A stretch of DNA of 51,604 bases from Treponema sp. (lineage in GTDB: Bacteria; Spirochaetota; Spirochaetia; Treponematales; Treponemataceae). Below are positions 1 to 51,604 of this stretch, in pieces. Position 1 is the first letter of the stretch; each line of letters begins with the position of its first letter. The stretch is from assembly GCA_017449285.1 (NCBI GenBank), contig JAFSJX010000029.1, positions 1-51,604 of the forward strand. Direction: 5' to 3'. Position numbers and translations under genes: made by a program. Below the pieces are notes generated by a model, which was not told the origin of the DNA, ran no database searches, and was given only the letters and a program-made list of their open reading frames with translations.

Positions 1-120
1 GCGCATGACAATGCCGTGGAGACTGCGCGGCGGATGCTTGCCGATGGACTGAATGCAGAACTAACATCAAAATATACCAATCTCCCGCTTTCCGAAATAC
101 AAATTTTGCAGAACGCATGA
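1..120 (+). CDS. C-terminal end of an Rpn-family (PD-(D/E)XK) nuclease/transposase-like protein, 5' part outside window
   Basis: The open frame entering at base 1 encodes 39 residues before a TGA. It contains AVETARRMLADGL followed by LPLSEIQIL. This is the pattern of the C-terminal tail of Rpn (recombination-promoting nuclease, PDDEXK) proteins: a short helix-rich tail in which an A-x-x-x-A-R/K-x-(M/L) helix is followed by an L-x-x-x-(E/Q)-I element. The nuclease domain would lie upstream of the window, so activity cannot be judged. Its stop codon overlaps the ATG of the next frame in an ATGA arrangement, which suggests translational coupling. Assignment comes from the tail only and from similarity to the following gene product. 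Confidence 0.6.
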   Translation, partial: AHDNAVETARRMLADGLNAELTSKYTNLPLSEIQILQNA

Positions 121-404
121 CAATCGCAAACAGTGACTTTTCCGTCCAACTGGAAGAGAAAGTGGAGCGGGCAAAGAAGAACGCGCGATGGAGGAAGCAG
201 TATATGACATGGCAGCAGACGATAGACGAGGAGCGGTTTGAGGCTCGCGAGGAAGGCAGACGAGAAGGACGACTGGCTGGCATCGCCGAGGGCGCACACG
301 ACAAAGCCGTGGAAACCGCACGTCGCTTCTTGCAAATGGGATTGCCCGCAGAGCAGGTTGCCCAAGGAGTAGACCTTTCAATCGATGAAGTAAGGACATT
401 GTAA
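117..404 (+). CDS. Stand-alone copy of the Rpn C-terminal tail region (95 aa)
   Basis: This gene begins at the ATG overlapping the previous stop (ATGA). Residues 15-35 contain RAKKNARWRKQYMTWQQ, matching the segment that follows the nuclease core in Rpn proteins. Then come a charged helix (EAREEGRREGRLAGIAEG) and the tail AHDKAVETARRFLQMGLP ... LSIDEVRTL. The last 36 residues line up with those of the upstream gene product (AHDNAVETARRMLADGL). The product therefore carries no nuclease domain. It may be a remnant of a tandem duplication. It may also be functional: in E. coli Rpn proteins an internally initiated small C-terminal product acts as antitoxin to the full-length nuclease, and the coupled position here would suit that role. 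No Shine-Dalgarno of note; coupling is the likely start mechanism. Confidence 0.6.
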   Translation: MTIANSDFSVQLEEKVERAKKNARWRKQYMTWQQTIDEERFEAREEGRREGRLAGIAEGAHDKAVETARRFLQMGLPAEQVAQGVDLSIDEVRTL

Positions 405-426
405 CGGCACATGCAGTCTTGAACAC

Positions 427-458
427 AAAAAAAGCGGACCAGAAAAATCCAGTCCGCT
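427..458 (-). terminator. Rho-independent terminator of the large lipoprotein gene
   Basis: An inverted repeat, AGCGGAC (433-439) with GTCCGCT (452-458), is followed on the minus strand by a run of seven T. It lies 9 bases past the stop of the minus-strand lipoprotein gene. Confidence 0.85.
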
Positions 459-466
459 AAAAATCC

Positions 467-3400
467 TTAGTATCTTGTAATCTTTACATCATAAAGTCTG
501 ACTAGGTTTGTAGCACCTATCACAACATCAACGGCATCCGTGCCAGTGTATGCATAAGAAAGCGTATCGGAATCTGTAGGAATATAATCATTTCCCTCTT
601 TTGCCGTTTTTCCCGCAACTTTGATATATGCGTGACGGTCAGTCTTTGCAGAACCACCATTTGAGCCATACACCATCTCTATGGTAAACGGTCCTTGCAT
701 TTTCTCAATGACCACGGCATCTTTCCTTATCTGCAAGCAGCCCGCAGAACCTGAGCCCATAGTTTTTTCTTTCTCATATTTGTTGTATTGAATCGGAACA
801 GAAGATTCGTCAAGAGCCTTGATGGTCATTATTCCAGAACCGCTTGTTGCCCAGTATGACACATCTTCTTTAATTGAGAATTTCTTTTCATTTGTGCCAC
901 CAAAGGAAGTATATACAACAGTCGCATTTTCCAATTCTGCTGAACTTTCAAGGGCAGGATCCGCATAAACACCCTGACAAGCAACACTTGCCAGCGATGA
1001 AAAATCCCAATAGATAGTTTCCGTAGGTTTTGTTTCCGCAGGTTTTCTTTTTATCGTGAATTCTTTCGTGGCTTCTGCTTTTTGGAGAAGATTGTATGCC
1101 TCCACCTTTACCGTAACTTTTTTGTCTTCGGAAGTATCGTTCTTTCCGATAAGTTTTTTTGAGCTTCCCCCTTGTACAGCGGTGTCGAATGTTACATAAT
1201 CAGTATCGCCTTCGATTGACCATTTACACCAGTTCACCTCTCTGCCGCCGTTGACACGTACTTCAAGACTTACCTCTCCAGAAGCATCGATTTCAGACAC
1301 ATAAGGAGATGGATACAAATAAATTTCCAATTTTTCATTAGAATCATCTCTAAAAAATGCGTTGCACAACTTGATTGTTGTAGGTGACGGCATAGTGAAG
1401 TAACTTGTTTCAAGACGATACGGATAGTCCTCTATACATATTTCGTTACGCTGTAAATATGCCGTACCAGTCATTTCAACGGGGGCAACCCGCTCTAAAA
1501 CTGTTCCGTCGCTTTCAGCAGCGTAGTATTGTTTTTTTGCTTCTTTTGTTTTGAGCGTTACGGTTGCACCAGTTGCCGTTACATCGCTGAATGTAATCGT
1601 GCCGGTAATATCCCCGCTGTCAACAATTTCGTAGGTCTTGTCGGTATAGATGTCTTTAACCGTCACACTTTCGGGGAAGCCGGAAACAGGTGTCATCGTT
1701 GAATCATACGGATAATAATAGAGACTATTCCCAGTCGAAGTATCTCGATACAGAGCATATATCTGAGTACGATATGGCGAGACAGTTTTTCCCAATTCAC
1801 TGTTCAAGCGATAAAAAAGATTGTCCGCATACACAAACTCTTCATCATCTTTTATATCAGAATTATCTTTGTAACGCCAGAATCCTGTAAAGGCAGTATT
1901 TGTAGTATACGCATCTTTATCTTTAAATGTTACCCTCGGAACTACAGAACTATACTGCGGCAATGCAACAGACTCTCCATTCACTGTCAAAGAAAGGCTT
2001 TCGGGGAAAGCAAAACCGTTCGTGAACCATGTGCTAGCATCAGAGGTAATAAGCCCCGTCTGAGAATAGGTATCATAGTCAATCTTAAAATTGTCAGACA
2101 ACGCCGGACTGCCATTACCTGTTTTTGGTTTATAGTCTACGATAGCAACGTTAAAGAATGTCGTGTATGTGGTTCTATAACTATTAGTACCCGTTCGTTC
2201 ACGAACAGCATCTCTAAACTGAACTGAAATTTTATTGCTCGTGTTCGCATCCACTGCGCTTTCTGTAAAACTATATGGCATGGATTCATACGCAACAAGA
2301 TGCTGACCATCCTCTGTCACTGAACTTCTCGGATAAATATAGACATGCCCCTTATCATAATCACGGTCAATCTGCAAATCTATACGAACAACTTTTTCTT
2401 TAGCAGAAAGTTTTGAGGGGTCTGCCGTAATCGTAACGCCTGTCGCGGCATCCTCTACCTTAAACGGCAATTCTTCCTGCGTAAAGGTAATTTTTCCGTC
2501 GGCAAAGCCCGTGCCACCCTTTAATTCAGTCGGAATGGAAGACCACGAACATTCTACGTCACCGCTTGTAACAGTCAGGCTCACTTTTGCGCCAACAGCA
2601 ATAAGCGGTTTTCCGATGTGTTCGGTATTTGGGAAACCGAAACTTGAACATTGCATATTGTCCGCCACCGGAAACTGAAGCGTCGTACACACGGTAGATT
2701 CAACTGGCGTTGATGGCTGGATAGAGCCTTCAAGCCCCAAATATGCAGTCAACCTCGCCACTGCCTCTGCATCGTGGAAGTTAGAAATTGCCTGATACCC
2801 TTCCGCGCTAAACACAAAACCATCTTTCTGATAATTAAGTGTAATTGCGCCCGGCAACTGCAAGATACCATGCCCTGCCGTTGTGGTAATCGTATCTATT
2901 TCTGACTTACCCGTTATATGGCCATTCGCACTTGAAAGACCTACCGCACAGTACGAATACGATTTTCCCGATTCCACATAATAATCAGTATAACTTATTG
3001 TGCCTTGCAAGGGAGCGTTGGAATTTGTCTGATATAGACCGATATATTCCCAATTCTGAGAGGCAGGGTCTGCATCGTATTTTGTCTTGTCATATTCCGC
3101 ACGATAGAAATTTACCTGTCGTGTCTTTGCAGGAACGGTCGCTTTGATAAGAACGCCATTCGGAGATGCCTGTAACGACAGCGAGCCTTCGTTGTCGATA
3201 TACACCACGGGCGTTTCCGACTCTTTGATGATTTCTTCGACCTTTTCTGTCGCCGCTTTTTCTTCTATTTCTTTGACTTTTTCTTCTGTCTGTGTCACCT
3301 CGTCTTTTGTCAACGTCTCATACGACACCTTCTCAATTTCGGCAGAAGCAACCTCTTGTGTTATTTCAGAAACCGTAACCGTCCCATTTTCTTCGGCAGT

Positions 3401-4099
3401 GTTCGCAGCCTTGGAAATAGTAATAGCATTTGAACTAACGATGATTTTTGTTTTTTCTTCTGCGGTCGCAGAGGCTTCGGATTTTGTCACCAACGTAGTA
3501 ATGGTGGTCTTTCCAGACAGCGTGACTTCTTTTACCGCTTTGTCTACAACCACACTTTCCACGAGAGACTGCGCTTCAAGGGCTTCAATCTGGCAATTTT
3601 TCTGCACCGCCATCGAAAGAATGCGGCATACTTTTTCCAGCACGATGCGCACATTCTCATACGCCGCGTTCAGCACAGCAACATTCGAGTCTTTCAGATG
3701 AATCGAATTTGAGCCACCGCCATTTACGGTCAGTTTTGCCACGTCACAATTGTCCAGCGTAAAATCGCCATCACCGACCGCTTCCGCGACAGTTACCGCC
3801 TTGATGTTCTTGATATTTTTGAGCGTAACGCCTTTTGCGCTCACCGTAATCACCGCATTTTTTGCGTCAAACTGCGTCGTACCGCCAGTCAAGACTATCG
3901 CCTTGTCAACAGAAAGACTTGCATTCTCAGCGAGCGTGCCTTGTGTAAGCGTAACGGTATCGCCGGCTTTTGCAAAAGAAATCAGCTCCGCCACGGATTT
4001 TTGTTCAGGAACATCAGAGCCGTCAGAATCATCATTTGAACAACCAAAAAGCACTGCCGCTATAACGACAGCACTCAAAACACGAAAAAACTTTTTCAT
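467..4099 (-). CDS. Very large surface lipoprotein, 1210 aa, function unknown
   Basis: The protein starts with a lipoprotein signal peptide (MKKFFRVLSAVVIAAVLFGC, lipobox LFGC, Cys20) followed by an acidic SNDDSDGSD tether, so it should be lipid-anchored outside the inner membrane. Residues about 30-230 show short repeating beta-type strands (VTLKNIKNIKAVTV, FTLDNCDVAKLTV), consistent with a parallel beta-helix. A Glu/Lys-rich, probably helical stretch follows (about 240-295). The rest is a chain of beta-rich, Ig/FnIII-like segments. The last ~180 residues (WDFSSLASV ... LVRLYDVKITRY) look like a beta-sandwich seen at the C-terminus of treponemal secreted proteins. No catalytic signature is visible. 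The start has a good Shine-Dalgarno (GGAGG, 6 nt spacing). A role in adhesion or glycan binding is only a guess. Transcription may be phase-variable (see promoter entry). Confidence 0.85.
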   Translation of the reverse strand: MKKFFRVLSAVVIAAVLFGCSNDDSDGSDVPEQKSVAELISFAKAGDTVTLTQGTLAENASLSVDKAIVLTGGTTQFDAKNAVITVSAKGVTLKNIKNIKAVTVAEAVGDGDFTLDNCDVAKLTVNGGGSNSIHLKDSNVAVLNAAYENVRIVLEKVCRILSMAVQKNCQIEALEAQSLVESVVVDKAVKEVTLSGKTTITTLVTKSEASATAEEKTKIIVSSNAITISKAANTAEENGTVTVSEITQEVASAEIEKVSYETLTKDEVTQTEEKVKEIEEKAATEKVEEIIKESETPVVYIDNEGSLSLQASPNGVLIKATVPAKTRQVNFYRAEYDKTKYDADPASQNWEYIGLYQTNSNAPLQGTISYTDYYVESGKSYSYCAVGLSSANGHITGKSEIDTITTTAGHGILQLPGAITLNYQKDGFVFSAEGYQAISNFHDAEAVARLTAYLGLEGSIQPSTPVESTVCTTLQFPVADNMQCSSFGFPNTEHIGKPLIAVGAKVSLTVTSGDVECSWSSIPTELKGGTGFADGKITFTQEELPFKVEDAATGVTITADPSKLSAKEKVVRIDLQIDRDYDKGHVYIYPRSSVTEDGQHLVAYESMPYSFTESAVDANTSNKISVQFRDAVRERTGTNSYRTTYTTFFNVAIVDYKPKTGNGSPALSDNFKIDYDTYSQTGLITSDASTWFTNGFAFPESLSLTVNGESVALPQYSSVVPRVTFKDKDAYTTNTAFTGFWRYKDNSDIKDDEEFVYADNLFYRLNSELGKTVSPYRTQIYALYRDTSTGNSLYYYPYDSTMTPVSGFPESVTVKDIYTDKTYEIVDSGDITGTITFSDVTATGATVTLKTKEAKKQYYAAESDGTVLERVAPVEMTGTAYLQRNEICIEDYPYRLETSYFTMPSPTTIKLCNAFFRDDSNEKLEIYLYPSPYVSEIDASGEVSLEVRVNGGREVNWCKWSIEGDTDYVTFDTAVQGGSSKKLIGKNDTSEDKKVTVKVEAYNLLQKAEATKEFTIKRKPAETKPTETIYWDFSSLASVACQGVYADPALESSAELENATVVYTSFGGTNEKKFSIKEDVSYWATSGSGIMTIKALDESSVPIQYNKYEKEKTMGSGSAGCLQIRKDAVVIEKMQGPFTIEMVYGSNGGSAKTDRHAYIKVAGKTAKEGNDYIPTDSDTLSYAYTGTDAVDVVIGATNLVRLYDVKITRY

Positions 4100-4120
4100 G
4101 AATTTCCTCCAAATATAGGG

Positions 4121-4146
4121 ATTTTACCCCCCCCTCAATTTGTCAA
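4121..4146 (-). promoter_or_regulatory. Promoter with G8 tract between -35 and -10 boxes
   Basis: Upstream of the large lipoprotein gene the minus strand reads TTGACA (4146-4141), AATTGA, eight G (4134-4127), then TAAAAT (4126-4121). The spacer is only 14 nt, whereas 17 nt is optimal. Slippage of the G tract would change promoter strength, and about three added G would restore optimal spacing. The start codon follows about 20 nt later with a GGAGG ribosome site. Confidence 0.65.
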
Positions 4147-4178
4147 TACGCCCTCTGTGAAAATTCATTTTTTTGTGT

Positions 4179-4184
4179 TATACT
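4179..4184 (+). promoter_or_regulatory. -10 box TATACT, 7 nt before the ATG (leaderless start)
   Basis: TATACT ends 7 nt before the ATG of the MBL hydrolase gene at 4192 and no Shine-Dalgarno is present. With a usual -10 to +1 distance, transcription would begin at or next to the A of the start codon. The same arrangement is seen at 7169-7174, 26786-26791, 29178-29183, 33361-33366, 34630-34635 and 38492-38497 (plus strand), and at 33268-33273, 34549-34554, 37989-37994 and 42096-42101 (minus strand). Confidence 0.65.
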
Positions 4185-4191
4185 GTACTAT

Positions 4192-5100
4192 ATGAAGATG
4201 ACCTTACTGGGAACAGGTACGAGTCAGGGCGTTCCGGCGATTGGATGCGATTGCAAAGTATGCACTTCCTCAGACCCGCATGACAACCGGCTTCGGTGCA
4301 GCGCATATATCGTTCATAAAGAAACAGAACTGCTCATTGACGTAGGACCGGAATTCCGCTTGCAGGCGTTGCGCAATCACATCAAGCATTTGGACGCGGT
4401 GCTGATTTCGCACAGTCATGCTGACCATCTGCACGGACTTGACGATTTGCGCATTTTCAGCCACACCCGTCCATGCGATTGTGACGCGCTGGCGTTCCCG
4501 GAGACAGAGGGAAACGGTCTTCCGATTTATGCGAACGCAAACACACTGCAGGACATCCGCTACCGTTTTGACTATCTTTTTAAGCCCGTGGTTGAAGGCG
4601 GAGGAGTTGCGAAACTTGACTTTCGGAATTGCTCTGCGTATAACGGAGCAAACCCGATTCGTTTTGGCGGCATTGCGGTCGTTCCGATTCCTTTACAGCA
4701 CGGAAGCATTGAGGCGACAGGCTGGCTTCTTTCTTGTGACGCGGCGGACGGAGCAAAACACAGCATCGCATACCTGACGGACTGCAACGCCATTAGCGAA
4801 GCGTCTTTTGCGCTCATCAAAAATAATTGCGGTACGCTTGACCATCTGGTTATCGACGGGCTTCGCGTTCGTCCTCATTCAACGCACTTTAGTTTTGACG
4901 AAAGCCTTGCGGCGGCAGAAAAATTGAGTCCGCGGCATACATGGCTTATCCACATGAACCACGATTTGCTTCACACCGAAATCCAGAAATACATTGACAC
5001 AAAACTGGACAATTTTCCTTTGCTGAAAAAAATCGTGCAGAACGGCGGAAGCGTAAGCCCCGGCTACGACCAACTGGAATTGGAAATTCCTACACGGTAA
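4192..5100 (+). CDS. MBL-fold metallohydrolase, PhnP-like (302 aa)
   Basis: This is a metallo-beta-lactamase fold hydrolase of the PhnP-like type. The N-terminus has a glycine-rich strand-loop (LLGTGTSQGVP, residues 5-15), then a Cys cluster C-D-C-K-V-C at 19-24 as in PhnP-like phosphodiesterases. The metal-binding motif HSHADH lies at 74-79. Later His residues (PLQHGS and the C-terminal LIHMNHD) supply further ligands. A cyclic phosphodiesterase activity is likely for the family, but the substrate is not evident. No phn genes surround it. Translation probably starts at 4192 on a leaderless mRNA (TATACT 7 nt upstream). The 3' end overlaps the convergent EAL-domain gene by 11 bases. Confidence 0.88.
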   Translation: MKMTLLGTGTSQGVPAIGCDCKVCTSSDPHDNRLRCSAYIVHKETELLIDVGPEFRLQALRNHIKHLDAVLISHSHADHLHGLDDLRIFSHTRPCDCDALAFPETEGNGLPIYANANTLQDIRYRFDYLFKPVVEGGGVAKLDFRNCSAYNGANPIRFGGIAVVPIPLQHGSIEATGWLLSCDAADGAKHSIAYLTDCNAISEASFALIKNNCGTLDHLVIDGLRVRPHSTHFSFDESLAAAEKLSPRHTWLIHMNHDLLHTEIQKYIDTKLDNFPLLKKIVQNGGSVSPGYDQLELEIPTR

Positions 5101-7003
5101 TTTTTCCAGTCGTAATGCCGTCCAACGCCTGTTCTTTGGGCATGGGTTTTCCGAACAGATATCCCTGCATCCTCTCGCAGCCAATAGAACGCAAAAATTC
5201 AAAGATTTCCTCGGTCTCTACGCCTTCCGTAAGCGTCTGCATACCGATTTCTTTTGCAAGAGAAACGATACTTTTGAGAATCGGGCGGATTTTTTCGTTT
5301 TCAGAAAAATTATGCAGAAATTTCATGTCTATTTTCATCATATCAAATTCAAAATCTTGAAGAACATTCAGCCCCGAATAGCCTGACCCAAAATCGTCCA
5401 GCCAGAGCGCGTACCCCTCGCCTTTAAAGCGGTCGATTGCCTGTCTTAACTGCACTCCGTTTTCGCTCAACGCGCTTTCGGTAATCTCCACGTGAATCAT
5501 ATCTTTTTGCACGGCATGGCGATTCAGGCAGTCATCTACAGCGGCAACTACGTCAATCAACTCAAAATCAAGCCGCGAAAAATTGATGGAGATAGGAACA
5601 TAATACGTTCCAGTTTTTTTTGCCTCAAAAATGTCTGTACAAACTTTTTCCAAAATGTACATATCCAGTTTGTAAATCTGACGGTATTCTTCCAGCACGG
5701 GAACAAAATCCGCCGGCGGCAACATTCCATACACCGGGTCTTCCCAGCGCGCAAGGGCTTCCATTCCGCATAACTTTCTGTTCTCCGCAAGCACTACCGG
5801 CTGATAAAAAACTTTTATCCAGTTTTCTTTTATCGCCCTGTCTATGCTGTTTATGACGTACTGTTTGCGGTGGAATTCATCGTCCATCTCTTTGGTATAT
5901 TCACAGAAATTCCGTCCGTATTTCTTTTTGATGCTGTTACAGGCATAACGAGCGCGGTCACAGGCAACACTCGCCAAAACATCGCGATCCACAGGAATGT
6001 ATGCCCCTGCCTTCAGACCCAACTGCACCTCATTCTCATCTTTCTGAATTCTTCTGCGCACTTCGTCAATGCGAACCTCTATCTGGTCTCGTTTTGCCAA
6101 AATCACAAAATGGTCATCAGAAAAGCGGGCAATAAGCGAAAATGGAAACACCAGACGAATTGCTTCCGCAGTCTTTTTAAGCAGCTCATTTCCCATCGGA
6201 AAACCGTAGCGGTCATTATAACTTTTGAAATTCTCAATATCAAGGTACAGAAACGCCAATTTAGAAATATCTTCCTTTGGGTCAAGCAGTATGGAGAGAG
6301 CCTTGTTGCGGAAATAGTGCATATTCGGAATGCCCGTCAAATCATCGCGCGTAGATTTTTCTTTGAGATACGAGTTGATTCTATCCAGACTTTCGTCCTG
6401 TTTTGCCTCCATCAGTTTCTGCGTATACACATTGACGCTCGTCATCAAAAGAGCAATCCACATCGTAAAAACGTTGATTTTCATGCCAGAATCTATGGGC
6501 GTGGCAGTACGGCCACAGAAATACATGAACGCAAGAAAAGAAATTGAAAGCAAGGCAAACGCCCAAAGCGGTCTCCAAAGAAACAGCCCGAACACAAAGA
6601 TGGTCATCGTGACAAATGCAAATGCCTGATGCGCTTTCGCATAATCCAGATAACCGATGTATATGCCAAAAGCAAGGCAGATGAACGCAAAGCCATAGCG
6701 GATAATGCGTCCGACCATACGCGATGGATTTTTTCCCCGAAGCTGCAAAATCGAAAAGACAAGGAGCGCGACCGCAGACAAAAGCAGAATTATGTAAGAT
6801 GAAAGATGCGAGACTATCCATGAAAATGTGCGCGCCTTTCCGCCAAAAACAACATTCTCAATAACAGACCCAATCATCCACAGTTCCAGCGTAATCACAA
6901 CGACAGAAAGGTAGATACTGGAAATGGCATTTGAACGGTCAAAATATTTTTTTACAGCGGGACTATAACTTTCCAGCCCCAAAACTTTTCGTATATTCAG
7001 CAT
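5090..7003 (-). CDS. Membrane-bound EAL-domain c-di-GMP phosphodiesterase with degenerate GGDEF domain
   Basis: The first ~200 residues contain about six hydrophobic segments and make up a membrane sensor part. A GGDEF domain (about 215-375) follows, with DDLTGIPN at its start, but its active-site loop reads RFSDDHF where RxGG(D/E)EF is expected. The usual GHxxGD is GFPMGN, so cyclase activity should be lost. The EAL domain (about 385-630) keeps its key motifs: GMEALARW, the INFS strand, VEITES, LDDFGSGYSGL and EGVET. The likely role is hydrolysis of cyclic di-GMP, possibly regulated by nucleotide binding in the dead GGDEF domain. c-di-GMP controls motility and attachment in spirochaetes. AAGG, 8 nt before the ATG, is a plausible ribosome site, with TATAAT about 20 nt upstream. 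Confidence 0.92.
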   Translation of the reverse strand: MLNIRKVLGLESYSPAVKKYFDRSNAISSIYLSVVVITLELWMIGSVIENVVFGGKARTFSWIVSHLSSYIILLLSAVALLVFSILQLRGKNPSRMVGRIIRYGFAFICLAFGIYIGYLDYAKAHQAFAFVTMTIFVFGLFLWRPLWAFALLSISFLAFMYFCGRTATPIDSGMKINVFTMWIALLMTSVNVYTQKLMEAKQDESLDRINSYLKEKSTRDDLTGIPNMHYFRNKALSILLDPKEDISKLAFLYLDIENFKSYNDRYGFPMGNELLKKTAEAIRLVFPFSLIARFSDDHFVILAKRDQIEVRIDEVRRRIQKDENEVQLGLKAGAYIPVDRDVLASVACDRARYACNSIKKKYGRNFCEYTKEMDDEFHRKQYVINSIDRAIKENWIKVFYQPVVLAENRKLCGMEALARWEDPVYGMLPPADFVPVLEEYRQIYKLDMYILEKVCTDIFEAKKTGTYYVPISINFSRLDFELIDVVAAVDDCLNRHAVQKDMIHVEITESALSENGVQLRQAIDRFKGEGYALWLDDFGSGYSGLNVLQDFEFDMMKIDMKFLHNFSENEKIRPILKSIVSLAKEIGMQTLTEGVETEEIFEFLRSIGCERMQGYLFGKPMPKEQALDGITTGKITV

Positions 7004-7181
7004 TGTACATACCTTATATTTTCATTATACCACAAGATTCCACAATTCGCACGAAAAAACAAGATAAACACAGCATAATTTTTTTTTGCTTCGGAAAAAA
7101 CGACCGACAAAAAAGACTAAAATCACCGTCAGCAAGATAAATCAATAGACGAAATTTATATTCTATTGTATACTGTAATGT

Positions 7182-9416
7182 ATGGGTGGAATAAAAAGTG
7201 GGGTATCAGCATCGGCTGAAAAAAAGCCGGTAGCAGCATCGTCTGCGGTCAAAAAAGCGACCGCTACAAAAGCAACAGCAACGAAAAAGGTGGTTTCGAC
7301 AGGCTCTACCGCCACAAAAAGCGCGGGAAAACCAGCAACAAAAACGACGGCATCAGTGACAGCCGCAAAAACCGCGTCTGCAAAAAGTGTGGCAAAAAAA
7401 CCGGTCGCAGGCGTGGACGAAAACGGCACCTTCCGCGCATGGGCAAACGCAAAATCCGTGGCAAAATCAAAGAAGTCCGCTCCGACCGCTTCTGGCTCCG
7501 TCATGGATAAGGCGACCGACAAAAAATCGCTGGCTGAGGCGGAAAAAAAACTTGCCGCGGCAAAGGCCGCCGACCCCAACGCAGGAAAGCCCCAAAAGAC
7601 GGTCGCCGACTACACGGACGACAAAATTCAGCATTTGGACGCGCTGGAGCATATCCGTCTGCGAAGCGGCATGTACATCGGACGGCTCGGCGACGGCTCA
7701 AACCAGAACGACGGCATTTACATTCTGCTCAAGGAAATCATCGACAACTCCATAGACGAATTCATTGTGGGCTTCGGTACGCGCATTGACGTAGAAATAA
7801 AGGACAATCACGTTAAAGTGCGTGATTACGGACGCGGCATTCCGCTGGGCAAAGTGGTGGACTGTGTTTCCGAAATCAACACGGGCGGAAAATACAACGA
7901 TGACGTGTTCCAGTTTTCCGTAGGCATGAACGGTGTGGGTACAAAGGCTGTCAACGCGCTCTCATCCTACTTCCGCGTCATTTCCATCCGCGACGGAAAA
8001 TGCACCGAAGCCGTGTTTGAGAAAGGCAAACTCAAAAACCAACGCACCGGTCCGCTCAAGCAGAATCTTCCCAACGGCACATTCTTCGAGTTCGTTCCCG
8101 ATGAGACCATCTTCGGAAAATACAGTTTCAATATGGAATATGTGGAACGGCGCATCTGGAACTATGCCTATCTGAACACCGGGCTGACCCTGCGGCTGAA
8201 CGGAAAAGATTTTGTCAGCCAAAACGGGCTTCTTGACCTCCTTCAGAGCGAAATAGAGACGGAATCAATCTATCCTGTAGGAAGTTACGTGGGTGAGCAC
8301 CTCAAATTTGCCTTTACCCATACCAATGCTTACGGTGAGAACTATTTTTCATTCGTAAACGGGCAGTTCACTAGCGATGGCGGAACGCACTTGAACGCAT
8401 TCAAAGAAGGATTCATCAAGGGCGTAAACGATTTCTTCCATACAAACTATAAGTCTGAGGACGTGCGCGACGGCATTACGGCGGCGGTTCTGGTCAAGGT
8501 AAAAGACCCCGTCTTTGAAAGCCAGACCAAAAACAAACTGGGCAACACCGACATCCGCGCGTGGATTGTCGCCGAAGTGCAGAGTGGCTTGGACAACTGG
8601 CTGCACAAAAATCCAAAATCTGCCGAAATGCTCCAGAAAAAAATCGAGGCAAACGAAAAACTCCGCACGGAACTTTCCAGTGTCAAAAAACAGGCAAAGG
8701 AAAACGCAAAAAAACTGAGCATCCGTATTCCCAAACTCAAAGACTGCCGCTATTTTGTGCAGGACGGGAAAAAAGGCGAGAACAGCATGATTTTCATTAC
8801 CGAGGGTGACTCAGCATCCGGCACCATGACCCATTCCCGCAACGCCGACTATCAGGCCATTTTCTCCCTGCGTGGAAAGCCTGAAAACATGTACGGCAAA
8901 AAACAGAGCGACATCTACAAAAACGACGAATTGTACCAGCTGATGATGGCACTGGGCATCGAGACCAGCGTAGAAAACCTCAAATACGCCAAAATTGTCA
9001 TTGCCACCGATGCCGATAACGATGGCTTCCATATCAGAAACCTGGTGCTCACGTTCTTTCTGGGCTATTTTGAAGAACTGGTCACCAGCGGCCGCGTGTT
9101 CATTCTGGAAACGCCACTCTTCCGCGTGCGCAACAAAAAAGACAACATCTACTGCTACTCGGAAGGCGAACGCGATGCCGCCCTCAAAAAACTGGGCGCA
9201 AGTGCCGAAGTCAGCCGCTTTAAGGGTCTCGGCGAAATCAACCCCGATGAATTCAAGCAGTTCATCACCCCCGAAACCATGCACCTGACCCCCGTAGAAA
9301 TCAGCCAGCTCAAGGTGATTCCCCAACTGCTCTCCTTCTACATGGGCAAAAACACGCCGGAGCGAAGACACTTCATTGAGGAACATTTGCTGAGCAATGC
9401 GGAAATTGATGTGTAG
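7182..9416 (+). CDS. parE: DNA topoisomerase IV-type subunit B with histone H1-like N-terminal tail (744 aa)
   Basis: This is the ATPase subunit of a type IIA topoisomerase. GHKL motifs are visible: KEIIDNSIDEF (N box), VRDYGRGIPLG (G1) and VGMNGVGTKAVNALSS (G2). The Toprim domain has FITEGDSASG and TDADNDGFHIRNL. The end lacks the long GyrB insert, and parC follows downstream, which favours topoisomerase IV-type ParE. About 145 residues precede the conserved start (DDKIQHLDALEHIRLRSGMYIG). They are almost entirely Lys, Ala, Thr, Ser and Val (KKATATKATATKKVVS and similar) and resemble histone H1-like tails. This extension is not part of normal ParE. The gene has a TATACT box 7 nt before the ATG and no ribosome site, so it is probably leaderless. 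Confidence 0.93.
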   Translation: MGGIKSGVSASAEKKPVAASSAVKKATATKATATKKVVSTGSTATKSAGKPATKTTASVTAAKTASAKSVAKKPVAGVDENGTFRAWANAKSVAKSKKSAPTASGSVMDKATDKKSLAEAEKKLAAAKAADPNAGKPQKTVADYTDDKIQHLDALEHIRLRSGMYIGRLGDGSNQNDGIYILLKEIIDNSIDEFIVGFGTRIDVEIKDNHVKVRDYGRGIPLGKVVDCVSEINTGGKYNDDVFQFSVGMNGVGTKAVNALSSYFRVISIRDGKCTEAVFEKGKLKNQRTGPLKQNLPNGTFFEFVPDETIFGKYSFNMEYVERRIWNYAYLNTGLTLRLNGKDFVSQNGLLDLLQSEIETESIYPVGSYVGEHLKFAFTHTNAYGENYFSFVNGQFTSDGGTHLNAFKEGFIKGVNDFFHTNYKSEDVRDGITAAVLVKVKDPVFESQTKNKLGNTDIRAWIVAEVQSGLDNWLHKNPKSAEMLQKKIEANEKLRTELSSVKKQAKENAKKLSIRIPKLKDCRYFVQDGKKGENSMIFITEGDSASGTMTHSRNADYQAIFSLRGKPENMYGKKQSDIYKNDELYQLMMALGIETSVENLKYAKIVIATDADNDGFHIRNLVLTFFLGYFEELVTSGRVFILETPLFRVRNKKDNIYCYSEGERDAALKKLGASAEVSRFKGLGEINPDEFKQFITPETMHLTPVEISQLKVIPQLLSFYMGKNTPERRHFIEEHLLSNAEIDV
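7289..7313 (+). repeat. REP-like imperfect palindrome inside the parE tail
   Basis: The segment starts GGTGGTTTCGACAGGCTC and ends ACCGCC. It closely resembles a dispersed palindrome family whose arms are GGTGGTT and AACCACC. A related copy with arms GGTGGTT/AACCACC lies at about 23548-23582. In parE it encodes residues in the Lys/Ala/Thr tail. Confidence 0.4.
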
Positions 9417-9428
9417 GGAAAGGAAAGA

Positions 9429-10400
9429 ATGACGATAGTATCACTTTTCAGTGGGGCAGGTGGTCTCGACTACGGAATAAAATCAGCAGGAAACGATATT
9501 CTCTGGGCAAACGATATAGACAAAAATGCAGTTGAAACTTACCGCCACAATATCGGAAATGAAATTCATTGTGCTGATATATCAAACATAAACATAAAAG
9601 ATATTCCTGACAGTGATGTCGTTATCGGCGGTTTTCCATGTCAAGGATTCTCACAGGCAAATTTAAGACGGACGATTGATGACGAGCGAAATCAGCTCTA
9701 CAAGTTTTACTATCAGGTGATTGAGGAAAAACAACCGCTTTTCTTTATTGCTGAAAATGTAAAAGGTATTTTGAGCCTTGGTGATGGAGAGGTTATAAAG
9801 CAAATCTTAGCAGATTTTGAATCGGCTGGATATGTCGTTGAACTTCATAAAGTGAACATGGCAAATTACGGCATACCTCAGACAAGAGAACGTATTCTCA
9901 TTATCGGGCAGAACAAAAAAAAGATTGGTAACAAGATGCTTTTTCAGTTTCCCAAAGAACTTTATTCAAAAGATGGTCTAAACGGACTTCATAAATGGGT
10001 TTCGATAAAAGATGCTTTGGATGCATATCCCGACCCTGACCAACCGAATGTCTTGAAAAATCATATTTATTCAAAATATAAAGTCGTTTATAGAAACTTC
10101 ACGGCACATCGCCAGACAAATCCAGATTACCCGTCTCCAACAATTCTTGCACGAGGAAACGGAAAAGGCGGAGTCTGTGCTATCCCTCATTACAACGGAA
10201 AAAGACGGTTGACAATCCGTGAAAGCGCGGCGATTCAGACATTTCCTGATGATTTTGAATTTTTCGGCTCAATGGGAGCGTGTTACCGCCAGATTGGAAA
10301 TGCCGTTCCTGTAAAATTTGCAGAGCTTTTAGGAAAGGAACTTGTACGACTTGAAAAAGAGGAACTGCACGAAAAGACGAAGGAGAAAGCAACGGCATGA
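9429..10400 (+). CDS. DNA (cytosine-5-)-methyltransferase, first of a tandem pair (323 aa)
   Basis: All core m5C methyltransferase motifs can be read: I (LFSGAGGLD, 6-14), IV with catalytic Cys71 (GGFPCQGFS), VI (AENVKG), VIII (QTRERI) and X (QIGNAVP). At 323 residues it has a short target-recognition region between VIII and IX. The start at 9429 has an AAGGAAAGA ribosome site and lies 12 nt after the parE stop. The next methyltransferase starts at an overlapping ATGA. This gene, its neighbour and the HNH gene form one operon that is visibly AT-richer than parE and parC, consistent with horizontal acquisition. Two m5C enzymes together suggest an asymmetric site with one enzyme per strand. Confidence 0.95.
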   Translation: MTIVSLFSGAGGLDYGIKSAGNDILWANDIDKNAVETYRHNIGNEIHCADISNINIKDIPDSDVVIGGFPCQGFSQANLRRTIDDERNQLYKFYYQVIEEKQPLFFIAENVKGILSLGDGEVIKQILADFESAGYVVELHKVNMANYGIPQTRERILIIGQNKKKIGNKMLFQFPKELYSKDGLNGLHKWVSIKDALDAYPDPDQPNVLKNHIYSKYKVVYRNFTAHRQTNPDYPSPTILARGNGKGGVCAIPHYNGKRRLTIRESAAIQTFPDDFEFFGSMGACYRQIGNAVPVKFAELLGKELVRLEKEELHEKTKEKATA

Positions 10401-11323
10401 AAGTCGTTTCTCTTTTCAGTGGTGCTGGTGGTCTCGATTTAGGCTTTAAAATGGCAGGGCATGAAATCATTTGGGCAAACGACAATTTTCCCGAAGCCGT
10501 AGAAACTTATAAAACAAACCTCGGCAAACATATTATCTGCGAAGATGTTCATAATATTGATGTCACAAAAATTCCAGATTGCGATATTGTAATCGGAGGC
10601 TTTCCATGTCAGGGATTTTCAATCGCAAACATGAAACGCCATGCCGATGACAGCCGAAACGAGTTGTATAAAATGCTTATAAAGGTAATCACTGAGAAAC
10701 AACCGAAATTTTTTGTTGCTGAAAATGTAAAAGGCATTCTTTCGCTTGAACACGGTGAAGTCATAAAAATGATAATGAAGGATTTTAACAGTATCGGTTA
10801 CACAGCAGAATACAAAGTCCTAAATGCGGCTGATTACGGAGTACCTCAACTTCGCAATAGGGTTATTATAGTTGGCGTAAAAAATGGCATTGATTTTAAA
10901 TATGAATATCCTAGACCAACTCATAATGAGAACGGTTCTGGCGGACTGAAAAAATGGGTTTCTGTTGGTGAAGCTTTGAAAGATATTCCAGATCCTGATT
11001 TGCCAAACTCTGTTCTGAATCATACTTATTCGCAATTCAAATTGAAGTTCAATGGTTATATCGGAAACAGGGAAATTAACCCAAACAAACCGGCACCAAC
11101 GGTTACGGCACGAGGAGATGACAAAGGCGGTGTTGTCGTCCTTCATCATCCTAACAACAAAAGAAGAATGACTTGCAGAGAACTTGCAACAGTACAAAGT
11201 TTTCCATTGAACTATGAATTTAAGGGTAATCGTTCTTCAATTTATCGGCAGATAGGAAATGCTGTTCCTCCGCTTCTTGGAAAAGCAATTGCAGAACAGT
11301 TCAATTTATACAGGGGAAAGTAG
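10397..11323 (+). CDS. DNA (cytosine-5-)-methyltransferase, second of a tandem pair (308 aa)
   Basis: Motif order is as in the preceding gene: SLFSGAGGLDLG, GGFPCQGFS (Cys71), AENVKGILSL, the QLRNRVIIVG motif VIII, and IYRQIGNAVPP. The two proteins are clear paralogues. They align without large gaps, and long stretches are nearly the same (SLFSGAGGLD, VIGGFPCQGFS, AENVKGILSL, GNAVP). They differ most in the target-recognition part (residues about 215-255). Divergence there fits recognition of different strands or half-sites. The gene overlaps its upstream neighbour by 4 bases and is 2 bases before the endonuclease gene. Confidence 0.95.
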   Translation: MKVVSLFSGAGGLDLGFKMAGHEIIWANDNFPEAVETYKTNLGKHIICEDVHNIDVTKIPDCDIVIGGFPCQGFSIANMKRHADDSRNELYKMLIKVITEKQPKFFVAENVKGILSLEHGEVIKMIMKDFNSIGYTAEYKVLNAADYGVPQLRNRVIIVGVKNGIDFKYEYPRPTHNENGSGGLKKWVSVGEALKDIPDPDLPNSVLNHTYSQFKLKFNGYIGNREINPNKPAPTVTARGDDKGGVVVLHHPNNKRRMTCRELATVQSFPLNYEFKGNRSSIYRQIGNAVPPLLGKAIAEQFNLYRGK

Positions 11324-11325
11324 CG

Positions 11326-12597
11326 ATGTTAGATAAAAATTTTATTCCAAAGAAGCCGTTTGATGACTTTAAATGGAAATGGGCGACACTTGCTCCTACT
11401 GAAAGTATAAACGACCCTGTTGTTTTGCTCGGCGTTTTGTTCAAATTGAATACGCTTGCAAAGAAAAATGTTAAATTCAGTTCTGAAGAATATGACGTAG
11501 CCATGAAAGAACTTCAATCAGATTTGGACAGTGCAAAAATTGATGTAAATGTAACTGGCAGGACAGGTGACAGGAATTTATTCCGCAATTCTGGGCAATA
11601 TTGGAAGGCACTTGGACTTATTCCAAAAGATTCGCGGGGCATTATTACACTTACAGATTTTGGTAAGTCGGTAGCCGATAGAAAAATTTCAAAGACAGAG
11701 TTTTCTGCAATTACGATTCAAACGCTTTCTCTTCCAAATGACAGAATCCAATCAAAAGAGGAATGTGATTTGTGGGAGAAGCACAATATAAAAATCTTTC
11801 CGCTCAAAATAATTCTTTCAACCTTGCATCTTCTTAAAGATATGGAAATTAACAAGGAATCGCAGGGGTGGATTACACCTGACGAAGTGATAAAAATTAT
11901 CATTCCACTTTCTGCCTGTAATGCAACAACTGAAGATTATGCGAACTTTATATACTGGTATCGCACGAATCAAATTTCTCTTGAAAACTGGTCAGACTGT
12001 GCAACAAGAGCAAACGATAAACGAATTGCCAGAGAATATCTTTTATTTTTGGAAAATTATGGTTATATATCATCAAGTAATATCATTACAGGAAATCGTT
12101 TTGAGCAAAAATATCTGTATAATGTAGAATTTGACGAAGAAATTATGAAAATTCTTGCTGTTCCGCAAAACAAAATTGACCTTTATGAACTTATGAAAAA
12201 TACAAGCACTATCTCTGCCGTTCAGAACATTGAGAGAAAACGCTACAATAAAAACAACTCGCGACCTCTACAGGCTCAGTTCAGACAAGATTTGCTTTCG
12301 GTTTCTAATAAATGTCTCATTACACAGGTTCGTATGGTCGGGCTTTTGGAAGCCGCCCATATCAAACCGCATAAGTATAATGGCCCGGAAGAAAAAGACA
12401 ACGGAATTCTGCTTCGCCGTGATATTCACTATCTTTTTGATTCGGGAAATCTTCGTATTGATGTAAACGGGAACGTATTTATTTCCCAGCCGACTTTGGA
12501 AGATTATGGAAGGACTATCCCGGAAAGAATAGAAATTCCAGACTATGTGAATAAAGACTATATACGCTGGAGATGGGAAAACTACGATGGGGCTTAA
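11326..12597 (+). CDS. Putative HNH-type restriction endonuclease (423 aa)
   Basis: The C-terminal part (about 325-390) has an HNH_2-type nuclease signature: a Cys before it (NKCLIT), then LEAAHIKPH (first His), KDNGILLRRDIHYLFD (Asn and second His) and SGNLRI. The N-terminal ~320 residues show no recognised domain but contain helix-rich, winged-helix-like segments that could carry DNA recognition. Two bases separate it from the methyltransferase pair. That position makes it the presumed restriction enzyme of the cassette. Cleavage specificity cannot be read from sequence. Codon use is AT-rich, like the methyltransferases. Confidence 0.8.
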   Translation: MLDKNFIPKKPFDDFKWKWATLAPTESINDPVVLLGVLFKLNTLAKKNVKFSSEEYDVAMKELQSDLDSAKIDVNVTGRTGDRNLFRNSGQYWKALGLIPKDSRGIITLTDFGKSVADRKISKTEFSAITIQTLSLPNDRIQSKEECDLWEKHNIKIFPLKIILSTLHLLKDMEINKESQGWITPDEVIKIIIPLSACNATTEDYANFIYWYRTNQISLENWSDCATRANDKRIAREYLLFLENYGYISSSNIITGNRFEQKYLYNVEFDEEIMKILAVPQNKIDLYELMKNTSTISAVQNIERKRYNKNNSRPLQAQFRQDLLSVSNKCLITQVRMVGLLEAAHIKPHKYNGPEEKDNGILLRRDIHYLFDSGNLRIDVNGNVFISQPTLEDYGRTIPERIEIPDYVNKDYIRWRWENYDGA

Positions 12598-12690
12598 CAG
12601 GGGTTTTAGGGGCTTGCCCCTAGGAGAATGGGGTATGGCGAAAACCGTATGGTTTGAGCCTAGGGGAAAGGCTTTTCCCCTCAATTTATA
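12598..12690 (+). repeat. GC-rich dispersed repeat between the R-M cassette and parC
   Basis: The gap holds AGGGGTTTTAGGGGCTTG, CCCCTAGGAG, and near its end GGGGAAAGGCTTTTCCCC, a self-complementary stretch. The reverse complement of 28960-29060 has the same order of blocks (GGGTTTTAGGG, GGAGAAGGGG, GTGAAGGCTTTCCCCCTC). The two are therefore copies of one element family. It separates the inserted cassette from parC. Confidence 0.55.
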
Positions 12691-12704
12691 AACAAGGAAA
12701 GACT

Positions 12705-14675
12705 ATGGCATTTGTAAAAAACTTATTTGACAAGAACTTCATCGAGTACGCGTCCTACGTTATCCGCGACAGGGCGATTCCTGACCTTGAGGACGGCTTA
12801 AAGCCGGTGCAGCGGCGTATTATGCACACGCTGTTTGAGATGGACGATGGTCGCTTTCAGAAAGTGGCGAATGTCGTTGGTCAGACGATGAAGTATCATC
12901 CCCACGGAGACGCTTCCATTTACGGTGCTGTGGTAACCATGGCAAACCGGGGGCTTTTTCTGCAGCATTCGCCAAAAGTCAAGTGGGTGAGTATCTTTTT
13001 GGAGACGCAGGGAAACTTTGGCAACATGTTTACCGGCGATTCTGCCTCGGCGGGACGTTACATCGAATGTCGTATCAATCCGCTGGCAAAAGATTTTTTT
13101 GTGACCAACCCGCATGTGACGCACTACATTCCCAACTATGACGGACGCTCAACTGAGCCGGAAGTGTTCAGGGCAAAGATTCCCATTGCGCTGATTATCG
13201 GGGCGGAAGGCATTGCCGTTGGCATGAGCACAAAAATCTTACCCTACAATATCAAGGAAGTGCTGGACGCGGAAATCAAGTGCCTGCAAGGGGAAAAATT
13301 CCAGATTTACCCCGATGTTCCCACGGGCGGGCTCATTGATGTCTCCAACTACAACGACGGAAACGGAAAAATCATCACGCGGGCAAAATTCGACACTTCA
13401 GACGAAAAGAAAATCATCATCACGGAACTGCCGCTGGACACCACATCGGAAGCCCTGCTGAATTCCATTGACAATGCCTACAAGGCGGGCAAAATCAAAA
13501 TCAGTTCTGTGGACGACCATTCCACCGACCACTGCGAAATCGAAATCAAACTGCCACGAGGGGTCTACTCAAAGGACGTAATCGACTCTCTCTACGCCTA
13601 TACTGACTGCGAAAAATCAATTTCCTGCCAGATGCTGGTAATCAAGGACAATATGCCTGTTGCAATGACGGCGACTGAAATCATCAAGTATTACGCCCAG
13701 CGGCTTACGCTTATCATCAAGGATGAACTAGAATTTGAGCGCGGGCAACTGACCGACAAACTGCATTTGCGCACGCTGGAACGCATTTTTATAGAAGAAA
13801 GAATCTACAAGCGCATTGAGGAGATGAAAACACAGGAAGCCGTGTTCAAGGCGGTGGTGGACGGGTTTGTGCCGTTTAAGGCGGAGTTGATTCGCCCTAT
13901 TACCAAAGAGGACGTTGAGCATTTGCTTGCCATTCCGATTCGCCGCATCTCGCTTTATGACATCAACAAGAACCGTGCGGAAGTCAAGGAAATCAATGCG
14001 AAACTCAAGGAAATTGCAAAGAAACTCAAAAACCTTACCGCCTGCGCCATCGACTATCTGGGAAACATGCTGGGAAAATTCGGCACGACTGACCTGCAGC
14101 GGCACACGCAGATTAAGAAATTCAATGCAATTGACGTAAAGGAAGTGGCAAAGAGTGACCGCAGCCTGCGCTACGATGACAAGGGCTATCTGGGCATCAA
14201 TGTGTCAGGCGGGCAGGAAATCAAAAAAGTGTCTCCCTACGACCGCATTATCTACGTGCGCAAGAACGGCATGTATACCGTTACCGATGTGCCCGACAAA
14301 ATCTTCATTGACAAGGGCATGTGGTTCTGTGATGTGGCGGACAAGGAGAAAATCCCCAAAGTGCTGTTCACGGTGATTTTCCGCGACCCAAAGACGGGCT
14401 ATGCGCTCATCAAACGCTGCCACATACCGTCTTGGATTATGAACAGGGATTATTTTCTTGCGCCCGACGGCATGGAAATCCTGCATATCGACACGCGGGA
14501 AAAATTCACCTTTACACTGAACTACATCAAAAAACCGCGCGTCAAAGTCACCGAAGAAAAATTCAAGGCGCAGGATTATGAGGAAAAAGGACTGAAAACA
14601 CTGGGAGTGCGACTTTCTTCGCATGAGGTTGAATCAATCAAAGTGGACGGAGCGCAACTGGAACTGAAAGTCTGA
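12705..14675 (+). CDS. parC: DNA topoisomerase IV-type subunit A (656 aa)
   Basis: This is the DNA-breaking subunit of the type IIA topoisomerase. The N-terminus has YVIRDRAIPDLEDGLKPVQRR. The quinolone-region equivalent is KYHPHGDASIYGAVV, and the catalytic tyrosine lies in SASAGRYIECR. EGIAVGMSTKILPYN and a long coiled-coil region (about 400-470) follow. The C-terminal part is a reduced beta-pinwheel. The start at 12705 is supported by AAGGAAAG with normal spacing and by the conserved NLFDKNFIEYASY opening. Its partner parE lies upstream across the inserted R-M cassette. The gene stops 3 nt before the convergent hslO stop. Confidence 0.93.
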   Translation: MAFVKNLFDKNFIEYASYVIRDRAIPDLEDGLKPVQRRIMHTLFEMDDGRFQKVANVVGQTMKYHPHGDASIYGAVVTMANRGLFLQHSPKVKWVSIFLETQGNFGNMFTGDSASAGRYIECRINPLAKDFFVTNPHVTHYIPNYDGRSTEPEVFRAKIPIALIIGAEGIAVGMSTKILPYNIKEVLDAEIKCLQGEKFQIYPDVPTGGLIDVSNYNDGNGKIITRAKFDTSDEKKIIITELPLDTTSEALLNSIDNAYKAGKIKISSVDDHSTDHCEIEIKLPRGVYSKDVIDSLYAYTDCEKSISCQMLVIKDNMPVAMTATEIIKYYAQRLTLIIKDELEFERGQLTDKLHLRTLERIFIEERIYKRIEEMKTQEAVFKAVVDGFVPFKAELIRPITKEDVEHLLAIPIRRISLYDINKNRAEVKEINAKLKEIAKKLKNLTACAIDYLGNMLGKFGTTDLQRHTQIKKFNAIDVKEVAKSDRSLRYDDKGYLGINVSGGQEIKKVSPYDRIIYVRKNGMYTVTDVPDKIFIDKGMWFCDVADKEKIPKVLFTVIFRDPKTGYALIKRCHIPSWIMNRDYFLAPDGMEILHIDTREKFTFTLNYIKKPRVKVTEEKFKAQDYEEKGLKTLGVRLSSHEVESIKVDGAQLELKV

Positions 14676-14678
14676 CGC

Positions 14679-15656
14679 TTAATTCCGCAGCATATCTTTC
14701 GTAATCTCGTATTCTGACCCGCAATTGTGGCAAGTTATACGAATCGGCTCTGCGTCGTGGGCAAGAATGTCGTCAAGTTCTGCTTTAGGAAGATGTTTTA
14801 CCGCATCAACATAATGCTCCAAAGTACACGGGCAGTCAAACACAATGTTACGCTCCAGAACGGCGGCCGGCTTAAATTCGCGGAAAAGTCCGTAAATCAC
14901 GTCTTCCATATCGCCGCCGTCCGCAAACCATTTTCCAATTGACGGCATGGCACGGAACGCATTCTCCACACGGCGAATCAAGTCTTCCGCAATCTCGTCC
15001 TTATTTTCCGCTCCGCTCGATTCTGTCTGCGCGCTCACCTTGCTTTTTCCGCCCGCACCGGGAACTGCCTGCACGAACATTCCGCCCGCTCCAATCACGC
15101 GCCCCTGTGAGTCAAACTGAATGCCCGTGTTGAATGCCGTATGAGTCTGCTCGCTCTGGGCAAAATACCACGCCAAATCCTTCGCGATATTCTTGTACTT
15201 GATTTCGACCATTCCCATCTGAGGTTCTTTCATACCCTCTCCAAGTCGGGAAATTGAAAGCGTTCCTTCACCCAAAAACGGCGTTAAATCCCAGTTTTCC
15301 AGCGGTTTTTCAATCGGAATCTGATTCTGCAGCAAATGACCGCGCACATAGCCCGTGCTGTCCGCCTCAACGCAAAATCCCGCCGCAGGCCCGTTCACAT
15401 CATAGCGGAACGTCAGATGCTCCCTGCCCTTCATCGTGGGAATCAAAAGCGCGGCACACAATTCCGCCTGCCCAAGCACCAGCGTCTCCAAAATTCCCAA
15501 ATGATGCTGAGCGCGCATTTGATTGACCATGCGAGTGCCGTTATAAAACGCGCCCCTGAATTGCCCGTCCGCCATCACAAACATAGTCATGCAGTCCTTG
15601 TGAATGGAATCAAGGTGAGAAATCAGCGCAGGGTCAGTAAGATTTTGTTTTATCAT
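14679..15656 (-). CDS. hslO: Hsp33 redox-regulated holdase chaperone (325 aa)
   Basis: Hsp33 binds unfolding proteins under oxidative stress, when its zinc-binding cysteines form disulfides. The zinc centre is present near the C-terminus: C-P-C in NIVFDCPCTLEH and C-H-N-C in ITCHNCGSEYE. The N-terminal core has the Hsp33 pattern RGAFYNGTRMVNQMRAQHHL. The start at ATG 15656 was chosen because AGGAG lies 8 nt upstream and the conserved MIKQNL-type N-terminus starts there; in-frame upstream codons have no ribosome site. A linker of about 25 residues (GGKSKVSAQTESSGAENKDE) is an insertion. Divergent from guaA with 86 nt between starts. Confidence 0.93.
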   Translation of the reverse strand: MIKQNLTDPALISHLDSIHKDCMTMFVMADGQFRGAFYNGTRMVNQMRAQHHLGILETLVLGQAELCAALLIPTMKGREHLTFRYDVNGPAAGFCVEADSTGYVRGHLLQNQIPIEKPLENWDLTPFLGEGTLSISRLGEGMKEPQMGMVEIKYKNIAKDLAWYFAQSEQTHTAFNTGIQFDSQGRVIGAGGMFVQAVPGAGGKSKVSAQTESSGAENKDEIAEDLIRRVENAFRAMPSIGKWFADGGDMEDVIYGLFREFKPAAVLERNIVFDCPCTLEHYVDAVKHLPKAELDDILAHDAEPIRITCHNCGSEYEITKDMLRN

Positions 15657-15742
15657 CGGAAAATCTCCTCTCTTGGTGTTGGTCTGAAATTTGAACTTTC
15701 GGATAGTGTAGCACAAAACAGGAGAATTTGCTATCATACAGT

Positions 15743-17659
15743 ATGGCTACCGTAACGAACGAACGCGCAAAGATTGTTGTTTTAGATTTTGGCTCGCAGT
15801 ACGCGCATCTGATTGCAAAGCGTCTGCGTATGATGGGGTATTACTCAGAAATTGCCCTGCCCTCTAGTGATGTCTCTTCGCTTGGAGAAAATGTCCGTGG
15901 CATCATTTTGAGCGGAGGACCTGCAAGTGTCTACGAGGCGAACATTCCCGAATTCAACGCCAAGATTCTTGATTTGCCCGTGCCGATTTTGGGATTGTGC
16001 TACGGTCATCAATTAATGGCGCAAAGTTACGGCGGAAAAGTCGGCAAAGCGGCTGTAGGCGAATTTGGTTTTGCCCAGTTGACCAAAACGGACGCAGGAA
16101 AATCTTCCCCCCTGCTTTCTGGCGTGAGCGATACGACGCAAGTGTGGATGAGCCATCAGGACGCAGTTCTTTCGCTTGCCGACGGATTTGAGGTCATCGG
16201 AACAACAAAAGACTGTCCGTTTGCAGCCGTACAGGATTTGACCCGCAAGCGATTTTCGCTCCAATGCCACTGTGAGGTAAAAGACACGCCCGAGGGAAAC
16301 ACGATTTTTGCCAATTTTGCGCAGATTTGCGGCATGGAGAAAAACTGGGACGAAGACACGGTGCTTGCTCATATTTTGGAAAGCATAAAAAAAGACGCAG
16401 GTGACAAAAACGTACTGCTCTTTTTGAGCGGCGGCGTGGATTCCACCGTGGCGTTCGCCCTTTTGAACAAGGCTTTGGGTCAGGAGCGCGTGCTGGGCTT
16501 GCACATTGACAACGGATTTATGCGCAAGAATGAAAGCGCGAACGTGGAGAAAGCATATCACGCGCACGGATTCAATAATTTTATCGTTGAAGACGCAAGC
16601 GAAAGCTTCCTCGCCGCAATAAAAGGACTGACCGACCCGCAGAAAAAACGCATGGCTGTGGGCGAAAATTTTATCACCGTGCGGAATGAGGTCGTGGCAA
16701 AGCAAAAACTGGACGAAGAGAAATGGATGCTTGCGCAGGGAACGCTATATCCCGACATCATCGAATCAGGCGGCACAAAAAACAGCAAGACAATTAAGAC
16801 GCACCACAACCGCGTGGCAGGAATTCAAGCCCTGATTGAAAAAGGACTGATTATTGAGCCGCTCAAAGATTTGTACAAGGACGAAGTGCGTTCCATCGGA
16901 AAGAAAATTGGACTTGAAGATGAACTGGTGATGCGACACCCGTTCCCCGGTCCTGGATTGAGTATCAACGTGCTTTGTACGGACGGAAAATCAGAAGAAA
17001 AAGACGCGGAAGAAATGGCACAGGCGCAAAAAGAACTGGATGCCGTGCCGCTCACGCAGTTCTGCGAAAAATGCGCCGCCTCACTCCGCAAATCTATTCT
17101 CCCTGTGCGCTCCGTAGGCGTTCAAGGAGATTTCCGAACCTACCGCTTCCCCGCCGTGCTGACGTTCCGCGCGGAGATTTCGGCAGACTCAACCACCGAT
17201 GGCTTCTATCATCTGCCAAAAAAATGGGAGAAACTGGAAGCCGCATCCAGCGCAATCACCAACAGCGCGCAGTTTATCAACCGATGCATTATCAAACTGT
17301 GGCAGAATCCGCGCGTCAAAGATGAGGATTTGCACTTGCAGGAAGGATATTGCGACCGCCGCCGCCTCGACCAAACGCGTGATGCTGACAATATCGTGCT
17401 TGCCGCGCTCCACAAAAACGGCTGGTACAATAAAATTTTCCAGCACCTGACGATAAATTTGCCGTATGCGTCAAGCGCAGACAGATGCAGTTTTGTCCTG
17501 CGTCCCGTATGTAGTGAGGACGTAATGACCGCGCGCTTTGCGCAGTTGCCACAGGATTTGCTCAAAGGGGTTGTGGAGGAAATCGCGCATCTTCCCTATG
17601 TGGATGCCATTTTCTACGACGTGACCAACAAACCGCCCGCAACATTCGGGTGGGAGTAA
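15743..17659 (+). CDS. guaA: GMP synthase (glutamine-hydrolysing), long form (638 aa)
   Basis: It converts XMP to GMP with glutamine as amide donor. The N-terminal class I glutaminase has LGLCYGHQL (nucleophile Cys86) and a His/Glu pair in LQCHCEVKDT, where most GuaA have QFHPE. The ATP-pyrophosphatase P-loop is FLSGGVDST at about residue 228. The protein ends in the standard dimerisation motif YDVTNKPPATFGWE. It is about 110 residues longer than E. coli GuaA (525 aa). The extra length lies in the synthetase half, after the HPFPGPGL motif, as in long GMP synthases. The start is ATG 15743: the conserved N-terminus begins there and TATCAT lies 5 nt upstream with no ribosome site, so leaderless translation is possible. 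Confidence 0.95.
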   Translation: MATVTNERAKIVVLDFGSQYAHLIAKRLRMMGYYSEIALPSSDVSSLGENVRGIILSGGPASVYEANIPEFNAKILDLPVPILGLCYGHQLMAQSYGGKVGKAAVGEFGFAQLTKTDAGKSSPLLSGVSDTTQVWMSHQDAVLSLADGFEVIGTTKDCPFAAVQDLTRKRFSLQCHCEVKDTPEGNTIFANFAQICGMEKNWDEDTVLAHILESIKKDAGDKNVLLFLSGGVDSTVAFALLNKALGQERVLGLHIDNGFMRKNESANVEKAYHAHGFNNFIVEDASESFLAAIKGLTDPQKKRMAVGENFITVRNEVVAKQKLDEEKWMLAQGTLYPDIIESGGTKNSKTIKTHHNRVAGIQALIEKGLIIEPLKDLYKDEVRSIGKKIGLEDELVMRHPFPGPGLSINVLCTDGKSEEKDAEEMAQAQKELDAVPLTQFCEKCAASLRKSILPVRSVGVQGDFRTYRFPAVLTFRAEISADSTTDGFYHLPKKWEKLEAASSAITNSAQFINRCIIKLWQNPRVKDEDLHLQEGYCDRRRLDQTRDADNIVLAALHKNGWYNKIFQHLTINLPYASSADRCSFVLRPVCSEDVMTARFAQLPQDLLKGVVEEIAHLPYVDAIFYDVTNKPPATFGWE

Positions 17660-17664
17660 GTATT

Positions 17665-17757
17665 TGGAATGCCGTCCGTGGCATTCCAAAACTCGACAGA
17701 AGCATTCGCTTCTGTCCTGGCTTTTCACTCGCCGTCCTTGGCGGCTCGCTGTTTTTC
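17665..17757 (+). repeat. Cluster of strong hairpins after guaA
   Basis: TTGGAATGCC pairs with GGCATTCCAA around a 6-nt loop. GACAGAAGC pairs with GCTTCTGTC around ATTC. A weaker CGCC/GGCG stem is then followed by GTTTTTCTTT. The second hairpin and the following TGGCTTTTCA also occur, reverse-complemented, near 43000-43030. This is one member of the dispersed hairpin family and may also end guaA transcription. Confidence 0.55.
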
Positions 17758-17787
17758 TTTCAAAAACTACGTTCCTCAACTGAAGAC

Positions 17788-17830
17788 AAAAAAATCCCCC
17801 GAAGTCATAGGAACTTCAGGGGATTTTGCT
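17788..17830 (-). terminator. Terminator of yegP, probably bidirectional
   Basis: AAATCCCC(C)GAAGT and ACTTC(A)GGGGATTT form a long stem with a small loop. T runs follow on the minus strand past the yegP stop (seven T), and a shorter run follows on the plus strand. Confidence 0.8.
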
Positions 17831-17841
17831 TTGTGGGCAAA

Positions 17842-18222
17842 CTATGCTTCCGCGCTCTTGTCTACCACTTCGGCAGCAGGAGCATTCGTCTTGATTGACT
17901 CGATGCCGTTCTTTACGTTCTGCTTTGTAGTGTAGCCTTCGCCACTTGCAATAATCTCGCCATTTGATGCCTTCAGACGATAGCGGAATTTTCCAGCCTT
18001 GTCCTTGTAAATCTCAAACTTCGGATTTCTGAGAGTTGCATATCCTTCTACAGTCTGATCCTCAATTTCGGCAGTACAGTTCTTGCGCACACTTTCAATG
18101 CCTTTTTTTGCATTTGTCTTTGAGACATACACTTCAGAAGTAGCAATAATTTCGTTATTGCCTGCAACTAAATTAAATTTAAAGCCATTCTTTGCTTTAT
18201 CAAGAATAAATTTTCCAGCCAT
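17842..18222 (-). CDS. YegP/DUF1508 protein with two repeats (126 aa)
   Basis: Two copies of the ~50-residue DUF1508 fold are visible: FILDKAKNGFKFNLVAGNNE with IATSEVYVSKTNAKKGIESV, then FEIYKDKAGKFRYRLKASNG with IASGEGYTTKQNVKNGIESI. The family forms a small beta-rich tandem domain. It is common in bacteria but its function is unknown. An Ala/Val-rich tail of about 12 residues follows. Translation has a strong AAGGAG ribosome site 7 nt upstream of the ATG. It has its own sigma-70 type promoter and a strong terminator, so it is probably monocistronic and well expressed. Confidence 0.9.
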   Translation of the reverse strand: MAGKFILDKAKNGFKFNLVAGNNEIIATSEVYVSKTNAKKGIESVRKNCTAEIEDQTVEGYATLRNPKFEIYKDKAGKFRYRLKASNGEIIASGEGYTTKQNVKNGIESIKTNAPAAEVVDKSAEA

Positions 18223-18258
18223 ATATATCTCCTTGTGGCATTTATTTTTCTTACTTAT

Positions 18259-18287
18259 ATGATACTACTTTTATATTGAATTAGCAA
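18259..18287 (-). promoter_or_regulatory. Sigma-70 type promoter of yegP
   Basis: The minus strand shows TTGCTA (18287-18282), a 17-nt spacer and TATCAT (18264-18259), 36 nt before the yegP start. Confidence 0.6.
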
Positions 18288-18335
18288 GAAAAAAATGAGC
18301 ATATTTTTCAAAAGGTCTTTTCGTCCGCCGCAAAA

Positions 18336-19988
18336 TCAGCCGTTATATTTTTCAATCAGCTCGCTCAAAAGAGGAATCAACTGCTTTTTTCGGCTCATCA
18401 CGTCTTTAAGGAAATACACGTTGTCTTCCTGTTTGGGGAACGTGATGTAGGGAATGAACCGTTTGTCCGCCGCAACAAGCATAACTGAACTGAGCCGCGT
18501 AATATTGGTGACGAGCAGCGCGGAAAAAAGTCCGTTCTGGGAGCGGCGCGTAATTTCAAGCTCATCCAAAAATTCTTTTTTACGGTTCAAGATTTCCTGC
18601 GTGCTGTCAACTTCAATCTGGCTGACGGTGTACACATTCTTTTCGTCCCGATATTCTTTTTTGTCCTGCCTGATAACGTCGGAAGCAGACCTTGAACCGA
18701 TGTGACTTCCCGCGTTCAGAATATCCTCCCCAAGCTGGTCAATCTCCAATCCCGTTATGCTTGAAAGATAATTCGCCGTCTCCCGGTCAGTGTCGGTCGT
18801 TGTCGTAGAATGAAGAATCAGCGTGTCGCTCAAAATGCCGCACAAAAGAATCTGTGCGATTTCCAGCGGAATTGAGATACGGTTCTCGCGGTACAAATTG
18901 GTGACGATTGTAGCAGTTGAACCGACAGGCTTATTGATAAAGGTAATCGGATTGCGCGTCGTTATAGAACCGATTCGGTGATGGTCAATAATCTCGCGGA
19001 TTGCATAATGCTCAATTCCTTCCGCCGCCTGAGAGAACTCATTATGGTCAACAAGGGCAACCTCAACACGGGCATCATGCAACAAGTCATTTTCGGTAAT
19101 CATTCCGACCACTCTATTATCATCATCAACTACGGTAAGCGAACGGCTAGGACTATCGTGCAAAAGCGGACGGATTTTTTTTACGCTGTCACTTTTATGC
19201 ACCGCCGGAATATTACTGTCTGCCATAAGCGCGGCTGGAGAAGAATACGTCGTCAAAAGAACCGTGGAAGATGTGTCGTATGAACTTAGCAGAATCGGAA
19301 TCTTCTTTTTTTCTGCCTTTGCGATAATCGCCTTGCTCGGAACAAGCGAAGACACAACCACTATTGCCCGCGCACCTTTTTCGATGCAGTAATCCTGAAT
19401 ATTCTCGCGGTCACCAGTTACAACAATCACTTTTTCGGAAAGATGTGACTCAAAAATCCGCTGGAAGGTCTCTAAAGAATCATCAGCAACCAGAATCAGC
19501 CCTTTAAAAATTTCCTTGTCATCACGGACACAGAGCGGCTGGGCATCCAATGTTTCGCGGATAAGCTCAACGCTGGTGGTAATCGCCGTATGCCGCTCAG
19601 GATTCAGAATGTCCAGGATGCTTTTTGCAAAGCCGCTGTAATGAAGCAACGCCTTGTAATGACCTTCCGCATCGACCACGGGCATAGAATGCCAGCCATT
19701 TTTCTGAAGTTTTTCCACCGCGCTCCAAACCGATTTATTTTCAAGGACAGTCTCCGTTCCTTCGGGCATATAAAATTCCGCGCGCGGCTGCAAATCGTGA
19801 AAATACACCGGCTTTGGCACATTAAAACGCTTCAGAATATAATCTGACTGCGGAGAAAGGTGTCCAGCGCGAGCAGCCACATATTCATCATGGCCCATCA
19901 AATTTTTGAGGCGCGCATACGCCGTTGCAGAAACGATAGAATCAGTATCAGGATTGCGATGACCGATAACGTATACTGTGTGTCTCAT
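18336..19988 (-). CDS. ppaC: Manganese-dependent inorganic pyrophosphatase with CBS and DRTGG domains (550 aa)
   Basis: This is a family II (DHH) pyrophosphatase with a regulatory insert. The DHH core has IGHRNPDTDSIVSATAYA at 8-25, EIIDHHRIG (about 330) and GILSDTLIL. The C-terminal DHHA2 domain ends with VMSRKKQLIPLLSEL. Between the first strands and the DHH motif lie a CBS motif pair (PVVDAEGHYKALL; LTVVDDDNRVVGMITENDLL) and a DRTGG domain (about 190-240). Such enzymes are controlled by adenine nucleotides bound at the CBS domains. The start has AAGGAA with good spacing. It lies 29 nt after metI, so it may be cotranscribed with metNI. Confidence 0.92.
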   Translation of the reverse strand: MRHTVYVIGHRNPDTDSIVSATAYARLKNLMGHDEYVAARAGHLSPQSDYILKRFNVPKPVYFHDLQPRAEFYMPEGTETVLENKSVWSAVEKLQKNGWHSMPVVDAEGHYKALLHYSGFAKSILDILNPERHTAITTSVELIRETLDAQPLCVRDDKEIFKGLILVADDSLETFQRIFESHLSEKVIVVTGDRENIQDYCIEKGARAIVVVSSLVPSKAIIAKAEKKKIPILLSSYDTSSTVLLTTYSSPAALMADSNIPAVHKSDSVKKIRPLLHDSPSRSLTVVDDDNRVVGMITENDLLHDARVEVALVDHNEFSQAAEGIEHYAIREIIDHHRIGSITTRNPITFINKPVGSTATIVTNLYRENRISIPLEIAQILLCGILSDTLILHSTTTTDTDRETANYLSSITGLEIDQLGEDILNAGSHIGSRSASDVIRQDKKEYRDEKNVYTVSQIEVDSTQEILNRKKEFLDELEITRRSQNGLFSALLVTNITRLSSVMLVAADKRFIPYITFPKQEDNVYFLKDVMSRKKQLIPLLSELIEKYNG

Positions 19989-20017
19989 TTTTTAGTTCCT
20001 TTTTTGTCTGTCTTCGT

Positions 20018-20683
20018 TTATCTGCGCTTCATCATCCGTGCGCTGATTTTTGTGCCGACCGCCTGAATCACCTCTACCAACACAAGGATGACCACGACAG
20101 CCACAAACATGATGTCCGTCCTGAACCGCTGGTAGCCGTACCGAATCGCAAGGTCACCAAGACCGCCACCACCGATTGCGCCAGCCATTGCCGAATAGCC
20201 GATAAGATTGATAACCGTAAGCGTAATGCCGTCCACCAGTGCGGGCAATGCCTCTGGTAAAAGCACTTTGTAGATAATCTGCCAGTTGGTAGAGCCGATT
20301 GCCTTTGCCGCCTGAATCACGCCGGGGTCAACCTCTTTGAGCGCAGTCTCTATCACACGGGCAACGAACGGAGCCGCCGCAATGGAAAGCGGAACAATCG
20401 TCGCCTTAGTGCCGATGCTCGTGTGCAGCAAAAAACGTGAGAGCGGAAAAAGCAGAATCATCAGAATGATAAAAGGAAATGACCGAAGCACATTCACGAT
20501 GCGCGAAAGCACTTGGTTCAGCACGGGATGCGGACTGATGCCGCTTATGGGGTCGGTCGTAAATAAGAGGACACCGAGCGGAAGCCCCAGAAGAACGGAA
20601 AAAATCGTAGAGAAAAGCACCATCAGAAGCGTCTGAACGGTTGCCTGAGAGACAAGGTTGAAAATCATCTGCGCGTTACTCAT
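20018..20683 (-). CDS. metI: Methionine-type ABC transporter permease (221 aa)
   Basis: This inner-membrane permease has five hydrophobic segments and matches MetI in length. The coupling region has RVIETALKEVDPGVIQAAKAIGSTNWQII and the EAA-type loop reads LPEALPALVDGITLTVINLIGYSAMAG. Its start overlaps the end of metN by 8 bases, so the two are translationally coupled. It would carry D/L-methionine or methionine derivatives with MetN and a MetQ lipoprotein. No metQ is present here, so the binding protein must be encoded elsewhere. Confidence 0.93.
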   Translation of the reverse strand: MSNAQMIFNLVSQATVQTLLMVLFSTIFSVLLGLPLGVLLFTTDPISGISPHPVLNQVLSRIVNVLRSFPFIILMILLFPLSRFLLHTSIGTKATIVPLSIAAAPFVARVIETALKEVDPGVIQAAKAIGSTNWQIIYKVLLPEALPALVDGITLTVINLIGYSAMAGAIGGGGLGDLAIRYGYQRFRTDIMFVAVVVILVLVEVIQAVGTKISARMMKRR

Positions 20684-21704
20684 TGCAGTCCTCCACGATA
20701 ATGCCGTTTTCTTTCAGATAGGCGATTGCCTTGGCAATTTCTGACGGCTCTCCGCTAAAATCCATGACCAGTGTACCCACTTTTTCTTCGGGCAAAGACT
20801 GGATTCCTGCCGCACGGATATTGAAAGACACGTCAAATTTCCGCGCCACATTGCTTATAACAGGCTCATCGGTCAGACTGCCGTTAAAACGCAGGGTATA
20901 GTTTCCGCCGCCGTTACTCCAGCGCACAAAATGCTTGTCCTGCGCCGCCTGCGGATTCTGCGACAGGTGGGAAAGAAAATCCTTGGTCACGTCGCTCTGG
21001 GGGCGCATAAAAATATTCTCTACGCTGCCCGTTTCCACCACCAGCCCGTCATGCACCACGGCAACCTGACTGCACGCATCGCGCACCACTTCCATCTGAT
21101 GCGTAATCATCACCACAGTCAGATTCATCTTCTTCTGAATTTCGCGGATAAGATTGAGGATTGACTGCGTGGTCTGCGGGTCAAGCGCACTGGTCGCCTC
21201 GTCGCAAAAAAGAATGTCGGGATTGTTGGCAAGGGCGCGCGCAATGGCGATACGCTGTTTTTGTCCGCCGCTCAATGTGCTTACGGGAGCATTCGCCCTG
21301 TCAGAAAGCCCGACCAGTTCCAGAAGTTCCGCCACACGGCTACGGATTTTTGCCTTTGGTGTGCCGCAGATTTCCAAAGGATAAGCGATGTTCCCTGCCG
21401 CGTTGCGAGAGGAAAACAGATTGAAATTCTGAAAAATCATTCCCGTCTTGCGGCGGCGTTCAATCAAAGCGCGTCCCGTAAGAGTGTCCACGCGCTCTCC
21501 GTCATAAAACACTTCGCCCGAATCAGGTTTTTCCAAAAGACTGACCAACCGTATGAGCGAAGACTTTCCCGCGCCGCTCTTCCCGATAACACCAAAAATC
21601 GTGTTTGAAGGAATATGAAGGCTGATGTCACGCACCGCCGTCACCGAGCCAGATTCAGAATCCGTTTTATATGCCTTAACCAAATGCCGAAGGTCGATTT
21701 CCAT
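20676..21704 (-). CDS. metN: Methionine-type ABC transporter ATPase with NIL domain (342 aa)
   Basis: The ATPase has Walker A GKSGAGKSSL (about 38-47), signature LSGGQKQRIAIARAL, Walker B ILFCDEATSALDP and the switch His in VVMITHQM. The last ~85 residues (from FVRWSNGGGNYTLRF) form a NIL-type regulatory domain. In MetN this domain binds methionine and inhibits transport. TATACT ends 9 nt before the ATG and no Shine-Dalgarno is present, so the mRNA leader is very short or absent. No SAM riboswitch is visible upstream; the leader is too short to hold one. Confidence 0.94.
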   Translation of the reverse strand: MEIDLRHLVKAYKTDSESGSVTAVRDISLHIPSNTIFGVIGKSGAGKSSLIRLVSLLEKPDSGEVFYDGERVDTLTGRALIERRRKTGMIFQNFNLFSSRNAAGNIAYPLEICGTPKAKIRSRVAELLELVGLSDRANAPVSTLSGGQKQRIAIARALANNPDILFCDEATSALDPQTTQSILNLIREIQKKMNLTVVMITHQMEVVRDACSQVAVVHDGLVVETGSVENIFMRPQSDVTKDFLSHLSQNPQAAQDKHFVRWSNGGGNYTLRFNGSLTDEPVISNVARKFDVSFNIRAAGIQSLPEEKVGTLVMDFSGEPSEIAKAIAYLKENGIIVEDCNE

Positions 21705-21775
21705 AGTTTTTGTAGTATAGCACTTTTCCTAAGTTTGTACCATATCCTGCGCAAGAAGAAGAGTCCAAAAAAGAT

Positions 21776-21870
21776 TCATGCTGCCGGACGCTACGTTACG
21801 CCCTTCGCTCGCGCTCATTGCCGCCCGTACCGTGCGACAACTTCGGGGCTTCACATCGCTGGCAGGAGCA
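21776..21870 (-). repeat. Probable partial copy of the dispersed hairpin element
   Basis: Read on the minus strand it contains GGCAATGAGCGCGAGCGAAGG followed by GCGTAACG. This resembles the GGAGCGATAGCGTAACCCC block at 42920-42930 and related blocks at 23590-23620 and 45719-45745. It fills the gap between metN and the DUF1566 gene. No other gene is seen here. Confidence 0.4.
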
Positions 21871-21872
21871 GT

Positions 21873-22733
21873 TTACTTGCTGAAAGAGCGCACACAACAC
21901 ACGTAAAAACAGTCGCCCTTGGAGTAGCCGTCGAAGACGTAGCCACCAAGGAAACTGACACCCCACGCAAAGTAGTCGTGTTCGGACTGCGACGACGACC
22001 AATAGAAATCATCTGTCAATTCCACGCCGCCCAACGCTTTAATCACTTTGTTCAGCAGGGCTATGTTCCTATACACATAACACAGTTCCGCAAGGCTCGG
22101 CATGTACCAGCCGGTTTTATAGTTTTTGGGAAGGTTGTATGTTTCGCCATAGGTGTTCGCATAATGGAATGCGGGGTAATTTTCTTCGGCATTCTTTATA
22201 CCCTCTGTATCAATCTCACCGATTTCCTGCCAATTGTCGCTTCCGTCCGTGTCTCCCTCAAAGGTCGCAGTGTTGGCAGTACCTCCTCCGCTGTCACTTG
22301 GTTTGCATTTTATACTTTCAATTTTCGTACTATAGCTTATTGTGCTCCGTTTTGCCCAGCGGTACCTTCCCACCCCTCCATTCTCAGCAGAATTGTAAAT
22401 GCCTAGCCAGCCCCGTGGCGTTCCGTTTTCGTCAATGCTGTACAAGACTCCAACGGCATTCTTCTTCTGGTCATCCGCAAAGGTCAGGTCTTCGGCGTTG
22501 TAAGGCACAATCGTTCCGTCCGCCAAAAGTACATCGCCCACAGAATATGATTTTATCGTCACGTTTTCCGGCTCTGCAGGCTTTTTTCCCGCATTCCGCA
22601 CATCGTCCAGCATCGTGCTACAGGTACAAAACACGAGCGCACAAAACGCAAGCGCACGAACACGCCGGGTAGAACAGAAATGTCCAAGCCGCTGTTTACA
22701 ATGGCGTCGCTTTTCGGAAGGAATGCCAGACAT
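21873..22733 (-). CDS. DUF1566 (Lcl C-terminal domain-like) protein, probable lipoprotein; start uncertain
   Basis: The C-terminal half is a DUF1566 domain: NYPAFHYANTYGETYNL, TGWYMPSLAELCYVYRN, FYWSSSQSEHDYFAWGVSF and the ending CFYVCCVRSFSK. The Trp/Tyr/Ser pattern WSSSQ is diagnostic. These domains are abundant in treponemes and are thought to be surface-exposed. Upstream, SYSVGDVLLADGTIVPY is the usual lead-in. A hydrophobic ALAFCALVFCTCS segment could be a lipoprotein signal, in which case the true start is internal, about residue 22-30. The first ~60 residues overlap the end of the neighbouring envelope-protein gene in another frame, so the junction may be a deletion scar joining two genes. 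Confidence 0.7.
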   Translation of the reverse strand: MSGIPSEKRRHCKQRLGHFCSTRRVRALAFCALVFCTCSTMLDDVRNAGKKPAEPENVTIKSYSVGDVLLADGTIVPYNAEDLTFADDQKKNAVGVLYSIDENGTPRGWLGIYNSAENGGVGRYRWAKRSTISYSTKIESIKCKPSDSGGGTANTATFEGDTDGSDNWQEIGEIDTEGIKNAEENYPAFHYANTYGETYNLPKNYKTGWYMPSLAELCYVYRNIALLNKVIKALGGVELTDDFYWSSSQSEHDYFAWGVSFLGGYVFDGYSKGDCFYVCCVRSFSK

Positions 22734-23418
22734 TCGCCCCTGAGCGAAAAGCCCACATCAAGCGCGGAAAAATCCAATGGAAGTGTGCATTCAAGCCCAA
22801 CGCCGCCGCCGATTTCTGCGGACACATAATCTGCCCAGTCGCCCGTGGCAAAAGCCGCCTTGCTATATGCTCCGAACGCAAGCCCTTTGTAGCGTTTTTT
22901 TTCTTGTCGCCCTCTTTCATGTAGTTCGCAACTTTTTCATCGCGAAGGGCAGAAGCGTCAACTTTCACGCTTTTTCCGTTCACGCTGAGGGGAATCACCA
23001 TCTCTGTCTTTTCTGGCCAGTCCTTGTAGCTGGTGGAAAGTCCGCAGTTCTTTTTGGAAAGATTTTTCATCACGGCGGTCTTGTACCGTGCTACCGTAGC
23101 GTCTTTCCCAATGAAGAAAATGTCAGCATCAAGTTTTTCTTTTTCGTCGGCATCCACCGCATGAACGATTGCATATTTGTCTCGGCTTCCGTGCGACGAA
23201 GGCTTTTCCGCAACGACTGATTTTCCCAAATCCGTGCCGATTTCTTTTATCGCGCTTACGGAATCAATTTCCTTGTGTTCGCCCGTATAGTTGATGAACT
23301 CAACTGAGCGCATACCAGAGTCTTTCAGTTCAGATTTTTTGGTTTCCGCCGCAAAAATACCCCCCCCAGCATATACCGTACAGAGGAAAGCACAGGTTAG
23401 GAACAATACTTTTTTCAT
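22559..23418 (-). pseudogene. Envelope protein gene with signal peptide, disrupted at an A8 tract (possible phase variation)
   Basis: The product starts MKKVLFLTCAFLCTVYAG, a signal peptide. Its codons for Gly-Gly-Gly are a run of eight G (plus-strand 23360-23367). About 170 residues of unknown domain follow, including AIVHAVDADEKEKLDADIFFIGKD, a periplasmic-type beta/alpha segment. At plus-strand 22895-22902 there is an A8 run on the coding strand. As given, the frame runs into unrelated residues (NATKGLRSEHIARR). Adding one A gives KRYKGLAFGAYSKAAFATG, then YVSAEIGGGVGLECTLPL and FSALDVGFSLRGECLAFLP, which looks like alternating beta-barrel strands. The gene is thus off, or truncated, at the given tract length. 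It could be a pseudogene, a sequencing slip, or a phase-variable gene. No known family is recognised. Confidence 0.6.
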
Positions 23419-23517
23419 GCTTTGTCTCTCTAAAAACTTTATTATATGGAAATATTTTACAATGATTTTTTCTGATTGTCAAAAAATTATAACAATGAAA
23501 AAAGCGCAAGGGGGTGT

Positions 23518-23652
23518 AGCACCGCCGCAAGGCGTACCGAAGTGGCGGTGGTTGAGTAGGCGAAGCCGTATCGAAACCACCTGAACGAAGGTATGGAGCG
23601 AAAGCGAAAGTGCGGAAGACCCGACCCCGCCTTGTGCGGGGATGCGCCCAAA
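23518..23652 (+). repeat. Dispersed hairpin element, copy A
   Basis: It begins AGCACCGCCGCAAGGCGTAC, a stretch repeated exactly at 45691. It then holds a palindrome with arms GGTGGTT (23548) and AACCACC (ending 23582). The block GGTATGGAGCGAAAGCG follows at 23590, with its counterpart at 45719. It ends in CCCCGCCTTGTGCGGGG, a perfect hairpin. No coding capacity is evident between 23420 and 23670. Confidence 0.65.
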
Positions 23653-23673
23653 AAAACAGCAGAACAGGGTGAC

Positions 23674-24168
23674 TTAAAAGAAAAATTGAAACAAAAATTG
23701 GGACAAAAGCGCGCCAAACGTGATGAAAGGAACATAGGGAATGGCAAAAACGGGGCGGAATACGAATTGTCTGCCTTTTCGCCAGCTGTCACGAACCGCA
23801 AGCGCAAGATAAAAAAGAATGCCCCCAAGCGCGGCAAAGGCTATTGAAAAAAACACCAGCGGAAATCCCGTGTACAATGCGGCATACGCTCCGAAAAACA
23901 CGTCGCCCCAGCCAAGCGCACCGCCCGTCAGAAGTCGAGCCAGCACATACAGCACCACCGCGCACAGAACTGCCACCAGCGGATTTCCCAGCCCGAATAC
24001 TTTGAAAGATGGACTGAACGGATAGGGATGGAAAACGTAAAACACTACCAGCACAACAGAGCCGATTCCCACGTACCACAGCGGCACTCGGAATTTGCGG
24101 CTGTCGTATATTGCAGCGGGAAGAGCAAACAACAAAAAAATCACCGTTTCAAGCAAAAACATATCCAT
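23674..24168 (-). CDS. Type IV prepilin leader peptidase-like membrane protein (A24, 164 aa)
   Basis: It is a polytopic membrane aspartic protease-like protein of the short A24A type, without the methylase domain. The two catalytic Asp regions are AAIYDSRKFRVPLWYVG near the N-terminus and GGALGWGDVFFGA in the middle, the G-x-G-D type motif. It has five or six hydrophobic segments and ends in IPYVPFITFGALL. The start at 24168 was chosen because the conserved first helix begins there; it lies 4 nt after the stop of the upstream sensor gene. It would process type IV pilin-like prepilins, although none is encoded nearby. Confidence 0.8.
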   Translation of the reverse strand: MDMFLLETVIFLLFALPAAIYDSRKFRVPLWYVGIGSVVLVVFYVFHPYPFSPSFKVFGLGNPLVAVLCAVVLYVLARLLTGGALGWGDVFFGAYAALYTGFPLVFFSIAFAALGGILFYLALAVRDSWRKGRQFVFRPVFAIPYVPFITFGALLSQFLFQFFF

Positions 24169-24172
24169 ACTT

Positions 24173-26653
24173 TTACCCCAACACTGAATCGACCAGTTCC
24201 TTGAACCGCAAATCCAGTTTGATTTGAGTATGCGGAAGCCGTTCCGCAATGTGATACGTGCCGTCCGCGTCCTCGACAATGGAATCCATCGGTTCTGCTT
24301 CGGCTAGTTCCTCTGCTTCGGCGACCGATTCTGCTTCGGCAATAGATTCGACCTCGTCCAGTTCTTCAACTTCGTCCAGTTCGCTAAGTTCGTCCGCCGA
24401 ATCTTGCTCGGGCAGCATCTCCGTCACTGGATTGTCGTTGCGCCCGAAACTGCTGAACAAGAATGCGGGCGTATCTTCGGTAGATTCCAGCACAGGCAGA
24501 TTTTCCGTCTCCTGATTCTGCGCATCAATCGCTTCTGGCGAAGGAACAGGCTCGTCGTCCGCTTCTTCCGCCACGTCAAATTCTTCACCTTCGTCAAAAT
24601 CTTCTGTTTTTTTCATTGTTTCTATTTCTTCCAGTGTGTCTGCTTGGGTAAGCGGTTCGGCTTCGTCAAGCGGTTCGGCTTCGTCAAGCGGTTCGGCTTC
24701 GGGTAGTTCCTCTGCTTCTTCAAGCGACTCTACTTCGTCAAGTTTCTCTGCCTCTTCAAGCGATTCGGCTTCTCCCAAAGATTCTGCTTCGGGAATCGGT
24801 TTGATTTCGGCCAGTTCTTCCGCATCCTCCAGAGATTCGGCTTCTTCAAGCGGTTCAACTCCGTCCAATTCTTCGGCTTCTTCAAGTTCCTCTGCCTCTT
24901 CAAGCGATTCCGCTTCGTCAAGCGATTCCGCTTCGGGTAGTTCCTCGGCTTCTTCCAGCGATTCTGCTTCGGCTAACGGTTCGGCTTCGTCCAAAGATTC
25001 TGCTTCGGGTAGTTTCTCGGCTTCTTCAAGTGACTCTGCTTCTTCAAGTGGCTCTACTTCGGCTAGTTCTTCGGCTTCGTCAAGCGATTCCGCTTCGTCC
25101 AATTCTTCGGCATTCGTCATTTTGACTGGCTCAATGACCGAAACAGATTCTGCTTCAGGCAGTTCCTCGGCTTCGTCCAAAGATTCCGCTTCGTCAAGCG
25201 GTTCGGCTTCGGGCAGTTTCTCTGCATCCTCCAGAGATTCTGCTTCGGGAATCGGTTCGATTTCGGCCAGTTCTTCCGCATCCTCCAGAGATTCAACTTC
25301 TTCAAGCGGTTCAATCGTTTTTTTCGGCTGAGCGGGGGCGGCTTGGATTTGCAGGGTAGTGTTGCCTAGGACTTCTTCGAGCATACGTTTTAGTTCAGCG
25401 GTATCGGTGGAAGCGGAGATGGCGGGGGCAGAAATTGCCCCGAGTGCGCCCATGATTTCGTTCCAGTTGCGGTCAAGGAGACGGTTCACTTCGTCCTCAT
25501 GTTTTTTGGCGCGGCTTCCAAGACTCCTTTTAATTTCTTCGTTCAGTTTTGTTTTGCGCGCGGAAAGGTCGGCGGGAAGCTGTTTCAGAGTTCCTGCGGC
25601 TTTTTTTTCGGTGTATTCGTCGATGAAGGCAATCTGGAAACGACGGATTCGGTCTTTTATCACGACCATATCATCATGGCGCAAGTTGAAAATCAGGAAG
25701 ATGGCAAGGAACAGCGTGATGAACACGATGGCAAGAAGCAAAATGCGTACGGTTCGAGGAAAAAGCAAAATGTCATCGCGGGTCAGGCGGGCAATAAATC
25801 CGCTGTCTTTGGTCTGTTCGATAAAAGCAAGCCAACTGCCTGTTTCGGTGGAGACAATTTTTTCGATAGAGGTGAATTTTGGGGCGGAAACTTTTTCGAC
25901 AAGGGCAGAAATCAGCACTTCAGAACCGACTACGGGAAGTCCATACACATAGCCGCCCACATTGTTCTCTGCGGAAATTTCGCTGGAAACAAGCACAAAG
26001 GTGTCGGTCAAGGAAGCAAGGTTTTGGGTGACAAGGAAGCGGTTAAAATCATTCGGGTCGCAGTAAAAGGCAATCGTTCCACGGTAGACGGAATAAGTGT
26101 CATAAAACGGGAAAGAATAGATGATGCGGTTCTGTTTTTGGTCACGAAGCATTTTATGAGCGGCGATTTTGCCCCCACGGGTATCCTCGCACGAAAATGA
26201 GGCGAACGGAATTTCGGCAAGGTCGGTATAGTTTTTGTATGAAATCTGATTTTTCGCCTGTAATTTGACATCATCGGAAAATGAACTGAAATGCAGATTC
26301 CTGCCGTTTGCATCGATAATGCGGATTCCTTTGAGCGCGGGCGTTTCGGCAAACAGTGTTCCCGTGCGGTCGGTGCGGCTTTTTTGGTCGGCTTCAGCAG
26401 GCATGGCAGATGCATACGTGGCGACATCTTTTTGAGCGGCATACGACTCAAATCGTTTTGCAAGAGTATCGCTGTATTCGTATTCCTTTTCGGCAACCGT
26501 TTTTAGCCGTTGTTCGATTGACTTGACCACAAGTGGCTGATAGAACCGAGCCTCCACAAATGAGAACAGCCCCGCAAACGCAGCCACCGCAAATGCGGCA
26601 AAAATAACAACCGAAATCAACAGACTGACGGCAACCTTCTGCCCCGATGTCAC
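24173..26653 (-). CDS. Membrane sensor-like protein with a long acidic repeat domain (826 aa)
   Basis: The N-terminal TM segment (about 8-30) is followed by a ~270-residue extracytoplasmic region. That region contains GTLFAETPALKGIRIIDANGRNLHFSS and later SFPFYDTYSVYRGTIAFYC, typical of Cache-type sensor folds. A second TM lies at about 303-323 (RTVRILLLAIVFITLFLAIF). The cytoplasmic part has a helical linker, then about 330 residues made of repeats such as EAESLDEAEELPEAE. These repeats are extremely acidic and nearly free of Lys and Arg. The C-terminus ends in a short conserved-looking motif (YHIAERLPHTQIKLDLRFKELVDSVLG). No kinase, MCP or cyclase output domain is present. The start is GTG with GGGAG 10 nt upstream, just after a hairpin. 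The function is unknown; it may be a scaffold. Confidence 0.8.
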   Translation of the reverse strand: MTSGQKVAVSLLISVVIFAAFAVAAFAGLFSFVEARFYQPLVVKSIEQRLKTVAEKEYEYSDTLAKRFESYAAQKDVATYASAMPAEADQKSRTDRTGTLFAETPALKGIRIIDANGRNLHFSSFSDDVKLQAKNQISYKNYTDLAEIPFASFSCEDTRGGKIAAHKMLRDQKQNRIIYSFPFYDTYSVYRGTIAFYCDPNDFNRFLVTQNLASLTDTFVLVSSEISAENNVGGYVYGLPVVGSEVLISALVEKVSAPKFTSIEKIVSTETGSWLAFIEQTKDSGFIARLTRDDILLFPRTVRILLLAIVFITLFLAIFLIFNLRHDDMVVIKDRIRRFQIAFIDEYTEKKAAGTLKQLPADLSARKTKLNEEIKRSLGSRAKKHEDEVNRLLDRNWNEIMGALGAISAPAISASTDTAELKRMLEEVLGNTTLQIQAAPAQPKKTIEPLEEVESLEDAEELAEIEPIPEAESLEDAEKLPEAEPLDEAESLDEAEELPEAESVSVIEPVKMTNAEELDEAESLDEAEELAEVEPLEEAESLEEAEKLPEAESLDEAEPLAEAESLEEAEELPEAESLDEAESLEEAEELEEAEELDGVEPLEEAESLEDAEELAEIKPIPEAESLGEAESLEEAEKLDEVESLEEAEELPEAEPLDEAEPLDEAEPLTQADTLEEIETMKKTEDFDEGEEFDVAEEADDEPVPSPEAIDAQNQETENLPVLESTEDTPAFLFSSFGRNDNPVTEMLPEQDSADELSELDEVEELDEVESIAEAESVAEAEELAEAEPMDSIVEDADGTYHIAERLPHTQIKLDLRFKELVDSVLG
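24290..25320 (-). repeat. 18-bp-based minisatellite coding for acidic repeats
   Basis: Units related to GCTTCGTCAAGCGGTTCG recur through this stretch, three of them in exact tandem at about 24653-24706. They code for E-A-E-(S/P)-L-(D/E) hexapeptides. The codons used are nearly fixed, which suggests recent amplification and length variability. Confidence 0.8.
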
Positions 26654-26670
26654 CTGTTTTTAACTCCCAT

Positions 26671-26711
26671 AAAAAGTCAAGAAGAAAACTTCAGTTTTCG
26701 ATTGACTTTTT
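26671..26711 (-). promoter_or_regulatory. Terminator-like hairpin in the leader of the acidic-repeat sensor gene
   Basis: AAAAAGTCAA (26671-26680) pairs with TTGACTTTTT (26702-26711), and inside it GAAAAC pairs with GTTTTC around TTCA. On the minus strand the stem ends in five T, then GGGAG, the ribosome site of the sensor gene. The hairpin lies between divergent genes, so it is not a 3' end. It may be an attenuator or may end antisense transcription. Confidence 0.55.
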
Positions 26712-26797
26712 CTCTTCTTTATATTTTCGGCGTTTTTCTGCTGTGACTATATACCAAATCGGTGGATAGTTCCTGCGTTTTTCGCTATACTGGATTT

Positions 26798-27283
26798 ATG
26801 AAAGTTGACCTGAACAAAGTCCTTGTCGTCACGCTTGCCGGCATAGCGGTTGTCATCATTTTAGGTACGGCAGTCGCCATCTTCTCAAAAAAGGCAGTTC
26901 CTGGAGCGGGCTTACGCAAAAATGACCCCACACCAGAGCAGACGGCGGCGATATTCCAAAAGCAGCAGAAATCGGCGTTCACCAAAATCGGGCAGTTACG
27001 CACATCGACCGCCCCCGATGAAAACGACAATCGTTCGGTCATCGTCATTACACCGTGGCTGGAATACGCAGGAAATGACGCGGCTTTTTTTGAGGAACTG
27101 GACACCAAACTCCGCTCAATCCGCGCAAGTATCACAAATTATTTTAACAACTTCACCAAAGACCAGCTGCTTTTCCGCGGAGAATCGCTCGTCAAAGCAG
27201 ATTTGCTCTTCCAAATAAACGAATCGCTCGTCCTCGGCAAAGTCACCGCGATTTATTTTAACGAGTATCAGTTTTTAGACTGA
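26798..27283 (+). CDS. FliL-like membrane protein (161 aa)
   Basis: A single N-terminal TM (VLVVTLAGIAVVIILGTAVAI) is followed by a periplasmic domain. Its strands and helix match the FliL pattern: SVIVITPWLEYAG, a helix LRSIRASITNYFNNFTKDQLL, and INESLVLGKVTAIYFNEYQFLD. FliL surrounds the flagellar stator and supports torque. This gene is outside any visible flagellar operon, so it may be a paralogue. Start 26798 was chosen because TATACT lies 6 nt upstream and the TM signal starts there. No ribosome site is present, so it is probably leaderless. Confidence 0.65.
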   Translation: MKVDLNKVLVVTLAGIAVVIILGTAVAIFSKKAVPGAGLRKNDPTPEQTAAIFQKQQKSAFTKIGQLRTSTAPDENDNRSVIVITPWLEYAGNDAAFFEELDTKLRSIRASITNYFNNFTKDQLLFRGESLVKADLLFQINESLVLGKVTAIYFNEYQFLD

Positions 27284-27322
27284 AAAGAAATGCGAGCGCA
27301 CAGGAGATTGTTTTGAATACTC

Positions 27323-28276
27323 CTAGTTCCACAAGTTTTGCGGATTCACTGTCTTTCCGTTTTTGTACACCGTAAAATGCAGGTGCGGACCGGTACTCAA
27401 TCCTGTGCTTCCCACCTTGCCGATGACTGAGTTTGCGGTGACGTATTTTCCTTTCACCGTAAGAATCGCGCTCATGTGACCGTACAGAGTCTGGTAGCCG
27501 GAATGATGCGACACAATCACGTAGTTCCCATAGGTGGGATTGTACCCCGTAGACGTTACCTTGCCGTCCATCGCCGCATAGATATTCGTTCCCTGCGGAC
27601 ACGCCATATCCACGCCGCTGTGATACGAACGCGCACCCGTAAACGGACTTGCACGCCAGCCCCAGCGGGAAGTCAGATACCACCGCGCATGAATCGGTTT
27701 TTTGAACAGGTCGCCGTTAATTTCCTGGCGCGTTACCCAGTCCATCTGCGCATCGGGAACGAACAGAGTCGTTCCTGCGTTCAGTTTGTCAGAAAGCGCA
27801 AGATTGTTCACCTCGGCGCATTTGTCCGCGTCAATCTTATATTTTTGTGCGATAGATTCCACGGTCTCTCCGTTCTTGCGCACCGTGTACAAGATTCCCG
27901 TCATGGAAGGAATTTTCAGATACGTGCCAATCTGCAAAAGACGCGAGGAACGGATATTGTTCACGCTGATAATCGTGTCCTCGGTAATGCCGTTTTCCTG
28001 CGCGATAATGCCAATCATGTCGCCAGGCTTTACGCGGTATGCCGCATAGGAAAGGTCAAGATGCTCTGTGTACGGAGCCTCCTCCGTTACGGCAAGCCCG
28101 TCAATCACCTCTTCGGTCACCACAGGAAGCCCCGGAGTCTCCAAGCCACCCATGCCATCCTCAACAGGGCGCGACCTCACCGTAATCACGGCAACAAGCA
28201 CCACCAGCGAACACGCGCCAAGCGCAATCGTCACACATTCCAGAATTTTCTTAAAATCAGTGTGTTTCAATATCAC
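27323..28276 (-). CDS. LysM/M23 peptidoglycan endopeptidase (317 aa)
   Basis: One N-terminal TM (CVTIALGACSLVVLVAVITV) anchors the protein in the inner membrane, facing the periplasm. Two LysM-type domains follow: YRVKPGDMIGIIAQENGI with LLQIGTYLKIP, and YTVRKNGETVESIAQKYKI with LNAGTTLFVP. The M23 domain has the zinc ligands HSGVD (HxxxD) and HLHF, and the conserved YGNYVIVSHHSGYQTLYGHM. It should cleave peptide cross-links, or act in division or elongation. The start is GTG 28276 with AAGGA upstream. It is 27 nt after rlmE, probably in the same operon. Confidence 0.92.
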   Translation of the reverse strand: MILKHTDFKKILECVTIALGACSLVVLVAVITVRSRPVEDGMGGLETPGLPVVTEEVIDGLAVTEEAPYTEHLDLSYAAYRVKPGDMIGIIAQENGITEDTIISVNNIRSSRLLQIGTYLKIPSMTGILYTVRKNGETVESIAQKYKIDADKCAEVNNLALSDKLNAGTTLFVPDAQMDWVTRQEINGDLFKKPIHARWYLTSRWGWRASPFTGARSYHSGVDMACPQGTNIYAAMDGKVTSTGYNPTYGNYVIVSHHSGYQTLYGHMSAILTVKGKYVTANSVIGKVGSTGLSTGPHLHFTVYKNGKTVNPQNLWN

Positions 28277-28303
28277 TTTTCAGTCCTTACTTTTTTACCC
28301 GGC

Positions 28304-28897
28304 CTATTTTTTGTTCAGTCCGATTAAGTATGTTTCAAATGACTCAGAACGACACGCCTGCGGCTTAAACCCCTTCGCCGTCTCAAACAATTTCCGCATC
28401 TCAGAGAGGATTTTTTGCTGGTCTCCGTTCTGAAAAATCTTCACGGCAAAATTTCCGCCAGTTCTGAGCATCGTCTGCGCATACCACACCGCCATCTTTA
28501 CCAGACCCGTAGAACGCGCCGTATCGACCACCCTGTTTCCCGTCGTCAAAGGAGCCGCATCGCAAACCACCAAATCAAAAGGACCTTCTTTCTGAATCAC
28601 CTCACGAATTTCCGCGTCGTTCAAATCCCCCTGCACAAACACAAGGTTATCGCCCTTCACGTCCTTCGCAAGCGGATTCAAATCGCACGAAACAACCTTC
28701 CCGCTTCCGTCCAGCGACCTCAGCAAAAAAGTCGTCCAGCTTCCCGGAGCCGCACCCAAATCCAGCACACGATAATTTTTCTTTATCATGCCGAATTTTT
28801 CGTCGATTTCCTGCAACTTGTACACCGACCGCGCAGGATACCCCTCCGAAAACGCTTTCCGCGACCAAAAATCAGGCTTTTCATACGAGTTTGCCAT
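28304..28897 (-). CDS. rlmE: 23S rRNA (uridine-2552-2'-O)-methyltransferase, RlmE/FtsJ family (197 aa)
   Basis: The enzyme methylates U2552 in the A loop of 23S rRNA during 50S assembly. The SAM motif reads RVLDLGAAPGSWTTFLL. The K-D-K-E tetrad is recognisable: Lys in SVYKLQEID, Asp in LVVCDAAP, Lys in FAVKIFQNG, and a Glu near the C-terminus. The typical N-terminal YPARSVYKLQEIDEKFG is intact, and the length matches E. coli RlmE (209). TAGACT lies 16 nt before the ATG and no ribosome site is seen, so the leader is short. Confidence 0.93.
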   Translation of the reverse strand: MANSYEKPDFWSRKAFSEGYPARSVYKLQEIDEKFGMIKKNYRVLDLGAAPGSWTTFLLRSLDGSGKVVSCDLNPLAKDVKGDNLVFVQGDLNDAEIREVIQKEGPFDLVVCDAAPLTTGNRVVDTARSTGLVKMAVWYAQTMLRTGGNFAVKIFQNGDQQKILSEMRKLFETAKGFKPQACRSESFETYLIGLNKK

Positions 28898-28959
28898 ACT
28901 TAATTGTCGGCTTAGTCTACCAGTTTTTTAAGATTTTATCCACACAATTCAGCCTTTTT

Positions 28960-29060
28960 GCGCCTTTTTTTGAGGGGGAAAGCCTTCACCCACTCCCCCC
29001 CCCCTTCTCCGTAGTTTCACGAAGCGAATACTACGGGTTGCCGCCCTAAAACCCGCTTCG
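28960..29060 (-). repeat. Dispersed GC-rich element with a G10 tract and a hairpin
   Basis: Plus-strand 28995-29004 is ten C (G10 on the minus strand). CCGTAGT (29009-29015) pairs with ACTACGG (29030-29036). On the minus strand the block order matches the repeat at 12598-12690. It lies between the divergent rlmE and prenyl synthase genes. No convincing gene is seen in 28898-29189. Confidence 0.55.
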
Positions 29061-29189
29061 ACCATCTCTCTGACAAAAACCAAAACGAGCAACAAAAAAA
29101 ATGGGAAAAAAATTGACGTACAAAAGATTACAATGCGTTCACCTTGCAATTTCATAGACTTTTCCGCATTCCTGCATTATACTAATGGT

Positions 29190-30254
29190 ATGGACGCGCG
29201 ATTTTTCTCACGGTTGCATAAGATTGAATCCGTTCTCGCAGAGGCTTTGCCGCACAAGACCAATGACGCATGGCAGACGCTTTCGTTCGGTGCGCTTGAC
29301 CCGTGCGTAGACCAGCGGCACATCGGCGAACTGATTGCCCCGAATTACGAGTTGCTTTCGCTTGGTGGCAAACGATGGAGACCGCTTCTGCTCGTGCTGT
29401 GCGCGGAACTTGCCGCCGATGCAAAAAAGACCTGCGCCGCAAGCATTGAAGTCGCCTACCGTCTTACGCCGTTCGTTGAATTTGCGCACACCGCAAGCCT
29501 TATCCACGATGATATAGAAGATTCTGCCGATATGCGGCGCGGAAAACCAGCGGCTCATCTTACGTTCGGAATGGATGTCGCGCTCAATGCGGGAAGCTGG
29601 CTGTACTTTGAGGCGGCAACGTGCATCGAAAACATCAACCTGCCCGAATCCCAAAAAAATATGTTCTACGCGCTCTATCTGAACGAACTGCGCCGCCTGC
29701 ATCTTGGTCAGGCAATGGATATTCTCTGGCACAGAAATCCCGCGCTCATTCCGTCCGTCGAAGAATACACGGCAATGGTGCGAAACAAAACAGGAACGCT
29801 CGCCCGCCTTGCCGTCAAAACAGGAATCCTTGCAGGAAATGGAACGGCGGAAGAAGCCGACACCGCAGGAAAAATTGCGGAGGACATCGGCGTAGGTTTT
29901 CAGATTATTGACGACGTAACCAATCTGACCACGGGAAATCCCGGCAAAAAGCGCGGAGACGACATCGTAGAGGGAAAAAAATCCCTGCCTGTGCTGCTAC
30001 ATTTGCAGGAGCATCCCAATGCCCAGCCCAAACTGGAAAAACTGTTCGCCCAGGCGCGGCAAGAAGGCATTGATTCTCCCGCGGTAGAAGCCGCAATCGC
30101 CCTGCTTTCCACCAGCAATGCAATTGAAAAAGCCCGCGCAAAGGGTCAGCAACTGGTTCAGCAGAAAAGTCGTGACCTTGCCGCGCTGTATTCGACCGAT
30201 TGCGAAGCGTCCCAGTTGATTATTGGGTTGTTTGATAGTATGCTTAACAAGTGA
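29190..30254 (+). CDS. Trans-isoprenyl diphosphate synthase (354 aa)
   Basis: This is a prenyl chain elongation enzyme of the FPP/GGPP synthase family. The first Asp-rich motif is IHDDIEDSADMRRGKP (DDxxD). The upstream LLSLGGKRWRPLLLVLC holds the conserved GGKR-x-RP substrate-binding loop. The second Asp-rich region is GFQIIDDVTNL, DDxxN instead of DDxxD. GKKRGDDIVEGKKSLPVLL matches the conserved C-terminal motif. The product chain length cannot be read with certainty. The start at 29190 follows TATACT by 6 nt with no ribosome site, so it is probably leaderless. It heads an operon with a TPR protein (6 nt gap) and an RseC-like protein. Confidence 0.9.
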   Translation: MDARFFSRLHKIESVLAEALPHKTNDAWQTLSFGALDPCVDQRHIGELIAPNYELLSLGGKRWRPLLLVLCAELAADAKKTCAASIEVAYRLTPFVEFAHTASLIHDDIEDSADMRRGKPAAHLTFGMDVALNAGSWLYFEAATCIENINLPESQKNMFYALYLNELRRLHLGQAMDILWHRNPALIPSVEEYTAMVRNKTGTLARLAVKTGILAGNGTAEEADTAGKIAEDIGVGFQIIDDVTNLTTGNPGKKRGDDIVEGKKSLPVLLHLQEHPNAQPKLEKLFAQARQEGIDSPAVEAAIALLSTSNAIEKARAKGQQLVQQKSRDLAALYSTDCEASQLIIGLFDSMLNK

Positions 30255-30260
30255 GGATAT

Positions 30261-30797
30261 ATGCGCGAATCTCCTGAAAATCTGAACACACAGGCTATCG
30301 AACTCGCCCAAAAAGGTGACTACACGGAAGCAATCGCCTGTTTTAAGCGCGCGCTCTCGCTGGAACGGTACAATTATCTTCTGTGGTTCAATCTAGGAAT
30401 CACTTACCGCGATGCAGGAGATTTATCCGCCGCCCGTCACGCGCTCGAAAAAGCCTATGCCATCAACAGCGAAGATGACGACATCATTGAGACGCTTGCG
30501 CTCGTCTGCTACAATATGGATCGCACCGAAGAAGCCATGTCCTATTGTGCGGAAGGCATCGAACTAAACCCAAACAACGCGCACCTTTGGAACACCATCG
30601 GCGTAATTTACTTCAACCGCTCCGAATACGACCTTGCCTGCGAAGCCTTTGAGCATGCAATCACGATTCATCCGTACTATTATGACGCGCTTTACAATCT
30701 GCGCGACACCTACGAAGAACTGGGGAACGCCGCCGGTGCAGAAATGTGCCGAAGACAGATGGCGCAAATTTCGCCCAACGGAAATCAAAATGCTTAA
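30261..30797 (+). CDS. TPR-repeat protein (178 aa)
   Basis: The protein has about four tetratricopeptide repeats. They start at AIELAQKGDYTEAIACFKRAL, then YLLWFNLGITYRDAGDLSAA, then IETLALVCYNMDRTEEAMSY and HLWNTIGVIYFNRSEYDLA. There is no signal peptide, so it is probably cytoplasmic and a protein-protein adaptor. GAGG 5 nt before the ATG supports the start. It overlaps the next gene by 8 bases, indicating coupled translation. Confidence 0.85.
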   Translation: MRESPENLNTQAIELAQKGDYTEAIACFKRALSLERYNYLLWFNLGITYRDAGDLSAARHALEKAYAINSEDDDIIETLALVCYNMDRTEEAMSYCAEGIELNPNNAHLWNTIGVIYFNRSEYDLACEAFEHAITIHPYYYDALYNLRDTYEELGNAAGAEMCRRQMAQISPNGNQNA

Positions 30798-31206
30798 TCA
30801 GGCGTTCATCATACGAATCAACGGCTCAAAAATCTACGCCATGCAACTGGTAACCGCCGCCTGCATGGGCTGTACCACCGGCTGCATTCAGCGCGGAAAA
30901 CCGTTTCTTGTAACGAACAAAAGAAAACTTCCCATAAAAAAAGGCTGTATCGTCCGCATCGGAATGAGCAGCATAAAACACGGCATTCACGCAATCGCAT
31001 CCCTTTTTATTCCTGTCATCTGTGCAATTCTTGGATATGTGTCTGCCCCTGTGCTGGCAAAAAAAATTGGTCTTGAAAGCACCGAATCATTCAAAGCAAT
31101 CTGCGTGGCAGGATGTATGGCTGTCTCTGCCGGCATTGTTTTCGCCATCAGCAGAAGCAGCATTCATTTTTCAAAGCCCGAAATATTGCAGATTATGCAG
31201 AATTAA
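30790..31206 (+). CDS. RseC/MucC-type membrane protein (138 aa)
   Basis: The layout matches the RseC family: a small N-terminal beta domain with a Cys cluster (CMGCTTGC at about 22-29), a charged strand (KKGCIVRIGMSS), then two TM helices (SLFIPVICAILGYVSAPVLA and AICVAGCMAVSAGIVFAI). RseC-type proteins are tied to the SoxR-reducing or envelope-stress systems; no such partners are present here. The start at 30790 overlaps the TPR gene end. Its 3' end overlaps the convergent cheB by 4 bases. Family assignment is moderate, as identity is low and rests on architecture. Confidence 0.65.
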   Translation: MLNQAFIIRINGSKIYAMQLVTAACMGCTTGCIQRGKPFLVTNKRKLPIKKGCIVRIGMSSIKHGIHAIASLFIPVICAILGYVSAPVLAKKIGLESTESFKAICVAGCMAVSAGIVFAISRSSIHFSKPEILQIMQN

Positions 31207-32429
31207 GCCAGCGTATGTTCGCGAGCAAGTTTGCTGATTTCGTCAGCCATCTGCTCCAGCGGAACTTGTTTTTGCACTGCGCCCAGTTCATTTGCCACGC
31301 GCGGCATACCGTACACCACGGAAGTCTTTTCGTCCTGCCCGAGCGTCCACGCGCCTTGTTTTCGCATCTCTGCCAGTTGCACCGCACCGTCTTTTCCCAT
31401 GCCGGTCATAATAACGCCCAGCGCCTTGTTCTGATAGACTTTTGCCACGCTCTCAAAAAGCACGTCCGCTGAGGGGCGGTGTCCATTTCGTTGCGGCTCT
31501 GAGGACAGTTTGATAATATTCTTGAATCCTTGCGGCTCCACCACAATATGATAGTTACCTGGCGCAATATAAATGTGTCCGCCTTCGATTTTATCTCCGT
31601 CCTCGGCTTCCTTTACGTCCAGCGCACAGATTCGGTTCAGGCTGTTGGCAAATTCCTTGGTAAAGCCCGCGGGCATGTGCTGAACCACCAAAATCGGCTG
31701 TTTTAGGCGCGGGTCAATCATCTTGAACACATCGCGCAAGGCATTCGGTCCGCCCGTAGAAATACCAATCGCAATAATATCAATCCGACCGCTCTTTCGG
31801 AGAGGAACAATTGTCGGAATTTCCTTGGGCTTATTGCTAAGACTCGCCTGAAGCGCTTCGCTTGCCTTCCGCGCCTCTTCGGCTTTGTTGGCAGTTTCTT
31901 TCTCTAAGAATTCATTCGCCTTTTCCTCACCCATAACGCCTTGCAATTTGCGTTTAATGGCTCGGTCGGCGGCAATCTTAACATAAAAATCATCACGATA
32001 GACCGTCTTTCCGTGCAGACGCGCGTATTGTCCGCCGTAAGACGAAATCATCTCAATCAGCTGGTCGGTAACTTGACTGATGTCAGCAGAAATAGAGCCG
32101 TTCGGTTTGGTAATAAAGTCCGCCGCCCCCAATTCAAGACACTGAATCGTAACCGCCGCACCTTTTTCCGCAATGCTTGAAAGAATGATAACCGGAATCC
32201 GAATGTGGTTTTCCTTGCGGTACTTGAGGAATTCAACGCCCGTCATAACAGGCATTTCAATATCCAGCACGATAGCATCAGGTTTAAACTGAGGAATTTT
32301 ATCAATCAAATCCTTGCCATTCTCAGCCTTTCCCACCACATGCATACCAGGCACGCTTTCAATAGCACGGCTGACCAAATTCCGCATCAATGCTGAGTCA
32401 TCACAAACCAATACCGAGATATCATCCAT
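31203..32429 (-). CDS. cheB: Chemotaxis protein-glutamate methylesterase CheB (408 aa)
   Basis: CheB removes methyl groups from chemoreceptors during adaptation. The receiver domain (1-120) has the acidic pair CDD (9-11), phosphoacceptor Asp56 in VLDIEMPVMTG and a conserved Lys in DFITKP. A ~100-residue helical linker, longer than usual and Lys/Glu-rich, follows. The esterase domain has IGISTGGPNALR (catalytic Ser), VQHMPAGFT (His) and MTGMGKDGA (Asp). ATG 32429 was preferred over the upstream TTG because GGAG lies at normal spacing and the receiver begins there. It is 12 nt downstream of cheR in one operon. Confidence 0.95.
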   Translation of the reverse strand: MDDISVLVCDDSALMRNLVSRAIESVPGMHVVGKAENGKDLIDKIPQFKPDAIVLDIEMPVMTGVEFLKYRKENHIRIPVIILSSIAEKGAAVTIQCLELGAADFITKPNGSISADISQVTDQLIEMISSYGGQYARLHGKTVYRDDFYVKIAADRAIKRKLQGVMGEEKANEFLEKETANKAEEARKASEALQASLSNKPKEIPTIVPLRKSGRIDIIAIGISTGGPNALRDVFKMIDPRLKQPILVVQHMPAGFTKEFANSLNRICALDVKEAEDGDKIEGGHIYIAPGNYHIVVEPQGFKNIIKLSSEPQRNGHRPSADVLFESVAKVYQNKALGVIMTGMGKDGAVQLAEMRKQGAWTLGQDEKTSVVYGMPRVANELGAVQKQVPLEQMADEISKLAREHTLA

Positions 32430-32441
32430 CAAAATCTTCTC

Positions 32442-33260
32442 CTACCCCACATTTTTCTGATACAGACAAGCCCAGTCAGTCTTCAGAAACTCAAATTTTG
32501 TCTCCATACCGAACAAAGACTCCGAATGGCCGATAAACAAATATGAGTGAGCCGCCATTGAATTGTAGAAACGGTCGATAACAGCCTTCTGAGCAGCCTC
32601 GTCAAAATAAATCAGGACGTTACGGCAGAAAATCACGTCCAGATTGCGCATACCAGAATCGTTGCGAAGATTATGGTAGTCAAATTTAATCTTTGACATC
32701 AGTTCGGGAGTCGCCTGATATCCTTTGTCGTTTTTCGTAAAGAATCTGTCAAGATATTTTTGGGGAATACCCGTAATGCGGGACTCAGGATAGAATCCCT
32801 GCTGACCGACCATCAGCGATTTTAGAGAAATGTCCGATGCCGTAATATGGAATTTGTACGGCGGTGGCAACACATCGCAAAGAATCATCGCCAGCGTATA
32901 CGGCTCTTCCCCCGTTGAGCAGCCCGCGCTCCAGATGTTGATGGTATGGTCGCCCGTTTTTTTCTTTTGCTCAATAATATGAGGAACAACGTAATTCACC
33001 AGCGCGTCAAAATGCGGCTGATTGCGGAAGAAACGTGTCAAATTCGTCGTAACCGAATCCAACATAAGCTTCATCTCTTCTTTGTCGGACATGATGAGTT
33101 TGTAATACTCACCTACGGAAGCAATCTGCTTTTCGCGGAGTTTCTCTTTTAAACGGCTGTCCAAAATTGAACGATTCGTTGAGGAAAAAGTAATTCCGCT
33201 CTGGTCATAAATGACTTTTCGGAACATATCAAATTCTGCGTCTGTTAATAAGTCTGCCAT
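32442..33260 (-). CDS. cheR: Chemotaxis protein methyltransferase CheR (272 aa)
   Basis: CheR methylates receptor glutamates. The all-alpha N-domain (FDMFRKVIYDQSGITF) is followed by the SAM domain with WSAGCSTGEEPYTLAMIL, ITASDISLKSL and DVIFCRNVLIYFD, all diagnostic. The conserved NLTRFFRNQ motif is present. The start is ATG 33260: TATAAT ends 7 nt upstream, a TTTACA -35 box lies 17 nt further up, and no ribosome site exists, so this gene is probably leaderless. It forms an operon with cheB. Confidence 0.95.
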   Translation of the reverse strand: MADLLTDAEFDMFRKVIYDQSGITFSSTNRSILDSRLKEKLREKQIASVGEYYKLIMSDKEEMKLMLDSVTTNLTRFFRNQPHFDALVNYVVPHIIEQKKKTGDHTINIWSAGCSTGEEPYTLAMILCDVLPPPYKFHITASDISLKSLMVGQQGFYPESRITGIPQKYLDRFFTKNDKGYQATPELMSKIKFDYHNLRNDSGMRNLDVIFCRNVLIYFDEAAQKAVIDRFYNSMAAHSYLFIGHSESLFGMETKFEFLKTDWACLYQKNVG

Positions 33261-33372
33261 AATGAATATTATACACCCACAATCCAAAATTGTAAATCAA
33301 ATTAAAATTTTTTTTAGGCTGCCGGCAAGGCTTCGTATTCCCCTATGCGCGTGAATTCGCTATACTCTCTTC

Positions 33373-33855
33373 ATGCTGAAAAAATATCTGTGGATTTTTT
33401 TAATTTCGATGATACCGCTGATTGAACTGCGAGGGGCAATCCCGGTCTCTCAGGCACTGGAACTGCCGCTTCTTCCTTCATATATTATTTGCATTATCGG
33501 AAATATGATTCCTGTGCCGATTATCTATCTGTTCGCACGGAAATTTTTGGAATGGGGACAAGATAAGCGGCTGATTGGTGGAATCTGTACGTTCTTTCTG
33601 ATAAAAGGAACAAAGGCTGGTCAGAAATTGCAGGAAAAAGCCGGCCGCGGTCTTTTCTTCGCGCTGTTTTTGTTCGTGGGAATCCCGCTTCCAGGAACAG
33701 GCGCATGGACGGGAACGCTCGCGGCAAGTCTTCTGAACATGAAATTCAAAGACACCGTGATTGCCGTGCTTGCCGGAGTGCTTTTTGCCGGCGTGATTAT
33801 GATGCTGATTAGTTTTGGTGCATTCAGTGCGCTGTTCGCCGCTCTTGGCAGATAA
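33373..33855 (+). CDS. Small multidrug export-like membrane protein, COG2426 family (160 aa)
   Basis: The family signature is visible: SMIPLIELRGAIPVSQAL at the start, GNMIPVPIIYLFARKFLEWG, and GIPLPGTGAWTGTLAASLL. Four or five hydrophobic segments predict an inner-membrane protein. The family is annotated as small multidrug exporters, but direct evidence for transport is thin. TATACT ends 6 nt before the ATG with no ribosome site, so it is probably leaderless. The stop lies 3 nt from the convergent HAD gene. Confidence 0.85.
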   Translation: MLKKYLWIFLISMIPLIELRGAIPVSQALELPLLPSYIICIIGNMIPVPIIYLFARKFLEWGQDKRLIGGICTFFLIKGTKAGQKLQEKAGRGLFFALFLFVGIPLPGTGAWTGTLAASLLNMKFKDTVIAVLAGVLFAGVIMMLISFGAFSALFAALGR

Positions 33856-33858
33856 CGT

Positions 33859-34542
33859 CTAGCGCAAAAGCGGAAGAATCTGCCCCGGATGCGCACAGGT
33901 GATGTCGGCAAGCGGAACAATTCTTCGCCAGTCTGTCTCAGGTGGCTCGCTAAGGTCTTCGGCAGAAGTATCGTACACTGCCACCACTGGGAAGCCAGCG
34001 TTGTGAGCGGTGCGGATTGCGTAGAGCGAGTCCTCAAAAACGACGGCATTCTGCACGGGAACGCCAGCCATTTCCGCGCTCTTCTGGAAAATGAGTGGCT
34101 GGCTTTTCGACGTGTCAAAATCCTCGCAGCTGTTCAGGCGGAAAAAATACTTCTCAATGCCAAGCCTATGCAGACACGCGCGAACCAGCCGTTTGTCCGT
34201 TGCCGTCGCAAGAATCGCAGGAACGTGCAGTTCAGCCAATCGCTGAAGCAGTTCCATCGCCCCTGGTTTAAGCGGCAAATCCGTGCTGTAATGGCGCAAT
34301 GCCGTATCATCAATTTCTTCTATTATATTCTCCACCGATTCAGAAAAACCGTAGTTGTCCTTAAAATACTGCGCCGTTTCCGTGGAATTAAGCACCTTCA
34401 AATCGTACCACACATTCTTCGCAGGCGTTTTTCCATGGGTGCGAATAATCTCTTCTCCCAGCGTCCGCCACATCCACATCGAATCAAGCAACGTGCCGTC
34501 CATATCAAAAATCGCGCATTTCATCGTCTCTCGAATATTCAT
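33859..34542 (-). CDS. HAD-superfamily phosphatase, beta-phosphoglucomutase-like (227 aa)
   Basis: Motif I is FDMDGTLLDS (nucleophile and acid Asp). A cap domain follows (GFSESVENIIEEID), then motif II in VPAILATATDKRLV, and motif III/IV in FQKSAEMAGVPVQNAVVFEDSLYAIRTAHNAG. This is the layout of the phosphatase/phosphomutase subfamily with an inserted alpha-helical cap; the substrate is unknown. ATG 34542 was chosen because TATACT ends 6 nt upstream; an in-frame ATG further up would lie in or before the promoter. A decayed paralogue lies at 41747-42088. Confidence 0.88.
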   Translation of the reverse strand: MNIRETMKCAIFDMDGTLLDSMWMWRTLGEEIIRTHGKTPAKNVWYDLKVLNSTETAQYFKDNYGFSESVENIIEEIDDTALRHYSTDLPLKPGAMELLQRLAELHVPAILATATDKRLVRACLHRLGIEKYFFRLNSCEDFDTSKSQPLIFQKSAEMAGVPVQNAVVFEDSLYAIRTAHNAGFPVVAVYDTSAEDLSEPPETDWRRIVPLADITCAHPGQILPLLR

Positions 34543-34641
34543 ACTGCAAGTATATCGAAAACGACGCATTTTATCCATTGATGATTTTAATTTGATTTTA
34601 ATTTTAATGACAAATACGTTTTCTTGTGTTATAATAACGAT

Positions 34642-35481
34642 ATGAAGATTCAGCCTTTGCGGGGAAAACTTAAACTGACCAATGACGGCTCACTGGCGTT
34701 TTTTTTCGTGGGAACGGGGAGCGCGTTCAGCAGGAAGAATTTTCAGAACAATATTCTTGTCATAAAGGGCAACGACCATCTGCTGATTGACTGCGGTTCA
34801 CTCTGCCCTTATGTGCTTTCCACATACGGCATTTCCATCGGCGACATACAGAACGTGCTGGTCACTCATTCTCATGCTGACCATATCGGTGGACTGGAAG
34901 AGATGGCGTTCACAGGAATGTACAACACAAAGCAGAAACCAAACATGATTATCTGTGATGACTACAAAAAAATTCTCTGGGAGCAGAGTTTGCAGGGAGG
35001 CTGTGGCATAAGCGATGCGCAACCAGGCTTTTCAATGCAATTTGACGATTATTTTAATCAAATTGCGCCCAAACCGCTCCCAAATTCCCCCCGTCCACTG
35101 TATCACACAAAAATAGGTTCAATCGACATAAAAATCTTTCGGACGGTTCATATTCCGCCGGCAACAGATGACTGGAACAATATGTTCTATTCAATAGGCG
35201 TGCTGATTGATGACCGCATCCTGTTTCCCGCAGACACAAGTTTTGACAAGCCTCTTTTGGACTGGATGCTCAAGGACTATCCGATAGAATGGATTTTTCA
35301 CGACTGTCAGTTTTTTTCAAGCGGCGTGCATACCAGTTATGACGAACTGAAAACTTTGGAATCTTCCACAAAGAAAAAAATATACCTGTGCCACTATGGC
35401 GACAATTTTGAATCCTACGACCCAAAAAAAGACGGATTTGCGGGATTCGCACAGCGTGGCATTTATTACAACTTCGGCTGA
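34642..35481 (+). CDS. MBL-fold metallohydrolase, RNase Z/PhnP-like (279 aa)
   Basis: The N-terminal FFFVGTGSAFSRKNFQNN is the usual first strand and loop. The metal motif is VTHSHADHIGGLEE. Further ligands are likely in FRTVHIPPATDD, LFPADTS and the C-terminal IYLCHYGDN. It lacks the Cys cluster of the MBL protein at 4192 and is probably a different subfamily. The substrate is unknown. TATAAT ends 6 nt before the ATG, with an ATGACA -35 box 17 nt upstream of it, so translation is probably leaderless. It is divergent from the HAD gene. Confidence 0.85.
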   Translation: MKIQPLRGKLKLTNDGSLAFFFVGTGSAFSRKNFQNNILVIKGNDHLLIDCGSLCPYVLSTYGISIGDIQNVLVTHSHADHIGGLEEMAFTGMYNTKQKPNMIICDDYKKILWEQSLQGGCGISDAQPGFSMQFDDYFNQIAPKPLPNSPRPLYHTKIGSIDIKIFRTVHIPPATDDWNNMFYSIGVLIDDRILFPADTSFDKPLLDWMLKDYPIEWIFHDCQFFSSGVHTSYDELKTLESSTKKKIYLCHYGDNFESYDPKKDGFAGFAQRGIYYNFG

Positions 35482-35518
35482 ACCGCTTTTCCACGCAAGA
35501 ATACCACACGCAGGGCGA

Positions 35519-35547
35519 TTGTCAGAGGAACGCATTTCTGCTATAGT
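35519..35547 (+). promoter_or_regulatory. Promoter of the tRNA-Arg gene
   Basis: TTGTCA (35519-35524), a 17-nt spacer and TATAGT (35542-35547), followed by the tRNA 9 nt downstream. Confidence 0.75.
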
Positions 35548-35556
35548 GAATTATCT

Positions 35557-35630
35557 GGCCCATTAGCTCACTTGGATAGAGCGGCCGCCTCCTAAGCGGC
35601 AGGTAGTGCGTTCGAATCGCATATGGACCA
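35557..35630 (+). tRNA. tRNA-Arg, anticodon CCU
   Basis: The cloverleaf folds fully: D stem GCTC/GAGC, anticodon stem GCCGC/GCGGC with loop CTCCTAA (anticodon CCT at 35591-35593), variable loop of 5, and T stem GTGCG/CGCAT with loop TTCGAAT. The acceptor stem (35557-35563 with 35623-35629) has one C-A mismatch at the third pair. CCA is not encoded. The tRNA reads AGG codons. Confidence 0.93.
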
Positions 35631-35711
35631 TATCCATAGTCCATGAGCAGCAAGGAAATTATTGTCGGTTGCGTGTCCGTGCAGATGCTTATGAACCAAA
35701 TCCATGTGCAT

Positions 35712-35738
35712 AAAAAATGCCGGGGCAAGCCCGGCATC
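35712..35738 (-). terminator. Terminator of the 152-aa membrane protein gene
   Basis: ATGCCGGG and CCCGGCAT form a perfect 8-bp stem around a 5-nt loop, followed on the minus strand by six T. It lies about 25 bases past the gene stop at 35762. Confidence 0.88.
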
Positions 35739-35761
35739 AGCACAAAATGCGCGGAAAAGAA

Positions 35762-36220
35762 TTAGTTTCCGTCTTTGATGGTCAGAAGTCCGCCGATAAT
35801 CAGCGCATTCTTTGCCAAAGACAAGAACCAGTGCAAAAGAAGTGAAGGCTGCTGGAAGTCAATCTTCGCATAGTAAATCAGCGCGATAACCGTAACGATA
35901 ATCCACAGCACAATGATAATGCGGCGAACGATATCGTCAAGTTTACCAAAATCAACGCCCTTGTTCTTTGAATTGAACACAGCAGTAATTGCTTTGATAA
36001 AGAGCAACAGTCCGCCCAAAATCAGCAATGCGCCAACTACGATTGCAAGCACTCTGATAACATCCGCGTTTCTTGCGAATCCCAAGAAAGCCTGAATTTC
36101 TGCTGAAGAAATTGAGCTTCCAACTTTTGGTGCTACCAAACAAATACCTGTTACGACAAGGTACACTGAAAGCGCAACCTGAATAATAGAAATACCAATG
36201 GTTCTGACCTGTTTTGCCAT
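35762..36220 (-). CDS. Four-TM membrane protein of unknown function (152 aa)
   Basis: Hydrophobic segments are seen at about 9-30 (ISIIQVALSVYLVVTGICLV), 55-80 (VLAIVVGALLILGGLLLFI), 98-115 (IIIVLWIIVTVIALIYY) and 128-147. The short cytoplasmic loop has SKNKGVDFGKLDDIV. No family motif is recognised. The start has GAGGAG with good spacing, and the gene ends at a strong terminator, so it is probably a single transcript. The four-helix layout loosely recalls DoxX-like proteins, but that is not supported by specific residues. Confidence 0.75.
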   Translation of the reverse strand: MAKQVRTIGISIIQVALSVYLVVTGICLVAPKVGSSISSAEIQAFLGFARNADVIRVLAIVVGALLILGGLLLFIKAITAVFNSKNKGVDFGKLDDIVRRIIIVLWIIVTVIALIYYAKIDFQQPSLLLHWFLSLAKNALIIGGLLTIKDGN

Positions 36221-36349
36221 ACCAAACTCCTCATAAAGCCGTTTTTTATGCGACCTACGATTTTATTTTGTTCCACATACGCGGAACGTATTTTGATTAT
36301 ACCACAAATTTTTAAATCATACAAATAAAAAAATAAAAAAGTCTTGAAA

Positions 36350-36805
36350 TCAACGGTAAATCACCGTAAAAAATTCGCAGACAATGCGCATATCTTCCGT
36401 AAAATCAAATCCGCAGACAGCCGCTTCGTCCTCAAAATACTCCCGTTGTTTATCGCGCCAAGCCGTAAGATTCTCGTCCTCACCCTCGCGTTCAGCCATT
36501 TCCCACGAAACTTCGTTGAACGGAAGCACCTGCACGGCGGTCAGTTCGATAATACAGCGCGGATTTTCGTCACGGTCTTCCACTATGTAGACTTCACCCG
36601 CAACAGGAATCGGCTCTCTGTTGATTGCATACGAGGGAAACGCCGAAAAAGAAACCGTCTTCCGTCCTGAAAGAATCAGCGAAAGTTGTTCCTCACCAGT
36701 AAAGCCTTTGTTCTCAAAGATTAGTTCGCCAGAAAAAGTCGCCTCGTCCTTGTCCTGATTTGTCGCTGCAAGATAGCGTTCCCAATATGCTTCTGCTTTT
36801 GTCAT
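36350..36805 (-). CDS. ASCH-domain protein (151 aa)
   Basis: ASCH domains have a PUA-like beta-barrel and are thought to bind RNA. The pattern here is the family one: LILSGRKTVSFSAFPSY, PVAGEVYIVEDRDENPRCIIEL, VLPFNEVSWEMAEREGED and NLTAWRDKQREYFEDE. The ATG at 36805 was preferred because AGGGAG precedes it at normal spacing; an upstream in-frame ATG overlaps that ribosome site. The gene is 20 nt downstream of a small membrane protein gene and probably cotranscribed with it. Confidence 0.85.
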   Translation of the reverse strand: MTKAEAYWERYLAATNQDKDEATFSGELIFENKGFTGEEQLSLILSGRKTVSFSAFPSYAINREPIPVAGEVYIVEDRDENPRCIIELTAVQVLPFNEVSWEMAEREGEDENLTAWRDKQREYFEDEAAVCGFDFTEDMRIVCEFFTVIYR

Positions 36806-36825
36806 AATTCTCCCTGCCAAATTTT

Positions 36826-37119
36826 TCAACGCGTCCTGTTAAGCATCAAGATAAATGCAAGAATAAAAAAGAGCGCTGGAATCACCGTAAAAAACAGGCT
36901 GCTCAACGGAATGCCCGCAAGACGGATTCCCCCGGCAATGATAACGCCCATTTTGACGAGCAGTTCAAACACAATGCCAGCGTAACCCGTCACCGCACCC
37001 GCAACAAGGCTCATCCATGCCGCATCACGGGTTTTGCTCCACAACGCGATGGCAAGAAAAGCCGCAATGCCAGAGAGAATCAGTTTGATGATATATAAGA
37101 TGATTTCGTTCTCTTCCAT
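36826..37119 (-). CDS. Small membrane protein (97 aa), unknown function
   Basis: Three hydrophobic segments are visible: IILYIIKLILSGIAAFLAIAL, MSLVAGAVTGYAGIVFELLV and SSLFFTVIPALFFILAFILM. The ends are charged (MEENE at the start, NRTR at the end). No family is recognised. It begins 7 nt after the upstream aminotransferase-like gene and lacks a clear ribosome site, so it is probably translated by coupling. It precedes the ASCH gene. Confidence 0.65.
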   Translation of the reverse strand: MEENEIILYIIKLILSGIAAFLAIALWSKTRDAAWMSLVAGAVTGYAGIVFELLVKMGVIIAGGIRLAGIPLSSLFFTVIPALFFILAFILMLNRTR

Positions 37120-37126
37120 AAAATAC

Positions 37127-37981
37127 TCAATTTTTTTTCACCGATTCCGTTGAATCTGCTGATTCAATTGATTCTACCGATTCGGCCAGCAAAAACGGAT
37201 TCTTTTTCAACTGAGCGAAGACCCCACGGTCTGCCCCGAACGGAACAATGCTCGGCTGGTCATACACAGGACTAATCACCACGCCGCAGTCAAGACAATG
37301 CAAGACAAAATCCGCATACCGCTCCTTCGCAATTTTGGGGAAAAGATATGGGCCTTTTCGCGTCCAATATTTTGCAAGCACCGTGTCATAGATGAACCAA
37401 TCCTTTTCCGAACGATTCTGCAACGCCGCAATCAGATTGTAGATTGACCGAGTGACCGCCGCACACAAAGGAGCCGCAAGACGCACACTTTCCACCACAC
37501 AAGGAAGTTCTGGACGAACAGCAAGAATCCAAATGCCCTGTGTCCACGCCAGCGGCGGCTCAATAATGACGGCATCAATCTCCGACCAGCGCACATTCTC
37601 TGACCACGGACGGAAAACGGATGTTCCCTGCGGCGCAATTTCGAGGGCAAGTTTGAGTGCAGATTGCTTTGAGGAGAAAACAAACACATTCCGCTCACCT
37701 GCCAAAAGTTCTGAGACCGCGCGCGCAAGCGGATTTTTTGCCGAACTGTCCGCGCGGGGAGTAAAATCAGTGTCAAAACTACCGGTAATACCGCGCGAAA
37801 GCACATTTTTCAGCACGGTGAACGCACTTGTTCCTCCCCAGCCCAGAATGGCTCGTCCCGCCTCCTGATACAAATCGGTCAGACGAACACCTTTTGCCGT
37901 GTACAAAAAGCATCCTCTGGCACGTTTGACCGTTCCGTACCGCTCCGTTATCTGAGCCGCAAGATAATTGACTTCATTCAT
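37127..37981 (-). CDS. Degenerate class III aminotransferase-like protein (284 aa)
   Basis: The first 55 residues (RYGTVKRARGCFLYTAKGVRLTDLYQEAGRAILGWGG) resemble the N-terminus of class III PLP aminotransferases, where a displayed G-x-x-L-x-D and a glycine-rich stretch occur. The rest is shorter than a normal enzyme (about 400-450 aa). I see no PLP-lysine motif, and DAVIIEPP is the only segment reminiscent of the usual IxEPxxx strand. It ends in a Ser/Glu tail (ESVESIESADSTESV). Likely a decayed or non-catalytic relative. The start at 37981 was chosen because TATACT ends 7 nt upstream; the ATG at 37984 is also possible. Confidence 0.55.
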   Translation of the reverse strand: MNEVNYLAAQITERYGTVKRARGCFLYTAKGVRLTDLYQEAGRAILGWGGTSAFTVLKNVLSRGITGSFDTDFTPRADSSAKNPLARAVSELLAGERNVFVFSSKQSALKLALEIAPQGTSVFRPWSENVRWSEIDAVIIEPPLAWTQGIWILAVRPELPCVVESVRLAAPLCAAVTRSIYNLIAALQNRSEKDWFIYDTVLAKYWTRKGPYLFPKIAKERYADFVLHCLDCGVVISPVYDQPSIVPFGADRGVFAQLKKNPFLLAESVESIESADSTESVKKN

Positions 37982-38046
37982 CATCAGCAGTATACCATAT
38001 TAAGCAAGTTTCTTCCACATCTTTTCGTGAAGTTCTGTGCGGAGTG

Positions 38047-38075
38047 TTGACATTATTGAGCGATTTTTATATTAT
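38047..38075 (+). promoter_or_regulatory. Promoter of rpmB
   Basis: TTGACA (38047-38052), a 17-nt spacer and TATTAT (38070-38075), followed by an ~40-nt leader with AAGGTAGG before the ATG. Confidence 0.75.
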
Positions 38076-38114
38076 ATAAAAACTCACGTAGAATCAATTC
38101 AAGGTAGGTAATAT

Positions 38115-38345
38115 ATGTCTAGAAGTTGTGATGTTTGCGGAAAAGGCTCAATGAGCGGAAACAAGGTCAGTAAGTCATACAACCACACCCGCCGCACTTG
38201 GAGACCGAATCTTTTGAAGGTAAAGACAGAAATCGGTGGAACAACCGCTACAATTAACGTTTGCACACGTTGCTTGCGCAGTGGTTTTGTTACAAAGAAA
38301 ATCAATGTAACTCCGGCAAACGCTGGCGCACCGAAGACAAACTAA
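38115..38345 (+). CDS. rpmB: 50S ribosomal protein bL28 (76 aa)
   Basis: The sequence fits bL28: RSCDVCGKGSMSGNKVS at the start, HTRRTWRPNLLKVKTEIGG, and INVCTRCLRSGFVTKK. The four Cys (CDVC and CTRC) make this the zinc-binding form. It is monocistronic with a consensus promoter and a strong terminator. It has a long leader, unlike the leaderless genes around it. Confidence 0.96.
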   Translation: MSRSCDVCGKGSMSGNKVSKSYNHTRRTWRPNLLKVKTEIGGTTATINVCTRCLRSGFVTKKINVTPANAGAPKTN

Positions 38346-38401
38346 GCGAAATGTCTGCTAATTGCCATTGCTTTAATGGCTCTTATCATTGTCTTTCAAG
38401 G

Positions 38402-38430
38402 AGCTGACCTTTTTTTGGTCGGCTTTTTTC
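38402..38430 (+). terminator. Terminator of rpmB
   Basis: AGCTGACC and GGTCGGCT form an 8-bp stem (one G-T pair) around a T7 loop and are followed by a run of six T. A smaller GCCATT/AATGGC hairpin precedes it. Confidence 0.88.
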
Positions 38431-38503
38431 TTTTAAATATCTACGGATGCAAGCAGGACAACCGCCTGTAGCATATTTTTTTGGAACTCGTTATAGTAAT
38501 CGC

Positions 38504-39910
38504 ATGAAATTCTTTTCCGTCACACGGCGCGCGCAAAAATATCGTTCTCCTTCCGCAGAAAATGCCATGACCGAAGGCGTTATCTGGAAAAGCCTGCTCA
38601 AATTCTTTTTTCCGCTTTTGATGGGAACGCTTTTCCAGCAGTTGTACAATACGGTGGACGCAATTATTGTTGGCCGTTTTGTGGGAAAAGAAGCCCTTGC
38701 CGCAGTGGGCGGAGGAACAGCCGTCTACCTGAACCTGCTGATTAGTTTTTTTGTGGGACTGACCAGTGGCGCGGGAATCATCATATCGCAATTTTTTGGC
38801 GCACGGAATGAAAGCGAAACAAGCCGAAGCGTCCATACTGCGATTTTCCTGTGCTTCGTGGGCGGACTGATTATGACAATAGGCGGACTAGCCGCAACAC
38901 CGTGGGTTCTGCGCATAATAAAAACGCCCGAAGACATCATGGGTCTTTCGCTCACCTACCTGAACATTTTTTTTGTGAGCATGGTACCGATGTTCATGTA
39001 CAATATGTGTTCCAGCATTATGCGCGCGGTGGGAAACGCAAAAGGCCCGCTCTACATTCTGATTGCCGCCGTCGTTACGAACATTGCGTTGGACTTGCTC
39101 TTTGTGGTGGCGTTCGGCTGGGGAGTGGCGGGCGTAGCGTGGGCAACCGTTGTATCTCAAGCAGAGAGCATGATTCTTTCGCTGGCAGTGCTTGCAAGGT
39201 CAAAAACGTCAGTTCGATTGCAGTTCAGAAAACTGGGATTTACGCCGCACATTCTGATAAAAATGCTCCGTCTGGGCTTACCAGGCGGCATTCAGTCCAC
39301 GTTCTACTGCCTGAGCAACATGATTATCCAGACGGCAATCAATTCGTTCGGCACAATTACAGTCGCGTCTTGGGCGGCGTTTGGCAAGATTGATGCGATT
39401 TTCTGGACGCTGGTCAGCACGATGGGAGTAGCCGTCACCACGTTCAGCGGGCAAAATTACGGCGCGCGAAAATATGACCGTCTTAAAAAATGTATGTGGC
39501 AGGCAATGCTGATTACCTTCTGTATGACCGCCAGTTGCACGGGATTCTTCCTGCTGACAGGGCAATACGTGTTCAGGCTGTTCACTACGGAGGCGGTCGT
39601 TGTGGCAGGGGGAATGCAGATTCTGCGCTTCCTTGCGCCGTGGTGGGTCAGTTACGTGGCGATTGAAGTGCTTTCGGGCATCATTCGTGGCGCAGGAGAC
39701 AGTTTTATCCCGATGGTGATTACGCTTTTCTGCGTGTGTGTTCTGCGCCTCGTGTGGCTTTTCACCGCCGTTCCCCACTGGAACACGATTCTGACCGTGT
39801 TAGCCTGCTACCCAATCACATGGACGACAACCAGCATATTGTTCCTCATTTACTGGTTCAGCGAAAAATGGCTTCACAAGCGGGAACAGATTTCGATACC
39901 GCAACGGTAA
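38504..39910 (+). CDS. MATE-family multidrug/cation antiporter (468 aa)
   Basis: This is a twelve-helix inner-membrane efflux protein. Typical MATE features are the first helix motif FFFPLLMGTLFQQLYNTVDAIIVGRFVGKEALAAVGG, the internal repeat GLPGGIQSTFYCLSNMIIQ, and AVTTFSGQNYGARKYDR. It probably exports cationic compounds using Na+ or H+. Start 38504 was chosen because TATAGT ends 6 nt upstream and no ribosome site is present. The stop is 1 nt from the convergent GH5 gene stop. Confidence 0.93.
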   Translation: MKFFSVTRRAQKYRSPSAENAMTEGVIWKSLLKFFFPLLMGTLFQQLYNTVDAIIVGRFVGKEALAAVGGGTAVYLNLLISFFVGLTSGAGIIISQFFGARNESETSRSVHTAIFLCFVGGLIMTIGGLAATPWVLRIIKTPEDIMGLSLTYLNIFFVSMVPMFMYNMCSSIMRAVGNAKGPLYILIAAVVTNIALDLLFVVAFGWGVAGVAWATVVSQAESMILSLAVLARSKTSVRLQFRKLGFTPHILIKMLRLGLPGGIQSTFYCLSNMIIQTAINSFGTITVASWAAFGKIDAIFWTLVSTMGVAVTTFSGQNYGARKYDRLKKCMWQAMLITFCMTASCTGFFLLTGQYVFRLFTTEAVVVAGGMQILRFLAPWWVSYVAIEVLSGIIRGAGDSFIPMVITLFCVCVLRLVWLFTAVPHWNTILTVLACYPITWTTTSILFLIYWFSEKWLHKREQISIPQR

Positions 39911-39911
39911 G

Positions 39912-41705
39912 TCATTTTGCAGCATTCATCATCACGGAAACGAATTCGGGCTCGTAGAGCGAACGGTCAGAACGGTTGATTTCTGCCATCGTACCGTCAC
40001 GGTCATCGCCGCTTTCCCACCAGAGAAGGCTCATTTTGTGCTTCCGCGCCTCGCTCACAAAAAATTCTATCCACTTTATGCGCTCTTCAATCGGCACTTT
40101 TTTGCGAACCACTCCCACTTCACCATACACAATCGGAAGCCCCTGCGAAACAAATTTTTCGGTCAACGTTTCAATCGTCGTCTTTGTCGCTTCTTTCATC
40201 GCATCGGTATATTCGGTCTTGGTCGTGCCTTCCAGAGATGAGCCGAACGGATATGAATGGACGGAAAGAATGATTTTATCCGTCGCAGAATCTTTCGGCA
40301 ACTTGAATTTTTCATGCACGATAGTCTTTTGCCCCGTGCAGAGCGACGGAATTATCACAAAACGGCTGGCATTATTCCCGCCGGTCGCGCGGATTGCGTC
40401 TAAGCACACCTGATTGTATTCGTTCAGCACCTCATATTCCCGAAGGCATTCCGCGCAGGCAGTCGCATCGCACCAGTACCCGCCAATCGAGCCGTCCGCT
40501 TTGTACCACGGCATCTTCAACCCCGGCTCCCATTCGTGGTCAGCCCTGCCCTTGGGGTCTGGAACGTGGTCATCGCGGGCATTGCGCGGCTCGTTCATCG
40601 TCTCAAAAATCAAATGCTCGTCGTAACTGGAATTAAACGCGGTGGCAATCTGCGTCCAGACTGCGTTCAAAAATCGTTTTGACTCCGCAATATCCGCCTC
40701 GTCAGAGCAGACAAGGTAGCCGTCACCGCGCTCCAGCGGCTTATTCATCGCGCGGGATGTGAACTTTTTTGAGCCGTCCTCCTGTACGGTAAATTCGGTC
40801 GTGTGGTCGCCATGCACAGAATGATGCTCGTTCAGAATCACGTAGTAGCCGATTTTTATCGCCTCATCTACCACAAATTTTACGCGCGCCATCCAGTCGG
40901 GGTCAATCGTGTAGTTGTCATCAATAATATGGCAGTACCAGGTGACAGGAATCCGCAGACTCTTGTAGCCATTGTCAAAGGCGAATTGCAAAAGTTCCGT
41001 GGTCGTCTCGGCTTTTTCCCAGTGAAATTCAGCCTCCATGCCTTGAAGAAGCGGATTTTCCTGCCAGCTAAACGAATGAGCCTCAAAGGTGTTCCCCAGA
41101 TTCCAGCCGATTCCCATTTTGTCCACAAGGTCTATCGCAGAAATATCGCTGATTGTCGCGCTGCCATCAGAATCCACTACGGCGGGAGAAAGCACTTTGT
41201 TCTGCGTAAAACAGATGCGCTTGATTTTAAAGGAAACGGGTTCGGTCGTAATCGACTGCATAAAAACCGATTTCAGGCTTTTCTTTTTTGTTCGGTCAAG
41301 AGCGCAATACTGGGTCAGCCGCTTTCGCTCGCACAGTTGATAGGAAGACGTGTTATCAGAATAGCGGTTATGCAGACGGAACGGCTGATTTGTCTCCGGG
41401 GAAACCGCCTCGTAGTCAATGCGCACGTAGCGGTACTGCGAGGCATCAAAATCTCCCAGCCAGATTTGGGCACTTTTCCACTGCGCCGCAAGATTCAGCA
41501 CATGAGTTTCTTTGTCGTAAGAGCCGCCATCCGCAGAATTCACGCTGATTTTCGCGAGGTCAAGGTCGTAGTCATCGGCTTGCTCCAGCACTTCTTCAGT
41601 TACTTCTGACTCGCTGGAAACGTCATCATCACCCTTGCAACTGAACACAAAGGCAAAAACAAAAGCCAGCGCAACGAGAAAAAAGAGCATTCGTTTCTGA
41701 CTCAC
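39912..41705 (-). CDS. Glycoside hydrolase family 5 endoglucanase lipoprotein (597 aa)
   Basis: The signal peptide (MLFFLVALAFVFAFVFSC) ends in a lipobox FSC, followed by an acidic linker; the enzyme should be surface or outer-membrane anchored. The first ~150 mature residues are a beta-sandwich, probably a carbohydrate-binding module. The GH5 catalytic domain spans about 205-590: GIGWNLGNTFEAHS, YKSLRIPVTW, ILNEHHSV, acid/base Glu in IFETMNEPR and nucleophile Glu in PIVYGEVGVV, with LLWWESGDD near the end. It is expected to cleave beta-1,4-glucan chains such as cellulose, xyloglucan or lichenan. GGAGG 5 nt before GTG 41705 sets the start, with TATAAT upstream. Confidence 0.92.
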   Translation of the reverse strand: MSQKRMLFFLVALAFVFAFVFSCKGDDDVSSESEVTEEVLEQADDYDLDLAKISVNSADGGSYDKETHVLNLAAQWKSAQIWLGDFDASQYRYVRIDYEAVSPETNQPFRLHNRYSDNTSSYQLCERKRLTQYCALDRTKKKSLKSVFMQSITTEPVSFKIKRICFTQNKVLSPAVVDSDGSATISDISAIDLVDKMGIGWNLGNTFEAHSFSWQENPLLQGMEAEFHWEKAETTTELLQFAFDNGYKSLRIPVTWYCHIIDDNYTIDPDWMARVKFVVDEAIKIGYYVILNEHHSVHGDHTTEFTVQEDGSKKFTSRAMNKPLERGDGYLVCSDEADIAESKRFLNAVWTQIATAFNSSYDEHLIFETMNEPRNARDDHVPDPKGRADHEWEPGLKMPWYKADGSIGGYWCDATACAECLREYEVLNEYNQVCLDAIRATGGNNASRFVIIPSLCTGQKTIVHEKFKLPKDSATDKIILSVHSYPFGSSLEGTTKTEYTDAMKEATKTTIETLTEKFVSQGLPIVYGEVGVVRKKVPIEERIKWIEFFVSEARKHKMSLLWWESGDDRDGTMAEINRSDRSLYEPEFVSVMMNAAK

Positions 41706-41746
41706 ACGCACCTCCGTACCTGTTCTATTATAACACAGTTTACGAA

Positions 41747-42088
41747 CTAGTCAGCAAGCAATGGCAGGAATATGCAGTTCCTGGAGCCGCTTGAGCAATG
41801 CCTCTGCGCCCGGCTTGAGATACAAATCCGTGCTGTAGTGACGATACGCGCATCGTCAATTTCCTGAATGACATCTTCTACCGTACCCTCAAAATCATAG
41901 CGTTCAATCAGATAACGGGCAGTCTCCACGGCATTGAGCATTTTTTATTCGTACCACACATTTTTCTCAGGAATTTTTTCATGTGACCGAATCAAATCAT
42001 TTCCCAGTTCAGCCCACATTCCCATGGAATCCAGCAGCGTTCCGTCCATGTCAAAAATCGCGCATTTCATCGTCTCAAGCAAATTCAT
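41747..42088 (-). pseudogene. Decayed paralogue of the HAD phosphatase gene
   Basis: From ATG 42088 the frame reads MNLLETMKCAIFDMDGTLLD, nearly the same as the intact gene at 33859-34542. It stops at a TAA after NVWYE, then resumes (MLNAVETARYLIERYDFEGT). Further on it shifts frame and is truncated before motif II, so no active enzyme can form. The TATACT box 7 nt before the ATG is still intact. It was probably produced by duplication followed by decay. Confidence 0.85.
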
Positions 42089-42147
42089 AAATCCCAGTAT
42101 AGCAGAATAATGACAGGGATGAGAGGCTGGCGCATCTGCCTTATTGT

Positions 42148-42180
42148 AAAAAAATAGCCCTCCGTTCTGAAAGGCTGTTT
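42148..42180 (-). terminator. Terminator of the DUF2442 gene
   Basis: AATAGCC and GGCTGTT (one G-T pair) form a stem; seven T follow on the minus strand. It lies 12 bases after the DUF2442 stop. Confidence 0.75.
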
Positions 42181-42191
42181 ATGGGCGCACG

Positions 42192-42488
42192 TCAGGCGGT
42201 CACCTTTTCACATGCAGTGCCCTCGGCATATAGCACGCTCGTTGCTATATCAATTGCTCCGTCATTCCAAGAGACAACGCCGTAGTCAAGATATGCCCGA
42301 TTGAACAGTTTTTCATCACGCAGGGGCGCATAAAGCGGAGTTTTTAAAAGGGGCTGCATGTCAAATGTTTTCCGTTCGCCCGTTGAGAAAGTCAGCCGCA
42401 ATTTGAAATCTTCCAGCGGTTCAACCACCGTAACGCGCAGGGGTTTTTCGGGCGTTCCCGCATACACAATTCCGTTATGTATATACAT
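42192..42488 (-). CDS. DUF2442-domain protein (98 aa)
   Basis: The pattern LRVTVVEPLEDFKLRLTFSTGERKTFDMQPLL followed by LFNRAYLDYGVVSWNDGAIDIA matches DUF2442, a small beta-rich domain. It is the downstream partner of a DUF4160 gene (9 nt gap). Such pairs are common in bacteria and resemble toxin-antitoxin or small adaptive modules, but no activity is established. GGAGG precedes the ATG at good spacing. Confidence 0.88.
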   Translation of the reverse strand: MYIHNGIVYAGTPEKPLRVTVVEPLEDFKLRLTFSTGERKTFDMQPLLKTPLYAPLRDEKLFNRAYLDYGVVSWNDGAIDIATSVLYAEGTACEKVTA

Positions 42489-42497
42489 GGCAACCTC

Positions 42498-42764
42498 CTA
42501 TTTAAGCGGCTCAATCTTTTTCACTGGCTCGTTGCGCAAACAACGATTCCATGCGTCATACAGCGCGTCTTCATGCAGATACAACCACGCTTTGACCAAA
42601 GTGTATTGCTTCTCGGGCAGACTGCCAACAAGCATATCGCCGTCAATGCCGACTACCGCTTCGTATTCATTGTAATACACATGAATATGCGGCTTGTGAT
42701 GCCTCTCGTCTTTTTCCCAATGAATCTTTATACTAATCCCATTGAACCAGCTTAATTCTGGCAT
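42498..42764 (-). CDS. DUF4160-domain protein (88 aa)
   Basis: MPELSWFNGISIKIHWEKDERHHKPHIHVYYNEYEA is the family hallmark, with the His-rich HHKPHIHV motif that could bind metal or be catalytic. It then has YTLVKAWLYLHEDALYDAWN. The operon order is DUF4160 then DUF2442. A TATACT box with a 17-nt leader and GGAGG ribosome site lies upstream, so this gene is not leaderless. The function is unknown; a toxin-antitoxin role is only inferred from pairing and size. Confidence 0.88.
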   Translation of the reverse strand: MPELSWFNGISIKIHWEKDERHHKPHIHVYYNEYEAVVGIDGDMLVGSLPEKQYTLVKAWLYLHEDALYDAWNRCLRNEPVKKIEPLK

Positions 42765-42789
42765 ACCGCCTCCTGTATTCCAGTATACG

Positions 42790-43098
42790 CCATGGAGAGG
42801 GATTTTTCAAGAATACCGTCCGTGCTTTTGGGCGTGCCCCGTCGGTGGCTTTCGCCACCTTACCCAGTTTTTGCCATGCAAAAACTGGCGGGTCGGGCTT
42901 TTCGGGGTTACGCTATCGCTCCATTGCTCCACTTTGTTCCGCAACGGCTTCGCCGCCCCTCCAATCCCTCACGCATGTGGGCGCACATGGAGGTGCGCTG
43001 AAAAGCCAAGACAGAAACGCCGTTTCTGTCGCATTTTTTCCGTGCCATCAAGCAAAAAGCGGAATTGCCCCCGTTCCATGCCCTCACGCTTGCATTGC
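42790..43098 (-). repeat. Dispersed hairpin element, copy C (long)
   Basis: The stretch has no gene. It holds stacked perfect hairpins: GGTGGC/GCCACC, CCAGTTTTTG/CAAAAACTGG, and GACAGAAACG/CGTTTCTGTC. On the minus strand it reads GTGAGGGATTGGAGGGG, then GGCGAAGCCG, then ATGGAGCGATAGCG. These match in order the blocks at 45681-45775 and, in part, 23518-23652. The hairpin arms differ between copies while pairing is kept. Confidence 0.65.
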
Positions 43099-43099
43099 G

Positions 43100-44378
43100 C
43101 TAAAAAGCGCGAACTCCACAAACCGAGTATCTGCGGCTCTTGTTGTAGATGCTGAGGATACCGTCGTCGAACAACACAACCCAGGCAAGGTAATTGTAGG
43201 AAAGAGACTGACTAGACGACGAGTATGTGGTGTCCGCGATTTTCGTTCCGCCGGCTTTTTCAAGGGCAGCGTTCACGGTCGCTTTCTCGCGGTACATCAT
43301 GCTCAGTTCCGCAACTGTAGGAAGATACCAGCCACTTGCATAATCACCTGTGAGGGAATATGTAGTGGCGTAAGTGTTCACCCAGTTGAACGCTGGATAA
43401 TTTGTCGCAGCATTTTCTGCCGCACTCGTATCGGCAGCACAAACTTTCGCCCAGTTGTCGCTTCCGTCAAGGTATCCCGTGAATGTCGCAGTCTCAGCAG
43501 CTCCAGTTCCGCTTGCACTTGGTGTACACTGAATATCCGTGAACTTTGTTGTATAACCTGTCGTGCCGCTTGGTGCCCATGCAAGAGTGTTTCCACTGCC
43601 CGTCGCGTTCTTCAAGCCAACGCCGAGTGTTCTTGCGCCAAGAACATCAGTGCTTGCCCCGCATAGAAAATCACGGCAACCGCTGCGTTTTTCTGCGCAT
43701 CTGTCAGAGTCAGGTCGCTTGCATAAGGTGTAGCAGAGCCGTCATTGAACACAATGTCGCCCACGGCATACGGTTTTTCGTACATGCCGATTTTCCCAAC
43801 GGCAGGATTTCGTGTGACTTCCCACTGCGCGGTGAGAGTAACATTCTGCGTTCCCTAGTGAAGGTCTTTGTTCCGTTGCTCGTGTAGGTAGTCGTTCCGT
43901 CACTCCAGCCCGCAAATTCGTAGCCAGCACGTGTACCGATTCCGTCAAACTTTACGGTAACGGTGTCGCCAGCCTTGTATTTCGCGCTGTCCGCAGGCAC
44001 GGCAATTTCCTCACCATCTACGCCGTCAGCATAAATCACGGTGTAAACAGCCGTCCACTTTGCGTACAGCGTGATGTCTTTCGTAATCGGCGTGTCAAAA
44101 TCGAACACCGTTGTCTTTCCGCTGTCGCTGTACCAGCCCGCGAAGGTGTACGTTTCCATCGCGGTCGCCGTTTTTGTCGGGTCGGTCGCGGGCTTAGTCG
44201 CCTTTGCGCCGCTGTTTACTTTCTGCGCGTCAACCGCAGTTCCGCCGTCCGTATTGAACGTTACGTTGTAGATAACCGGTGTCGCGTCGCTTCCGTCATC
44301 ATCGTTTCCGCATGACACAAAGCCAGCCGCCAGCACCACTGCCACAAAAAGCGCGGCAATCCTCATCAGATTCTTCAT
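43100..44378 (-). pseudogene. InlB-repeat/DUF1566 lipoprotein gene with two frameshifts
   Basis: The lipoprotein signal (MKNLMRIAALFVAVVLAAGF, lipobox VSC) is followed by two InlB-type B repeats: VTFNTDGGTAVDAQKVNSGA ... FAGWYSDSG, and VIYADGVDGEE ... YEFAGWSDGT. After TKTFT the frame is lost at about 43852-43858. The next frame continues GTQNVTLTAQWEVTRNP, then VGDIVFNDGSATPYASDLTL. It is lost again at about 43651-43662, and a third frame finishes the DUF1566 domain (TDVLGARTLGVGLKNATG ... GWYLPTVAELSMMYRE ... SSSSQSLSYN ... YSVCGVRAF). Either the gene is decayed or the sequence has indels. GAGGAGGAG precedes the ATG at 44378. Confidence 0.85.
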
Positions 44379-44455
44379 CTGCTCCTCCTCATGCCGTTGT
44401 TCCGGCACATTGTCTATTTTCCCCGCCACTCAGGTGCGGAAAATGCCATTTAAAC

Positions 44456-44512
44456 GCAAAAAGGACGCTCCCCGCTCATCCGGCAACGCGCCGAACGGCA
44501 GAAAACGTCCTT
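44456..44512 (-). terminator. Terminator after the truncated ATPase gene
   Basis: AAGGACG (44461-44467) pairs with CGTCCTT (44506-44512), with smaller stems between. Five T follow on the minus strand. It lies in the leader of the lipoprotein pseudogene, where it could also act as an attenuator. Confidence 0.65.
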
Positions 44513-44538
44513 CGTATATGGGAATATGGTTCTGTTTG

Positions 44539-44676
44539 TTACGCTGAAACACCCCCCACCACCACCCGACGGCGACCATGCACAAGAAGCATCTCAAACT
44601 TATCAGAATGATACAGCGAATCCAACAACGAAAGTTCTTTTGCCCTGCCGATTAATACTTCTTCGTCTGCGCTCAT
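44539..44676 (-). pseudogene. Truncated AAA ATPase gene (45-residue N-terminal fragment)
   Basis: The frame from ATG 44676 encodes VLIGRAKELSLLDSLYHSDK then FEMLLVHGRRRV. This is the usual opening of prokaryotic AAA ATPases with an N-terminal P-loop. The P-loop itself (normally GRRRVGKTT) is replaced by VVVGGVSA and a stop, so the gene was cut inside Walker A. GGAG precedes the ATG, and a TATAAT box lies at 44729-44724. It is a different family from the DUF4143 ATPase at 48792. Confidence 0.8.
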
Positions 44677-44709
44677 AATTTACTCCAAAGTTACTTACTA
44701 CAAAATTAC

Positions 44710-44729
44710 TTACTCTAGAGTAAATTATA
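44710..44729 (-). promoter_or_regulatory. Palindromic operator-like site next to a -10 box
   Basis: TTACTCTAGAGTAA is a perfect 14-bp palindrome (44710-44723) touching TATAAT (44729-44724, minus strand), so it covers the expected start of transcription of the ATPase fragment. Downstream, GTAAGTAA recurs twice before GGAGTAAATT. A repressor site is likely but the regulator is unknown. Confidence 0.5.
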
Positions 44730-44799
44730 AATCACTTGCCTAAGAAAATCAACATTTTTTTGTAAAAAGCAAAAAGAAAAGAATATCGTCATAAATTTA

Positions 44800-44828
44800 T
44801 TGACAAATACATCATCACATTATATCAT
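44800..44828 (+). promoter_or_regulatory. Promoter of the toxin-antitoxin operon
   Basis: TTGACA (44800-44805), a 17-nt spacer and TATCAT (44823-44828), followed by a ~35-nt leader. Confidence 0.7.
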
Positions 44829-44867
44829 TTTATTTATTGATATATACAACTATCCGTGAGGTCTGCG

Positions 44868-45263
44868 ATGGGATTACCAAAATACGACATGGCGACTGCC
44901 GCAAAAATGATTCACGCGTTTGTGCCAATCAGCCGCTTTAACAAAGGCGAGGCAGGAAAAATCATTGAGGACGTAAAGAATGACGGCATCTGCCTTATCG
45001 TAAAAAACAACGCCCCCGAATGCGTGCTGCTCTCTCTTGACGAATACGACCGCCTGATACGGCTTTCCGAGAACTCAATCAAAATCATCCAGACAAAGGA
45101 AGAAGAAGCGAAACGGAAGGCCTTTATCCAGAGAATCAGGCAGAATGTTCCGCCGCCATTGCCACCGACAATAACAGACCGAAAAGCCCTCATGGACTCC
45201 ATTGGCTCTATTGATGTTGATGAAGAAGCCGTATATGAATTGCGGAGGATAAGCACGCTATGA
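44868..45263 (+). CDS. Phd/YefM-type antitoxin (131 aa)
   Basis: The N-terminal ~65 residues fit the Phd/YefM fold: VPISRFNKGEAGKIIEDVKN followed by LIVKNNAPECVLLSLDEYDRL, the dimeric DNA-binding domain. The C-terminal part (residues 85-131, with NVPPPLPPTITDRKALMDSI) would bind and block the toxin. The ATG at 44868 has GAGG at normal spacing; an upstream GTG in frame lacks one. The stop overlaps the toxin start in an ATGA. Autorepression of its own promoter is expected from the family. Confidence 0.88.
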   Translation: MGLPKYDMATAAKMIHAFVPISRFNKGEAGKIIEDVKNDGICLIVKNNAPECVLLSLDEYDRLIRLSENSIKIIQTKEEEAKRKAFIQRIRQNVPPPLPPTITDRKALMDSIGSIDVDEEAVYELRRISTL

Positions 45264-45655
45264 TTCTGCTCGATTCAAACATCATGATAGACTATTTTCG
45301 CTCCCGTGATTCAGACCTTGCAAAAAAGATTGACACCATGCCCGCCGCAATTTGTGGAGCGGTAAAGGCCGAGGTGCTCCACGGTGCAAGAGATGACCAC
45401 GAGATAGACGATATGCTGGGCGCATTCAGAACTTTTGACAATCTTGTGAGCGATGATTACGACTGGGAAGGAACGGGCTTTGTCCTGCAGACGCTCCGCA
45501 AGAACGGCGTGCAGGTTCCGCTGGCAGATGCCGTCATCGCGTTCACGGCGATGAAGTACGACATTCCGCTGTGGACGAACGACATTCATTTTAAACTGAT
45601 TCAGGCATGTTATCCGGAACTGCGGCTGTATGAGGACTCTGCGAATGATTCATGA
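45260..45655 (+). CDS. VapC-type PIN-domain toxin ribonuclease (131 aa)
   Basis: The PIN domain has its acidic residues in place: Asp5 in MILLDSNIMIDYF, Glu in KAEVLHGARD, Asp in VPLADAVIAF and Asp in PLWTNDIHFKLI. VapC toxins cleave tRNA or rRNA and arrest translation. It is paired with a Phd-type rather than VapB-type antitoxin; such mixed pairings are known. It is encoded in the same operon with a 4-base overlap. Confidence 0.93.
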   Translation: MILLDSNIMIDYFRSRDSDLAKKIDTMPAAICGAVKAEVLHGARDDHEIDDMLGAFRTFDNLVSDDYDWEGTGFVLQTLRKNGVQVPLADAVIAFTAMKYDIPLWTNDIHFKLIQACYPELRLYEDSANDS

Positions 45656-45680
45656 TGCCGCATCCTCATGCCGACTGCGG

Positions 45681-45775
45681 TAAGGATTGGAGCACCGCCG
45701 CAAGGCGTACCGCTTGCGGTATGGAGCGAGAGCGGAAGTGCGGAAAGCCTGACGGCGAATGCCGGACCGCCCATA
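45681..45775 (+). repeat. Dispersed hairpin element, copy B
   Basis: It contains GTAAGGATTGGAGCACC, the hairpin CGCCGCAAGGCG, TATGGAGCGAGAGCG and GCGGAAGTGCGGAAAG, matching copies at 23518 and 42790. It lies between the toxin gene and the leuS promoter. Confidence 0.65.
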
Positions 45776-45856
45776 CGAAGCATATGACAAAACTACTTCC
45801 TATAAACTTCAAAAAGTGCTATAGTTTCTTCTATTGATATAATACGAGGTTTTTTC

Positions 45857-48520
45857 ATGGCATATCCTTTTAACACCATCGAACCGAAATGGCAGAAATA
45901 TTGGGACGCAAACAAGACGTTCCGCGTGACTGAGGACACGCATTTTCCCAAGGCAAAGCGCGCGTACGTGCTGGACATGTTCCCCTACCCGTCTGGCGCG
46001 GGACTTCACGTGGGGCATCCCGAAGGCTATACGGCGACTGACATCTACTGCCGCTACCTGCGCATGAACGGCTACAATGTGCTGCACCCGATGGGATACG
46101 ATGCGTTCGGGCTTCCGGCGGAAAATTATGCGATTAAGACCGGCACGCACCCTGCGGAAACCACGTTCAAGAACATCGAGCATTTTACCGAGCAGATTAA
46201 GGCCCTTGGTTTTTCATACGACTGGGACCGCGAAGTACGCACCTGTACGCCCGATTACTACAAGTGGACGCAGTGGATTTTCCTGCAGCTCTACAAAAAG
46301 GGCTTGGCGTATGAGGCAGAGACTCCGATTAACTGGTGTCCGTCCTGCCTGACCGGCCTTGCCAATGAGGAAGTAAAGGAAGGTCACTGTGACCGTTGTG
46401 GCGCGGAAGTGACCCGTAAGACCATCCGCCAGTGGATTTTGAAAATCACCGCGTATGCTGACCGTCTGCTGGAGGACTTGGACGGACTTGACTGGCCGGA
46501 AAGCGTTAAATTGATGCAGAAAAACTGGATTGGCAGGAGCGAGGGCGCGGAAGTTGATTTTGTGATTGCCGACAAGGACGGAAAGCCCACGAGCGACAAA
46601 CTGACCGTCTACACGACCCGCGCGGATACGCTGTACGGAGCGACCTACATGGTTGTCGCACCCGAGCACAAGCTTGTTCCCCGCCTGACCACGCCTGAGC
46701 AGAAAGGCGCGGTGGAAAAATACGTTGCCGATGCCGCAAAAAAATCCGACTTGGAGCGCACTGATTTAGCAAAGACAAAAAGCGGCGTGTTTACGGGAAG
46801 CTACGGCATTGACCCGGTAAACGGTGCGCTCGTTCCGATTTGGATTTCTGACTACGTTCTTACCAGTTACGGCACAGGCGCAATCATGGCTGTTCCCGCA
46901 CACGATGAGCGCGACTGGGATTTTTCCAAGATGTTCAATCTGCCGATTATCAAGGTTGTTGCTACCAAAGAAGAAATTGCAGAACTCGGTGGCGGTGACG
47001 AAAAGAAAGGCGCGGAGATTCTTGCAGCCGCGGCAAAAAATCCCGACGAATACAAGAAACTCGTGGAAGCGCATCCCGCCATCTTCAACGTGGCTGACGT
47101 ATGCACGAGCGCAAAGGACGGCTACTCAATCAATAGCGAGCATCTGACCGGTCTTCCCACTAAAAAAGCGATTTCTACCATAATCTCTTTCCTTGACGAA
47201 AAGGGCATCGGCAAGAAAGCCGTAAACTACAAGCTGCGCGACTGGGTGTTCAGCCGACAGCGGTACTGGGGCGAGCCGATTCCGCTGGTGCATTGCGAAA
47301 AATGCGGCACCGTTCCCGTTCCCGAAAGCGAACTTCCGCTGGAATTGCCGAACGTAAAGACCTACCAGCCGACTGGCACGGGCGAAAGTCCGCTTGCAGG
47401 AATTGACTCATGGGTAAACTGCACCTGCCCCCAGTGTGGCGGAAAGGCAAAGCGCGAGACGAACACCATGCCCCAGTGGGCGGGAAGCTGCTGGTACTAC
47501 CTGCGCTATCTTGACCCCAAGAACGAAAATGCATTTGTCGCGCCGGAGATTGAAAAATACTGGATGCCCGTTGATTTGTACGTAGGCGGTGCGGAACATG
47601 CGGTTCTGCACTTGCTTTACGCGCGCTTCTGGCACAAGGTTTTGTACGACATCGGCGCGGTCAGCACCAAAGAGCCCTTCCAGCGCCTTATCAACCAGGG
47701 CATGATTACGAGTTTTGCCTTCCAGAACAAGGCAAAGTCTCTCATTCCCGTAGACCAGGCAGTAGAGACCGCTCCCGGAGTATTTGAGGACAAGGACACG
47801 CACGAGCCGCTGGAGCGCATCATCGCAAAAATGTCAAAGTCACTCAAAAATGTGGTGAACCCCGACGAGATGATTAAGCAGTACGGCGCGGACAGCGTGC
47901 GCATGTACGAGATGTTCATGGGACCGCTCACCGTGTCTAAGCCGTGGAACACGCAGGGGCTTATCGGCGTAAACCGCTTCCTCGACAAAATCTGGCAAAT
48001 CAGCGAAAAGCCTCTCTCCGACACCGACATCAAGGGCAAACTCGACAAGGATTTGGCGGCGCTGCGCAAGACCTACGCAAAAACTGTCAAAAAAGTGACC
48101 GATGACACGCGAAACCTTGACTTCAACGTGGCAATCAGCCAGATGATGATTTTTGTGAACGAGGCAAGCAAGTTTGAAAGCCTTCCGCGCGAAATGTGGA
48201 GCGGCTTTGTGCTGATGCTCTCTGTCTACGCGCCGCACCTTGGCGAAGAGTTGTGGCAGAAACTCGGACACGAAAAGACCTGCGCCTACGAAACCTGGCC
48301 GACATTCAGCGAAGAGTTCTGCAAGGACGACACCAAGGAATACCCCGTGATGATAAACGGAAAACTCCGCGCCAAGTTTGAGGCAGCCGCAAACGCCGAC
48401 AACGCCACGCTGGAAGCACTTGCGAAAGAAACCGACGGATTCAAGAAATTCACCGACGGAAAGACAATTGCAAAGATTATCGTCGTGCCGGGAAAACTGG
48501 TGAACGTAGTGGTAAAATAA
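45857..48520 (+). CDS. leuS: Leucyl-tRNA synthetase (887 aa)
   Basis: This class I aminoacyl-tRNA synthetase has the HIGH-type motif [11 protein letters not shown] (about residue 50) and the KMSKS motif in [18 protein letters not shown] (about 657). A CP1 editing domain (about 220-430) has [20 protein letters not shown] and [11 protein letters not shown], the conserved threonine-rich and Asp residues that hydrolyse mischarged tRNA. Zinc-binding Cys pairs are seen (CPSC/CDRC and CEKC/CPQC). The start has GAGG upstream, and the -10 TATAAT is at about 45837-45842. The length fits bacterial LeuRS. Confidence 0.96.
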
Positions 48521-48585
48521 ATTCCTCACAGAGAACACGGAGGACACAGAGTTTTCTTGACGCTCCCTACTTTTTCTTCCAAATG

Positions 48586-48630
48586 CCTCTGTTCTGTCAA
48601 TTCCTTGGCAAGACAGAGGTGTCCTTTTTT
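48586..48630 (+). terminator. Terminator of leuS
   Basis: CCTCTGT (48586-48592) pairs with ACAGAGG (48613-48619), and a T6 run follows at 48625-48630. Confidence 0.75.
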
Positions 48631-48675
48631 AGGCTACGAGAAATGCAGTAAATGTTTGCATTTTTCCCAAGCATG

Positions 48676-48757
48676 TTCAATTTTTTGTTGAATTTCACTT
48701 GTATTCATATTCAATTTTTTGTTGAATTTCACTTGTATTCATATTCAATTTTTTGTA
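48676..48757 (+). repeat. 34-bp tandem repeat upstream of the DUF4143 ATPase
   Basis: The unit starts at 48676, 48710 and 48744 (third copy partial). Each unit has TTCAATTTTTTGTTGAA, an inverted TTCAA/TTGAA pair, then TTTCACTTGTATTCATA. It ends beside the -10-like TAAAAT of the ATPase gene. Confidence 0.85.
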
Positions 48758-48791
48758 AAATCTATGTAAAGTCCGTTTATGGGAGAATCTT

Positions 48792-50138
48792 ATGACTTTA
48801 CACAGAAAGGCGTACGAAAATTTAAAAGAATGGAAGAATTCAAAAAATACTTCAAAGGCAATCATCATAAAAGGTGCGCGCCGTGTCGGAAAAAGTTTTC
48901 TTGCAGAATGTTTTGCCCAAAATGAATACAAGTCATATCTCCTCATAGATTTTGCAAGCCCCAAGAACGGCACATTGAAGATTTTCGAAAATTACGGGAA
49001 CAAAGACAGCCTGAACGATTTTTTCAATCAGCTTTCGGTTTTGTACGGTGTTTTCCTGCATGAACATGAATCGGTCATCATCTTTGACGAGATTCAAAAA
49101 TATCCGAAAGCCCGTGAACTCATAAAATATCTGGTTGCGGACGGCAGGTATGATTACATTGAGACAGGCTCGCTCATTTCCATAAAAAAGAATGTCAAGG
49201 ACATTGTGATTCCATCCGAAGAAGAGCCATTTGAACTTCATCCGCTTGATTTCGAGGAATTTTTGCAGGCAACAGACGACACGGTGACAATTCCTTTTCT
49301 AAAAGACGCTTTTGAAAACAAAAAACCTCTCGGCAACATGCTGAAGCCCATAATGGACAAATTCAGAAATTATATGATTGTGGGCGGAATGCCTCAGGCG
49401 GTCGTAGAATTTGTAGAATCAGGGAATATTGCGAATGTCGAAAAGGTCAAGCGGGGAATCATTAAACTGTACCGCGAGGATATCGCAAAGTATGCGGAAG
49501 GTTATGTTGCAGAAGCAACGGCAATCTTCAATTCAATTCCTTCGCTTTTGGCACACCACGACAAAAAAATCAAATACTCATCTTTGGGCGAGGGCGACAG
49601 ATTTTCCAGCTACAAGGATGCGATTCACTGGATTGCCGATTCGATGGTCGGAAACCTTTGCGTAGGAACTGACGAGCCAGACATCTTCGCAGGATTTACG
49701 GTTCAGCCCTCAAAACTAAAGTGCTACATGGAAGACACAGGCATTTTGCTCACCCTTGCCGCAGGAGAAAATTATCTGACTAGCGAATTATACAAATCTT
49801 TTATGCTCGGAAAAATTTCCGTGAACAAAGGCATGATGACGGAGAACATGATTGCTCAAATTCTTGCGGCGAACAATCACCCACTGCGATTCTATGAAAA
49901 TATCGTTGAATCAAACGGGAAAAAAACAAAATATGAGGTGGATTTTCTGCTCAGAAGCGGCGACAAAGTTGTTCCAATCGAAGTAAAAAGCGGGAACATC
50001 AAAGAACACAAGTCGCTTGACTATTACCAGAAGAAATTCAAGTCGGTGGCGAAAAAAGGAATCGTGCTTACAAAAGGTGATTTGCGAGTGACAGAAGATT
50101 ACTTGTATCTTCCGCTATTCATGGCGATTTTTTTGTAA
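48792..50138 (+). CDS. AAA ATPase with DUF4143 domain (448 aa)
   Basis: The N-terminal AAA domain has Walker A IIIKGARRVGKSFLAE and Walker B VIIFDEIQKYPKAR. YIETGSLISI is a sensor-like segment. The middle holds a winged-helix-like region (GIIKLYREDIAKYAE). The C-terminal DUF4143 domain ends in EVDFLLRSGDKVVPIEVKSG, a PD-(D/E)XK-like nuclease fold. This family is widespread in gut bacteria and spirochaetes. It is thought to be linked to mobile elements or defence, but its function is unknown. GGGAG precedes the start. The 34-bp repeats just upstream may be its operator. Confidence 0.92.
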   Translation: MTLHRKAYENLKEWKNSKNTSKAIIIKGARRVGKSFLAECFAQNEYKSYLLIDFASPKNGTLKIFENYGNKDSLNDFFNQLSVLYGVFLHEHESVIIFDEIQKYPKARELIKYLVADGRYDYIETGSLISIKKNVKDIVIPSEEEPFELHPLDFEEFLQATDDTVTIPFLKDAFENKKPLGNMLKPIMDKFRNYMIVGGMPQAVVEFVESGNIANVEKVKRGIIKLYREDIAKYAEGYVAEATAIFNSIPSLLAHHDKKIKYSSLGEGDRFSSYKDAIHWIADSMVGNLCVGTDEPDIFAGFTVQPSKLKCYMEDTGILLTLAAGENYLTSELYKSFMLGKISVNKGMMTENMIAQILAANNHPLRFYENIVESNGKKTKYEVDFLLRSGDKVVPIEVKSGNIKEHKSLDYYQKKFKSVAKKGIVLTKGDLRVTEDYLYLPLFMAIFL

Positions 50139-50197
50139 TCTTTTCAAAAACGCCACGCTGCCCGCTCCGCTTCCATGCATCCCAGAATGCCGCACGG

Positions 50198-51124
50198 CTA
50201 CTCGCTTTTCTTCCATGCATACAGAAATTCCAGCATGAACTGCTGCACGTCGCCGAACCACTTTTTCTGGAAGCGGCAGGCTTCTTTTCCGATGTAGCGG
50301 AAATGCCAGCATTCCCACATGTAGCCAGTAACATCCTCGTAGCCGCGCGGAAAACTGAGACTCCAGCCATAGTCCGCGGCGTGGCTGTATACCCACTTTC
50401 CCATTTTTGTGTCGCCCCAGTCGTCTGTGATTGAGCCAAAATCAACCGCCACACCCAACTGGTGCTGGCTTGTTCCCGGTCGCGCGCTGTACCGCTCGGC
50501 TAATTCCAAACCGTCCTCTTTTACATAACGGTTAAAAAGCCGCTCCTGATAGGCGTATGAGCGGTATGTCGAGCTGACCATGAGTTTTATGCCGTCCTGC
50601 AACGCCGCGCGGGAAAGGTCTTCCAAAGCATGGTAGGCTTCGGGGCGCAGGGACAAATCGTTCCGGCTCACGTTCCACAAATCGTTTCCTTTTACGGGCA
50701 TCAAGTCCTTGGGAACGTAGTCCGCACCGATGTTGTGTTTTTTGTCAATCAAATAGAACAGGGTCACATCATCCGCTCGGAAGTTTTTTTCTACTGCCAA
50801 AACTGTGCGCAAGTCCGCCAAAAATTCCTGCGGATTACCGTTGGGAATCGCTTCTTTTGCCCGCTCGCTCATGCCGCTCAAAACACGACCGAGCCGTGCG
50901 ACTTCGGGGGAAACGACAGCCTCATGGGAAGAGATGCTTTCATTCCTTTCAGATACCGATTTTTTTGCAGGGGCGGCAGTCGCTTTTGAACAAGATGAAA
51001 GCAGCGCACAAAAAAGCACTGCACAGGCACAAAAAAGCAAAACGTTTCGCCTGTACCCAGAATCCGTTCCCAAACACGCTACATCTAATTTGCAGTATGC
51101 GACATCTTGCGGCAGATTTTTCAT
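50198..51124 (-). CDS. D-alanyl-D-alanine carboxypeptidase, M15/VanY type, lipoprotein (308 aa)
   Basis: The M15B metalloprotease motifs are present: SSTYRSYAYQERLF, SARPGTSQHQLGVAVDFGS (HxxxxxxD zinc ligands) and YMWECWHFRYIG (Glu and His). It trims the terminal D-Ala from peptidoglycan stem peptides. An N-terminal hydrophobic segment ends in LLSSC, a lipobox. It is preceded by about 26 polar residues, which is long for a signal peptide, so an internal start is possible. The ATG lies 1 nt after the STAS gene stop, so the two are probably coupled. Confidence 0.9.
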   Translation of the reverse strand: MKNLPQDVAYCKLDVACLGTDSGYRRNVLLFCACAVLFCALLSSCSKATAAPAKKSVSERNESISSHEAVVSPEVARLGRVLSGMSERAKEAIPNGNPQEFLADLRTVLAVEKNFRADDVTLFYLIDKKHNIGADYVPKDLMPVKGNDLWNVSRNDLSLRPEAYHALEDLSRAALQDGIKLMVSSTYRSYAYQERLFNRYVKEDGLELAERYSARPGTSQHQLGVAVDFGSITDDWGDTKMGKWVYSHAADYGWSLSFPRGYEDVTGYMWECWHFRYIGKEACRFQKKWFGDVQQFMLEFLYAWKKSE

Positions 51125-51125
51125 T

Positions 51126-51452
51126 TCAGCGGACTTCCGTTACCGAGCGAATCAAATGGAATGTGTCGGAAAAGCCGGTGTCGTCAACTGCCTCGCGAAC
51201 AGCATTCGACATATTCATCAGATAAAGCCGATGTCCTGTTTCTTCACCGTCATTAAATCCCGCCATAATGATTCCCATGCCAGTTGAATCAATCGCAGAC
51301 ACGTTGGCAAGGTCAAGCACTAGATTCGTCTTTTTTACATAGTCATACACTTTCGTCTGAAATTCCGTCGCCGTGTAAGAATCAATCACGCCAGTCAATT
51401 CCAAAAGAATATAGTTCGCGCCGTTTTTTTCCCAAATCGTCAATTGTTCCAT
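51126..51452 (-). CDS. STAS-domain protein, anti-sigma factor antagonist type (108 aa)
   Basis: Residues 5-100 form a STAS domain: GANYILLELTGVIDSYTATEFQTKV, LVLDLANVSAIDSTGMGIIMAG and YLMNMSNAVREAVDDTGFSDTF. The Ser of VSAIDSTGMG is the usual phosphorylation site in SpoIIAA-type antagonists. No anti-sigma kinase gene is in view, so its partner is unknown. GAGGAGG lies 5 nt before the ATG. It is cotranscribed with the carboxypeptidase gene. Its leader is a tandem repeat. Confidence 0.92.
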   Translation of the reverse strand: MEQLTIWEKNGANYILLELTGVIDSYTATEFQTKVYDYVKKTNLVLDLANVSAIDSTGMGIIMAGFNDGEETGHRLYLMNMSNAVREAVDDTGFSDTFHLIRSVTEVR

Positions 51453-51463
51453 TCATTCCTCCT

Positions 51464-51604
51464 CATGCAAACGCCCCGACCTTGGTCGGGACAAAATGGC
51501 AACTCAGAACGCGTCACGCACAACGCAATTTCCTGCCTCCCCATGCAAACGCCCCGACCTTGGTCGGGACAAAATGGCAACTCAGAACGCGTCACGCACA
51601 ACGC
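51464..51604 (-). repeat. 78-bp direct repeat in the leader of the STAS gene
   Basis: A 63-bp segment at 51464-51526 recurs exactly at 51542-51604 (window end), with 15 bp between. Each copy has CCCGACC and GGTCGGG, a 7-bp hairpin with a TT loop. The period of 78 is a multiple of three, and the minus strand is open through both copies (26-residue unit, for example ALCVTRSELPFCPDQGRG) to a TGA inside the STAS gene. Confidence 0.85.

Follow-up and report, generated by a model that had tools for sequence, protein, structure and literature searches.

The window, by which we mean the whole analysed stretch of 51,604 nt of Treponema sp. DNA, carries a recurrent arrangement in which a TATA(C/A/G)T hexamer (TATAVT) ends 6 or 7 nt before an ATG start codon. 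All ten starts for which the initial annotation had listed this arrangement do have it (10/10), the HAD remnant starting at 42088 keeps it as claimed, and a TATACT also lies at the reported distance of 9 nt from metN. These features are, with their strands and boxes:

4192-5100, plus strand: MBL-fold hydrolase gene, box 4179..4194, TATACT-N7-ATG; the 4192 start fits a match to NCBIfam NF038231 from residue 2, with a score below the family cut-off.
7182-9416, plus strand: ParE/GyrB-type gene, box 7169..7184, TATACT-N7-ATG; its start reads ATGGGTGGA.
26798-27283, plus strand: gene with weak FliL similarity (NF005175, 39 bits, below the cut-off of 218), box 26786..26800, TATACT-N6-ATG.
29190-30254, plus strand: polyprenyl synthetase gene, box 29178..29192, TATACT-N6-ATG.
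32442-33260, minus strand: cheR, box 33258..33273, TATAAT-N7-ATG; an upstream TTTACA is a -35 match.
33373-33855, plus strand: gene with PF06695, box 33361..33375, TATACT-N6-ATG.
33859-34542, minus strand: HAD hydrolase gene, box 34540..34554, TATACT-N6-ATG.
34642-35481, plus strand: MBL-fold gene, box 34630..34644, TATAAT-N6-ATG.
37127-37981, minus strand: gene with box 37979..37994, TATACT-N7-ATG; an alternative ATG at 37984 lies 4 nt from the box.
38504-39910, plus strand: MATE-family transporter gene (PF01554), box 38492..38506, TATAGT-N6-ATG; the coding score alone favours an ATG at 38567.
41945-42088, minus strand: 47-codon HAD remnant, without a Pfam match, box 42086..42101, TATACT-N7-ATG.
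metN, start 21704, minus strand: TATACT at 21714..21719, 9 nt before the start; the product matches PF00005 and PF09383.

Across the window, TATAVT-N6-ATG occurs 10 times and TATAVT-N7-ATG 6 times, versus means of 0.43 (largest 3) and 0.49 (largest 2) in 100 shuffles. Predicted gene starts account for 11 of these 16 matches, and the other five lie away from such starts, at 1951+, 2977-, 26227+, 29167- and 44810-. The metN gene would be expected to be near-leaderless, with a leader of ~3 nt. The membership of guaA, which had been described as close, is doubtful: its spacing is indeed 5 nt, but the hexamer is TATCAT and an in-frame TTG with an AGGAG lies 15 nt upstream. Among the genes to which normal ribosome sites had been ascribed, yegP/DUF1508, cheB and the GH5 gene do have Shine-Dalgarno (SD)-like sequences, but hslO (ATG at 15737) has no SD match of at least 4 bases.

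To place the arrangement in the host genome (3,210,624 bases in 105 contigs), we sampled stretches totalling 812,559 bases, window included, in which a hexamer model predicted 717 genes (90% coding); a codon-frequency gene finder returned only 306 genes, and was replaced by the hexamer model as too weak. Candidate ATGs were all those in frame between the upstream stop and a point 90 nt beyond the coding-score start. Of these 1,179 candidates, 45 had TATAVT at N6, versus 3 at N5, 10 at N7 and 5 at N8. At N6 of internal ATGs it was found once in 4,085 (candidate versus internal, p = 1e-28), and it stood at N6 of 1/585 GTG and 0/766 TTG codons, so that the start codon used is ATG only. The peak remains when coding-score starts alone are considered (480 ATG starts: 21 at N6, 2 at N5, 7 at N7 and 4 at N8). 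In the whole genome, N6 and N7 together give 262 matches versus 103 for the reversed pattern, which is a poor control because it differs in composition; N14 was therefore chosen instead. The initial annotation had named a missing genome-wide excess of the spacing as a way to refute it, and its reading survived, with 166 TATAVT-ATG matches at N6 versus 47 at N14. The N14 control may itself hold ordinary short leaders, and would then be conservative.

Of 187 promoter cores expected under a mixture model that learned both motif and spacing, 58 stood at N6 and ~10 at N9; N10-17 held few, and a second group began at N18. It assigned a core at 5-8 nt with a probability >0.5 to 82 of the 717 genes (~11%), and to 13 of the 4,085 internal ATGs. 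In the strict counts, 15 sites fell at N10-17 versus 88 at N18-40, which is below an even spread (p = 0.004) for a gap that was noticed post hoc. The window itself looked like a hotspot by strict membership (11/47 genes versus 44/670 elsewhere, p = 4e-4), a contrast that shrinks with the model (11/47 versus 71/670, p = 0.015), and we do not claim it because the window came with the feature already noted.

Structurally, the 45 N6 sites, selected for TATAVT, also show TTG at -35 to -33, TG at -15/-14 and C at -13 in 23/45. Base -1 is T in 38/45 and never A, versus 29-30% A at other ATG starts (p = 2e-6); no such preference at +1 or -1 was seen at 49 other non-coding TGnTATAVT sites. In appearance, the logo is that of an ordinary sigma70-type extended -10 promoter. 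Its TATAVT was imposed by the search, and only the mixture model learned this box freely, as TGnTATAnT.

Translationally, these starts stand apart from other ATG starts. An SD match of at least 5 bases precedes 0/45 N6 starts versus 164/457 other ATG starts (p = 1e-8), and no SD site was found at the 55 strict starts with N6 or N7 (0/55); the host assembly did not yield the expected 16S 3' end. The boxes could be real promoters of ordinary leaders, with the true start codons lying downstream, and the gene models give this some room, as only 21 of the 45 N6 ATGs coincide with the coding-score start and the other 24 are different in-frame ATGs, 16 of them downstream and 8 upstream of that scored start. 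We regard it as improbable, though, since only 1/55 strict genes had, within the next 30 codons, an in-frame start preceded by an SD, versus 44/595 at mid-gene control positions, and the coding signal begins at the ATG itself, with log-odds per codon of +0.318 over the first 20 codons, versus -0.094 over the preceding 20. Conservation begins there too: 29/29 CheR relatives align from residue 1, and CheR codons 2-16 match our own copy, over the 29 relatives, at 0.83, 0.90 and 0.53 of first, second and third positions. Given the few downstream SD starts, the jump in coding signal and the CheR conservation from codon 2, the box-adjoining ATG is therefore very probably the true start.

From these observations, we consider it highly probable that about 82 of the 717 genes have a predicted extended -10 promoter 5-8 nt, mostly exactly 6, before the ATG, that their transcripts would start within two bases of its A, and that they would be translated leaderless, because the promoter lies 5-8 nt from the ATG and the strictest members are without an SD. 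The motif, its spacing, the SD absence, the use of ATG only, the coding selection right after the ATG and the conservation described below are demonstrated directly, and we infer from them both the transcription start and the ribosome pathway. In the order proposed, a TTG (-35) would be followed by TGn, TATA(C/A)T, a six-base spacer with T as its last base, and the ATG, on the A of which a sigma70-type RNA polymerase would initiate, with the T at -1 likely helping to fix the transcription start. IF2 may have a role in leaderless initiation. For leaderless mRNAs, the review PMC9031893 states direct binding by 70S ribosomes, and the 5' AUG here would likely be engaged in that way. If the messages instead carried very short leaders of 1-5 nt, initiation would be of a non-SD kind requiring a small number of leader bases. 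Relatives often have N7 or N8, and N9 holds ~10 model cores as well as metN, but N6 dominates in the host genome, which would put +1 on the A, and we give this alternative little probability.

Evolutionarily, we followed the box in four gene families (CheR, prenyl synthetase, and the types of 33373 and 34642), seeking TATANT 5-8 nt before the ATG in the best 30 of 66 CheR, 30 of 58 prenyl synthetase, 30 of 40 33373-type and 30 of 30 34642-type loci, own copy included. It was present in 27/29 usable CheR sequences, in 26/30 prenyl synthetase loci and in 24/30 of the 33373 type, the remaining six having TANNNT; in these three families, other four-base spacing ranges gave 0-3 matches. The 34642 type keeps the box at 5-8 nt in only 12/29 usable sequences, with five scored as SD-led and seven having a box at 9-12 nt; its remaining spacing ranges also gave 0-3 matches. 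In one CheR relative (L140) the -10 is displaced upstream and the ATG is preceded by GAGG, which looks like a switch from a leaderless to an SD-led start; a second relative (L143) lacks both the box and a clear promoter at that place.

The 744-residue ParE/GyrB-type protein has relatives in Treponema and other spirochaetes, many of them sampled from gut or rumen; the 80 loci kept of 560 relatives include T. ruminis, T. zioleckii and T. berlinense. An automatic search for the start found a TATANT box in only 9/63 of these loci, a low yield that arises because the linker varies, and was replaced by one restricted to in-frame ATGGG.GG (Met-Gly-Gly) starts. This made 37/79 loci scorable (of the rest, 41 lay at a contig end or lacked a start of this form, and 1 was cut). 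TATANT stands at 6-8 nt in 24 of the 37 and at 9 nt in 1, TANNNT at 6-8 nt in 11, and 1 has none; either form thus stands at 6-8 nt in 35/37. Of the three named species, the scored loci cover T. ruminis, with TATAAT-N8, and T. berlinense, with TAAACT-N7. The first nine bases of the predicted leaderless message of this topoisomerase IV gene, parE, AUGGGUGGA, are almost fixed across species, and the linker that follows is hypervariable. A more tentative idea, which we hold as possible but doubtful, is that gut Treponema start their genes in one of two ways and avoid leaders of ~4-11 nt: a gene would be either leaderless or have room for an SD, and would switch by promoter shift, as in the CheR relative L140; the parE sequence AUGGGUGGA may hint at a 5'-terminal mRNA element.

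Across genomes, N6 exceeds N14 in 58/58 relatives in the genus (6,712 versus 3,881 matches) and in 35/38 genomes from other families of the order. The same criterion, N6 > N14, in a phylum survey of 159 genomes holds for the host's own genome and for 13/13 from the genus, 9/9 from the family and 5/5 from the order. It holds for 6/15 from the rest of the class, distributed as 0/7 in family f7, 2/3 in f6, 1/1 each in f8, f9, f11 and f12, and 0/1 in f10, and for 1/25 in f20. The remaining 91 genomes of the phylum, with overall totals of 9,993 versus 12,812, include 11 with N6 > N14, and two of these 11, from family f42, have a clear excess (224 versus 145 and 162). A 400-kb piece of a control genome from f20 (G192) has a strict N6 count of 8, within the 1-8 range of other spacings, and a refitted model found TATAAT promoters there but placed one at 5-8 nt in 0/313 genes. 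The free mixture model moved away to other motifs in three further genomes (G049, G044 and G087), and because it did not hold there we give strict counts only, which are 9, 11 and 2 at N6 and 9, 1 and 1 at N7. Some relatives do have a fair number of background TATAVT-ATG matches. Even so, that TATA-like boxes merely arise by chance in AT-rich upstream DNA is very improbable for the class, although single members could still be chance: the shuffled windows fall far below the observed 10 and 6, the sharp peak is one base wide and ATG-specific, and the box is kept in relatives whose upstream DNA has diverged.

Functionally, the scanned genes are a mixed set. A family scan of all 10 window genes and, outside the window, of 40 out of 44 strict genes (of the other 4, 3 cross a stretch end) named UvrB, ArgS, MnmG, dihydroorotate dehydrogenase, HisD, Mur ligases, Pth, CobS, CheR, a response regulator and an ECF-type sigma factor among the members; 8 of the 40 scanned outside the window lack a Pfam match. 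No function shared among these 10 and 40 scanned genes was found, and there is no sign of a single regulon. A divergent upstream neighbour is present for 32/54 strict genes versus 186/645 others, an excess in keeping with genes that each have a promoter to themselves. As a bare count, both members belong to the strict class in 6/109 divergent pairs.

Overall, the interpretation in the initial annotation is partly supported. Leaderless initiation, as predicted from sequence, finds strong support in the spacing, the SD absence, the ATG-only use, the base at -1 and the conservation. The suggestion of a separate regulation is not supported by the logo, which resembles an ordinary sigma70-type extended -10 promoter, or by the scanned genes, which are mixed in function; nor is the expectation that leaderless translation would be unusual for a spirochaete supported, given its prediction in 6/18 Spirochaetes genomes in the consulted part of PMC3160421 and its mapping in Leptospira in that of PMC5243855. 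What emerges is a set of predicted leaderless genes that is clear, conserved and open to testing, from a clade that includes cultured gut spirochaetes, which suggests that start-site annotation in this clade should use the promoter box, and which offers gene families for comparing leaderless and SD-led forms of one gene.

As a kind of gene start, the leaderless one is already known; for the present lineage we found no description, and, judged by titles and the starts of abstracts, the literature searched gave no account of leaderless genes in gut Treponema. The words “leader” and “untranslated” are absent from the main text of a T. pallidum transcriptome paper (PMC12223175), as far as the available version goes. 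In the accessible part of PMC5397173, six Spirochaetes have a mean of -3.25 on a component linked to Pribnow-like signals, and the negative mean implies that Spirochaetes are therefore not flagged there. The closest published counterparts are the TA-led genes of Zheng et al. 2011 (PMC3160421, in the sections available), which have a -10-like box ~12 bp before the start codon in place of an SD, and which were predicted in the 6/18 Spirochaetes genomes at a mean of 3.9% of genes (1.8-6.9). Our genes are like these in having a -10-like box near the start codon and no SD, and differ in the TGn that precedes TATA(C/A)T, the weak TTG at -35 and the T at -1; the gene share of ~11% here versus the 3.9% mean comes from different models and is not directly comparable. 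Leptospira interrogans is likewise a spirochaete, and ~440 of its mRNAs have a mapped start <10 nt from the start codon according to the excerpted text of PMC5243855; those starts were RNA-mapped, with no promoter motif except sigma54 elements reported in that text, whereas ours are predicted from a promoter motif. In Deinococcus-Thermus, where the leaderless share reaches a mean of 39.4% of genes (PMC3160421, same sections), a promoter -10 adjoining the ORF drives leaderless genes (PMC12340547, in the extract available), and this is the same layout of a -10 next to the ORF that we describe here, but with a TANNNT consensus.

At its 5' end, the ParE-type gene, predicted to be leaderless, opens with ATGGGTGGA (window 7182-7190), and this opening is nearly invariant among relatives: with relatedness among loci ignored, all 37 scorable loci have GGT as codon 2, and 36 of them have GGA as codon 3, the third bases of both codons having been left free in the locus search. 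GGT accounts for only 19% of glycine codons in a sample of the window's own genome, and a hypervariable linker follows these conserved opening codons. The start of the gene may carry a 5'-terminal mRNA element.

Downstream, the window is arranged as follows:
7182-9416, plus strand: parE
9429-12597: a pair of genes for C5 cytosine methylases, plus one whose product carries an HNH endonuclease domain, between parE and parC
12705-14675: parC

Among the 80 parE loci kept from 560 relatives, parC lies downstream on the same strand in 52, within 60 bp of parE in 38 of these, and the methylase and HNH genes had no match at E 1e-15 in the sequence stretch around any of the 80 parE genes. The topoisomerase IV operon seems to have been interrupted by an inserted restriction-modification cassette.

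The start of guaA is ambiguous between two codons (window 15728-15743), a TTG at 15728 preceded by AGGAG and an ATG at 15743 with only TATCAT, at 5 nt. Outside the class, two genomes of one family in the phylum survey (f42; G215 and G222) also showed a clear excess of the 6-nt TATAVT-to-ATG spacing, with matches at 6 nt versus the 14-nt control numbering 224 against 145 and 162.

At one locus (L015, G000:C29:120995/121042), two divergent predicted leaderless starts, one belonging to a gene with NYN and OST-HTH domains, have just 46 bp between them, so that by coordinates the expected -35 of each promoter touches the -10 of the other. At window positions 29167-29192, the TATACT box of the prenyl synthetase gene, on the plus strand, shares bases with a minus-strand TATAAT, and these overlapping boxes may form a two-way -10 element.
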